Assembly: GCA_027943245.1 (NCBI GenBank)
Contig: JANDJZ010000072.1
Location: 1-64,000 of the forward strand
Source of the DNA: Acanthamoeba sp. SK_2022b
Lineage: Eukaryota > Discosea > Longamoebia > Acanthamoebidae
DNA length: 64,000 nt
Reading direction: 5' to 3'
Shown here: positions 1 to 64,000 of the stretch, one piece after another
How the letters are laid out: each line of letters opens with the position of its first letter
Position numbering within the stretch: position 1 is the stretch's first letter
The notes under the pieces: generated by a model
Seen by the model: the letters and a program-made list of their open reading frames with translations, nothing else
Told to the model about the DNA's origin: nothing
The model's database searches: none
Program-made: the position numbers and the translations under genes

Positions 1-625
1 AGATCTTGAACAGAGTGTTCAAAAAAAGTTACTTTTTAATGAATCCAAAGATGCATGTACATGACTCTAGAGGAATCCCTGCCTATTCTGTACGTATGTC
101 ACTTTTTAACCTTTTTCATCACAAACCAACTACAAATCTTTGCCAAATTTGAGCTATCTCATGCCTGTAAACCAGGTACCAACACAATATCACTCAGACC
201 TGATGTGCATCGGTACCAACTCATGTGGTGTGTTTTTATTCCATTTGTGTATAAAAAGACACCTCCTCTAATATCAAATGAGAGGTCCAGTCATTTAGAT
301 TTGGACTTCAACATTTAGCTCCTCACAACAGGTTTTAACTCCAAATCTCCCATTTTGCAAAGATAAATTTAAAAATGTTAATTCATTTTTTTGGGCAAAT
401 CCAAAGATAACGAGTGATCTTTATTGCATATTGAAAGATGTCAGCTTATAAATCCAGCATAACCCATGTTATGTTGTGTACTGTGGCCACTTCCCCAACA
501 CTACTAGTATCTCTTAGGACTGCAGAGCATTGAGTTGGCAGTAGGGTGTCATGAAGCACAAGCTGTTTTTTAGGTCACAGCAGTAATGGTGGATTAAGTA
601 GTGATGTTGTAGTTGGAAGCAGTCA

Positions 626-648
626 AAAATGACTGGCGTTTTTTTGTG
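626..648 (+). repeat. left arm of inverted repeat
   Basis: The sequence aaaatgactggcgttt followed by a T run and gtg is the reverse complement of 2614-2637, apart from one base in the homopolymer. An 11-base piece of the adjoining sequence (acctctcattt at 2640-2650) also recurs inverted at 276-286. Confidence 0.6.
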
Positions 649-1084
649 TGATCATTCAAGCACTATCAGGGGAATTAATCAAATTAATCACACACAGCGA
701 TTGTAATTTCAAGATTGCAATAATTTAGGGTGGGTAAAGGCACGTCAGTTTTTGTTACAACAAAATCCATTTTAGAAGGGTGAATATCATGGTCTTAATT
801 TTTGGGCTAACAAAACCAAGTGGAGTGCAGGTTATTGTTGTTATTTAGTAGAGATTGGATGGTGGTTTAGTGTTGAGGTGTTCAACCTCTGAATAGGATG
901 AAGTCACCAAATAGTATGTGTAATTGTGCAAGGGAGAGAGCCCAATGTGCCAGTGGTGTGCACAGTACAACACATGGGTTGGGCAAGTGGTTGAAATGTT
1001 GTTGGTATGAGGGCAACATGAAAATCAGACAGAGAAATTGTTTTATTTGGATCATGTGCATGTATGCGGTCCCCATTGATTTCG

Positions 1085-1990
1085 TCATTGCAAGTACCCA
1101 GCTGGCCAGTGCTTTGAATTTTCAGGCCAACTCTCATGCATGTCCAAAAGTTGCTTTGGTATTGCAGGTCTGATGCAGTTGTTCAGGGCAAGTGAGACAT
1201 CAGCACACATCATTGCTCCATAGGTAATGGCAACAAGCTGACCATCAGGCACCAGGTGGAAAGACCCATCATCATCTTCCTCTAACCAGTTGGGGAAGAT
1301 TCTTGCCCTGGTAGTGCACTTCACCAAGCCAAGCCAAACACTGCCTTTTTCACCCGACACTGCTATTATAGCACCATCATCAGGCTTATCATTGGTGAGA
1401 TCACAGGTGGCCTTGCCTGTTAGGGCAATGCCTGCACAATTAGGTGGGTCAAGAGGCTCAGCAGGAATAGTATCATGGGCTAGAGAAGCAGCATAGTTGT
1501 AAACCTTATTAAAGAGAGATACCATGCGCTCAAAAAGATGCCTGGAGCTGAGCACAGTTGTTGAGGTCTGTGAGGGCCATGGCATGCAGGGTATCCTTGA
1601 TAGTGGTTGGGTGCTAAGCTGAGCGGGAACCAGGGGGATAGGGCCATCAGTGGGACATGACTCAAGGAAATGGTAGAGGCCCAGCCAAGCTGAGGAACTG
1701 GAGTGGTAGTCCTTGGTTTTCAGCTGCACCCTTCCTTCATCACCATGAGTAAAGCAGAAGATATGTGGGCGTGAGGTGCCCTTCACACTTTGGATATAAG
1801 GGTCCAGCCAGGTCTTGAATTACCAAGCAGGAAAAGGGCCTCTGGCTTATGAATATCATTGTACCAAGTGTTGAGCCCTTGCACTAAGTCATCCACAGTA
1901 AGCACATGTGGCTCTTTCCCCCAGACCACAAGAATGTCAAGTTTCCCAAGTTCTGTGTCCTGGGCCTCTGCAGCATCTGTGCATCAACAA
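1085..1990 (-). pseudogene. broken ORF of unknown family
   Basis: A minus-strand reading frame of 233 codons (1786 down to 1085) continues upstream as coding-like sequence to about 1990, but only if the frame changes near 1790-1830. The upstream part reads DILVVWGKEPHVLTVDDL and ends in LISKV-stop; the downstream part begins KTWLDPYIQSVKGTSRPHIF. I do not recognise the family. It lies inside the AT-rich island and is probably a decayed element gene. Confidence 0.35.
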
Positions 1991-2045
1991 ATGATTGACT
2001 GAATAATCAGCGCATGACAAAAGAGGGCCCAGCTAAAGAAGCAAA

Positions 2046-2324
2046 AGTTTCAAGGAGCGCAAGATGTATCAGCAGGAAGCAAGCACTGATCCCAGTGGTG
2101 TCTTCTCTGTGATTATGGATGGTTCAAGTGATGTGATACTTCCCATGCTGGTGCCTCTCCCATCTTCCTGGAAGGACCTGCACCTCTTCAAGCTGGGCAT
2201 TCATGGTTTCATCAACCATGGCCTCAAGAGACTCTCACTTTACTTACATCATGGTCAGTTTGGCAACGTTGGAAGAATTGGGAGCGTGACATCCAAACTT
2301 ATACACCACACAATATTGTGGTAA
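2046..2324 (+). pseudogene. fragment resembling DUF7869 mobile-element proteins
   Basis: The frame reads KERKMYQQEASTDPSG, then SVIMDGSSDVILPML, then KLGIHGFINHG. This spacing of a basic ER/KM..Q block, an IMDG block and a K-L-x-x-H-G-x-x-x-HG block resembles DUF7869-type proteins found in repeat-rich eukaryotic genomes. Only about 90 codons are present and no continuation is visible on either side. The family match is from memory of motif spacing, not a search. Confidence 0.35.
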
Positions 2325-2377
2325 GTCCCTAGGCATGGCAATGGTGATGATGTGTAGACAACATTGAAGCCTACCCT

Positions 2378-2597
2378 AGCTGGTTTTGTAAGACCATCTC
2401 TAAATTTAACACAAAAAACGACCTTCATTTTTTGCGCCTCTCCATTGACTTTTACTTCAATAAAATGAGATATTTTACCTCATTAAAATCCATTTTATTG
2501 CACATAACAAACAATTACCCTACCAAAAATTTTGTAAACTTAAAATTATAATTGTTACTTGGGTCTAAAGCTGGTTAATTCACCAGATAGCACTGCA
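2378..2597 (+). repeat. dispersed repeat, copy 1
   Basis: Runs from agctggttttgta to caccagatagcactgca and is colinear with 51820-51989. Conserved blocks include gcgcctctcca, caaacaattaccctacc, tgtaaactta and ttcaccagatagcactgca. The second copy is about 50 bases shorter, through small internal deletions. Confidence 0.75.
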
Positions 2598-2613
2598 TTC
2601 CTGGGAATGAGTG

Positions 2614-2650
2614 CACAAAAAAAACGCCAGTCATTTTCGACCTCTCATTT
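2614..2650 (-). repeat. right arm of inverted repeat, also repeated directly at 2865-2897
   Basis: Reverse complement of 626-648. The motif, an A run then a C-rich core, agtcatttt and acctctcattt, is repeated with a few changes at 2865-2897. This is the pattern expected of element termini that were duplicated or nested. Confidence 0.55.
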
Positions 2651-3406
2651 AATAGAGGAGGTTTAGAGTGCATTGTCATTGTTACTTTGTTCTTGAGGAA
2701 GTTTCTTGTGTATCATTGGTGAGTAGCTCTCTGAAAGCTCCTTGCAGCATAGCTCAAGCTCACTGGAGCAGTCATAGGTACCAACAATCCTGGGGAGCGC
2801 TACATGGCCTGCCAGGTTGTCCCACTCCTCCTTTGAAGATGAGAGCAGTGAATGTTGTGGATACCAAAAAACACTAGTCATTTTCAACCTCTCATTTGAA
2901 AAATCAGCAGTCACCAATGGTAAAGGCCGAGGTTCACACAAATTGTTTGAGCTAATTAATCTCGTTTCGTTTCTTTTTATTTGCCAAATCATTTTCCAAC
3001 ACACACTGACGGGCTTCAATTTGAAAAACAGTAAGCTGCTTGGGGCTCTTGGTGGCAACATCTCTGGGTGGTTCTTGACCATGTCTTGCGGCGCCCCATT
3101 CACGAGGTGCCCGTGGCTATCGGGACGAGGTTGTGACAGACAAGCTGCCTCTCGTTTACGGCAAGGGTTCAATTCCGAGAATGCTGACAGGTGTCAGGCG
3201 CCCGGCGTTGTGGTGGTGATCGGGTGGTCAAGGTGGCTCAGCGTGTCCCTGACCACCCAGGTCATGCTGGGTCAATGATCACGATTGGTTAGGGCGCTCC
3301 CAGGTGAGGGCGGACAGCCTCGACCTAAGGCAACCGTGGTTCTACATTCACGCTTAAACCAACATCGCTTGCACCAAACACTGCTGGCCCAGCCCTGACA
3401 AAGAAG

Positions 3407-6400
3407 ATGAACCAAAAGAGGATTTTGTTCTCCTCGCTGCTCCTCTTTATGTACTTAACCACTAGAGCTCAAGGTACATACTTCAAAGCTGTGCCATGTG
3501 CCTTCGGGGCTCACACAGGGGTGGTGGGCAGCCGCGATATCCGTGACTGGGGCTGGAGGGCCCTTCGTCGCGCCCCTCATGTCCTACCTCACCGACGCCT
3601 ACCAGGTCCTACTCCTTACAAGCGAGATGGTTACTTGCTACTGTGCTTACCCCGACTTCCCAGTACGTCAGCACAGACGTTTTGCTCTCCTACGACAACC
3701 TTGGCGCTGCGGAAGCCATTCTGAAGTACACAACAACAAACGTCTATGTACGCAATCAGCCGTACATATCATTGTTCCATGCCCAAAATGTCCTGAACGC
3801 GACCGGGGCTACCACAGGACTACATAGTCACCGCCGGCGCAGGCTTGTCGCCGGCCGCAGCGGCGGCGTACGGGATCTCCATACTGCCGTTCATGGGTCA
3901 ACCGTTGGTGCCCATCTACAACCTACCTGAGCTCGACTCAGGCAACAAAACTCTGGTACCCCCCCAAAGCCCAAGCACAGCTCAGGAAAAACCTCGAGCG
4001 AACATGGCGTCGCTCGCGCGTCAGGTGCTGGACGGACCGACCCTGGGGGCAATCTGGGTGGGTGCCATCGTGTGGTGGAACGACACAGCGATCCAGAGCC
4101 TCAACCCGAACGCCACGCTGCCCCAGGCCCGCATACAGCTCGTGCTTTCGAACGATACGCAGGGCAGCATCACCGACCTCTTTGGAGAGGCCCTTTCCCT
4201 GTGGAACTCGGACTTTGCCGCCCTGTGGGCAGTGCCTGTGCAATCCAACGTCTCGTTCGTTAGCAGAGTGCCGGGCATCGCCGACCACGCCACCTATGCT
4301 GGCGCTCCCGGAGCGGCGCAGCCGTTGGCGGTGAAGAGCACGGCGTACAGTCTGAGCTATTCGTCCAAGGCTCTGTCCGACGTTAATGGGGCCAGATATG
4401 CGCGCATGAAGAACAACGCTGGTACTACACCCGTTCTCCGTTGCTGTTTGGCAAGCGTTGCCAGTGGCGTGGTTTTCAACTTTGCTTGACAACGGTCGCA
4501 CAGGAGTGGTGGTCGATCCAACGGTGGCGACCGTGCAGTCGGCCATGAATGAGGTGGTGGGCAAGCTCACGTCCAACTACCTCGGATTGAGCGTGATCAA
4601 CGGCAATCTGTCGACATCATGGCCCGTGTGCCTCACAAACTACATAGTCGTCTACACCTCCATCAATTCCTCGGACTGCAGTTACATGCAGGGCTTGCTT
4701 GCATTCGTCGCGTGGGTGCAGCTCAACTCGCACACCTTCACCCAGGTGCAAAATCTGGGCTACACGCCGATGCCATTCGGATACAAAACGTACGTGAGCG
4801 GCCCACTGCACACTCCAGGTGGGTCTTTCTCACAGCGACTAAAAACGCAGCAAGATGATCGACGTGATGGGGACGATCACGTGCAACGGCGAGCGTGCCT
4901 TTGCCTTGACGTGCCTGGTTGGCGAGGGCCTTGAATTTAACCTCTACAGCTCCTGGATGGACTCTTACCTCTCCTCCAACATCCTGCTGCGCTACTACTC
5001 GAACCCTACGTCGCTGGCCATCTCCGACTTGGCCTGTACTTTCACCTATCTACTCTGAACAGCTATTGCTCCTGTGGTGTCGAGCTGATGGCTAACACAC
5101 TGCATGTGGCGCTCCCAGACAACGTGGATTTTGGTGCCATCAGCACTCCTCTTACCAGCGCCCAGCAGGAGGCCATGCCAGACGTCGTCCAGTTGCCAAT
5201 CATTGCTTACGCTGCTGGACCCGCCTACAACGTACCAGAACCCTCCTTTACTATCAGAGCTTAAAGCTGCGCATCACTCACCTCCACGGGGAGGACGGCG
5301 TGAGAGCAGGTACCGGAACTTCTGGGCAAGGGACGACTGGCGCTCTCTCTCACCACTCTCGCCGACATCATGCTCGGCGTGGTCGACAACTGGAACCACT
5401 CGGCCATTCGCGAGCTCAACCCTTCGCTCGCTGCTCTTCTTCCCAACGCCTCCATCACAGTCGTCACCCCGCTGGGCGCGCCCACAGTGATGCAGCTCTT
5501 CACCGAGGCGCTGAGCCTGGCCAGCCCCGCCTTCCGCGATACGGTACTGCTCTTTCCACTCCCTCCGCGCAACATTGCCGCTGGTGCTGATAGGAGGGTA
5601 TTCACTGGGCAGGTGGGAGTCGGCACTAACCTGCGCATGCCGGTCGATGTGATGGGGCGCAACATCAACACGTCTGACCCTACCACCCTGATCAACAACA
5701 ACACCTACTCGGTCGGTGTGTGGCTCAACGAGCAGATACGACTGCAGCGCAAGTTGGCCATGGCCGACCTCATTAACCCGGCCGGCAATCGCGTGTCTCC
5801 AACCTACAAGTCGCTCCTGTCCGCCATCGACGACTTCAGCACCGATGCTGCCATCGCCAACTTCGTGATGGGACCTGGCGCGGAGAGCTGGCCGATCGCG
5901 ACCTACCACCAGTTCATCGTGCATCAGTCGACGATGGCCGACTGCACAAAGGCGCAGGGCCTGGTGGACTGGATCTACTGGACTCAGACCAGCGCCAACG
6001 CCTTAGACCTGGCTCAAAAGTATGTGTACTCTGTGTGAGCGTCGAGATGAACCTGTCGCGCGCTAATCATTGCATCGCCCTCGACAGGAACTTCCTGGCC
6101 ATCGCCGGCCAGTCCAAACCGATGCGCAGGCGGCTGATCAACTTCGTACAGGGCCTGACGTGCAATGGTGCGCACGTGAGCTCGATCTACACGTGCATCG
6201 TCGACAACACCGTGTGCTCCGACCGCGGCAACTGCGCCGAGGGGACCTGCGTCTGCGACAAGGGATTCGAGGGCGACCACTGCGAAACGACCGTGGCAAC
6301 GTCGACCAGCGACGTGCCTCTGGGGCCCGTCCTGGGCGTGGCCATCCCCCTGGTGGTGGTCTGCCTCGTCGTGGTGGCATGCGTCGGCGCGGCGGTGGTG

Positions 6401-6511
6401 GTCTACTCGACACTGCGCAGGAACAAGGAGGACGACTGGGAGGTGGATGTGACCGAGCAAAGTAGCGCTCGGCATCGTCGACACGCCTTGGGGTGCCCAG
6501 CGCAGATATGA
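3407..6511 (+). CDS. dual solute-binding-domain receptor, 5' half only (kinase part cut off)
   Basis: Begins with signal peptide MNQKRILFSSLLLFMYLTTRA. Spliced exons then give two PstS-like binding domains: domain 1 from about 3531 (GAGGPFVAPLMSYL, then PLVPIYNLPEL and TLGAIWVGAIVWWNDTAI) to about 4740, and domain 2 from about 4850 to 5990. An EGF-like module (6195-6285, six Cys ending GFEGDHC), a membrane span (about 6325-6412) and the juxtamembrane text NKEDDWEVDVTE follow. In the sister receptors that text leads directly into the kinase glycine loop. Here, at 6459, the sequence changes to a PPR-gene fragment and the frame stops at 6511. Introns are GT-AG (for example 3473-3530 and 3738-3820). 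The missing half matches 12363-15140. If transcribed as is, it would encode a membrane-anchored ectodomain without a kinase. Confidence 0.75.
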
Positions 6512-6720
6512 GGGCGCTGAAGCAGTGAGCGTCGGGCACCACGCCCAGCTGGGCCATCTGGGCAAAGTAGCGCTTAGCATCGTCAGGCCGCCCTGCACTG
6601 CCCAGCGCGGCGATGATGGCGCTGAAGCAGGAGGCGCTGGGCACCACGCCCAGCTGGGCCATCTGGGCAAAGTAGCGCTCGGCATCGTCGACACGCCTGG
6701 CGGTGATTAGCGCAGAGAGT
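6460..6720 (-). pseudogene. pentatricopeptide-repeat (PPR) gene fragment
   Basis: On the minus strand the sequence encodes 35-residue PPR units, for example RVDDAERYFAQMAQLGVVP and CFSAIIAALGSAGRPDDAK. The DNA shows an exact 105-base period (aaagtagcgct or its variant at 6460, 6565 and 6670). About two and a half repeats are present, without a start or a stop of their own. PPR proteins normally bind organellar RNA and carry many repeats, so this is a fragment lodged between a truncated receptor and a truncated transporter. Confidence 0.7.
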
Positions 6721-6792
6721 GTGGGCCCAGCCTTCTCTCGCTATCGCTCCACATAAACGCTCACTCTCCCACGCGCGCGCAAAACGCAACAG

Positions 6793-7203
6793 GAGAAGGT
6801 GGTGAACGTGAACATCATCGTCGTGTCGTGGGGCAGCGCGATCGGCAAGCTGATCATCGTGGGCGACGTGCTGCCCAACTACCTGCGGCTGTTCCTGGGC
6901 GTGGACCTGGGCGAGCTGTCCCACTACTACTCCTCCTCCTCCTCGTGGTCACCGGGGCCCGCGGCGTCGGCCTTCCTGACCGAGCGGTGGTTCCTCATCC
7001 TGGCCTTCACCCTGGTCGTCATCCTGCCGCTGGCGCTGGTCAAGAACCTGTCGTCGCTGCGCTACGTGTCGTCGCTGGGCTTCGCCACCATCTTCTTCCT
7101 GCTGTTCATCATCCTCTTCCGCTCGTTCGAGCGCTTCTGCTCTCGGTACGCCCTCTCCCGTGCGCCCTGCCTCCCGTGCGCGCAAGCTCTGACATCATCG
7201 TGT

Positions 7204-7270
<67 letters not shown>

Positions 7271-7918
7271 TGTGTGCGTGTGCGTTGATGGAAGGCGTGT
7301 GCGGCTACTTGTCGTTCCTGGATGCGACGCAGCAGAACATGCTGAACAACTACCCGCTGAGCGACATACTGCTCCAGGCCGCGTCGTTCATCTTCACCAT
7401 CGCCCTCATCACGAGCGTGCCCTTCTTCACCACGCCCTGTCGCACAAGGTAGTGCTCTCCCCCTCCTCCCCCGCCCTCCCTGTTTATGTCCTCCGCAGCC
7501 GCCAAACGCTCACCGCCTCCTGCGCAGTGTGGACTACATGCTCTTTGGCCCGAGCGAAGGCCCGCACGTCTTCCGTGACGTGCTGGAGACGCTGGCCATC
7601 ATCTTCCTCCTCGTCTTCGTGGCCATCGCCGTCCCCAACATCACCACGGTATCTGTCCCCCTGCCTTGACCACACTCGCGCGCGGGAGTGATTCGCATTC
7701 GCTCACACATGTGGACCGACGAGCAGGTGTTTGGTCTGCTGGGCGGAACGTGCGTGATGTTCTGCGGCCACATCGTGCCGGCGCTCACCCACCTCAAGGT
7801 GTCGGGCGCGAGCTGGAAGGACCCCCACACCTACCTCTCGTCGCTCCTCATCACCATCGGCCTCTCCATGGGCGTCATCGGCACCGCGTCCAACCTCTAC
7901 CTCAACTTCCTCCGATGA
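6793..7918 (+). CDS. amino-acid transporter of the SLC38/AAAP family, 5'-truncated
   Basis: Membrane protein of the amino acid/auxin permease type. The first visible exon follows a splice acceptor (cag at 6790-6792) and reads GSAIGKLIIVGDVLPNYL, matching the third span of SLC38 proteins. FLILAFTLVVILPLALVKNL follows. After an intron holding a (GT)n tract (7148-7293) come GYLSFLDATQQNMLNNYP, VDYMLFGPSEG (exon near 7528) and a last exon (7729-7918) with VFGLLGGTCVMFCGHIVPAL. The first two spans and start codon are absent, replaced upstream by the PPR fragment. About 60 residues, including one span, also seem to be missing across the (GT)n intron. It is probably non-functional as read, or mis-assembled. 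Confidence 0.7.
7205..7269 (+). repeat. (GT)n microsatellite in transporter intron
   Basis: About 32 GT units inside the intron between the two transporter exons, at the point where family-conserved residues seem to be missing. Confidence 0.95.
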
Positions 7919-9302
7919 CCCGAGGGTTAACTGCCAAAGTTTTCGGTTGGGTAAAGAACAAGAGTTGCATTTGAATGTTGTTTGTTGTTAAGGGCCGACA
8001 AGTCACTCGCCTCCTCGCGATGGCCTTGGTCGCGGTCACCCTATCGTTGACATCCGCCTGCGGCTCTAAACCGATGACGACGCTGCTTTCGTGGGCTGGT
8101 CGAGCGCGCGTTGGGGCGTGTGGTAGCGAACGCTTGCTGGGCTGGGAGAGCTGGGGGCCGGCCACCTTCACCTGCAGAGAGACAGAAGAAAGAGAGAAAC
8201 GGAGGGGATAGACACACAGAGGATGGCCGAGCCCCAAGCCATCCCCATCTCCGGTAGGACGGAGAACAGAGGCCTGAACTCTCTCAAGTCCTCGCATGCG
8301 CCTGCAGGGGCACCACCTATGTGGCCAGGCAAGTCCTCAGGGAGACCCATGGGGCTGAGGACCGCACACGATGCCGTGGTTCGCACACTGAGGTTGGACA
8401 TGCTCAGAGCAGGTAGTTCTGTGTGCGTGAGAAGACAGAATGGAGAAGAGAGAGCACAACCATATCGCCTCAGAGGGTAACCGCCCACCTCGGTTTAACC
8501 ATGAGTCACGCACAACCAAACACACTAACACACGTAGGCTCGAGGTGGCCTCTGTCCCACAGAAGAAAGCTTGCGGTCACTCTGAAAATGAGAAGGGGGG
8601 GGGAGAAGCAGCCATGTACCTTGCAGGCCCCCCGCAGCTGTTCTCCTTCAGGCCCGGCGGTCGTGCTTGAGTTGGAGGGCATCTGTAATAGAGCCCGAGA
8701 GGTGGTCAATACTTGAAAAGATGAAAGATGTAAGATGAGGTTACCTTTTACTCTTGAAGGGTGGCGCCAACCTTTAGCGTTATGATGCTAAGGTTTCGTG
8801 GGCAAGGGCTCAGTCCAGCCCAGGTACAAGCTCAGTCCACCAGGTCCACGGTCACCTCACTTGCAGCTCGGATGGTGGTAGCGGGACTCGAGGCATAGCT
8901 TATGTAGCACGGTGAGGGAGGTAAGAGGTTCTGCAGGTAGTTTGGTTGTTGGTTGTAGCTGGTGGGTAGAAAAGTGAAGAACTGAGGTCGAAACGGGCGT
9001 TTAAATACCTGCTCGGGGGGGGGGTTCCCTTGCGTTGGCACCGTTCCATTGGAGCATTACATTGCAACCTCACCCAAGAGAGCTCGAGTTTTCCCACGTC
9101 TCCACCAGTCCAAGCCATACTGATCGCTGCACGTGAGCACTCCTGGCCAATGGATCGAAAAAAGGCGTGGCTGTTTCCTTTTCTCAATCTGCGTCGTTCC
9201 GGCGCTTTCCTTCTTTGTCCTTGCCGTGTTTCCCTCTAATTTCTGTTTTGCTTTAGGCCTTTTCTGTGCCCAAACTTTTTGGATATTTATTTGTTTATTT
9301 AT
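7919..9302. other. 1.4-kb gap between convergent genes, no gene recognised
   Basis: Lies between the 3' ends of the transporter (+) and the WDR26 homologue (-). Short ORFs here lack family motifs and splice support. It probably holds the two 3' untranslated regions. Confidence 0.5.
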
Positions 9303-9320
9303 TTATTTATTCAATTTATT
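9287..9320 (-). terminator. AATAAA-rich polyadenylation region of WDR26 homologue
   Basis: On the minus strand, repeated AATAAA/AATAAACAAATAAA motifs overlap and follow the stop codon at 9303-9305. Confidence 0.5.
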
Positions 9321-10983
9321 TACATTCACGCACAAGGTAGGCCAGCCAAGCAACGGCCCAAGGCCGCTCAGTCGTGAAGGCTTGCTGCCCTCCTCGTCCT
9401 GCGCGATGTTCATGGCAGCCACCCCGTCGCTGTCGCAGTCATCGTCTTCCTCATCGCCATCATCATCCTCGTCATCATCGGCCTTCTCCTTCACCTTGAC
9501 CTGCTGCAGCTGGCCGTGACGATCGTGGGCGTGCACCCCGTTGCCTCCTCCACCGACGGCCTTGCCGTTCTCGGTCGCGACGCCCCCGTGCTCGCCCTCG
9601 TGCGCGCCCCGCGCCTTCCTCTTCGTGCCGTGCCTCTTCGGGGCGTGCTCCGACTCCCAGATGCGGATCGTGTGGTCGTCCGAGGCCGCGGCGAGCTGGT
9701 GCGGGTTCTTGGGGTTCCACGCCACCGAGTTGACCGTGCCCGTGTGGCCGGCGAGCGAGTCCAACAGCGTGCCGTGCTCCCGGTTCCATATGTACAGGTT
9801 GTTGTCCTCGCTGCCCGACAGAACGAAGCCCTGGCCCACGCCCCCAAAGCACGACCGAATGACGAAGCGGCTCTGCTTGTGCCCACTGCGCGCATCCCTC
9901 CCCGGAAACCGTTGCGTTGGCTGCAGGCAAATTGCAGTGCAGTGCAGTGGGCGCGACACGTACGTGTACTTCTGGGCCAGCGTACGCGTGTCGAGGTCCC
10001 AGAGGTGGATCTCCGGCGAGGCGAGGTTCACGAGCAGGTATCGACTGTCGTCGGATATCGACAGCGACGTGATCGCCTCCGTCTCGTCGAGGCTACGCAC
10101 ACGTTCATCATCGCGTGAGTAACACGCACACGCACACATAGCGAGCGGGTGGGCGGGGGAGGGAGAGAGAGAGGAGGAGCTGGTACCTCTCCTTCTCCCC
10201 CTTTTGGATGTCGTAGAGTCGAATCCTCTTCTCCTGGGTGATAAGCCACTGGCCGTTGTGACAACGCGAGAGAAACACGAGTGGTCAGAACGCAGCAACG
10301 CAACACTACCGTCGAGACGACGAACACGACGAGCCCGCGGAGAGGGGAGAGGAGCAGAAGGAGACACGTGCCCACATGTAGATCTTCTTGTCCAAGCCGC
10401 CCGACACGAAATGCTTGCCGTCCGGCATCCACGCCAGCGTTGTCACGGCGTTAGTGTGCCTCAGGCAATCCGTAACTTGCTCGCCTGTACCGACGTCGCG
10501 CTTGCGTCAGCAGCAAGCAACCGCGCGCAGCAAATGGGGACAGCAAAGGAGGGAGAGAGAGCTTCGGGGCGTGTACCCGTCTGAGCGTTCCACAACCGCA
10601 CCACGTTGTCCCCGCCCGCCGTGATGAGGTACTCGTCCGTGGGGCTCCACGACAGAAACGACGTCTCCTTGCTGTGGCCCGCCAAGACGTGAAGCGGCTC
10701 CGCCGACTGCGCAACAGAGCGGGGTGAGCCATGTTGACGACGAAGCGCGTCGTGGTTGGGGCGAGTTGGGTTGGGTTGAGCGCAGGACAGAGAGGGGCGC
10801 GCACCCCGTCTTGGACGTTCCAGATGATGGCCGACTTGTCCCGCGAGGCAGAGGCCAGGAACTTGCCGTTGTGGGAGAACTGCACGTACCACACCTCGCC
10901 CGTGTGCGCGGTGAGCACGTGCTTGGTTTTCCGCGGCAGGCGGTCCCTGATCGAGTCGCGATGGGTGATTTGCTGTTAGTGCG

Positions 10984-11045
<62 letters not shown>

Positions 11046-11238
11046 TGACAATGGACGAGGGCCTGCGTGGAGGCGGAGCCGAGCGCGTACAGGGTGCAGG
11101 CGTGGTCCTCCAAGAGGGACAGATCGTCGTACTGCGTGTTGTGGAACTGGCAGTGCGACTTCTGGAACTCCAGCGCTTGAAGAACCAACGTCTCGAGCCT
11201 TTGCGGAGGTGGAAGAGTGCTCGAAGGAATGTATCCTG

Positions 11239-11291
<53 letters not shown>

Positions 11292-11508
11292 GTGTGCGTG
11301 ATGCGTGCGCCGACCAAACGGGACCGACGCGTCAGCACCTGCGCGGGTGAAACGTTTTTTTAAATCACGAGTAGGAGAGGTCTCGGTACTCCTGAGCTTT
11401 TCGAGCAGCTTGGCGCGCGATGAGCCATGCACGCCGTCCCAGTTGGCTCGTTGCTTCAGCTCGCTCGCGTCCGTGAGCATCATCAAGCTGCATCAACGTT
11501 GATTGTTA

Positions 11509-11570
<62 letters not shown>

Positions 11571-11832
11571 CCGGTTCAGCAACGTTGAAGTCGAGAGAGA
11601 GAGGAGATGGGCACAAGAGGGGGGTCTGACCTGCTCAGTCGATGGACGCGGGCGAAGTCCTGCCGGAGGGGCGTCAGCTCCTTTCGCAGACAGTCGAGAG
11701 CGTCGATCGCACGCCCCTGCTCGAGCAGCTCCAGGTACTTTTGCTCATAGAGCAAGAAGAGGACGCTCTGCGCGACGTTCGAGGGGAGATCGGGGGGTGA
11801 GTCCACTTAACTGCTTGACTGTTCATTGCTGG

Positions 11833-11896
<64 letters not shown>

Positions 11897-12361
11897 ACAC
11901 GCACGCACACACGCACACACGCACACACTCACACACAACACGTGTGCGCAAGTTGCTGATGTGGGCGCGTTGGTGTACCGGTACGTCGTCCTCATCAACG
12001 TGCAGTTCGGGAAGGAGGTCCTCCACGGCCTTCCACTCGCCACGGAGGACGCCCTCACAGAAAGTGGTCACGGCCTCGGACTGCAACGACGTGCGCGACT
12101 CCTTGGCTACCATGGCCGCGCTTTGGCTGCCCCCCCCCCAACCACCAAACCATCCGCCGCGGCGATGCAAGTCAGCCGTGTGCTGAAGATCTTGGTTTGC
12201 CGGCAATCCGTCGACGAAGTAGAAAGATGCTTCATCTTTTGTGGGGATAAAAAGATATACGTACTTGAGGCCCAAGTCGCAGAGTGCCTGGATAAGAAGG
12301 CGAACGTAGTCATCCCGCTTGACAAGGGGGTAGGGGGCTTGGGCAGTGCCAGCCGCAACGG
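9303..12361 (-). CDS. WDR26: WDR26-like GID/CTLH ubiquitin-ligase subunit
   Basis: Many-exon minus-strand gene. The N-terminal LisH/CTLH part reads RDDYVRLLIQALCDLGLN, then (after an intron) QSAAMVAKESRTSLQS and EQKYLELLEQGRAIDALDCL. DASELKQRANWDGVHG, YIPSSTLPPPQRLETLVLQA and a seven-bladed WD40 series follow, including HTGEVWYVQFSHNGKFLASA, CFGGVGQGFVLSGSEDNNLY and GHTGTVNSVAWNPKNPHQLA. This order is that of WDR26/Gid7, the substrate-recruiting subunit of the GID/CTLH E3 complex in cytosol and nucleus. The C-terminus has an acidic tail. Introns hold four long (GT/CA)n tracts. No ATG lies in frame upstream of RDDYV, and at about 12361 the sequence changes abruptly to a kinase glycine loop on the other strand, so the 5' end is cut. 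Confidence 0.85.
10985..11044 (+). repeat. (GT)n microsatellite in WDR26 intron
   Basis: About 30 GT units on the plus strand, in an intron of the minus-strand WDR26 gene. Confidence 0.95.
11241..11290 (+). repeat. (GT)n microsatellite in WDR26 intron
   Basis: About 25 GT units. On the minus strand the CA tract is followed within a few bases by the splice acceptor of the YIPSST exon. Confidence 0.95.
11512..11568 (+). repeat. (GT)n microsatellite in WDR26 intron
   Basis: About 28 GT units, between the CTLH exon and the DASELKQRANW exon. Confidence 0.95.
11835..11894 (+). repeat. (CA)n microsatellite in WDR26 intron
   Basis: About 30 CA units, followed by impure CA/GCA sequence to about 11940. 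Orientation is opposite to the three neighbouring tracts. Confidence 0.95.
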
Positions 12362-13557
12362 GGCGCGGGCGGCTACGGCGAGGTGCACAAGGCTGTGTGG
12401 AAGGGCACCGAGGTGGCCGTCAAGATGCTGATCTCGGAGACGGGGTCGCGCGATCTCGAGCGGAATTTCAAGGAAGAGGTGCGACCTCCCTCTTCCAACA
12501 CACATACGCGGGGAGGACTGACCGAAGGATGTGTAGGTGCGAGTGATGACGGCTTTGAGGCATCCCAACGTGGTCCTGTTCATGGCGGCGTGCACCAAGG
12601 CGCCCAAGATGTGCATCGTCATGGAATACATGGCTCTCGGCTCCCTCTATGACGTACAAGATGCCGCCACAACCCTGTCCCGACTCCCATCGCTAACTCC
12701 GTTTCGTGTACATCGTCGATTGTGGTTGTGGTGGGGGCAGTTGCTGCACAACGAACTCATTCCGGACATTCCGTTCGCATTGCGCAACAAGATGGCCTAC
12801 CAGGCCGCCAAGGGCATGCACTTCCTCCACTCGTCGGGCATCGTACACCGCGACCTCAAGTCGCTCAACCTGCTGCTCGACGCCAAGTGGAACGTCAAGG
12901 TGTCCGACTTTGGCCTCACCAAGTTCAAGGAGGAGATGAAGCGCGAGGGCGCCAACAAGGAGATCCAAGGCAGCGTGCACTGGACCGCGCCAGAGATACT
13001 CAACGAAGCCCTCGACGTTGACTTCATGCTGACGGACGTGTACTCGTTCGGCATCATCCTGTGGGAACTCATCACTCGCCAGCAGCCCTACCTCGGTCTC
13101 AGGTACGTACACCCTACCAGCCCGCCCAGTCGCTGCCCTGAACCCACGTGTTAACTTTGCAAACATTGTGTCGAGCAGTCCCGCGGCCGTGGCCGTGGCG
13201 GTGATCAGGGACAACGTGCGCCCGCCGCTGCCCGAGGACAACGCCAGCTGCCCGCCAGAGTTCCTGGAGCTCATTGGCTCGTGCTGGCACCACGACCCGA
13301 CCATTCGCCCGTCCTTCTTGGTGCGTGTCCCCAAACCAATGATAAATGCGCAGAAAAATAAACACTAACAGACGAGCTGGTGGCAGGAGGTGACGCGGCT
13401 GAGTGCGCTGGGCGGAGAGGGTGGCACTTCTTCGCCCACCAGGACCACCACGTCGTCGTCCTCGAGCGCAGGTGGGGCTGATCGGTTCACCTCGTGGACC
13501 GTGCCCACAACCGGCTCTGCGAGCAATGCCAGCACCGGTTCGTCCAGCACTGAAGGT

Positions 13558-13580
13558 ACATCTCTCTCTCTCTCTCTCTC

Positions 13581-13642
<62 letters not shown>
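13558..13642 (+). repeat. (CT)n(GT)n compound microsatellite in receptor intron
   Basis: A CT run (13558-13581) joined to a GT run (13584-13642), just after the splice donor that ends the Ser/Thr-rich linker exon. Confidence 0.9.
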
Positions 13643-13643
<1 letters not shown>

Positions 13644-14372
13644 TTTCGTCCCGAAAGCGTTAGTCGCTCACTGTCTTTCTCTCCACGACGTATAGCACGG
13701 GTCAGCCGCTTCGGCAGCTGCAGGCGTCGCGGGAGGCGTGCGCGCACCAGAGGGCGAGATGGCCATCGTGTTCACGGACATCACGCGGGCCGCCTCGCTC
13801 TGGGAGTTCAACGCCGAGGCCATGCGTGACGCCACGCTCCTCCACAACGATCTGCTCCGGTCGCTGCTGCGCAAGCACCGCGGCTACGAGGTGGTGTTCC
13901 TGCGCGACCGCAACAGCGGAGAGGGTTCATTCTGCCTGGCCTTCCAGGACGTCACCGACGCGGTGGAGTGGTGCATGGAGGCCCAGCACGCGTTGACGCA
14001 CAAGGTCCAGTGGCCCGAAGCGCTGCTTGACCATCCGGGAGCGGCCGAGGAGTGGGCGACAGCGACGAGCGCATCGTGTTCAAGGGCCTGCGCGTGCGCA
14101 TGGGCGTACACTCGGGCCAGCCGCGCATGGTGCGCGATCCGATGACGCGGCGCGTGGAGTACATCGGGCCGGTGGTCAACGCCGCGGCGCGCATCACGGC
14201 CATGACCCACGGCGGCCAGATACTGCTGTCCGAGGCGGCCTTTGCGGAGATCCGGGAGAGCGAGATGGCCAAGGAGGCCATGAGCTCATCGCGTGTCTGG
14301 GCAAGTTCGAGATTCCCGACGCCCAGCGCGGTACCACCTCCCCCCAACAGCATCGCCATTTGATTCGCTCTC

Positions 14373-14375
14373 ACG

Positions 14376-14407
<32 letters not shown>

Positions 14408-14409
14408 GG
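14373..14409 (+). repeat. (CT)n(CA)n tract abutting a splice acceptor
   Basis: The tract runs directly into the acceptor cacag preceding the GAKLYELKPRGLEGRFFGG exon, so it may serve as the polypyrimidine region. Confidence 0.8.
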
Positions 14410-15278
14410 AGCGAAGCTGTACGAACTGAAGCCGAGAGGGCTAGAGGGCCGCTTCTTCGGGGGCATCACGCGGGCCGGCCGCCAGGACTCGGAGCAAAGC
14501 CCGTCGTCGGGCCAGAGCGGCGACGAGGCCAAAACCCCGCGCAGCGTGGGGAGATCAGCGGGCTCCGCCAGCAGCGACGGCGACGACGAGGTGCAGGCGG
14601 TGGTGGGCGAGGGCATGCGCTTCCAGGAGGACAACTTCCTCACCTCGGCCAACCTCTGCCGATGGATCATCGACTTCAACGAGATCGCTCTCGGAAAGCA
14701 GGTGGGCCTGGGGTCATACGGCGTGGTCTACCGGGGCAAGTGGAAGGGCGTCGAAGTGGCGGTGAAGCGATTCATCAAGCAGAAGCTCGACGAGCGACGC
14801 ATGCTCGAGTTCAGGGCCGAGATGGCCTTCCTGGCGGAGCTCCACCACCCCAACATCGTGCTGTTCATCGGGGCGTGCGTCAAGCGGCCCAACCTGTGCA
14901 TCGTGACCGAGTTCGTCAAGCAGGGCAGCCTGCGCGATATGCTGGCCAATACGCAGGGCGTCAAGCTCTCATGGCGCCAGCGCGTCAAGCTGCTGCGGTC
15001 GGCCGCGCTGGGCATCAACTACCTCCACTCACTCCAGCCGGTCATCGTGCACAGGGACCTCAAGCCGTCGGCATGCCGATGCCAAGAAGCGGCCAGCCAT
15101 GGAAGACGTCGTCACTCAGCTCTATGCTCGGCGGGGATGACCACGGAGCTGTGTAATAGGTGCAAATAATAAATGTGATAACAAAACCAGAAAAATCTAG
15201 GTTCGGCCTTTCTGATTTTTGGTTGGTGGTGCAGAGGCAAGAGCAGACTTTTTCAATCGAGTACAGTTAACATCATGA

Positions 15279-15349
15279 GGGACCTGGGTAGCTCAACTGG
15301 TAGTGCCGCAATTCTGTAACCACGGAGGTTGGGAGTTCGACCAGTCCCT
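15279..15349 (+). pseudogene. degenerate tRNA-like sequence
   Basis: Has an A-box-like tagctcaactggta, an anticodon-loop-like ttctgtaac and a T-loop-like agttcga, flanked by gggac at the 5' side and gtccc at the 3' side. The anticodon and T stems do not pair well, so it does not fold as a working tRNA. The spacing suggests a decayed tRNA or a tRNA-derived repeat. Confidence 0.35.
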
Positions 15350-15835
15350 TCTGTTTTGGTCCTCCGCCAGACGATTCAAAAAAGAGGGTGTAATTGTGGG
15401 AAAGGTGCTTGAGCTTTGTGTTTGTGTGGAATGGCAGAGTACCACCAACTTCACATGCACAGTGTGCAGATAGCAGGACATCAACCAGTGTGGTGCATGA
15501 ACACTGCACATGTAGGCATGTGTGGTACTGCATTAGTGACAAAACCTTCATGCACTGCCATTGCAAGGATGCAGGCCTGTACATGCATAACTGTGCCAAT
15601 ACACATTGTTTGTTCACTGTATGTGCAAAGATGGGGATGAAAGTGCATAGTGCATAGTGCAGTATGGTGTTCATGTTGATCTAAATGGTCACAAGGATGT
15701 GCATGGATGGTGGAGACAGCAATGAACATGTGACCTCTACATGTAAAAAAACAGCTTCATGGCACCCAACACTGACAACCAACTCGATGCACTTCAGCAC
15801 TAAAGCGATACCCGTGTTGATCTTTGGTTGTCCTT

Positions 15836-15843
15836 AAAAAAAA
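15836..15843 (-). terminator. Pol III terminator of tRNA-Lys
   Basis: A run of eight T on the minus strand, five bases past the tRNA 3' end. Confidence 0.8.
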
Positions 15844-15848
15844 CGTAT

Positions 15849-15921
15849 AGCCGACCGTGGGGCTCGAACCCACGACCACAAGATTAAGAGTCTTGCGCTC
15901 TACCGACTGAGCTAGGACGGC
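15849..15921 (-). tRNA. tRNA-Lys (anticodon CTT)
   Basis: 73-nt cloverleaf on the minus strand. The D arm is GCTC...GAGC. The anticodon stem CAAGA/TCTTG encloses loop CTCTTAA, giving anticodon CTT. The T arm GTGGG TTCGAGC CCCAC is perfect. The acceptor stem GCCGTCC/GGTCGGC pairs except for one U-U mismatch at the fifth pair. No intron. Confidence 0.93.
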
Positions 15922-16271
15922 CTGCAGTTCACCCGAGGGTACGTGTGGCTCAATGTTGGGGGGGACAACAGGCGCCCACTCGCCAAACAAAAAAGGGTAT
16001 TGGAGGAGAAGGGTATCGATCCCTTTACCTCTATGCTTACTCCGCTACCTCCCTATATGCTATTGTGACAATCAAATTGTGCATATTCCGCCGAACGTCA
16101 ACGCTGCGCCTTTCTGCAAGTTGTCCTAGTGCGAAACGCCGGGACGAGAAGGACGTGTCTACAGCACGTGGTGCCGGTTATGTAAATGCTTGTTCCACAG
16201 CGCGTCCATTTTTCCTTTACACCCGCCAACAAGCCACCGCACCACTCTCACAACTCGGCCGCAGTGCAGTC

Positions 16272-16941
16272 ATGCTTACCTTCAACGTCCACGCGCTTGT
16301 TCTTCTGATCGTGGCCTCCTCCATTCCCCTCTTCTCTGCTCAGGTTTGCACCTCCCGCAACTGCACCCACACCCAACCGACCAGTTGCTGACCCAACCTG
16401 TCAACCAACGCAGCTCTCAGAGCCTACGTGGGAACAGCTGAAAGATCACTATGGCCTGGCGCCTCACCCCGAGGGCGGCTTCTTCGTAGAGACCTACCTG
16501 GCGAACGGCACCATACCCGTGTCGGTACTGCCTGACCACTTTGCTGATAGCCCCTCCACCCGCCCCTACTCGACGGCCATCTACTACCTGCTGCGGACCG
16601 GAGCCAACTACACGGATCGCTCGCACTTCCACATGCTCGCCATGGATGAGGTGTGGCACTTCTACCTCGGCGGCCAACTGACCATCGTCATTCTCCACCC
16701 TACCGACGGCAGTGTCGAGGTGGTGAAGCTTGGACGCGATGTGCTCAACAACGAGACCGTCCAGTTCGTCGTGCCCGCGCAGACCTGGTTCGGCGCCTAC
16801 GCGTCGGGTGGGGACTACGCCTTCATCGGCAATACCAATGCGCCCGGCTTCGTCTACGAGGATTGGCAGCTGGGGAACAAGACACAACTCCTGCAGGAGT
16901 TCCCCGATGCTGCGGACTGGATCGAGATGCTCGCCGAGTGA
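16272..16941 (+). CDS. secreted cupin-5 (DUF985) family protein
   Basis: Two exons. The first (16272-16343) is nearly all signal peptide (MLTFNVHALVLLIVASSIPL). After a 68-base intron the second begins LSEPTWEQLKDHYGLAPHPE and contains GGFFVETY, STAIYYLLRTG, SHFHMLAMDEVWHFYLGG and WFGAYASGGDYAFIG, with EDW near the end. These are the conserved blocks of the cupin_5 family (YML079w-like), which form a double-stranded beta-helix barrel. Family members are usually cytosolic, so the signal peptide is unusual; several N-x-S/T sites fit secretion. Biochemical function of the family is not settled. Confidence 0.85.
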
Positions 16942-17067
16942 GCGCGTCGTGTTGTGCACTTTGCATGGCGTGAAGATTTGTATATAGCAGCTAGCGCAGC
17001 TCCATCCGTGGTACCGTAGCATGACATGGTTTATTTGGCTATTTACAGTAAAATATGTTCTACGGAG

Positions 17068-20000
17068 TTAGACCAAGATGTGGCGTCCGCTTTCGTGGCT
17101 GCCGCCAGCGCCTCCACCAGCCATAAGGTGGTCCAGCTGTGTGAGGATGTCGTCCATGCTCGGTCGCCGCTTAGCCTCGCCACGCCAGCACTTCTTCATG
17201 AGCTTGCTGAAGCCTGCGGGACAGTCGTTGGGAATCTGGGGGCGCTTGCCCTCGAGCACGTCGAGCGACACGCCCATGAAGTTGCGACCGGCAAAGGGCT
17301 CCTTGCGCGTCACCACCTGCCACATGACGATGCCGAACGAGAACACGTCGGCCCGCTCGTCGTACTTCTCCCCGCGCATGACCTCTGGCGCCGTCCAGCA
17401 CGGCGTGCCGCAACGCGTCATGGTGGCGTTCTCCTCCTTGATGCGCGCGAACCCAAAGTCGGCCACCTTCACGTTCCAGTTCTCGTCCACCAGCAGGTTC
17501 GACGGCTTCACGTCTCGATGCACGATGATTGGGTGAAGTGAGTGGAGGTAGTTGATGCCCAGCGCGGCCGACCGCAGCAGGCCGAGCTTTTGCTGCCAGG
17601 TAAGCTTGATGGAGTGGTCGGCAAGAATGTCCTTGAGGGAGCCCTGCTTCATGAACTCGGTCACGATGCACAGGTTGGGCTTCTTCACGCACGCCCCGAT
17701 GAAGAGCACGATGTTGGGGTGGTGGAGCTCCGACAAGAAGGCCATCTCGGCGCGGAACTCGAGCATGCGTCGCTCGTCGAGCTTCTGCTTGATGAACCGC
17801 TTCACCGCCACCTCGACGCCCTTCCACTTGCCGCGGTAGACCACGCCGTAGGAGCCGAGGCCCACTTGCTTACCCACCTGGATCTCGCCGTAGTCGATGA
17901 TCCATCGGCAGAGGTTGGCCGAGGTGAGGAAGGTGTCCTCCTTGAACATCATGCCCTCGCCCACCGCCTCCTGCAACTCGCTTCCGCCGCTGTCCACGCT
18001 CGAAATCGATCTGTCTCGTTCCTGACGCTGGTCCCCTTGACTGGCCGAGTGGTCGCTCGAGCCCCCTCCGCCACCGGCCATGCGCGTGCGAGCAGGATCG
18101 TTATTGGTGGTGACGCCACCAAAGAACCGGGCCTCGAGTCCCTCCACCTTGAGCTCGTACAGCTTCGAGCCTGTCGCCGCCCAATTGTGAGTCGGCTATC
18201 GCGCGCGCGAGCGGTCGAGAGCTGCGTACCGTTGGGAGAGTCGGGCATCTCGAACTTGCCCAGGCCCACGAACCTCCTCTGTCGGCGCGTTTCTTCGGAG
18301 TCCTTGACCTTGGCAAAGGTGGCCGCGCTCAGCACGATCTGGCCGCCGTGGGTGAGGGCCGTGATGCGCGCCGCGGCGTTGACCACCGGCCCGATGTACT
18401 CCACGCGCCGCGTCATCGGATCGCGCACCACCTTGGGCGACCCCACGTGGACGCCCATGCGCACGCGCAAGCCCTTGAACAGCACCCGGTCGTCCGTGTC
18501 GCCCCGCTCCTCCGCCGCGCCCGGGTGCTCCAGCAGCGCCTCTGGCCAGGCCGCGGTGAGCAGGGCCGTCTGCACGTCGCTGCACCAGGCGAGCGCATCG
18601 GTGGCGTGCTGGAAGGCCATGCAGAAGGAACCCTCGCCGCTGTTCCTGTCCCGCAGGAACACCACCTCGTAGCCGTGGTGCTTCTTGAGGGCATTCCTCA
18701 GCGTGTCGTTGTGGAGGAGGGTGGCGTCGCGCATGGCCGCCGCGTTGAACTCCCACAGCGACGCCGCCCGCGTGATGTCTGTGAACACGATCGTCACCTC
18801 GCCCTCGGGCGCGCGCACGGCTCCGGAGGCTGCCATTGCGTTGACCCGCAAGTGCTTGGACGACGCCTCTGACGACGACGATGAGCCGGTCGACGACGAG
18901 CCCGCCGAGGGAAGCGTCCACGAGCCGCCCATCGCTGGCGTTCTTGGATTCCCGTCCGACGACGACGAGGTCTTGGAGGTGAACGACGTGGCGCCGAGCG
19001 AGGTCGAGTCGCCGTGCATGGAGGAGAGGCGGGTCATGATCTCGAGGAAGGTGGGCCGAATGGTCGGGTCGTGGTGCCAGCAGCTCGTGATAAGCTCCTC
19101 ATACTCGACCGGCCACGCGCCCGAGGTGTTCTCTGGCATCGCTGGCCGCAGGTTGTCGCGGATGACCGACACGGCAACGGCGGCGGGGCTGAGGCCCAGG
19201 TAGGGCTGCTCGCGGGTGAGAAGCTCCCACAGGATGATGCCGAACGAGTACACGTCGGCCAGGATCAGGTCCACGTCGCCCGACTCGTTGAGCACCTCGG
19301 GCGCCGTCCAGTGCACGCTTCCACCAACGCCACCCAGGGCGCCCTTGCTCTTGACGTCCTCCTTGAACTTAGTGAGGCCAAAGTCGGACACCTTGACGTT
19401 CCACTTGGCGTCGAGCAGCAGGTTGAGCGACTTGAGGTCGCGGTGCACGATGCCCGACGAGTGGAGGAAGTGCATGCCCTTGGAGGCCTGGTAGGCCATC
19501 TTGGCCTTGAGCGCGAACGGGATCTCCGGAATGAGCTCGTTGTGCAGCAACTGCACGGTTGCAACATTGAGGGAGAGTGAGCAAGGCCGGCTGCGCGGCA
19601 AGGAGTGCAAAGTCAGTCCCTACCTCGTAGAGGGAGCCGAGGGACATGAACTCCATGACGATGCACATCTTGGGCGCCTTGGTCGACGCCGCCATGAACA
19701 GCACCACGTTCGGGTGACGCAGCGCCGTCATCACTCGCACCTGCCACGTGACATGCCGTGTGAGCCTTTGGCGCTTCACAAAGCAGGTGACCGGTCAGGC
19801 AAGAAGGAGCGGAGGCGAGGGGAGAACCTCGTCCTTGAAGCTCTTCTCCATCTCTTTGGTGATCCGATCCGAGGCCATCACCTTGACCGCTACCTCGGTG
19901 CCCTTCCACACCGCGCGGTGGACTTCGCCGAAGCCGCCGGTGCCGAGGTGCTCGCCCACGTCGAGCTCATCGTACCGGATTTCCCAGTCGTCCTTGGACT

Positions 20001-23000
20001 GCCGGCTGTGCTTCCTCCAGTACAGCGCAAGCATCACAATCATGGCCAGCAGCAATACCGCGAGCACAGCTGCCACTGGAAGCGTGACTCCTAGGTTGAG
20101 GGGTCACGCCACATGTCGATGAGTCGAATTCACCAATTGCTTCACCAAGCAACGAGTAATGTGTGGAGTCGGTACCGAGAATGACCGGAAGGTTTTCCGA
20201 CACGGAGGAGGAGGAGCTGAGATCCTCGCAATAAATGCCCGTCCGGCCGGACGAGCACACGCAGGCGCCGTTGACACAGGCCCCAGCATCGCCACACAGC
20301 TGTCCCGCCGGAGAAATGCAGCCGTGCAGCGCGCTCACCGGTTCGCCGTCGCAAGTGAACGCGCGCAGGGAGAGAAGGAACTTGGTCATGAGCGTGTCGG
20401 CGGAGGTGGCCAGCACGTAGCCCTGCCTATCGACGATTCGCTGTGCCTGGGTGGCGAACTGGGTCCAGTTGAAGAAGTCGGCCAGCGCGGACGCAGCGCC
20501 ACAGTTGCTCATGCTGGTCTGCCGATAGATGACCGACGCGAAAGTGGCCAGCGGCCAGCTTCCTGCTCCCGTTCCTGGGGAAGAGGGCAATGCTTGTGTG
20601 AGTTGCCGGACGTAAAGGAGTGAAGATTGAGGTGGGGGATAACAGCACGCACCCAATATGAGGGAGTGATAGGTGAGCTCGGTCCTGGATGCGCTGAAGT
20701 CGTCCACCGCGCTCTTCACGCTTGTAACAGACGCGGCCACCACGGACCCGTCCTGCTTCTTGATCGACGCCACGCCGAGGGTGCGGGCCTGTACATGACC
20801 GAGCGCCAACCACCGGTAAGCGTTGAGCCCTGTGCTGGTGGCGAGCACCACTAACCGATTATGGGGCGAGTGAGGTCACCTGTTGGAGCTGCTGTAGTAA
20901 CCAGATGCTGAAAGAGTACGACGTGTCCTTCACGAGAGTTGCCACGCTGTCCGAGTCGGTCGTGCTGATGGTCCGGTTCGAATCCGCCGACACAGGGTAC
21001 ACCACAGACTGGCCCACGCCGACCTATTTGCTCGATGGTGAGTTACCAGTAATCACGTGAATCGGAAGGAGAGTGTAACCTGTTCGGCAAAAGCCGTCAC
21101 GGTGGCGTTCAGCATGTAAGTGAGCAACTGAGTGAGGGCGGAGTCGCCGTCAAGCAAGACCACCACGATGGGCTTCGCGGGCAGCAACGCCGCAACAGCG
21201 TCGGAGTTGAGGCTTTTGATCTTTGGATCGTCCCAGGTTTGAATCGTGTTGAGGTAGATACCGGCGATCGTCTCATAGTCGAGGATGAGGGTCTCGTCGC
21301 CCAGCTCCGGAATGTTGTACCCTACGAGGCGTGAGCACGCCAGCGGTGAGTGCCAGCGTAAGCGCAGCTGATGAAGGAGAAAGTACCTGGAGCAATAGCC
21401 AAGGCAGCAACGGGGATGATGTCGGCATCTTCGACGAGCTCGTACCAGCCGTCAGACAGCGCGTTGATGGAAACGCCAAAGTCTTCGTTATCCTGCACCA
21501 GCAGCTGCTTGGCGACGGCCGACGTGTTTTGATAGTATTTCATGTCGGTGTCCTGGCTTGACCACGACGCCGGCCACGAGGAGAACAGCGTGAGAGGCGG
21601 GCCGACGCCAATCAGGGTCGAGGTGGGATAGGCCTGCTCGCCGTTGCACTGCACGGTGCCCAACAGTTCGAGAAGCTTCTTACGCAGGCTGATGTCCATG
21701 GGTGCCACGTAGGCTTCCTCAGCCACGACCGAGGCTCTGAATGGCAGCACGAGATTAGGAGACTGTGCAGGGGGGGGGCGTGAACGCTGACAGCTCGGTC
21801 GAGGGTAAGCATACTCGTCGTTGGTCTGAATCCAGGCCACAAATCGAAGCACCTCCTCGACCTGAGTGCAGTCAAATGAAGTCACGTTCCCATTCATGGT
21901 GAAGAAGGCCATGTAGGCCATGGGCCACGAGTCGGTGCCATTGGCGTCGAGTATGTCCACGGTGAACAGCCCTTGGTCGTAGTCGCTCAGAAAGTCTGGG
22001 TGGAGCACCACGATGAGCAAAAAAAAAGCCCACGATGGAAAGGCCGAGGGAATGCACCGGTCATCGCAGACTGGACCGAGGCTACAGAGGGCTCAACTAA
22101 TGTGCCGGCTTTGTTGATCATGTTGGCCCAGGGCACCACGCCCACCGCTTCGGGAATGCTGAGGAAGGTCATGCCATACTGGTTCGCCTACAATGAGGAG
22201 TGTTAGCACGGCACACCACACTGGCTCAAACGAGCGGAGATCAACGCACTTGTAGCCAACCGAGCCTTTGTGTGGTGGTATTTCCTGCGTCCACGGCACG
22301 CCCAGCCAGCGCGGGCGGCATTTGACCAAATTCCCGATTGGCGGCAGTCGACACGGCTTTAAAGTCGGCGCTGAAACTCTCGAGCGAAAGCTTGAACACT
22401 TCCACCAGCGAAATGGAGATGTCCTCGCCGTATCCCAGCAGGATCGAGGCGTCGGGCAGTCGGGCAGAGATGTTCTGGTTGAGGTCCAAGATGCGTTGGT
22501 CCCTCCATTGTGTGATATTGCCGGCCCAGATCAGGCCCAACGTATCCCGGTCCAGCACCTTTGCACGAGCGTGAGCTTAGCCATTTGTCCTCGCAGGCCA
22601 GCGATGTGCAAACAATAGAGAAGAAGAAGAAGAAGACCCTACCAGGTTGGTGTAATTGGTGGCATTGAAGCCGGGCAAGTTGTAGGCAACGATGAGGGCA
22701 TTTCCGACCAGCGGGAACACAGTGAGGTTTCTGGCCTCTTCGGAGTCAGATACTATGCCCCTGTCCAAGCACAAAAAGTCCTACCGGTAGAAGATCGATC
22801 GTAAATAATCGGTCATAAACGACTCCCCGATGGGCTGACAGGCAAGACGCACCACAGTGCCGGCGAGGTACGACTCTATCGAGGGGATCACGTCGGCAGA
22901 GGAGTATTGAACGCTGTACATGGAGAGGCGTGAGCAAGCGCAAGAAAGAAGCGAGGCGCGAGGCCCAGAGAATGAAGACGTACCTGACGTCGTCCCGAGT

Positions 23001-23261
23001 GAACAAGTACGATCGAGCCCATGAGCTGAAGGCCCCATATGTGCTGGAGCTGCCAGCGCCCTCGATTTGCACGCCAAAGGCAGCGCCTACTGCATGTTGG
23101 TTAACCGTTCCTTGATGAGGGCCATCGTCCTTTTATTGGGGCTCAGCACGCATGGGTGATGAAGGGTGTGTACCTGGAGTTACAGAGGCAAGGCTAAGAG
23201 CGATAAGGCCCAACAGGAGGTATGACGCCAGACGAGAACGCGCAAGTGGTAGTGTAAGCAT
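17068..23261 (-). CDS. dual solute-binding-domain / EGF / kinase / cyclase / kinase receptor (complete copy)
   Basis: Complete minus-strand gene of roughly 1700 codons. ATG at 23261 opens a signal peptide (MLTLPLARSRLASYLLLGL). PstS-like domain 1 (about 23100-21810) has GAGSSSTYGAFSSW, PLVGNALIVAYNLPGF, TLGLIWAGNITQWRDQRI and SWPMAYMAFFT. Domain 2 (about 21720-20430) has YNIPELGDE, IAGIYLNTIQTWDD and SWPLATF. An EGF-like module (about 20300-20215) and a membrane span (about 20090-20030) follow. Kinase 1 (19975-19040) has GTGGFGEV, VAVKVM, HRDLKSLNLLLD and SDFGLTKF. The class III cyclase-like domain (18820-18240) has VFTDITRAASLWEF and VVNAAARITALTHGGQI. Kinase 2 (17875-17100) has GLGSYGVVY, HRDVKPSNLLVD and ADFGFARI. 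No frame break was found, so this is the reference copy. The likely role is sensing an extracellular solute; the ligand is unknown. Confidence 0.88.
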
Positions 23262-23778
23262 CGTAAGCTTAGTAAGAAGCAGGGTGTGTGGCAGGTTGGT
23301 GGTGGTGGTGTACTGCGATTGAAGATAGATAGATGAGAAGCTCGCGGCTTTTAAGGAGCGTGCAAAGCAACCAGTTTAACACCGCCGCACGTCCTAGCAC
23401 GGAAATGGCGTCATGAAGCACGCAAAACAGAAAACTCTCGTGCACAAGCACGACAGGGAGGTGACTGAGACTGGTAACCACGCCACTCACGAGATCAAGC
23501 TGCGATCAAGCTGGCCGCGAAGCTGGCCGATTTGTTGTTATTCGGCACGTTCTTCTTCGGGCCGAAGCTGACGCTCATCCCCGGCCCATTCAAACATCCT
23601 GGAGATAAATGTGCGGGGCACTGTGGCCGAAGGCGCAACATCCCGCAGAGAGACGACACGTGCCCATTGGCCCAAATCTTAAAAATCCGGCGTAAAAAGA
23701 AGGACGGAAAAAACATTTCTCAAATTTTCCTTATCTCGGCCGAAGTGGGGCGAGATGGAGAACAACACGCCACCTGCC
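23262..23778. other. intergenic region between divergent genes
   Basis: Lies upstream of both the minus-strand receptor and the plus-strand GTPase-like gene and probably holds both promoters. No coding feature recognised. Confidence 0.5.
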
Positions 23779-24724
23779 ATGAGAGAGTTGCGAATTGGGT
23801 GCGTTGGTTTTTCGTGTCAGGCGTGATAGACCGAGGAGTCAGCTACCCGGCTATTTTTCCTCATTAATTGATTTTTACGACGAACAACGGATAGGGTGAT
23901 TGGGGAAGATAGGGTGGGAAAGGACACAATGATGGATGCGCTCACACAAGCGGCCACGTACGGGGATGACGCAGACGAAGACTGGGACGACGTCAGCCTT
24001 GGTCTTTTCCGCGGCAACAGTGCAGGTACGTGTGCCGCTCTGCCCGCGTTGTCGCCCTGAAACCTCCCCGCACAGCACGCATTGTATTTAATAATAATAA
24101 GCTTTGTCTTAATAATTTATTTAATGTACGAATTTGCTGGCTACAAATTGAATATTTTTATTTGCAGAAACGTTTGGGTTCATGGAAGGGGACGTATTGT
24201 TGGAGGGCGAGCGTGTGCGACTAAAGGTGGTGCACAACGGTGGCGACAACTACATTGACGCGCGGCTCGAGGAGGAAATGAAGAACTGTGATGTCGTCAT
24301 CCTGTTGTTCGACATTGCCAACAAGCCCACGATGGAGAAGCTCAAGACCAAGGTAACGATCGCGCGTATGTGCGCACAACGTTAAGTGCGTGCTCCAAAC
24401 TCACCCCCTTGTCAGTGGTATCCGCTTGTCCGGAGCTGGAACAAAGCAGCACCGCTCATGCTGATCGGTAACAAGCGAGACCTGCGCGCTGACAAGACAG
24501 GTACAGCCCATCGCGAGTGCGTCTTGTCTCTTGCTCATCTCTTTGCCTGCCCGACAGACCACGTGCAAACGGCCGAGGGCGAGGCTGCCGCGGTGGCGTT
24601 GGGTGATATCCCCTATGTAGAGACTTCGTTGGCCCACGAGACCTGGGACGAGGAGACGACCAGCCTGTGGCAAGCGTGCGTGCAGCTCTACAGGCGCACG
24701 TCGACTGAAAGAGACGAGCACTAG
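23779..24724 (+). CDS. atypical Rho/Miro-like small GTPase
   Basis: Five exons: 23779-23798, 23895-24025, 24167-24351, about 24415-24500, and a last exon ending at 24724. The short first exon joins to give MRELRIGVIGEDRVGKDTMM. This is a P-loop in which the Ser/Thr after GK is Asp. The usual DxxG (switch II) is not seen; the matching region reads VVHNGGDNY. Later motifs are normal: VVILLFDIANKPT, KTKWYPLVRSW and the guanine-specificity motif IGNKRDLR. Spacing fits the Rho or Miro GTPase fold. No C-terminal CaaX box is present (the protein ends RDEH), so membrane attachment by prenylation is unlikely. The altered G1 and G3 motifs suggest weak or no GTP hydrolysis. Confidence 0.65.
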
Positions 24725-24926
24725 AAGGAGAACGCGCATACCACAACGCACAGACCTGTGCGGCTGACTGTACTCGATTGTATTATTGTTGTTGTTTGAA
24801 TGAACTCACCCTCGACACACACCCACACGCTACAGTGGCTCACACCTCGCATATCTGTACAAGTGTGGCCGGAAGCGGAAGGAGAGAGGCGAAGACGGGA
24901 GAGGTGAAAGAGAGGGGAAGGCCTTG

Positions 24927-25769
24927 CTAGACCTTGTCCTTGCCCTTGGTGTCGGGGCTGGAGCCGCTTCCGCCGATGGCTCGCCGCTGAAGGAGTGAGG
25001 CGGCGGGCTGTGCCGTGAGCTGTCGCTCCTTCTCCTCGACTCCGATCTTGCGCTGCTTGAGCTTGACCGACCGGGCCTTCAGTCGCTGCATGCGAGCCGA
25101 CATGTCGGCCATCTGTGTGCGCATGTTGTGCAGTCTCTGGTGATACGTCGGCGCCTTGGACATCTGCACGCTCGCAGAGTGCGGCAAGTTCTGCGTGGTG
25201 AGCGAAGAGGAGAGACAGAGAGAGGAAAAGGGAGAGGAGACGAGCACCACTTCGGCTATGTTATGCCAGTGCGGTAGGTTGGCGAGCTTGTCATTTTCGG
25301 CCATCAGAGCGGTGATGAGGGACTGCTGGTTTCGGCTTTTTTAAAAGAAAAAATATATTAATAATTATTACGAAACATAAATGCAAATAAATAAGATCAA
25401 AGTTTGACGACAGCACGATGAGGAGCTACCCAGAAAACCTTGAATTATAAGATTGGGCACAAACGAAGGCACGTACTACAGCTCGAGAAGGTGCTCTTCA
25501 AGTTGCTGCATGGGGACGTGAAGATTGGCAAGCAGGCCACCGGTGAGATCCTCGATGGCCCTCGCTTCCTGCTGCTCGTCGATGAATTTGGTGGTGAGCA
25601 GAGGACTCTGCAAATCGCCAGTCCCTGATCCGCTCCTCAGCTTGCCCGGGTTGAGATTGACAGTGAAGTCCTCGTCATCTTCTCCATAGGGCCTGGGTGC
25701 ATGCTCTTCTTGTCGTGGTGGCTCTATGCCCCGATTGATGTTTGTTGCCTCAAATTCGTACGCTTCCAT
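24927..25769 (-). CDS. BLOC1S6: pallidin-like BLOC-1 subunit 6
   Basis: Three exons on the minus strand: 25769 to about 25480, about 25337 to 25245, and 25194 to 24927. The product starts MEAYEFEATNINRG, has IEDLTGGLLANLHVPMQQL, then LRNQQSLITALMAEN across the first splice. It ends with the coiled coil THYQ-type segment (APTYHQRLHNMRTQM, MQRLKARSVKLKQRK) and ERQLTAQPA. This order matches pallidin, a coiled-coil subunit of BLOC-1, which works in biogenesis of lysosome-related organelles and endosomal sorting. The first donor lies directly before an in-frame TAG, so splicing is required. Confidence 0.75.
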
Positions 25770-26346
25770 CTCTGTTTCGTTCCCCGTTATTTTACGTTTA
25801 AAAATCCTATCCTAGCATCTGTCTTTCTTTTGGGTTTCTCTCCTTTTTCCCAAACAAAAAAGCATTTCTTTTGAGGAATCCTCTCTTCGGAGGGCATCTC
25901 GCAGGGAGTGGAGCTTACGCAAAGCTACACGGCCAAGAAAGAGGGCGGAGACAAAACAGGCACACCGTGACATCTCATCCCAACCTCAGACTCGCCCCAT
26001 TCTCCCCTCCTGCGCCAACGGGCGGTTGGCTTGCTTGGCACCACAGACATTCAGAGCATTTACTGAAGCAGCTGCCATTGATTTCTGGTTGGTCACCCTA
26101 AAGTGATATTAAAGGTTGACGTTGCTTGAAGCCAACCTACAAGGCCAACGAGAGGCGATCGCGGAGGGGGGGGCGGTGGTTGTTTGGTTTCCCTTCATTT
26201 TGGCTCCGCTACTCCCACAAAGCCGCTACTTGTCTTCTTCGCTCTTATCTTCGCTTTTCATTCTTCGCTCCGCTCAAGCACACAAACCGGTTTGCACAAG
26301 GACCGCACACCCCTTGAACCCGTACACACAGCGACCTTGACACAAG
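25770..26346. other. intergenic region between divergent genes
   Basis: Separates the BLOC1S6-like gene (-) from the CH-domain gene (+) and probably holds both promoters. Pyrimidine-rich sequence precedes the CH gene. No further gene recognised. Confidence 0.45.
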
Positions 26347-28382
26347 ATGAGCTTCAGCGGCAACGAGTCGGTCGCCACCAAGAACCGAAAGGAAAAGCAG
26401 GCCGAGATTGAGAGGCTTCACGAGAAGGTTTGCTCCATCTCCCCGTTTCGTTGAGACCTCTTTTACTTCTACTCTTGGCGACTTCGATCTAGCGGGACTG
26501 CGACTTACACAACTTTTGTTGGCTGATGAAAACAGACCTTCAAGGCCTGGATCAACGCCCAGCTGCGCGTGCGCAACATCAAGATCGAGGGCGAGCTTAA
26601 GGATGACCTCAAGGATGGTCTGGCTCTCATCAACCTGATGGAGGTCCTCAGCGGGGAGAAGTGCCCCGAGAAGTACAACACCAAGATCACCCTCGACATG
26701 CACCGTATCGAGAACACCACCATTGCCATCAACTTTATCACCAAGCACGTCGGCAAGCTCAGCGTCTCCTCCACTGGTGCGTTGAATTGAAATCCTTTGC
26801 CCCCTTCTCTTTCTACTCGAATCTCATGATTTCCCGCTACTACTCGCAGATGTCCAGCAGGGCAACATGCGTATCATCCTCGGTATGATCTGGCGTATCA
26901 TTCTTACCTTCAAGGTCGAGCGTCGCGGCGAAGGCGAGGCCGACGACAAGGAGCTCTCTGCCGCTCAGAGTACGCTCTCCTCTTCCTCGCGTTGCCTCGT
27001 GTCAAGCCCCCCCCCGGTCCTGGCCAGAAATGAATAATCTAATTTCTGACGACATTTCGCGTTGTACAACCAATCACACGCAAACAGGGAACCGCGCGGC
27101 CAAGAAGAAGCTGCTCGACTGGTGCGTGGAGAAGACCAAGGGACACAACGGCGTCGACATCAAGGACTTTGGCGAGTCGTGGTATGACGGACTGGGCTTC
27201 TGCGCCCTGATCCACGCGTTCGACCCGTCGCTCATCGACTACGAGTCGCTCAAGCCCGAGAACGCCCAGGCCAACCTCGAGCTGGCCTTCGACCTCGCCG
27301 AGAAGCACCTCGACATCCCGCGCCTGCTCGACCCCGCCGACATCTGCGCCGACGATGAGATGTCGCGTCCCGACGAGCAGTGCTTCATGACCTACCTCTC
27401 CGAGTTCCCCATCGCTTTCCTCGCCGGCAAGGAGAAGGCCGACGACCGTGCCGCCCAGGAGGCCGAGGCCAAGAGGAAGGCCCAGGAGGAGGAGGAGCGC
27501 AAGAGGCTCGAGGCCGAGCGCCAGCGCGCCGAGGAGGAGCGCCTGAGGGCCGAGGCCGAGAAGAAGAGGCTCGAGGAGGAGAAGGCTCGCCTCGAGGCCG
27601 ACAAGGCCGCCGCCGAGGAGGAGGCCAAGCGAAGGAAGGAGGAGCTCGAGGCCCAGGCCGCCGCGCTCAGGCAGCTCGAGGAGGAGCGCAAGAGGAAGGA
27701 CGAGGAGGAGGAAGAGAAGAAGAAGAAGCGCGAGGAGAAGAAGAAGCGAAGGCAGCAGGAGGCCGACGAGGCCGAGGAGCGCGCCAAGCGTGAGGCCGAG
27801 GAGGCTTCGCGTCTCGCTCGCGAGGAGGCCGAGAAGGAGGCCAAGGAGCGCCAGGAGGAGCTCGAGAAGAGGCAGGAGGAGGACGACGCCAAGCGTCAGG
27901 AGGAGCTCGCCAGGCTCGAGGCCCAGCACGAGGCCGAGCGTCTCAGGCTCGAGGAGGAGTGCAGGAGGCTCAAGCAGCAGCTCGAGGCCACCAAGGGCAA
28001 GCTCATCGGTAAGCTCAAGGTCACCGTCAAGGAGGGCCGTGGCGTGCACAAGAAGGACAACTCGGGCAAGGCCGATCCCTACTGCGTGCTCTTCCTCGAG
28101 AGGCAGAAGGAGAAGACCAGGACCATCAAGAAGAACCAGAACCCCAAGTGGGACGCCGACTTCGAGTTCTACGTCTCCGATCCCGAGGCCGCCCTTGAGG
28201 TGACCATGTTCGACTGGAACCGCATCTTCTCGGACAGCTTCCTCGGCAAGGTGTCGATCCCCATCGCCACCCTCAACGACGGCGAGGAGACGACCGCCTG
28301 GTACAAGCTCGAGGGCAAGAAGGCCAAGGACAAGGTCACCGGCGAGCTCTGCCTCACCATCCTCTACAGGAAGGAGGTGTAA
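26347..28382 (+). CDS. tandem CH-domain / coiled-coil / C2 protein
   Basis: Four exons: 26347-26427, 26536-26776, 26850-26969, 27088-28382. The N-terminus is an actinin-type actin-binding region. CH1 has TFKAWINAQL and LKDGLALINLMEVLSG. CH2 has KKKLLDWCVEKTKGHNGVDI, DGLGFCALIHAFDPSLIDY and LDIPRLLDPADI. About 180 residues of Glu/Lys/Arg/Ala heptads follow (27430-27990; a long coiled coil), then a C-terminal C2 domain (LIGKLKVTVKEGRGVHKKD, GKADPYCVLFLE, NPKWDADFEFYV, DSFLGKVSIPI). It is likely an actin cross-linking or membrane-linking cortical protein. Calcium-binding Asp positions of C2 are partly present. No stop or frame break seen. Confidence 0.88.
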
Positions 28383-28840
28383 GTCGCCACTCTGTCTCTG
28401 TCTCTTGTTCTTCTACCCCTCTTCTCTCTTTACCCTCCCCACCCACCCAGCCGATATTTATTTCGACCCTACAACAATACCAATGTGTGCATAGTTCATA
28501 CTTGCCGTCTCCCTTTTTTTGCTTATGTCTGGCCGTCAACCGCGGTCATAGGGTTAGCTTTGGCTGGTGACAGAGAAAAAGAACCCATTTACCAACTCGT
28601 TGCAGGCTCCCACGCTCGCGACGGTGCGGTGGTGAGGTTCGGCAAGTCCGCGGAAAGCAATGGTGGCCAATCCCGGCCAACGTGACTGGTGCGGCGGGCT
28701 GTTATGATCAGCAACGGTTGGGCGTGCATATCCCTGATTGCCTCCAGAGCAGAACTCGTATCCCAGAGGCAGCTTGTGCCATTTGTTTGAACAACATCAA
28801 ACTCCACCACACCCCAAGCCCTCAACAGCAAACTTCGGCC

Positions 28841-31800
28841 ATGCAGTCTGCTTGGCCTGTAATTTTGCTGGGCGCGCTCTTGGCGCTGATCGGCATTCCT
28901 CAAGGTATCTCTTGACGTCAGCTACTTACTGCACCCCTTGTTCAAAGAACTTAACTCCTCTTGAGAGCAGGTACTAGCTATGGAGTGGAGCTGGCAGGTG
29001 CCGGCAGCGAAAACTCGCAGCCCATCTTTGAGGAGGATGCGAGCATACCCCTACCAAAGAGACGACGTGGCGTACGTTCGTGCCCTTTTTGACTTCGTTG
29101 GTGCCCCTTTTTCACGGTGGGTATCAACTACAACCAGACTTTCCTACGATCCAATCGGAGTGCGGTCCGCACTTGACCAATATGGCCAAGCCACTTTGGT
29201 AGGGATTTCCTTTCCTGAGAAGGAAAGCTGGCACTGACACCGGCGAGTTTGGTGACGTTCCAGGACTTCATAAGCACAGACCGCGGGGAGTTCGCGAGCG
29301 AGGGCCAGTACAGCGACCTTATCAATTTCCCATTAGCTGGCCAGGCCATGGCCCTGGGCTACAACGTGCCCGCCTTCAACTCCACCGACCCCATCGAAGG
29401 CCTGGTATTGCTTCCTCTCAATAGGAGTTAGAAGATGACACAACTTTACAACTCGCTTGCGTTCAGGTGCTCGATGGAGAGACAGTTGGACTCATCTGGG
29501 CTGGCAACATCTCCACGTGGAACGACTCGCGGATCCAGGCGCTCAATCCACACATCGCCAGCCTGCTACCGGATGAGAAGATCATACTGGGTTACCAGGA
29601 GGGCGCCACAACCCTTAGCGCGGAGGAGGTCTTCAAGCTTGCGCTGGAGAGCTTCAGCGAAGACTTTCGCAAGGTGTTCGCCGCAGGCGGCAGGCTGTTC
29701 CGCAACCTACCGCCCTCGCGGGAGAACCGTATGGTTGCTAGCTCTGGTAGCTTTGACTGGCTGCGGAGTTCTCTGTACAGCATGAACTTCTTTGGCTACG
29801 CAGACTACCTCTATTCGGTACTGTCATCGGCTCTATGACCACATGCCACGTGACCTATCTGATCGAATACGTGCCTTGCGTATACGTGGATGTGGATGCT
29901 CTAGCAACAAAATCAATTTCCTGACCCGTTCCAAGAGGGAACGCCCCAATTGATGAAGATGATCAACAAGGCCGGCAACGTAGTCGGGCCCACAGTTACG
30001 GCTCGGCAGTCGGCCATGGAAGCGTTTCAGGAAGATTACAATAACGGCCACTTCACTGTGGACATCGTAAATGCTGGCGGCAACGAATCTTGGCCCATCA
30101 CTTACCTCACGTTCTTTTCGATGGCCAAGAACGTGACCTCTGCAGACTGCTCCAACGTCGAGGAGATGCTCAACTTTCTTGCATGGGTCTACACCAACGA
30201 CGAGTACGCAGCTACCTCATGTAGACGTATTAATATCACATAGATTGCTGATTGCGTCTAGGGCATCCCGAGTGGCGGCTACCATCGATGTGGCGCCTTT
30301 GGATGTCGGTCTTCGCAGGAAGGTTATCGACCTTCTGGGCACCGTACAGTGCAACTATGAGCAGGCCTATCCGACGTCAACCTTGGTGGGCGTCGGCGCG
30401 CCGCTCTCTCTGATGAGCTCGTGGGGCGCATCCTGGTCGACGGACAAGAGCAAGCTCAAGTATTACCAGGATTCGTCCGAAGAGGCCAAGCTTCAGCTGC
30501 TCAACTACAACGAAGACTTTGGTGTGTCGACCGATGGACTGTCTCGGGAGTGGTCTGACCAAATTGAAGACGCTGGGGTCATCCCCGCAGCGGCCTTTGC
30601 CATCGCGCCTGGTACGTCGGGTGGGTATATTGGTTATTTCAGGGCGATTAGGAGCTAAAAATATCTCCTATCCAGGATACAATGTTCGCCAGCTGGCCAA
30701 CAAAGAAGTGATTCTTGACGTGGAAACGATTGCAGGCATTCTGCTGAACAACATCACCACGTGGAATGATGAACGGATTAAGCGTCTCAACTCAGACCTG
30801 GTCGCCGGAGCCCTACCCCCATTCACTATCACCCTCATCCTGCTCAGGGGCAGTTCGCCCGTCACCTCGCTCTTGACTCAGATGTTGAGCTCCGTTCCCG
30901 CGTTCCGAGAAACGGTACGGCCACCAGCAACTCACCTCTTTGAGAGATGGCAATAATCTTATAGTTATGGTGAGTGCAGGTTCCTCAGGGGTCCGAAGTC
31001 AACTACCCTGTGGAGAACGAGCCATTCAGGACTATCATGGTCGACAGCGAAGATGAAGTGGTCCCCAGGCTGAAGTTGACTCCCTACTCGCTCTCCTTCT
31101 GGTACCTCCACCAGCTGCTACAGACCAGAGGAGTAGTGGGCACGGCGTCGATGGTCAATCCCGCCAAGTCAGTCGTGCAGCCGACCCGTGAGTCGGTGCA
31201 AAGCGCAGTAGCAGACTTCGTTGAATCAGGCCAGCCGCTCCGTTTCGACTCTCTCATTCTGGGTGCGCCTTCCTACCCGGCGTCACGGTCACTTGCATAC
31301 ACCGACTCTAATCGGACAGTGCAGGGCATGGCAAGGACACCTGGCCGCTGGCCTCGTTCGCGTCTTTCATTTACAGGCAGAAGAGTATGAGCGAGTGTGG
31401 TGATGCACGCGCCGTGGCAGACTTCTTCTGGTGGACTCAGCATAACGCTGCTGCGCGCAGGCTCGCCGAAAGGTAACGGCGACGCAGCCCAACCGCTCAC
31501 CAAGTGCATGTCTCACATGTGGACGATCACAGGCAGAGCTACGTGATCGCAACCGACTTCAAGCCTCTCGAGTCGCTGTTTCTCAACCTTATGAGGGAGT
31601 TCGAATGTGAAGGCGTGGCGGTGAGCAGCTTCGCGAGCTGTATTGACAATGGCCTCGTGTGCTCCGATGAGGGCACATGTACCAACGGCAAGTGCGTCTG
31701 CGGATCGGGCAGAGAGGGTGACCACTGCGAGCGTGTCTCGTCGGACGATAACATCATCGCCATAGCGCTCGGTATTCCCGAAACGCGCACACGTGGTACA

Positions 31801-34800
31801 AAGATGGAGACTGATTAGCTCGTTTTGTCGGGTGCAGGTGTGACGATACCTGTGGCGGCTATCGTCTTCTGTGGGCTCATTGCGCTCATCGTCGTGATGG
31901 CCGTCATCATTAAGCGCAAGGGCAGTATCAACAACGACTGGGAGATTGGGTACGATGAGCTCGACGTGGGCGAGCACCTCGGCACCGGTGGCTTCGGCGA
32001 GGTGTATCGCGCAACGTGGAAGGGCACCGAGGTTGCGGTCAAGGTGATGGCCTCGGATCGGATCACCAAAGAGATGGAGAAGAGCTTCAAGGACGAGGTT
32101 CGCCCCTTGTCTCCGCTCCTTCTTGTCTGGCTGGTCACCTGCTTTGCGAAGCTCCAGAGCCTCATGTGCTTACTACTGGGTTGCACATGGTCGTCTCGTG
32201 ACAGGTGCGAGTGATGACGGCGCTGCGTCACCCGAACGTGGTGCTGTTCATGGCGGCGTCGACCAAGGCGCCCAAGATGTGCATCGTCATGGAGTTCATG
32301 TCCCTCGGCTCCCTCTACGACGTACGCTTCGTATCATCATTTGTATCGAGCCGGCTTCTGACATTTAGATGCAATGGTACAGCTACTGCACAACGAGCTC
32401 ATTCCGGAGATCCCGTTCGCGCTCAAGGCCAAGATGGCCTACCAGGCCTCCAAGGGCATGCACTTCCTCCACTCGTCGGGCATCGTGCACCGCGACCTCA
32501 AGTCGCTCAACCTGCTGCTCGACGCCAAGTGGAACGTCAAGGTGTCCGACTTTGGCCTCACCAAGTTCAAAGAGGACATCAAAAACAAGGGCACCCGAGG
32601 TCACATCGCGGGAAGCGTGCACTGGACGGCGCCCGAGGTGCTCAACGAATCAGAAGACGCAGACCTGATCCTGGCCGACGTGTACTCGTTCGGCATCATC
32701 TTGTGGGAGCTCCACACCAGAGAGCAGCCCTACTTCGGCATGAGGTACCCAGCCCGATTCTCTTTCAGCGCATTCAACTGCTGACTCAACACTTTTGCGC
32801 AATTCGACAGCCCGGCAGCTATTGCGGTGGCGGTGATCCGTGATGAGATCAGACCCAAGATGCCTGAGGCCTCGAGCTCTTCGCCCATCGAGTTTGAGGA
32901 ACTCATTTCGAATTGTTGGCACAGCGATCCGACCATCCGGCCAGCGTTCCTCGAGATCATGACCCGCCTCTCCACCATGCACAGCGATGTGTCCGGGGAT
33001 ATCACTTCCAGGAGCTCATCGTCGTCGGGCATGTCGGGAGCCGCCGGTCTCAAAAAATCGCTCCAGTCCTTTGATTCCATCGGTGCATCATCAACCACCA
33101 ACTCCTCCTCGAACTCGTACAAGAGCGGACCACATCCCGCCGGGGCCGCTGGCGGGGTGCGCGCGCCTGAGGGCGAGGTGGCGATTGTGTTCACGGACAT
33201 CACGCGCGCAGCTTCGCTGTGGGAGTTCAACGCGTCTGCCATGCGCGATGCCACCATCCTCCACAATGTCACGCTGAGGAACGCGCTCAAGAAGCACCAC
33301 GGCTACGAGGTGGTGTTCATCCGCGACAGAAACAGTGGCGAGGGCTCCTTCTGCATGGCCTTCCAGCACGCCACCGATGCGCTCGCCTGGTGCGCCGACG
33401 TGCAGACGGCCCTGCTCACGGTCGACTGGCCCGAGGAGCTACTCGACCATCCCGGAGCTACCGAGGAGTGGGACACCACTGGCGACAGGTGCACACCACG
33501 GCCAAGCCGAGTGCACGCTTGGACATGCGAAACCACTAACGAAAAAGCTTGCGACGCGAACAGGATGCTATACAAGGGCCTGCGAGTCCGAATGGGCGTG
33601 CATGTGGGTGAGCCCAAGGTGGTGCGCGATCCCATGAGCAGGCGGGTGGAGTACATCGGGCCAACCGTGAACGTGGCGGCACGCATCACCGCGCTCACCC
33701 ACGGCGGTCAGATCGTCATGAGTCAGGCGGCCTACGCCAAGCTTGACGACTCCTTCTTAGAGAGCGCCGATAACAGGATCGCTTGCATGGGCAAGTTCGA
33801 GATGCTCGACTCGCCTGGCGGTACGTACCGCTCAGCCCCTTGCCTTGCGCTCCCTGCGTTCACTCCTCACGTACTTGGTATGCCCTTGATGATTAACAGG
33901 CTCGAAGCTGTACGAGCTCAAGGTGGAGGGGCTCGAGGCCCGATTCTTTGGTGGAATCACAAATGAAGCCCACACATCTTCGAGCTCCCCCTCCGACGAA
34001 ACGCGCGACAGGAGCGGCACGTCGGCGGGCGGCAGTAGCGAGGGCGGAGAGATGCAGGAGGTGGTGGGCGAGGGCATGATGTTCAAGGAGGACACCTTCC
34101 TCACCTCGGCCAACCTCTGCCGATGGATCATCGACTTCCACGAGGTCATCATGGGCCAGCAAGTGGGCCTGGGGTCGTACGGCGTGGTCTACCGCGGCAA
34201 GTGGAAGGGCGTCGAAGTGGCGGTGAAGCGGTTCATCAAGCAGAAGCTCGACGAGCGACGCATGCTCGAGTTCCGCGCCGAGATGGCCTTCTTGTCGGAG
34301 CTCCACCACCCCAACATCGTGCTCTTCATCGGTACGCTCGACCCATGCCGCATCACTGCCCGCGCATGGCCCAACCAATGCACTCTTGAATCACAAACAG
34401 GGGCGTGCGTGAAGAAGCCCAACCTGTGCATTGTGACCGAGTTCATGAAGCAGGGCTCCCTCAAGGACATCCTCCAGAACAACACCGTCAAGCTGTCGTG
34501 GCAACAGAAGCTGCGCATGCTGCGGTCGGCCGCTCTCGGCATCAACTACCTCCACTCGCTCCATCCGGTCATCGTGCACAGGGACCTCAAGCCGTCAAAC
34601 CTGCTGGTGGACGAGAACTGGAACGTGAAGGTGGCCGACTTTGGGTTCGCGCGCATCAAGGAGGAGAACGCCACCATGACGCGTTGCGGCACGCCGTGCT
34701 GGACGGCGCCCGAGATCATCCGCGGGGAGAAGTACGACGAGCGGGCCGACGTGTTCTCGTTCGGCATCGTCATGTGGCAGGTGGTGACGCGCAAGGAGCC

Positions 34801-35008
34801 CTTTGCCGGTCGCAACTTCATGGGCGTGTCGCTCGACGTGCTCGAGGGCAAGCGCCCCCAGATTCCCAGCGACTGCCCCGGCGAGTTCCGCAAATTGATG
34901 AAGAAGTGTTGGCACTCCTCGCCCGACAAGCGCCCGAAGATGGAGGACGTGCTGGCGCTCTTTGAGCGGTTCATCAACGACGATGCCACCGGAGATGTCG
35001 CCGTGTGA
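28841..35008 (+). CDS. dual solute-binding-domain / EGF / kinase / cyclase / kinase receptor (third copy)
   Basis: Same architecture as the gene at 17068-23261. Signal peptide MQSAWPVILLGALLALIG. PstS-like domain 1 (about 28980-30205) has PLAGQAMALGYNVPAFN, TVGLIWAGNISTWNDSRI and SWPITYLTFFS. Domain 2 (about 30330-31440) has IAGILLNNITTWNDERI. An EGF-like module (31640-31730; CVCGSGREGDHC) and a membrane span (31840-31910) follow, then kinase 1 (31955-32975; GTGGFGEVY, HRDLKSLNLLLD), the cyclase-like domain (33170-33820; VFTDITRAASLWEF) and kinase 2 (34150-34975; GLGSYGVVY, HRDLKPSNLLVD, ADFGFARI). It has two introns that the minus-strand copy lacks (33492-33564 in the cyclase, 34333-34400 in kinase 2). 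In exon 2, near 29024, alignment to the sister copies needs a one-base frame change to reach the conserved RDDV exon end; otherwise it looks intact. Confidence 0.85.
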
Positions 35009-35190
35009 GCCCACCCACCGTGCTACGGTCCCAAAAGAAAATAACTTTAAAAGTAGAGATAAATAAAAACAAATAATTGAGAGGGTAAACGCAACTCCAC
35101 CCCAACGATGGTGGTTGGGGGGAGGGGTGGTCGAGAAGACGCGAAGCAAGCACCAAGGACACCGAAAGCTTCACTCCGAGTGGCTGGACG

Positions 35191-35225
35191 TGGCCAATGG
35201 CAGCGCGTCGCGAAAAATATAAAAG
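35191..35225 (+). promoter_or_regulatory. CCAAT and TATA elements of the profilin promoter
   Basis: tggccaatgg at 35191-35200 and atataaaag at 35217-35225, 69 bases before the profilin ATG. Spacing fits a TATA-driven promoter of a highly expressed gene. Confidence 0.6.
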
Positions 35226-35293
35226 GGCCAGGGGGCGGCACACCAAGCAGACCACAAAACAACTCTCACTACTCCAACAACCACATAAACAAC

Positions 35294-35674
35294 ATGTCCT
35301 GGCAGACGTACGTCGATACCAACCTCGTGGGCACTGGTGCCGTCACTCAGGCCGCCATCCTCGGCCTCGACGGTAACACCTGGGCCACCTCTGCTGGCTT
35401 CGCCGTGACCCCCGCTCAGGGCTCGGCCCTCGCTGCTGCCTTCAGCAACGCCGACCCCATCCGCGCCTCGGGCTTCGACCTTGCTGGCGTCCACTACGTT
35501 ACCCTCCGCGCTGACGACCGTTCCATCTACGGTAAGAAGGGCTCGGCTGGTGTCATCACCGTCAAGACCTCCAAGGCCATCCTCGTCGGCGTCTACAACG
35601 AGAAGATTCAGCCTGGTACCGCCGCCAACGTCGTCGAGAAGCTCGCTGACTACCTCATCGGCCAGGGCTTCTAA
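35294..35674 (+). CDS. profilin (isoform I type)
   Basis: Single-exon 126-codon gene starting MSWQTYVDTNLVGTGAVTQA and ending VEKLADYLIGQGF. It includes GLDGNTWATSAGFAVTP and SKAILVGVYNEKIQPG. Profilin binds actin monomers, poly-proline and phosphoinositides, and regulates filament assembly. Length and sequence match Acanthamoeba profilin I closely. From memory it differs at a few positions in the middle (for example the GSALAAAFSNADPIRASG segment), so it may be a separate profilin I allele or paralogue. Confidence 0.95.
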   Translation: MSWQTYVDTNLVGTGAVTQAAILGLDGNTWATSAGFAVTPAQGSALAAAFSNADPIRASGFDLAGVHYVTLRADDRSIYGKKGSAGVITVKTSKAILVGVYNEKIQPGTAANVVEKLADYLIGQGF

Positions 35675-36090
35675 GTTGTGTACCAATTAAAAAGAACTAT
35701 AAACTATATAAATACGAATCTACGCACCACTACCACTGCCCTACACCTGCTCCGCAGGTAGGTTGTCTATTTGTTACGCGACAGGGCAACCATTTATTAA
35801 CACACATAAAAGGTGGGAAAACGCTTCGCGACCCGCAGGCTTGAAGGTAATAGGTTGATATTCCACACAAAGCTGCAACTCAACCTTCTCGTCATCACCG
35901 CCAACAATCCCAAGCGAAGGCGCTGGCCGTTCTACAATATTTGTGCGCCCTCTGTTTCGTTCAACCACAGCACCCACGCCACACCCAACACAGCACCACA
36001 CCAGTGTGGCCAGTGAAGTGAAGTAGGACTCAGAGGATTATTGGTGTTTGTGGATCATGGCCAGTAGGCACACGAAGGTTTTAAGAAGAG

Positions 36091-38497
36091 TTAACTGGGC
36101 ATGGGGAACGAGCCAGAGAAGTCGATGACCTCTTTGCGCAGGCGCGCGATCTCGCCGCTGTCCTTCTCCTTCTCCACGTGCTCCTTGAAGGCCTTGAGGG
36201 TGGCTCCTCCTGAACATGACACAGACGGCCAACAACCACCGCTCGGGGTCAGTACAGCTTGAGGCACGGGCCACATGTGGCGATGAGTGGCGAGAGATGC
36301 GGCACCTTGCTTGGCGAGGGACTGAGTGAGCTCGACGGAGCGGTGGAGGAAGTCCGAGACGACCTCGAAGTCGGCCTCCTTCAACCCGCGGGTCGTCATG
36401 GCGGGAGTGCCAATGCGGACGCCGCCGGGCACCATGGGGCGAGTGTCGCCGGGCACGGTGTTCTTGTTCACCGTGATGTTGCACGCCTCCATCACGGTCT
36501 GCGTGCGTGCGCGCGTCAGCGGGTGTGCTTGAAACTGAGACTGACTGGGACAACAACATGGCTAAGCGCAGAGGCTGAACGACGCACCTCAGTTCGCGAG
36601 CCGTCGACGCCCTGGGGCCTGAGGTCAAGCAGCAGCAAGTGGTTGTCGGTGCCGCCTGGCGGGTGAGGGCGACACAGAATCGTGAGGAAGAGCGGGCGAG
36701 CATCTGCTGTGCTGCGGTGCCACAACTAGAACTTTGAACTTACCCGACACGAGGGTGTAGCCCTTGCTCTGCAGAGAGGAGGCGAGGCGAGCGCAGTTCT
36801 TCTTCACCTGCTTCTGATACTCGACAAACTCGGGCGACATGGCCTGCCGGATAGGGAGAGAACGGGCAAAGGTGAGACGCGTCTCGCCTTGCGTGCGGCG
36901 AGGCCCGGCACGCTTCGGCGTGGTTTACCTCCTTCAGGCTCACGGCCAGAGCGGCGATTGTGTTGTTGTGGGGACCGCCCTGAAGCGAAGGGAACACGGC
37001 GAAGTTGATCCGGTCCTCCAAGTCATACAGGGTTTCTACGAGAGCGTTGACGTGAGGAACGCACACGCGCGGACACACGGACACGCATGCGGGCGGTACC
37101 CTTGCTGGTCTTGGGGTCAACCGACTTGACGCCGCGCCTGAAGAAGATGACGCCAGAGCGGGGGCCGCGCAGGGTCTTGTGGGTGGTGGAGGTCACCACG
37201 TCGCAGTGGTCGAAGGGCGAAGGCACCTGCTGCGCCGCCACGAGGCCAGAGATGTGGGCCATGTCGCCCATCAGGTAGGCGCCCACCTCATCACAGATCT
37301 GCGCACGCGCATGCCCGCGCAACACGAGCTCCCTTTAGGACAAACGGCAGCTAGCGGAGAGACAAAGGAGAGAGGGGGAGTCACCTTGCGCATGCGGGCG
37401 TAGTCAAAGTTGCGCGGATAAGCAGACGCGCCGGCGATGATGATCTTGGGCCTGAAGAGGAGGGCCGATCGACGCAGCTCGTCGTAGTCAACATAGCCAG
37501 TCGATTCGTTCAGCCTATTAAGCCACACGAGGGGAGGGGAGGGGGTATACGAGTCAGTTTACAGAGAGCGAGCTTTGACCCAAAGAGGCGCAGACCTGTA
37601 AGGCATGGACTCGAAATAGATAGAAGTGGCCGAGATGCGCTTCTTGGGGGACATGTAGCCGTGCGTCAGACTGGAGGCGATGGAGCAATGCGTCAGCTTG
37701 GAGAGCAATGTGAACAAGGACACTGGTGCTGGTGTAGCTGTACTGGCCGCCGTGGGGCAGATCGAGACCCATGATGCGGTCGTGCGGGTTAAGCAGAGCA
37801 GTGTAGGCGGCGAAGTTGGCCGGCGAGCCCGAGTAGGGCTGCACGTTGACGCCCCACTTGGCAGAGTCCAGGTGGAAGGCGTCCAGCGCGCGCTGGATGC
37901 AAAGCCGCTCGTTCTTGTCGATCACCTCGTTACCGCCGTAGTAGCTGAACACCGTTGGTGGTTGTGTTGGACCTCGTCAGGGAGGGTTACCGGACGGAGA
38001 GGCCAAAGGGAGCGTACCGAGCGCCCGGGTAGCCCTCAGAGTATTTGTTGGTCATGACCGAACCCAGAGCCTCCAGCACAGCCCGCGACGTGAAGTTCTG
38101 GTAGAATAGAGCAACAACGTCAAAAAAATCTAAAACATCTCTAACGCGAAGCCATCGTTCTCCACTTTAGGGAATCATAGTTGATTATTACTCGCATTCC
38201 TGGCGCATCAAGAAACAGGCAAAATTTTGGGGTAGTAACAATTTCAATTTTGACCTCTGAATTTATTTGTTTAGATTTGAAATGTGATGGTACCTCAGAG
38301 GCAATGAGTTCGATGCCATACTTCTGACGCTCGTATTCTTCGTGAATGAGGCTGTGCACTTCCGGGTCAACCTCGGAAAGCGGTCTCGCCGTGGACGAGC
38401 TCACCAGACGCCTGGCGGTCTGATCGACCGACCTCGCCGACACGACGCCACAACGGGTCGTGCTCACACAGCTCCGTCTTGTCAGCACGCTTCTCAT
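36091..38497 (-). CDS. SHMT2: serine hydroxymethyltransferase, mitochondrial
   Basis: PLP enzyme that converts serine and tetrahydrofolate to glycine and 5,10-methylene-THF. About ten exons on the minus strand. Exon 1 (38497-38294) encodes a basic, Ser/Arg-rich leader ([19 protein letters not shown]), typical of mitochondrial import, then [15 protein letters not shown]. Exon 2 (38097-38018) is [26 protein letters not shown]. Later exons carry [56 protein letters not shown], the PLP-lysine motif [43 protein letters not shown] and [11 protein letters not shown], ending FSGSFPMPS. Length (about 480 residues) and motif order are standard. Confidence 0.92.
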
Positions 38498-38698
38498 GAT
38501 GGGCGCAGTATCGTATTTGAGCGATGCAACAAAAAGCCAAGAAAGCGTGTTATTACAGCTTTTCCATAGCCTAATTTCTTAGTGCTTTTCTTCGTGAAAT
38601 CGATCTTCTTTTCGGTTGCGTCTCTGGCGAGTGCAATCGATTGGCCATCCTCTTGTCGATTCAATTTTTTTTAAATTTTAGAGCTCTGCATAGACACA
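38498..38698. promoter_or_regulatory. divergent promoter region between SHMT and Arp1
   Basis: Only about 200 bases separate the two start codons. The region is AT-richer than the genes, with a T run at 38664-38678. It must drive both genes unless transcripts overlap. Confidence 0.4.
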
Positions 38699-40737
38699 AT
38701 GGCGGACGAAGTGTTCACGAATCAGCCTGTCGTGATTGACAACGTACGAGAACCGTGGACGCAGGCGTCTACCCGATGCGATCGAACAACACAATTTCTC
38801 ACTCATATTCACCTACGCTCTCTAGGGATCGGGTGTGCTGAAAGCTGGCTTTGCTGGCGATGAATCACCCAAAGTGAACTTTCACACCATGTACGCGGCT
38901 CAGCCATCTCCCCCTCCCCACAACATCTTCCTCTTCTCTTTAATTTTATCCTTGGCCACTCGCCCAATCTCCTTCGTTGTGCTTAATCCAAGGCCTATGT
39001 TTGAAATGATCCTGCTGGCAACTCTCGTTCTGATCTGGTGACTCGTGGGCGTGTACACTCGTGAACCAAAGCGTGGGCAAGCCCAAGCACAAGAGGATAA
39101 TGGCAGGAGCGGTGGAGGGCGAGTATTTCGTTGGGTCGAAGGCCGAGGAACTGCGAGGGCTGCTCAAGCTCAAGCGACCTATCGAGCACGGCATCGTCAC
39201 CGACTGGACCGAGATGGAGCACATTTGGAACCACACCTACTCTGAGCTCAAGATCCAGTCCGAGGACGTACGTTCTCCTCCGCGCCACCAACACTGCCCT
39301 CCCATCTCTGCGCTGCATGCCCTTCACATGCAGCGCTGACAGCACGCGCCCGCTCTTGTGCCCGCTACGCCAAGAAGCCGCAATGGTCAAAGGGAGCGAG
39401 CACTCGCTCACCCGCTTACTCACTCTTAATGCTCCTCTCAGCACCCGGTGTTGCTCACCGAGGCGCCGCTCAACCCACGTAAGAACCGAGAGAAGGCCGC
39501 CGAGGTGTTCTTCGAGACCTTTAACGTGCCCGCGCTCTATGTCTCGCTTCAAGCCGTGCTCAGCCTGTATGCCCCCTCCCGCTCCCCTCGAGGCGTGGTC
39601 ACGCTGGACCGCTCGACTGAACGCGGCAACTTTGACGTGTGCGTAGGTACGCGTCGGGTCGCACGACCGGTGCCGTGCTGGACTCGGGCGACGGCGTCTC
39701 ACACGCCGTGCCCATCTTCGAAGGCTTTGCCATGCCCCATGCTATCCAGCGCATTGACGTTGCCGGAAGGTCTGCCTCTGTCTCCTCGGCGTCAATTCTT
39801 GCGTTCGCGCTGGCGCGGTTCGCTCACCCAGGCTTCTGCACAGGGACGTGACACACAACCTGCAAACGCTGCTGAGGCACGCTGGCTACAACTTCCACAC
39901 CAGCGCGGAGCGGGAGATTGTCAGACAGATCAAGGAGACCGTATGCTACGTTGCGTTCGATCCCAAGGTTCGGCTCGCCCTTCATTTCGCTTTGCTTTGG
40001 GGGCGGCGGCTGAGCGCTTGGCCCGCTCGCTCGGGCCTCGGTGCATTTCTCGCGTGCAGAAAGAGGAGGAGCTGTTGGAGTCGGAGAAGAGCAAAAAGCC
40101 AGTGCATGTCAACTACAAGCTGCCCGACGGCAACGTCATCGAGGTCGGCATGGAGCGCTTCAACGCGCCCGAAGTTTTGTTCAACCCCGAGCTCATCGGC
40201 GAGGAGTACCCCGGCATCCACGAGACCATCACCAACTCCATCCAGAAGGTTCCACCTCGCGGCCATAGCTCTCACCCCTACCCCTACTCCTATCTGTCTG
40301 GCTCTATCGACTTCGACTTCTGATTGTTGGCTCACCTCCGCTTTTCCCAGGTTGACGTTGACCTGCGAAACGTGCTCTACCAGAACATCGTGCTCTCTGG
40401 CGGCTCCACGCTCTTCCCTGGTGCGCTCCCCCATCACCCTTCCGCACTCTTCTAGTAGCCGTGTGAACGACAATTGACGGTTGGAGATTGCGCAACGTGT
40501 CGACCAATGGCGCTCTCTCCTGCGGCAGGCTTTGGTGACCGTCTGCTGGACGAGGTGAAGAGCCTGGCGCCGGCCAATATCAAGATCAAGATCTCTGCCC
40601 CGCCTGAGCGTCTGTACTCGACGTGGATCGGCGGCTCTATTCTGGCGTCGCTTGCCACCTTCAAGAAGATGTGGGTCTCCAGCGAAGAGTGGGAGGAGGA
40701 CGGCAAGGCGGCCATCCATAGAAAGACCTTTGCCTAG
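38699..40737 (+). CDS. ACTR1: centractin (actin-related protein 1) of dynactin
   Basis: Eight or more exons. Starts [15 protein letters not shown] then [108 protein letters not shown] and [20 protein letters not shown] follow, ending AAIHRKTFA. The KNREKAAE(V)[10 protein letters not shown] segment and overall text are closer to Arp1 than to conventional actin. Arp1 forms the short filament of dynactin, the dynein activator. Actin-fold nucleotide loops (DNGSG, DSGDG, GGST) are intact. Confidence 0.9.
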
Positions 40738-40845
40738 GGGCCAAGACCCGCACTAGTGGAGGCGAAGTGTTGCGGGACAGTGTCCGGTGGGGAGGGGCAA
40801 GTAAAAAGAAACCAAAACGATGACGTCAGCAACTAGGGAATGTCG

Positions 40846-40853
40846 ACTATAAA
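40846..40853 (+). promoter_or_regulatory. TATA-like element before the F-box/WD40 gene
   Basis: ctataaat just upstream of ATG 40853. It makes the later ATG at 40916 the likelier start. Confidence 0.35.
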
Positions 40854-40915
40854 TGGTCTTCCCGGGAGGAGAGCAAAGAGAGTTCAAAAGCACAGATTTG
40901 CTTGGTGATGTGCTG

Positions 40916-43404
40916 ATGCTGCCCTTTCTGCGTACGCTCCTGCACAGCAAGAAGGAAGAAAAAGCTTCCTCCCAGGCGAGCATGCAGGTTGATACCGCAT
41001 CGCCACACCCAGTTGCCCGAGGTACCGCCTACCCCGCATAGTGCGGGCCGTAATCAGGGCTAGAAGAACACGAATTGACGTGATGAGCCAACTGCACAGA
41101 GGAGCCTGCTGCCGTCTATGGTGGACCATCTTGGCTAGATGACGTACCTGAGGAGGTGGCTTTGCACATTCTGTCCTTCCTCTCTGCTCGAGACCTGGGC
41201 CAACTCGCGCAAACCAGCAGGGTACTTCCTCAATGCTCCCCCTCCAGACATGTCCTCGCTGACTGCCCTTGGTGGTCCAGTACTACCACAGGCTAACCGA
41301 GGAGAAGGAGTTGTGGCGGCACTTCTTCTTTTCGATAAGCAAGAGACAGCCCTCTGCCCAATCCGTTGAGAAGGCACAACCTTGCCGGCGCTCCATCCGC
41401 TCCGCCTGTTCGTAGTCTCCTGTTCTGATCTTTGCCTTCAGGTGGGCTGGAAGTGGCTATATCTGGGGCGTCTAAGGACAGACTACAGCAATCCACCGGA
41501 AGTGACTGTGTACAACCCCGGCTACTTCACTCGCAAACACGCCAAGGTGCCAGGCAGGAATCCCTAAGTGGCGCACATGTCACTGGAGGATTCACTTGAT
41601 GGCCGCGCCTGTCTTTCTCATAGGGGCGGTATCCCGACGACGAAGACCCCTTGGCGGATGACTTCAATGAAATGAATCGGGGTCTGGGCGGTATCGGTTG
41701 TCTGGTTCGTGTCGCCGTTGCTACAGAAGCTGACGAACGACTAACAAACCAAACGCTCACTGTTAGGGAGTGTACGCTGAGAAGGACGTACTCATCGGAG
41801 GAACCATGCGCGGTGAGTCTCTGTCTTATTGGTGGGATTCAGCCTCGCTTTATTTAACTTTGTATGTCGTGTCGTTCAGGCAAAATGATTGCGATCGACG
41901 CTGCTTCCGGGAAGCTGTTGAGATGCATTCCTGCGCATTCACACACTCGTGCGTGGCCTTCTTTTCAGGGCGGCGAGTGAGAATGAGCGCCTCACCATGT
42001 ATCTTGTGGCTCATCTTCATGATTAGTGTCGTGCCTCAGCATCGATCAGAATATGGCCGTTACAGGCTCCTGGGACACAACGCTACAGGGTACTAGGCGT
42101 CTCTCCTCCTTCGCATTCTGAACACTTGCGTGCAACTGTTGCGGGCTAGAGGCTGATAACAGGACCTGCATTCGTTCGTCCACAATCCACGCGATTACTG
42201 CACAGTTTGGGATCTCGACACGTATCGGTCCTTGACAAAGCTGACGCGCCAAGGCGAGATAGGCTACATCCGCTGCTGTCAAATCGACAAGTCGCGGGGC
42301 CTCGTCGTGAGTGGATCCAATGACAATAGTGTAAAGACTTGGTACGCTGGGCGCGCACCAGGCTGGCCTTGATCCCGTGCTGAGAGCGCAGCGAATACTT
42401 TGCGCCAACAATCAGGGAACTCGAAACCGGAAGTCACGTGGATACGATCAGAGGGCACGACGGCGCAGTGACCGGCCTCAGCTTCCATGGAGATCGCCTC
42501 GTCACGGGCTCGTGGGACAGAACCGGTATTCCCTCCCCCACTTCAATCTTTATACGCGAGGACGACCGACGATGTGGCTGACACGAGCACTTCAGTGCGG
42601 CTGTGGAGTCTGAAGGAGAACGAATGTACGATGGTGCTCAGGGACACGTCCGGCGACAAATACTGCGCCATCCGCTACGATCCCGTGCACGAGCTCGTCT
42701 ACGGCGGGAGGTACGCAAGTTCTCCCTGACAGCTCGTTCTCACACGTCTACGACTTGTGTGTGGCAGGGTATTCCTTGGCCCGTTCTCACCTTCTTTTGA
42801 CGTTGTCGCCTGTAGGGAGGACCAGCACATTGCGGTCTTTGATCTTCGTGCGGGCAAGTTCATGTGTCGACTTACCGGTCACACGTCATGGGTCTATGGC
42901 CTTGCCCTGACCGATACCACGCTCTTCTCCGTGCGTCTCCTTCTCGCTCCTTCCCCCTCGAATCAAGCCTAGATTGGGGCGACACTCACAGTCCCCCCCC
43001 CCCTCCACAAACCGCGTGTGGTGTGCTTGGGCCGACCGTCGGCAGGGCTCAATGGACGGGAAGGTGCGCGTGTGGGACAGAGAGAAGAACGAGTGCTTCA
43101 ACGAGCTCAACTCGGTGGGCACCAGCTGCGTGCACGCTTTGCTCGTACACGACAGCATTTTGGTAAGCCGTGCCGCCTCTTCGGGCCGCTTGCCAGTTAA
43201 CGCAGAGCTGACCTTTTTGCTTACTCCCCTAACGCAGTACTCGGCGAATGAGGACAGCAGCATTCGGGCAATCGTACGGCGCAGACAAATGTGATGATTC
43301 ACTGTTCACGAGCTGACCGACTTCTCCCTATGCAGGACTTCTCTGGCCCGTTGGGGCGAGCGCGCCTAGCCGACAGGCATATCACTGTGGCACCGCACAA
43401 ATAA
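40916..43404 (+). CDS. F-box / WD40-repeat protein (SCF substrate receptor)
   Basis: About twelve exons. The chosen start MLPFLRTLLHSKKEEK lies 68 bases past a TATA-like element; an in-frame ATG at 40853 is the alternative. The F-box is encoded near 41129-41210 (LDDVPEEVALHILSFLSARDL), after which come KELWRHFFFSISK and WKWLYLGRLRTDY. WD40 blades follow: KDVLIGGTMRGKMIAID, GLVVSGSNDNSVKTW, GHDGAVTGLSFHGDRLVTGS, WDRTVRLWSLKENECTMV, GHTSWVYGLALTDTTLFSGS, MDGKVRVWDREKNECFNEL and YSANEDSSIRAIDF. The protein ends RHITVAPHK. By family knowledge it would bind Skp1 through the F-box and present WD40-bound substrates to the SCF ubiquitin ligase. The substrate is not predictable. Confidence 0.82.
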
Positions 43405-43537
43405 AAATTTAAATAATAATGAAAAATAAAATAAATACATCGCATTCCGCACGGTGATACAGAGGAAGGTGTGGCCGAAGACTCCCACACGACGCAGCTT
43501 CGTAAAGCCACCGCGCACGACTACGACTAAGGTGAGC

Positions 43538-45256
43538 ATGAGGAGGAGCGCCGGCCAACCTTCTGGTTCGTTCGTGCCCGGCAAAGTCCTCGAGTGCGAA
43601 TTGGAGGCTAACACTTTTGAGCAGCGGGGGGCGACGGCAGGAAGAACGAAGGCGCCGAGCAGCCCAAGGCCAAGGAGGCTGCACCTCTGGGGGAAGAAGA
43701 GGAAGAGTTTGATGCTGTTGAAGGTGACGCTTTTACGACAGCAGCGGTGGCAGGCATCAGTTCGGTAGTGCTGAAGCGCGGCTACACCATCACCAGCATT
43801 GACGAGGCGTACATGGTACCTGCTGGTCCTGGTAGGGCTATGGCAAACAAACGATTAAGGGTTGCGTGTTGGCCTTGGCCCTCTGTAGGCGTACGAGCTC
43901 GACATCACATCGCGAATGCAAGCAAGTGCTGGACCTGCTGGCACATTCATTCCCTACAGGCACCGCATACGCAAGCGGTACCGCGAGTTACATGCACTCC
44001 ACTGCCACGTGCGCGTCGCCCTCTGTTCTGTTTGAGCCACGTGTGGCGACCTACGAGGCTAACTCCTTGGCTCGCAAGAACAGCTGGAGAAGGCGTACCC
44101 CACTGTAAACTTGCCCTCGTTTCCCTACAGACTCCAACTGCTCAACTGGGACATGGACGGCCAAAAGCGAAGGAAGGCCTTGGCCGACTACTTGAGCTTT
44201 GTGGGGTCTCACCCAAAGCTCACAACCGACATGATGCTCATCAATTGCCTGCATGACAAGGTAAGCGCCGCCCAACTCCCGCTCTAGTGCTCACGTCTGA
44301 ATTGGAAGCTTGTCGTTATACAGCCACTAGAGGCGCCAGTTGTGTTGCGCGTGACCACACTTCAGGCTATGGGCGTCGCCACAACGAAGAGCGGTAACCA
44401 TTTTAACTGCCGTCAGCTGGGTGAGTAGATGCTGACAATGTAACTTACCGCCTATGTGTATCGCACAGGCACTCCGTACGCGTTTTGTAGGCTGACCATG
44501 TACGACACGGCGTTCAAGAGGATCGGTAAAGTGTCCCGCACCCTTACGGCCCACAATGGCTGCAGCATCGAGCCGCAGTGGCGGGACCAGGAATGCTGCT
44601 TGTATGACTCACGTTCCCTCTAATGGACATGCTCGGTACTGACACACCTCCACAGCGAGGTTCCTGATACGTGCGCAGGCGTGACGCTTAGCCTCTGGCA
44701 CCACAACAAGATCTTCTCGGACATCTTCTTGGTAGACACCCACATTGATATCTTGTGCGCCGGCGCATTGCTTCTCATTGCACACCTCTACAGGGCCGCA
44801 TATGTCTCGAGCGGCATACTCTGCCGCGCAACAAGACAGTCGAGCATTGGTTCCCGCTCCACCCAATGAAGGGCGTTCGTGGCGTCACCGTCACCGGTGC
44901 CATCCAGCTTAGAGTGGACTTCAAGGTATGCGGAGCTGTTGGACACAACCCTGAGCTTTTGCACGACACGGCATGACAAAGAGCGAGCGCACATTCAGAC
45001 GAACCAGAGGGAGGGACTCGAGATGGGACCTGTGGAAGAGAGCGATCTTAGCAAGCGGCTGAAGAAGCAACAGGAGGAGGAGCGTACTGCGCATCGGATC
45101 AAGCGCGAGAATCTCTATGCGATGGGACAGATGCACATCCGATACCTTTACCACCCGCCACGAGGCCATTGGGAAGGCTACCTACAGATTGAGGGTACCT
45201 AAACCAGTTCCTTCCCATGCGTTCTCGCGTACATGTGCTCTCTCTTCGCTCTGGGC

Positions 45257-45338
<82 letters not shown>

Positions 45339-48143
45339 TGTTGTGCGCGCTCGGTGGGTCTGGCTAACGGCATTGCCACAACAGTGGTGGAATGCCGCAG
45401 CCTGGCAGACAAGGCATCGTGCTACGTTCAGCTGCATCTACAGAGAGGAAGCGAGGACATAGTCGCCCCGCTCCAGGCTGGCAAGGAAGCCGAATCCAAG
45501 AAGAGCGAGAAGAGGGACGTTCCCGAAATCGCACTCGGTGTCACAGTACGCCTTCCATTTAATTGGCCTCCATCGAGATCCATCGCGTGCCCAAGTTTTA
45601 GGGTTGACTCCTGATGGCTTCAGGAAGGACGAACAACGGTGAGCAAGAGCTCAACGACGCCTCACTTTAATCAAAAGTTCCACTTCTTCCTCTACCCATC
45701 GGCCTCCTCTTCTCCGTCGGACGTGTCCGACTGCGTCAAGCTCTCCCTCTGGTCCCGCGTCATCTTTGGTACGGTCAGGAGCTTTGGCTCTGAGCCACTT
45801 TTTCTTCTTTTTGTTGATAACGGCATGCTTCACTCTATCTGTATTGCGTGCATTTATGCACACAAATGGTGGAACAGGAAGCGACAAGTTGATTGGAGAT
45901 CACACGTTGGTACTCTCCGATTGGACGCCTGGGGTGTGGCATGACCAATGGGTCACTGTCTGCTCGCCGCTGGCTGTCAAGTCCCTGCCCACGCGCATGG
46001 GCCGACGTATGGCGCAGGAGGGCCTCGTCCCCAAGTACCCGATCGTCCTCCTGCCTGGTACGCGCATAAGCTTTCCTCTGCTTTCGTGTTTGCAAAGGAA
46101 TCCAAATAATAATCCAAAAGATGTGTGTCGTGTCAGGTCTGGCGTCTTCGAGCTTGCAGGTGGAGGAAGGAAATCCGGAGTGGGTGGGCGAATGGATCTG
46201 GCTGTCCCTTGCCAAGATCGGCTCACAGAAGTTCAAGTCGCTCTTCTCCTCGCCCACGAGCGCCAAGCGAGGCGATTCTCACGCGTTGTCACCGGATGAG
46301 GGCGCCGCCGACGCGCAGTTTCGGGTATGGATGGGACCAATCTGCGCGTGAACAGCTTTGCGAGCCGAAAGGAGCTGATTGGCTCATGCGATGAATTTCA
46401 ATGGCCAGAACGAGTGGGTGCGGCATGTGTGTCTGCAGCAGGATGGCTGCAGCGACCCGCCAGGCATCCGTGTGCGGCCGGTGCCAGGCAAGGACGGCTG
46501 CGCGTATCTCACGCCCGGCACCCTCACCAACAATCTCTCCTATGTAGTTTCCTCCTCGCTTACAATGTCTGCTGTCCGTGGTGGCTGATGATGATCATCA
46601 TGTGAATTGATGACTGATCAGGTGATGGGCCCGCTCATCGAGAACCTGCACGACTTTGGCTACACCGACTCTGACCTTGTCGCCGTCCCCGTACGTGCAC
46701 TTGACTGACATCGCTTCTCCGCTTTTTCATTTTTAAACGTTCATTGTTCTTTTTATAAATTCCAACCAATGTATTGCGGTCGATTTTATCTGACGATGGC
46801 CGTGCTTTCGCAGTACGATTGGCGCTTGCCGCCGCACATGCTCGAGGAACGCGACGGTTTCTTCACGCAGCTGCGCCTAACAATCGAGAAGACTGCAGAG
46901 CGTTGCCAGTCTCCGGTGGTCATCGTCGCCCATTCCATGGGCAATCGGTACACTCCGCACCCTCCTGCTCTCTCTCTCTCTCTCTCTTTACAGTGGGCTG
47001 AGCGCGTTAGGTGAGCCAGGGTGCTACAGTACTTTCTGCACATGCTTGTGGAGACTGAGGGCGACCACGGTCGGCAGTGGATCGACAAACATGTGCAATC
47101 GTACGTGGCCGTCGGCGCTCCGTTCTTGGGGGCGCCCAAGATCGTCCGTAGCTTGGTATGAATTCCCTCCTCACCGCACCAACCCAAGGCTAGGCTCATG
47201 TTGTGGGTACTGCTGCGCCGCCTCTCAGGCCACCGGAGAGCGTATGGGCATGGAAGCTCTGCTCCGCCAGGAAGAGGGAATCGCTTTCATTCGGTCTCTA
47301 GGTACGCGCATTCGCTTACAATTAGAAATCACATATTTTATTTCATTTGGCTCAGCTACCAAGTTGTTTTCTTCTATCAGGGAGTACGGGCATGATCATG
47401 CCCTTTGCTCAGCCGCGCTATTTCGAAGTACCGCGTGAGTTCGTCTACATGAGAGGCGAGGGCAACGAAGGTCTCATCCCGCTCACCGTCACTCAGACCC
47501 TGGCTCTGTCTGGCGCCTCGGTATCTCCTCCTCTACGTCTGATCTCCTTGCTCTCGGTGAACGGATCTTAAACATCGCGGTGGAATGATGCATGCAGAAG
47601 CAAGTGGAGAACCTGGCAGCGTACTATCACCGAAACAGCGTCTGGCAGCACATGCTGGAGCCCCCGCCGGTCAAGCGACTCTTCGCCATCTATGGTACGA
47701 TAACGACGGATCTGAGCTGCGCTTTTTACTGACGCCCAGCCGCTGGTTGTGTTGTGTTGTGTTGGAAAAGGCGTCAACTTGGACACGGAGGTGTTCTTCT
47801 TCTACCGGCGCAACCACAAGGGCGAACTGGTCTTTGACAAGGAGGTCAAGGAGACCGCTGGCTTTCAGGGCTATGCCATTCGCGAAGTGCGTTGGTGTCT
47901 TTTGTTAATTGAATGATGATGATTATTATCACAAGCTAACGCATGGGCATATAGGGCGTCGGGTATGAAACAAAGGACACCGCCCAGGGCACCTTGCGAA
48001 ACTCGACGGGACTGCGCGGCCACCGCTCGGGCGATGCCACCGTGCCCTATGTTTCCCTCAGCTACTGTAACGAGTGGCAACAGGAGCTTGAGTTGCGAGT
48101 TGAAGAACTCGAGGGCGTGGAGCACCGAGAAATACTCAGTACG

Positions 48144-48192
<49 letters not shown>

Positions 48193-48471
48193 CGGAGGGT
48201 ACTGCGGAGGAGTGAGCGAGAGCGCAGAGATTGTCTCCACGTAACGATCAGCCCTTACCCGTGACATGGCCCTATGCTGTTGCTCATAACAGACAACCGA
48301 CTCTTCTTCCGGTTGTTGATCGAGCACGTATCCGAACGACTTGAGCTTAGACAGCGACGGCAACGAGAGACAGTGGTGCTGGCACACATAGACGACGAGC
48401 ACGACACAAACGCAGCGGACCAGCTTTTTCCGGAGTTGCAAGGATCACCGGAAAACCGCTATATTAATTAA
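43538..48471 (+). CDS. PX - C2 - C2 - LCAT/PDAT-type acyltransferase
   Basis: Large many-exon gene. Order: an acidic N-terminus (about 43640-43740); a PX domain (YTITSIDEAYM, RIRKRYRELHAL, QLEKAYPTVNLPSFP; to about 44262); C2-1 (44330-44925; VVLRVTTLQAMGV, LSLWHHNKIFSDIFL); a charged helix; C2-2 (45155-46020; GYLQIEVVECRSLADK, CYVQLHLQ); then the LCAT/PDAT alpha/beta-hydrolase (46040-48130). Visible catalytic residues are Ser in AHSMGN (46934-46936), Asp in SGDATVPY (48033-48035) and His in VEHREIL (48123-48125), the expected triad of lecithin:cholesterol / phospholipid:diacylglycerol acyltransferases. The stop is at 48469-48471. The start is uncertain: ATG 43538 reaches the PX frame only if one G was lost from the G run near 43625. 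The PX and C2 domains would place the enzyme on phosphoinositide membranes. Confidence 0.8.
45258..45338 (+). repeat. (GT)n microsatellite in acyltransferase intron
   Basis: About 40 GT units in the intron that splits the first strand of the second C2 domain. Longest such tract in the window. Confidence 0.95.
48145..48188 (+). repeat. (CA)n microsatellite in acyltransferase intron
   Basis: About 22 CA units, beginning a few bases after the donor that follows the catalytic-His exon. Confidence 0.95.
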
Positions 48472-48541
48472 AATGACGATACACGTGCAGCCTTATCTCT
48501 TGTGAGCCGACGAGGCTCGTCACACTTCTCTATCCGCCTCG

Positions 48542-50454
48542 ATGCCCCAGACACAACGACACCGCTACGGCGCGCTGCTGTGGTCGTGCCTGCTCTTTGG
48601 CATTGGATCAATCTTTTTTCTGCACAGCATCTTCATCTCTGCTCAAAATCGCAATCGCGATGCGATGACTGATGCCTCCGCTTTGCATGGCCCCGTTTTT
48701 TGGCAACCTTCCCATCCCTCGGAGAAAGCAGCCGCGGCTCCTATCCATCTTTTGCCTCCAACATTGTTGAGTGACACTAGACGTCCGCCTACAAGCAAAG
48801 CGACCGAAAAAGGTGGCGACTGTGGCGAAGAGCTGACTGCCGACGATCTCGAGATGTGCGCTCATCTATGGAAGACGGACGCCGTCCGCGTCCACAACAA
48901 GACCATGCTCCGAGCGCTGGTCCAGCAGCTGCCTGCCGTCCTGCGTGCCGCCACCTTCGTCCCCTTCACACAACCGCACCGAGTTCGGGTCGACCAAGAG
49001 GTAACTCGCCTTCTCCCCCGAGCCCGCCTCACCGCGCGTTTTGTTGAGTGTGATTTGACAAGTTTTCGCCACGCAGGTGTGCCTGGCCACGATCCGTGAC
49101 GACTGGTGCAGAGAAAGCGCGGTGAAAAGTGGCCTCTGCGGCGTCTTGGCCACTGAGGACCCGCAGGGCCTGAGCCTCCTCGCCGAGGAGGAGGTCGTCT
49201 ACCATTCGCTCGTGCGCGCCACGGACGCGCTACGCGAGCGCAGGCCCTTCGTACCCGACCCGCAGAAGCCGCCCAAACTGGCCTATCTTGTACGATTATT
49301 GCGACCCTTTTCTCCTCTCTCTCTCTCTCTCTCATCAGTTTGCATGAAGTTGCTGCAACTGATCGCAGCGTGTGTCAATGATTGAAGCTTTTACACTCAC
49401 GCACTCACGGTTCATACAAGCTGATTTCTTGTCTGTTCCTCTAACATCCTGCAGGTCTTTGGCTACGATCATCCCGGGATTAAGGCGCCCAACACGGCAG
49501 ACAATCTAATCACCCTGCTCGAGAGCATCTACCACCCCGACGACACTATTCTCGTGCACATCGACGGATATTCTTCTCCACCGTTCTACGAAGCAATCCA
49601 AACCTACACCGATCGATACCCCAACGTCCACACCGCAGTATGTCTAGACACAGTCGCCACACACTCAACTCGCTGATTGCGCATTCTCTCACTCGCGTTT
49701 TCTATTGCAGCAAGATCGTTTTAAGGGATCGTGGGGTGGCATGTCACTCGTATGGATGGAGCTCACGGGCATAGCAGAGGCGCTGGTCAGAGACCCAGAG
49801 TGGGAGTTTATGATCAATCTCAGCGCGAGCGACTATCCCATCAAGACGCACAAAGAGATCACGCAATTCCTGAGCCTACACCGCGGACAGAGTTTCATTG
49901 CGCACACGTATCCCGCCCAAAAGGACAACGACCACTCTTACTACGTGGAGTGCTCCTGTATGCTTGTCTTGCTCTCTCATTTCGCACACGCTCGCATGTT
50001 CACAAGCTGAGACTAGAACCTAAACCTATCTCGTTGCAGCTGTGCCAGTACGGGTAGAAGGCATTGACGGCTATGTCTCTCAGTTTCCCTCTGGGGATCA
50101 TCTCAACACGTCTGTCCAGTACGCGCGCGGCGAGAATTGGTACGCGCCACAACCTTTTTCCTTGTCTGTGCTGGTACCTGACGCATGGTATTGATACTTA
50201 TCGTCGCTGGTTAATCATTGGTGGTCACGGGACACCCAGGTGGGTGCTGAGCCGCGAGTTCTGCGAGTGGCTGGTGAGCTCCAACACCGTGCGCAGAATG
50301 CTGCAGTGGGGAAAACATATCCTTATACCTGATGAATATTTCATCATGTCCGCTGCTGTCTGGTCACCTCATTACTCATCAGTTGTCAACAACCATCTTC
50401 GGTACATGCCAGGCCTTCTTTGCGTTTGTTTTGTTTGGAACTGATTTCTGATTG

Positions 50455-50506
<52 letters not shown>

Positions 50507-50670
50507 TTAGATATATCCGCTTGCGCAATGGGAACAGAGACATCGAGGAAATGGACATTCCGTTGATGCAGAGATCCTCCGCTCTCTTCGCAAGAAAGTT
50601 TCGCTCAGACAACAATCTGCTCCAGCTAATGGCAGCCTGGCGGAACAAGAAAACCCAAATGGAGCGATAA
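48542..50670 (+). CDS. GT14-family glycosyltransferase (core-2/I-branching or xylosyltransferase type)
   Basis: Type II membrane protein. A short cytosolic N-terminus (MPQTQRHRYG) is followed by a signal anchor (LLWSCLLFGIGSIFFLHSIF). The lumenal stem and catalytic region carry KLAYLVFGYDHPG, IYHPDDTILVHIDGYSS, RFKGSWGGMSLVWMEL, the family hallmark FMINLSASDYPIKTHKEI, SFIAHTYP, FCEWLVSSNTVRRML and LIPDEYFIMSAAVWSP. The last exon follows a (GT)n intron. GT14 enzymes transfer GlcNAc, xylose or glucuronate from nucleotide sugars in the Golgi; the sugar used here cannot be told. Only 70 bases separate it from the upstream acyltransferase on the same strand. Confidence 0.85.
50456..50505 (+). repeat. 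(GT)n microsatellite in glycosyltransferase intron
   Basis: About 25 GT units. The acceptor ggttag follows immediately. Confidence 0.95.
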
Positions 50671-50812
50671 ACGTCCTTCACCCTTTATGGTTGCGCTTAT
50701 TTTGCGATGTTGAGGGCTGTTCGCCAACGCAGTGCTGATGGCCATCAACAAGCTGCCGGCCCAGGGGATGGCTATCAGCTGAGGGACACCAAAGCTGATA
50801 GTCACGACTGTT

Positions 50813-50930
50813 GGATACGGCCATACTGCGCAGAAAGCACCGCTTCCCATCCGAACAGCGAAGTTAAGCTGCGCCAGGCGGTGTTAGTACTGGGGTGGGC
50901 GACCACCCGGGAATCCACCGTGCCGTATCC
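50813..50930 (+). rRNA. 5S ribosomal RNA, copy 1
   Basis: 118 nt from ggatacgg to ccgtatcc, whose ends pair as helix I. Contains the conserved cccatccgaacagcgaagtt (loop B/helix III region) and a box-C-like gggcgaccacccggg. Four T follow as Pol III terminator. Identical to the copy at 52660. Confidence 0.96.
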
Positions 50931-50939
50931 TTTTGACTT

Positions 50940-52650
50940 GAGCGCTTCTTTTCCCCTTTTCCAGTGTGCCTCACTTTTTCCTTAGTATCAAAGAATACAA
51001 ATGTCAAACCAAAAGCTATCCACATGATAAAACAAACTTTTGGAAATTGCCAACCTGAGGCACATCAGCTTATCCCCCCTTGAACAGTCCACGTACTGTT
51101 GTGCATGCACCTCCTTCATTGGTTGCATCCTTGCTATGGTTTAGGAAAGGTGACCGTTAATTTTGATAGTAATGGTCTACATCAGTTCTCAATCAGTTAG
51201 TTATCAAGGCCACTTGTTGGTTGACCTTCTGCTGGTGCCAAGTCATAGAGGCCATCTCATACTGTTCACAACTTTTATGCCAGGAAGTGCAAGGTGTTAG
51301 AAAAGGTGGTGTTAACAGAGGGAAAGAGCAGTTCTTATTGCTATGTGTTTTTTACTCAACACCAAGACATTTTGCTAATGTTTCAATTTGCACCAAGGTA
51401 CTGAAACTTGTACATATTTCCATGTGTTTTTATTAAAGTGTGCATTGTTAAAAGAGTCATTGTTATTTATGAACACCTGTTTGTAGGAAGAGGTAAGTTT
51501 TATTCTGAAAGTACACCTTCTTTAGTGCATGAGCATGTGATTGTGTTTGTTTTTCAACTAGTAGCCTGCACTTGTGGGTTCAAATCTGTCACCATCCACT
51601 GGCAATCATCAATCTCAGAACCCCAAGGCAAGTGCATTTTACCATTGATATCTGTGCAGTACTGTCAGATTCTTGCTACAATGATTGGACATTTTCATGG
51701 GAAAACACAAAATGCTAAGACAGAATTTTGCAGCCTGAAAGTTCACAGTTGTGGATCCATTCAGGGGTTTCTCTCCCAAACCACCTCCCCAACATCTGAA
51801 TGACAACAGGTATGCCCACAGCTGGTTTTGTAGACCACCTTTTGCGCCTCTCCATGACTTTGAGAAATTTTACCATTTCAATCCATTCCATTGCACATTA
51901 CAAACAATTACCCTACCTAAAATATTGTAAACTTAAGATTACAATTGTTACTTGGTTGAAAGCTAGGTAATTCACCAGATAGCACTGCAGAGTGTGGTTT
52001 CGAAAAAAGGTACAACGTCACTTTTTAACAAACCTGAAAACTGGTGTACATGAGGGCAAGGTGGAACGTACTTTTCATGTCCAGGTGGAATGGAGCACAA
52101 AATGAAATTATCTTCACCAGTAAAGTGTTATCTCAAATTTGAATGATCAAAGGCAGGGTATCTTCTCTTTTGTACAGGTGCTGGGCCCAGTCAGTGCATA
52201 GTTTGGTGACCTGCACCTTCCACAAAGAGAGCCAGCTGTGTGCAGCCAAGATTTTTTCTGGGCAAGCTGGACTCATCCTCTTCATCCTCTTCATTGGTCC
52301 AGATGTGCCCAAGCCCTAGATTGCCATCCCACTTTCAAAAAGAGACACTGTTGTCTCTCTTACTTCTGATAAGAGCCAAGAGATCAGATGAAAGGGAAGA
52401 TAAAGGGATGAGGGAGTTCAAAATGAGAAGGAGGAGTTGGTGTTGGTGTACCTATTGTGCTGGGTGTGTTCTTGTTAATAGGGTGCACCTGACTTACTGG
52501 GGTGCAACCTTGGGAACTTGAAAATCAGATCTTCTTTCAGAGGTGGAGGACATGACTCCAATATCTGATAAAGTCACACTTTTGTCTCCTCTTTTATGTT
52601 CCCCGAGGGCTCAATGGGGGCATCAATCAAGGACAACAAAGGAATTGAAC
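50940..52650. mobile_element. AT-rich island between the two 5S genes
   Basis: No supported protein gene. It contains the second copy of the dispersed repeat (51820-51989) and a short block gtcactttttaac shared with the start of the window. Composition and repeat content match the left island, suggesting related mobile-element remains. Confidence 0.5.
51820..51989 (+). repeat. dispersed repeat, copy 2
   Basis: Colinear with 2378-2597 in the same orientation but about 50 bases shorter. Confidence 0.75.
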
Positions 52651-52659
52651 ATAGTTGTT

Positions 52660-52777
52660 GGATACGGCCATACTGCGCAGAAAGCACCGCTTCCCATCCG
52701 AACAGCGAAGTTAAGCTGCGCCAGGCGGTGTTAGTACTGGGGTGGGCGACCACCCGGGAATCCACCGTGCCGTATCC
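52660..52777 (+). rRNA. 5S ribosomal RNA, copy 2
   Basis: Identical to copy 1 across all 118 nt, with the same immediate 5' flank (ttgttg / tgttg) and a near-identical 3' flank (ttttgactcgagc versus ttttgacttgagc). TTTT terminator follows. Confidence 0.96.
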
Positions 52778-52939
52778 TTTTGACTCGAGCAGCGCTTTTT
52801 ATGTGCTTCCTATTGCCTGCTCACAGCCGCGAGGCAGTTTGTATTCAACCCAAGGAGTTGAGGAATGAATGTTCTGATCATGCAAGTATCACCGTTATCC
52901 AAGCAGGCCAATGCAAGCAACCATTGGTGTTGGAGGTGC

Positions 52940-54429
52940 TTAGACCGAGGGGGATGATGGGAACAGCGCGGTCGCCACCTTCTCAGCTCTTTGGCCGGGC
53001 CTCGCGTAGAGCTCCAACAGGAACACCAATCGCTTTCCTCCGACCGTACGGGCCAGCCATCGCTGCACTTCCTCGACAGGCCACCGCGCCACGTTGCTCC
53101 CCCCTTCTTCGTCTTCGTCTTCGCCATCACCATCGTCTGTGGGGTTCTGGGTCGATTCGCGTAGTGGCCTCGGCTGCTTCTGCTGCGCCGAGTGGAGCAG
53201 CCGGCCGAATTCGGCGTGCTCGGCGGGCGTTATGAGGGCCTGAAGGGCGAGATAGCGGACCAGCGACATGAGAGCTATCTCCTCCTTGTCCTCGTCGATA
53301 CACACCAGCGTCCGCGCGGCCTCGACCTTGACCTGTGCCCCTTGCCCTTCGTCCATTTCTTGATTGTCAGGGATACCGTCGTGCTGTCCGTTGTCAACCC
53401 TGGGCCTCTTGTTGGACACCCTCTCCGGGGCGCCGCCTGCCGGTGACCTCTCGGACTGCCTGCGGTGGGCCAAGCGAATCGATGCTTGCATGTCGAGGGG
53501 CACGAGGAGGATAACGCTATCGAGGGTAGCGTTCTTGTTGAGACCTTCGATGTCGATCGAGAGCGTCACAGTGGGCAGCAGGCCGTCAAAGTGAGACGGC
53601 AGCGGGAAGCCGGATAAGTCCCCGCTTCCGGTCTGTGGTTGGCGCAGCGCCGGTGTGGGCGTGGTCGGGGCGCCGCCCGCTGTCCGAGTTTCGCCTACTT
53701 GCTCGGCCGCTGTCTTGACTGATCGGAAGTCGACCAGCACGGAGGAGTCCTCGACCTTGCGCTTACGGGGGAGCGCTACCGCGTCGTTGCCGCCGTCATC
53801 GCCGCCAAACTGCACGGACACGAGAGGTACAGCCCTGCCCGTTAGACCTCGTGGGCAGCAGTCACAGACACACGTGTCACTCGTGGGCTGGACTGGGTGG
53901 CTCAAGAGCCTCCCTTACCTGTGCTGAGAGGTCTGGTGCGGTGTGGTGCTGACGCGGATAGAAGGAGCGAAGACCAGTGATGCGGCCCTGCACGAGCAGC
54001 GACGCTCGTTCGAGCTGGTGCAGCGAGGCTGCCACGTTCGCCGCATCGCTGCAATGAGAGAAAGGCGTCGCATCAATGCGTGGACCACAATCAACGGAGG
54101 TGGGGAGGGGAAGGCTTACCGCAGCGTGTGCACTTTTACGTGGGGATGCGTCCGTTGGAAGAATGGCAGCGGCCAAGGCCGCAGGTACACGGTGGAAACG
54201 GGCAGCAGCGAGACTGCGAGTGGTGTGTGCGGTGTGTGAGCTCTCACTTACGCTGTCCCTGGCTGGGCGTGGGAAACAGGAAAAAATAAATATACACGCA
54301 GCGTACAATGTGTATTGATGAAACGCGCCGCGTTCAGCCGCTCCAAGTGAAAACGATCGGTGATGGCGTTCCATCGGAGCGTCTGGGCGACTTGGTGTCG
54401 CACAAAACGGTGCCATGTCGACAACGGGT

Positions 54430-54495
<66 letters not shown>

Positions 54496-56895
54496 GAGAG
54501 AGAGAGAGAGAGAGAGTACGCATCAGCAATGTGTGCGTAGTGCAACGGTGTCGAGGGATTGGCACCTGGACAAAACTTGGCTTACATGAGCCTCGACGTC
54601 GCTCCCTGTTGGCGAAGGGAAGACGTACACCTGCGTGAAGTTGGTCGAGCGGGACAGGGTGATCGAGCGCGCGCCGCTAGCTGGCTGGGCCTCTCGTTTG
54701 CCGGCGATGACGGCCTCACCACCATCCCCGTCGTCGAACACCAGCAGCTTGAGATCTGTGAGCAGGACGACGTGGCCCTCCTGCAGGCTCTCGAATCGAG
54801 CAAAGTCCTGCGAGTTGGTGTAGAGCTTCACCAGCAGGTCCTGGGTCCGCATATTCAACACTGGGTTCTGCTCCGTGCCCACGTCTAGCGTTGACATGTC
54901 CTGCAGCACGAGCCACCGGTAGTGGCGGAACCCCCCGGCGCTGTGGATAGAAGCCGAATGAAACGAGGGCTTGTGAGTACTCAGCCAAACCAGCCGCCGA
55001 AGGCGAGAACCGGGGGGGGAAGGGCGAGAACGGAGGCCTAGGCACCATCCGCTAGAGCTGACTCCGCCGCTGCCCCACTCGGGGACCTTCCGAGATCGCT
55101 CCTGTCGTCCGGCGAATATCACACGGCCGAGGTAGTCGAAGGCACCCCCATCCTCCACCTTGCGCAGCTTTGAGCTCATGACAATATCGTAGTTGATGCG
55201 TGGAATGCGAGGCCACTGAGATGCTTTGGGGGGGGGGGTGATGCAAGTGAGTGCATGGCCAGTGCGAGGGGAATCGCCGTTGAATCCTTTGGTGAGGCCA
55301 GTACGAGTGAGTTTGAAGAGGTAGGAAGTGCCCGCATTGAGGGAGAGCTCCCAGGGAGGACCGTGTGGATGCGGATAGGCGGGCTTGATTCTGTACTTGC
55401 CGATCAACACAAGGTCACCTGTCAGCAGAGTGAAGCGTGCATGAGTAGCTGTCCCCGGTACAACTCAGTCGCTGCTATGAGCAATTGCTCTCGCTACCTA
55501 TCTCGAGATGCGGATAGTAGTAAGCGCACATGTTTGTCCATAACACAACCGTGGCGCTCTCCGTGCGATCGCCTGGAAAAATGTGATGCAACGACGCACA
55601 GACATCCGCCCACGCAGAGATGTGAGAACCGATCACTTCACCGTGCCGAGGGCGCGAAGATCGTACGAACGACAAGCTGGCAGCGCATGGGATACCTAGC
55701 GTTGCTGTCCGATCGCTTGGCGTAGTGTATCACCTTTGACTTCTGTACAAGCGTCCACGTGAGTCACAGCTGGGTAAGCAGGCTATCTTGGTCGGGTCGA
55801 TCCCACCTGCACGATCCGGGCCACGAAAGGACCGGCTCCGGCTCGCTGTCCTCCGCCCACGCTCTCGTGTTCGTTCATGGCCTCGTTAATCGTGTAGAGG
55901 TTGCCCCGGCTGCGGCCTTCCTCGTCAACGGCCTCTTGGTTGTCCTCCTGGCCCACGCGTAGAAACTCGTCCATGGGAAGGCCCGTCAGAAGCTCCAACT
56001 CTTCGTCCGACACCGATAACCGCCCGTGCCATCGCTGGTGAGCGCCTGCTCGTCCTTCACCACCGCCATCTTCATCTTCTTCGTGTCCGACGTTCAGGTC
56101 TAGTTCTACCTCGCTTCGCGGCTCGTTCTCGAGCCTGCCCCAGTTGCGGCCATAGATGCAGGTATCGTTGTTGATGTGAAGGTAGTAGCCTCGCGTGCCA
56201 ATCAGAGGCGAGGCGCTGCGCTCCCGCGACGCCGCCTGCTCGGCGTAGTGTATTGATTTCGGTGCAACGACGACGCTGGCCATCGTGCAGCTGAGCTTGG
56301 TGAGAATGATGATTCCATCGCCTCCGATGACCGTTTCATCGAACCAGTTGGAGCACTGTTCCACCTGAAGCCGCCAACCACACTCAGCTATGGCGCACAC
56401 GCACCCCCCACACAGCACTAGCAGCGGTATGTACCTTGACCACTCTGCCCGGCATCAGCCGGCCGGTGTAGACCAGGTTATTAAGGGATGGGTGCAGCAA
56501 GCACTTGCGCTTCAGAACGCCGTCGGTAAGGGTAACGTCAAAGAGATCAGCGTTTATCCCCTCGCGCTCCGCGCCGTTGGACAGCTGGAGTAGATTCTCT
56601 GCCGCTTGGTCGGGTATGTCTGAAGGCCGGTAGTGCGCGTGAGCAAGAGATCCGTCGTAACAAGGCAAGTAGTAGTGCCTGACGTACAGCGATCGATGCT
56701 CAGTGGGCACAGTATCAAATCCGTGCCATTCTCGGTAGTGCTGTACTCTAAAGAATCTGCCAACGCATGGGACAGCCGCGCGATTCCGTTCTCGCTCAAC
56801 CAATGCAGCACGCTCACACTTGCATCCTCACTGAGCTGCCCCCATGAACCCCCCGCTGTTGGATCCTGCGTAAGCGGCCGTTGTGGCTCCTCCAT
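52940..56895 (-). CDS. RADX: RADX-like single-strand DNA-binding protein
   Basis: Many-exon minus-strand gene starting MEEPQRPLTQDPTAGGSW. OB-fold-like segments appear in the order found in RADX: LFDVTLTDGVLKRKCLLHPS, LNNLVYTGRLMPGRVVKV, RGYYLHINNDTCIYGRNW, PFVARIVQVG, FDYLGRVIFAGRQERSRK, HYRWLVLQDMSTLDVGTEQN, LLVKLYTNSQDFARFESLQE and, further on, LVQGRITGLRSFYPRQHH. The C-terminal part (from about 53815) is acidic and less conserved, ending LFPSSPSV. RADX is an RPA-like protein that binds single-stranded DNA at replication forks and limits RAD51. Assignment rests on motif order recalled from the vertebrate protein. Exon boundaries near 56700 are not resolved, and the C-terminal exon could be a separate gene. 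Confidence 0.6.
54433..54518 (+). repeat. (GT)n(AG)n compound microsatellite in RADX-like intron
   Basis: A GT run (54433-54489) followed by an AG run (54493-54518), between two exons of the minus-strand gene. Confidence 0.9.
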
Positions 56896-56974
56896 GTCTA
56901 AGTTGGCGGCTGTAAAATACTTTTTTGATCACTCCCATTTATTTCATTTCATTTCATTTCATTTTCCCACATCC

Positions 56975-57231
56975 TGCGTGACGAGAAAGTGAGATTCTTA
57001 GTGCGTCTTTGGGCAAAGAACCACCCGCACGTCCTCTGCTGCGTCACAGTTTGTTCGCGGTGGCTCTGCTTGACGATTGTACGAACCCTCCTGGAATACC
57101 ACGCGACTTCTCTATCGCTAGACAACCACACGAAAAGCAACACGCTCTCATCGCGATTCTCCTTTGCATCTGTCTTCACTGTCACCAGCGATTGAGCCAA
57201 ACCTCTAAGAATCTCACTTTCTCGTCACGCA
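56975..57231. repeat. perfect 27-bp inverted repeat with 203-base spacer
   Basis: tgcgtgacgagaaagtgaga continuing ttcttag at 56975-57001 is the exact reverse complement of 57205-57231. The unit fills most of the space between the divergent RADX-like and fumarate-reductase-like genes and ends nine bases before the latter's ATG. No clear target-site duplication flanks it. Confidence 0.9.
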
Positions 57232-57240
57232 GAGTGCAAG

Positions 57241-60011
<2,771 letters not shown>

Positions 60012-60385
60012 GTGTGCCGCTATTCATCATCGCCTCCCCAACCGATGACAACACGTAAGCGCTTATACGTGACGTTGGTAACTGGGTTGCTCTGTTGCTG
60101 CTGCTTCGAAGGGAGTTCAACTGCTGAGAGAAACTGTTGACGGGGCCTTCTCGTTTGGCTCACCGGTTGCGGTGGTGGGTTTCCCGCGGACGAATGTCGA
60201 CGAGTTGCGTGTCGGAGTTGGGCGTCGCCCAATCCGAACTTAACGAGCCCCCTTTATCGAACAAGGATGTCCGTCCTTCTTGTTCCTTTTCTGAACACTA
60301 CCACCCTCAGCGACACCTCGCCTCCCTCCTTGTCTCTTGGCCGTCGTCGAACAGTATTGCCAGGCCTCGTGCACTTCTATCAGAT
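60012..60385. other. upstream region of receptor copy 4
   Basis: Between the flavoprotein stop and the receptor ATG on the same strand. No further gene recognised. Confidence 0.4.
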
Positions 60386-63300
60386 ATGGCCGTCAGCCGC
60401 GTGGCAACCGTTGGTTTTGCCTTTGCGCTTCTCGTGATCTTCTGCATAGGCCATGGTACGCCCTCTTCGGACAGTATCTAATCAATCAATTGCCAATTTT
60501 TTTTTAACAAGTGAAGCTCACCGCTCTGACAAGAAGCAGGTGCTACCTCGGGCGTACAACTCTATGGCGCCGGCAGCCCCAACACCCAGTCCGTCCTCTC
60601 CTCCTGGACCAATTCCTACCTCTACTACCGTGATGATGTGAGGTGCGTGGTCGTTGAGCCTTCCTTTACCTGGATTTTCCTTTCTCGAATGGGCTAGGTG
60701 CAACCGTTGGGGTAGTTTTTGATAGAATAATTAATGTCCTGCTCACCAATTGTTTGTCGTGTGTGTTAGCATCTCATACGACCCGAGCGGGGTGGCGGCG
60801 TCGCTGGAGTCTTACGCCGAAGGAGACGTGGTACGCCTCGTGCTGCGGGGAAGCGAGCTTCAGCGCCTTTGCCGAGAGCCACCCTTTTCGGAATTACCCT
60901 GTCGCTGGGTTGGCCTTGGAAAGGGCGCTCTAAATCGGGATCCCGCTTTCGCTTGCTCCGTGACGTGGCGGGGGTGGGTTTCAGGACTTTGTCTGTTTGG
61001 ACAGGGGACTGAGCGACCAGACCTCCAACCTGGTACAATTTCCGCTTGCAGGACAAGCCCTGGTGATGGCCTACAACATTCCGGAGCTAAACGCGACTGA
61101 CCCCAACCTGGTACGTTTCATCTTCCCTCGGCCCAGGCATGAGTAGTCCGAGCTAACATGCGTATCAATGGGTTGCTCTCTCGCCTTTCTTCTGTCATTT
61201 TGCAGGTCATCGAGAGGGACACGTTGGGTTTGATCTGGTCCGGCGCCATCACTAAGTGGAATGACGACCGCATCAAGGTGCACAACGAGGCGATCGCCAG
61301 CAAGCTGCCGGATAAGCTCATCACGATCGGATACCGCGACGACGACTTCCGCACCATCACTGAAGTCATCAAGCTTGCGCTAGAGAGCTTCAGCGACGAC
61401 TTCCGCTTGGCGCTGGCGGCGGCCAACCACAGCTTTGCAAACCTTAACATCAAAGGCGAGGACGCCGGTGCTTCTACGGCCCTCCGAATCCAATGGCTCA
61501 AGGTGCCGTCCGCCCACTACGAAGCCTCTGCCTCAACCGTAGTTGACCAGGCTGACCTTTCTCTCTCTCTCTCTCTTCGAATGTTACAGCAAACCAGCTA
61601 CGGTCTCACCTTCCTCAACTTTGCCGATGCGTATGACAGCGGTGTCGCGTGGATGAACATGTACAACAAAGCGGGTACACTGGTTACCCCTTCCATCGCT
61701 TCCGTCCAGTCCTCCATGGCGGATTACATCGAGGAGTATTCGCAGCACAACTTCACGGTGGACATCTACGACTCCAACGGCGCCGCCTCGTGGCCGATAT
61801 CCTACATGACCTTCTTCTCAATGCGCAAGAACATCACCACGTTCGACTGCACCAACGTTCAGGAACTGCTCCAGTTCATTGCCTGGGTCCACACCAACGA
61901 CGAGTAAGAGCCCCCGCTCTCGTTCATGCAGTGTTCTAGTCCACAAACCCTCACATGTGACTGGGCAGGGTGTCAAACGCGGCCCAGCGCATCAACGTGG
62001 CTCCGCTCGATCTGACCCTCAGGAAACGCCTGATCGACCTCCTGTCTGAAGTACAGTGCAACGGCGAGGAGGCATTCGCCTCCGAATTCCTCATCGGCAT
62101 CGGCACCCCACTGCCCGTGTTCCCGGCGTGGGCCAACGCGTGGAGCTCGTCTAACAGAAAGGCCAAATACTACGACGCTGCGTCGCTGCAGGCCAAGGAG
62201 GACCTGGTCACCTACACGGAGGACTTTGGTGTGACCAGCAACGGCATGGATCAGTCCTACTACGACCGCATGCCCGACGTCGCGCTCTTCCCCGCCACCT
62301 TCTTTGCCCTCGTTCCCGGTAAGTGAACCCGCCTCTGTTTGGGCCCTGGTGACCTGTCTCAATTTCTGATGACCCAATCTATCGCCGTACGTGCGGTGAT
62401 GGCTGCAGCATTCAACGTCCCCGAGCTCAAGGGAATGACGTTAGTGCTCGACTTTGACACCATTTCGGGCATCTATCTCAACGAAATTAAGATGTGGTCC
62501 GATCAGCGAATCAAGGACATCAACTCGCCAGAGGTGGCCGCCGCGCTGCCTGACCAGAATATCATCGTGGTGATTCACGAGGTCCAATCGGCCTACACGC
62601 AGCTCTTCACCACCATGCTCTCAACCATGGTGCCGGAGTTCAACGTCACGGTGAGTTTTTTTCGCCCACCTTAACTCACACAAACACTCACTCACCATTG
62701 CCTCCATACACCCGCTGGTTTAGATCGGTGTCAGCCTTCGCCCGAAGTTCCCCGTGCAACTCGTGCCCAACAGGACTGTCTCTACGGCGGTGGTCAACGG
62801 CCCGGGGTTTCTTCTTGACGCGACGCCCTACTCGTTCGCCTTTTGGCAGCTGCACGATGTGTTGCTGGTACGGGCGCAACTGCCTGCAAGCCCCCAGCGC
62901 CGATCGCTCGTTTCCTAACCTGGCTCTTTAGCTCCGCAATCTCGATGCCGCGTCGATGTACAACAAAGCCGGCAATGTGGTGGCGGCTACCACAGCTACT
63001 GTTACTAGCGCGCTCACCGATTACATGAACACCGCGACTACGTTGGACTACACCGGCATTGTTCTCGGTTGGACACAATTCTCCACCAATGATAACTGAT
63101 TTCTTTTTCGTCTAATCCCATAACTCGCCACTCCCAAACGCAGCCCCCAGCAGCGACAGCTGGCCCATTGCAACTTTCGGCTCGATGATCTATCGCTCCC
63201 AGACCATGGACGACTGTTTCAAGGCTTCCGCACTGGCGGACTTCATCATATGGACGCAGACCGACGCGAACGCCCTCAAGATTGCCGAGAGGTAAGCCTT

Positions 63301-64000
63301 GGGCTTCTCCCCCTGGCACCCTCCGATCCCGATCGGGCGGTGCTGAGACTGATCCTCTCTGCAGGCAAGGATTCGTCGTGGCATCGAGTGTCGACGTCAT
63401 CTACAGAGAGGGACTGAACCAGATCAAGAAGTTCACGTGCGAGGGCGAGCCCGTGAGCGCGCTGTACGGCTGCATCTGGGACGGCCAGCTGTGCTCTGGT
63501 GCTGGCACCTGCACCAATGGCGTCTGCAATTGCGAGAAGGGTCGCGAGGGCCTGTACTGCCAGGATTTCACTTCATCAAGCAGCTCCGACTCCATCGTCG
63601 TCCTGCTCGGTAGCCTCCCACCTCTCCCGGGGCTCTGTGACACAATCCCGCTGATACGTGTTTGGAAACATCTCTATTCTCTCATTCAGCCACGATCATT
63701 CCGGTGGCCGCTGTCGTCTTCTGTCTGCTGGTGCTGTTCATCTGCCTTCTGGTGTGGATTATCAGACGCAAGAACAACCAGAGCGATGACTGGGAAATCG
63801 ATTACGACGAGCTCGAGGTGGGTGAGCATCTCGGCTCGGGCGGTTACGGCGAAGTGCACAAGGCCCTGTGGAAGGGCACCGAGGTGGCCGTCAAGGTCAT
63901 GGCCTCCGACCGTATCACCAAAGAAATGGAGAAAAGCTTCAAGGACGAGGTTCGTGCCCTAGTAGCCTCACTCGCGACATACTGGCGGGGTCCACTCACT
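60386..64000 (+). CDS. dual solute-binding-domain receptor kinase (fourth copy), cut by window end
   Basis: Signal peptide MAVSRVATVGFAFALLVIF. PstS-like domain 1 (60541-61905) has YGAGSPNTQSVLSSW, PLAGQALVMAYNIPEL, TLGLIWSGAITKWNDDRI, MYNKAGTLVTPSIASVQSS and SWPISYMTFFS. Domain 2 (about 62030-63280) has FNVPELKGM, ISGIYLNEIKMWSDQRI, MYNKAGNVV and SWPIATFGSMIY. An EGF-like module (63465-63565; CNCEKGREGLYC), a membrane span (63692-63765; a long V/L/I/C run before IIRRKNN) and the start of kinase 1 (GSGGYGEVHKAL, TEVAVKVMASDRITKEM) follow. The reading frame is sound across the visible part; cyclase and kinase 2 should lie beyond 64000. Its SDDWEIDYDELEVGEHLG stretch shows what is missing between the split halves at 6459 and 12363. 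Confidence 0.88.

Follow-up and report, generated by a model that had tools for sequence, protein, structure and literature searches.

Tandem PstS-like domains without the phosphate pocket in a large kinase-cyclase-kinase receptor family of Acanthamoeba and giant viruses

The window, a 64,000-nucleotide stretch of Acanthamoeba sp. SK_2022b DNA, carries four members of a genome-wide family of putative receptors that join two tandem PstS-like domains and an EGF-like module, through one membrane helix, to a kinase, a class III cyclase-like domain and a second kinase. The ectodomain has lost the residues that coordinate phosphate in bacterial PstS, both kinases retain their catalytic residues, the cyclase-like domain is altered at its active site, and giant viruses carry the complete architecture. 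The preliminary description of the window is confirmed, with corrections, and its interpretation is supported in part. On balance, we favor the reading that these proteins are type I receptors signalling through their kinases, in which the tandem PstS clamshells would bind a partner or a ligand other than phosphate and the cyclase fold would serve as a dimer hub.

Domain architecture of the window copies

Spliced gene models of copies 2, 3 and 4, obtained with a gene finder written for the purpose and by six-frame reading, share the same domain order: hydrophobic N-terminus, PstS-fold domain 1 (D1), PstS-fold domain 2 (D2), EGF-like module, membrane helix, kinase 1, cyclase-like domain and kinase 2. 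These intron-rich genes of roughly 1,500-1,650 codons lie at 17068-23261 on the minus strand, at 28841-35008 on the plus strand and from 60386 onward on the plus strand; the models are predicted without transcript support and probably miss small ectodomain exons in places. Pfam and NCBIfam searches with the copy 4 model return PBP_like_2 (1.6e-12), TIGR00975 PstS in two stretches (1.1e-52), two PK_Tyr_Ser-Thr domains and Guanylate_cyc (9.6e-12). The EGF-like module exceeds the Pfam cut-off only in copy 1 (EGF_2, 3.8e-05) and falls under it in copy 2 (E 0.0023) and copy 4 (E 0.083), and its cysteine pattern is present in 18 of 26 gene models. It is followed by a single membrane helix in each copy. 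Hydrophobic N-termini are present in the models of copies 3 and 4 and, by eye, in the frame of copy 2, whose model starts too late. Both kinases present the VAVK Lys, HRD and DFG, with the exception of copy 1 kinase 2, which has no DFG. For copies 2, 3 and 4, these models and profile matches bear out the preliminary description of the window, which had placed the whole series from signal peptide to second kinase in one polypeptide, the signal peptide being represented by a hydrophobic N-terminus and the EGF-like module being sub-threshold in copies 2 and 4. The possibility that ectodomain and kinase regions are separate genes finds no support in the same three copies, whose predicted exons are continuous and whose viral relatives are single proteins.

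Copy 2 (minus strand, 18 predicted exons) has D1 at 21650-23066 and D2 at 20325-21648 (both by Pfam/NCBIfam on the model), the EGF-like module at 20225-20320, the membrane helix at 20020-20191 with one predicted intron inside the span, and kinases 1 (19040-19974) and 2 (17068-17886), each with VAVK, HRD and DFG intact, on either side of a cyclase-like domain encoded by a single exon (18228-18812; motif NSGEGSFC at 18622-18644). In copy 3 (plus strand), D2 begins at about 30320, the EGF-like module at 31639, the helix at 31849, kinase 1 at 31951, the cyclase-like domain at 33163 and kinase 2 at 34142. Its reading frame shifts within D1, near 29035, so that the initial description of copy 3 as complete is uncertain. 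Copy 4 does run off the window edge, as had been proposed: positions 60386-64000 of the plus strand hold its ectodomain, helix (63594) and the start of kinase 1 (63803), and the remainder of the gene (locus L009) follows on the same contig (C870), with the cyclase motif at 65190-65212 and kinase 2 extending to about 66,650.

Copy 1 had been described as split between 3407 and 12363, and the split is real, but the locus is more than split. Its 5' half (3407-6456, plus strand) encodes two PstS-like domains, with TIGR00975 stretches at 4001-4429, 5325-5540 and 5601-6026 and a second domain that begins at about 4882 and matches PBP_like_2 (2.1e-12), followed by the EGF-like module (6194-6290) and the membrane helix (6341-6403), and stops after the juxtamembrane DDWEVDV. 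The 3' half (about 12356-15155, plus strand) encodes kinase 1, the cyclase-like domain (motif at 13912-13934) and a truncated kinase 2, in which the stretch after HRDLKPS up to KRPAMEDV is missing. Between the halves lie 5.9 kb (6457-12355) with a PPR-repeat frame and a WD40 frame on the minus strand and, by eye, a multi-span transporter-like frame on the plus strand, compared with 31-38 bp in four relatives: 38 bp in C17 and 31 bp in C499, which are 75-83% identical to the copy 1 flanks, and 31 bp also in C1115 and C346. The break may be a real rearrangement or an assembly join, and the two are indistinguishable here because neither flank has a near-identical match other than copy 1 itself.

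Several features of the surrounding DNA were also observed, the domain scan of genes outside the receptors covering seven frames. Three PPR repeats of 105 nt (35 residues) begin at the copy 1 break (6457-6716, minus strand), and the 5.9 kb stretch contains multiple long runs of (GT)n/(CA)n (7190-11909), which are possible sites of recombination or of an assembly join. A tRNA-Lys (CTT) lies between copies 1 and 2 (15848-15922, minus strand), and an open frame with calponin-homology and C2 domains (26889-28382, plus strand) is found immediately upstream of copy 3.

An altered cyclase-like domain and an ectodomain without the phosphate pocket

The cyclase-like domain has the class III catalytic fold, and its closest structures are the trypanosome receptor adenylyl cyclases. 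The canonical K-x-x-G-D, which provides the purine-selecting Lys and the second metal Asp, is nevertheless present in none of 40 aligned rows. The HMMER alignment to Ma1120 sets R-N-S-G-E-G on K-S-Q-G-D-G, and it is only with this placing of the extra residues that R or K aligns with the Lys and Glu with the Asp; the HMMER gap is placed differently against GRESAG, and the motif loop belongs to the two stretches that the structure model predicts with the least certainty (block mean pLDDT 62). Two cedratvirus rows read GDG. The Asn and Arg transition-state pair is found in 17 of 24 host rows (the 20 loci in contig order less L013, together with L030, L031 and copies 2, 3 and 4), compared with one of the 16 other rows, 14 of which are viral and 2 metagenomic. 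Because these 17 host rows also keep the first metal Asp and have a Glu near the second metal place, host cyclase activity may persist. Several host side clades, however, have lost Asn or Arg, and the pair is missing from 15 of the 16 viral or metagenomic rows while the kinases persist.

These observations bear on the cyclic nucleotide signalling initially raised as a possibility: the residues kept in most host rows leave room for it, but the uniformly altered motif demotes an ordinary active cyclase. They also bear on the proposal that the family comprises true receptor nucleotidyl cyclases, like those of trypanosomes or animals, that use their kinases as regulators and work with a modified site, in which Arg has replaced Lys and Glu has replaced both the second metal Asp (with one additional residue) and the base-selecting Asp. 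The structural neighbors, the Ma1120 alignment and the host Asn and Arg residues all speak for such enzymes; the absence of the canonical motif, the recurrent loss of the pair in hosts and viruses, and the shifting gap in a poorly modelled loop speak against them, and we consider this proposal unlikely, though far from negligible.

No known family is closer to the ectodomain, in sequence or in fold, than PstS. The fold model is that of a metagenomic relative (P0004) rather than of a window copy, and its match lists cover D1 only, whereas the assignment of D2 rests on sequence and predicted strands. The two PstS-like domains of the preliminary description are thus supported by a fold match for D1 and by sequence kinship for both (PBP_like_2 and TIGR00975). 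The phosphate-coordinating residues, which we take to be T10, F11, S38, D56, R135, S139, G140 and T141 of PstS, are not retained as a set in 22 family proteins (44 domains): Arg135 is found in a single domain, the Ser-Gly-Thr loop in none, and the T10-F11 positions correspond to a gap in all. The same loss is apparent in further host models. In contrast, of two complete PstS proteins included in the same alignment as a control, one has the full set of eight, and the other departs from it only at T10, where it has Ser. Some anion binding by D1 or D2 is possible judging from the residues that persist, since most of the 22 proteins retain, in PstS numbering, an acidic residue 56 in D1 (19) and Ser38 (19) and Ser139 (21) in D2.

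The conservation of the pocket columns differs between the two domains, with 0.31 against a domain average of 0.42 in D1 and 0.40 against 0.39 in D2 (22 rows, mostly viral). The D1 values are in line with recognition receptors for prey, self or virus, in which the PstS folds would act as protein- or glycan-binding surfaces without a small ligand and family size would reflect recognition diversity, as are the number and diversity of the loci and their presence in four groups of amoeba viruses. The D2 columns, as conserved as the average, argue against this interpretation, which furthermore has no known partner to point to, and we accord it only a minor share of credence. Still less probable is a phosphate or nutrient sensor, with PstS domains binding phosphate as in bacteria and coupled to the kinases and the cyclase: its closest relatives and the acid and Ser residues just described are in its favor, but the near-complete loss of the pocket, set against its preservation in the control proteins, led us to reject it as the main reading, and the direct coupling of nutrient binding to signalling initially drawn from the PstS domains becomes improbable with it.

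The D2 domain of copy 4 yielded six matches, and the single-domain relatives among them (P0019-P0022) are ordinary PstS proteins, which would indicate nothing firm about a donor. Two full-length, intronless single PstS genes with bacterial-type signal peptides are also present in the assembly, L032 (C315:131881-134001) and L033 (C736:26438-28455), on contigs of 283 kb and 38 kb; they keep eight and seven of the eight phosphate residues, respectively, and are probably bacterial contamination.

A genome-wide family with giant-virus relatives

The cyclase motif N[ST]GEG[ST]FC has 57 matches in the genome, compared with none in a backward-read control. Merging these with 68 PF00211 matches defines 76 loci, and three further loci with a cyclase-like domain (L030, L031 and L051) bring the family to at least 79, of which the four loci of the window are a small part. 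A PstS match lies within 6.5 kb upstream on the same strand in 56 of the 76 loci, a lower bound, as copy 3 is counted among the 20 loci without a match, yet its model plainly contains the PstS domains. Both PstS domains are present in 24 of 26 gene models (20 loci in contig order, L030, L031, copies 2-4 and the 3' half of copy 1), the exceptions being L021, at a contig end, and the copy 1 half, so that the tandem ectodomain looks general in the family, with 26 of at least 79 loci modelled. In the kinase-cyclase-kinase part, copies 2, 3 and 4 are 79-82% identical to one another, and copy 4 is closest, at 83%, to L012 on another contig. The window copies therefore belong to a genome-wide family rather than to a fresh local expansion, contrary to the recent expansion that had been suggested.

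Members of the family vary in structure. L013 (C110) and L038 (C709) form a divergent side clade with the cyclase motif RGNSEGSMC and have lost the Asn/Arg region. The ectodomain lies entirely or nearly so in one open frame in members on C232, C299, C934, C51, C708, C275 and C1116, as in P0002 and P0004, compared with about a dozen ectodomain introns in the window copies, and members on C572, C1084, C101 and C140 have near-equal scores to the query and look like recent duplicates of one another. C478:72796, a weak PF00211 match without motif or nearby PstS by eye, was considered as a cyclase outside the family and proved to be a member. The AcrA homologue, which is named in the portions of PMC4758236 considered here, was not met among the weak PF00211 matches of the genome, and its absence from the genome is not implied.

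Two protein searches identified full-length relatives in mimi-, cedrat-, medusa- and pandoraviruses. The viral members among P0001-P0018 belong to Mimivirus, Megavirus, Moumouvirus, Cotonvirus, Niemeyer, Cedratvirus, Medusavirus and Pandoravirus; among the metagenomic ones, P0013 and P0017 are full-length, and P0002 and P0004 are frames ending inside kinase 1. More entries from pandoraviruses and megaviruses are present in a library of viral models. Compared with the copy 4 ectodomain, those of Cotonvirus and Saudi moumouvirus are 37-38% identical and that of Pandoravirus is 29% identical. No relative was confirmed in IMG/VR scans run with P0003 and A1, but such viruses are present in other databases and the scans are insensitive; in a prokaryote scan, 24 patterns matched and none was confirmed.

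In an unrooted 40-row tree, from which L013 and copy 1 were left out and in which the Cedratvirus IHUMI row is overly shortened, the mimivirus-like and cedratvirus rows group together (13 rows, 100/100), as do medusavirus and P0017 (100/100), while Pandoravirus is a long unplaced branch and L020 also has a very long branch. A single viral clade is compatible with the data (p-AU 0.594). Judging from these sequences, transfer may have run from host to virus or from virus to host. A family of viral origin, later amplified in the host, is improbable: the full architecture in four giant-virus groups and the compatible single clade would suit it, but the copies in hosts outnumber the viral ones and are rich in introns, hosts preserve the cyclase site better, and the tree is unrooted.

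Proposed mechanism and relation to known systems

Returning to the kinase-signalling receptor that we favor, the protein would be a single-pass type I receptor with its two PstS-fold clamshells facing outward on an EGF-like stalk, binding a partner molecule or a ligand other than the phosphate of PstS. Binding would change the packing of a receptor dimer, and the single helix would relay this change to kinase 1. The class III cyclase fold dimerizes in known relatives; by analogy, the cyclase-like domain would hold two chains together, allowing kinases 1 and 2 to act on one another as well as on substrates, with protein phosphorylation as the main output. In the host core clade this domain might still turn over nucleotide with its changed site, an activity probably lost in the viral copies.

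More tentatively, a bacterial phosphate-binding protein may have been acquired by a eukaryote, duplicated and stripped of its phosphate chemistry to become the ectodomain of 70 or more receptor kinases. In this view, a cyclase was converted into a hub, either non-cyclase or changed-nucleotide, that bears the signature R-N-S-G-E-G-S-F-C, and in giant viruses the complete receptor would serve as a cyclase-independent kinase, presumably rewiring host sensing. Viral copies in which both kinases persist but the catalytic Asn and Arg are gone offer a natural experiment in which the two functions, kinase and cyclase, are separated.

Several known systems resemble parts of this architecture. Bacterial PstS shares the sequence family of both domains and their fold, that of D2 being predicted; the receptors in the window differ in carrying these domains in tandem on a receptor and in having neither the phosphate-coordinating loop nor the Arg. 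The Trypanosoma brucei receptor adenylyl cyclases GRESAG 4.1 and 4.3 provide the closest cyclase structures, but they are not known to have flanking kinases, and the amoeba domain carries other residues in place of their Lys and second metal Asp. Animal receptor guanylyl cyclases of the GC-A type combine a binding-protein-like ectodomain, one helix, a kinase-like domain and then a cyclase domain; their ectodomain has a class I binding-protein fold, their kinase is a pseudokinase and no second kinase is known to follow, so that they work alike without being kin in the ectodomain or members of the family. Giant-virus receptor-like kinases are alike in the whole architecture, including the PstS-type ectodomain and the EGF-like module, but differ in the scarcity of the Asn and Arg pair noted above and in being uninterrupted proteins, in contrast with the many introns of the window copies.

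The closest counterparts are the amoebozoan cyclase kinases, which, in the published portions considered here, agree in ectodomain, single helix, cyclase flanked by two kinases, presence in giant viruses and similar family size. Those of Clarke et al. (2013, PMC4053784) report 67 cyclases with an ectodomain, one helix and a cyclase between two kinases in A. castellanii, compared with 35 GPCRs and 48 histidine kinases, report the same layout in giant viruses and describe the ectodomain only as an "extracellular receptor domain"; those of PMC4758236 list 66 cyclase kinases in A. castellanii and 43 in Physarum. Within the same portions, supplements excepted, a PstS identity of the ectodomain is not named in PMC4053784, PMC4758236, PMC12724359 or PMC3429862, and an altered cyclase site is not mentioned in PMC4053784 or PMC4758236. 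The family is thus already known and, as far as the literature search reaches, the additions to it are the identity of the ectodomain, the loss of its pocket and the alteration of the cyclase site: a tandem PstS fold without the phosphate pocket gives a concrete identity to the ectodomain of a large A. castellanii receptor family, and the altered motif calls into question the annotation of its 66-67 genes as nucleotidyl cyclases.
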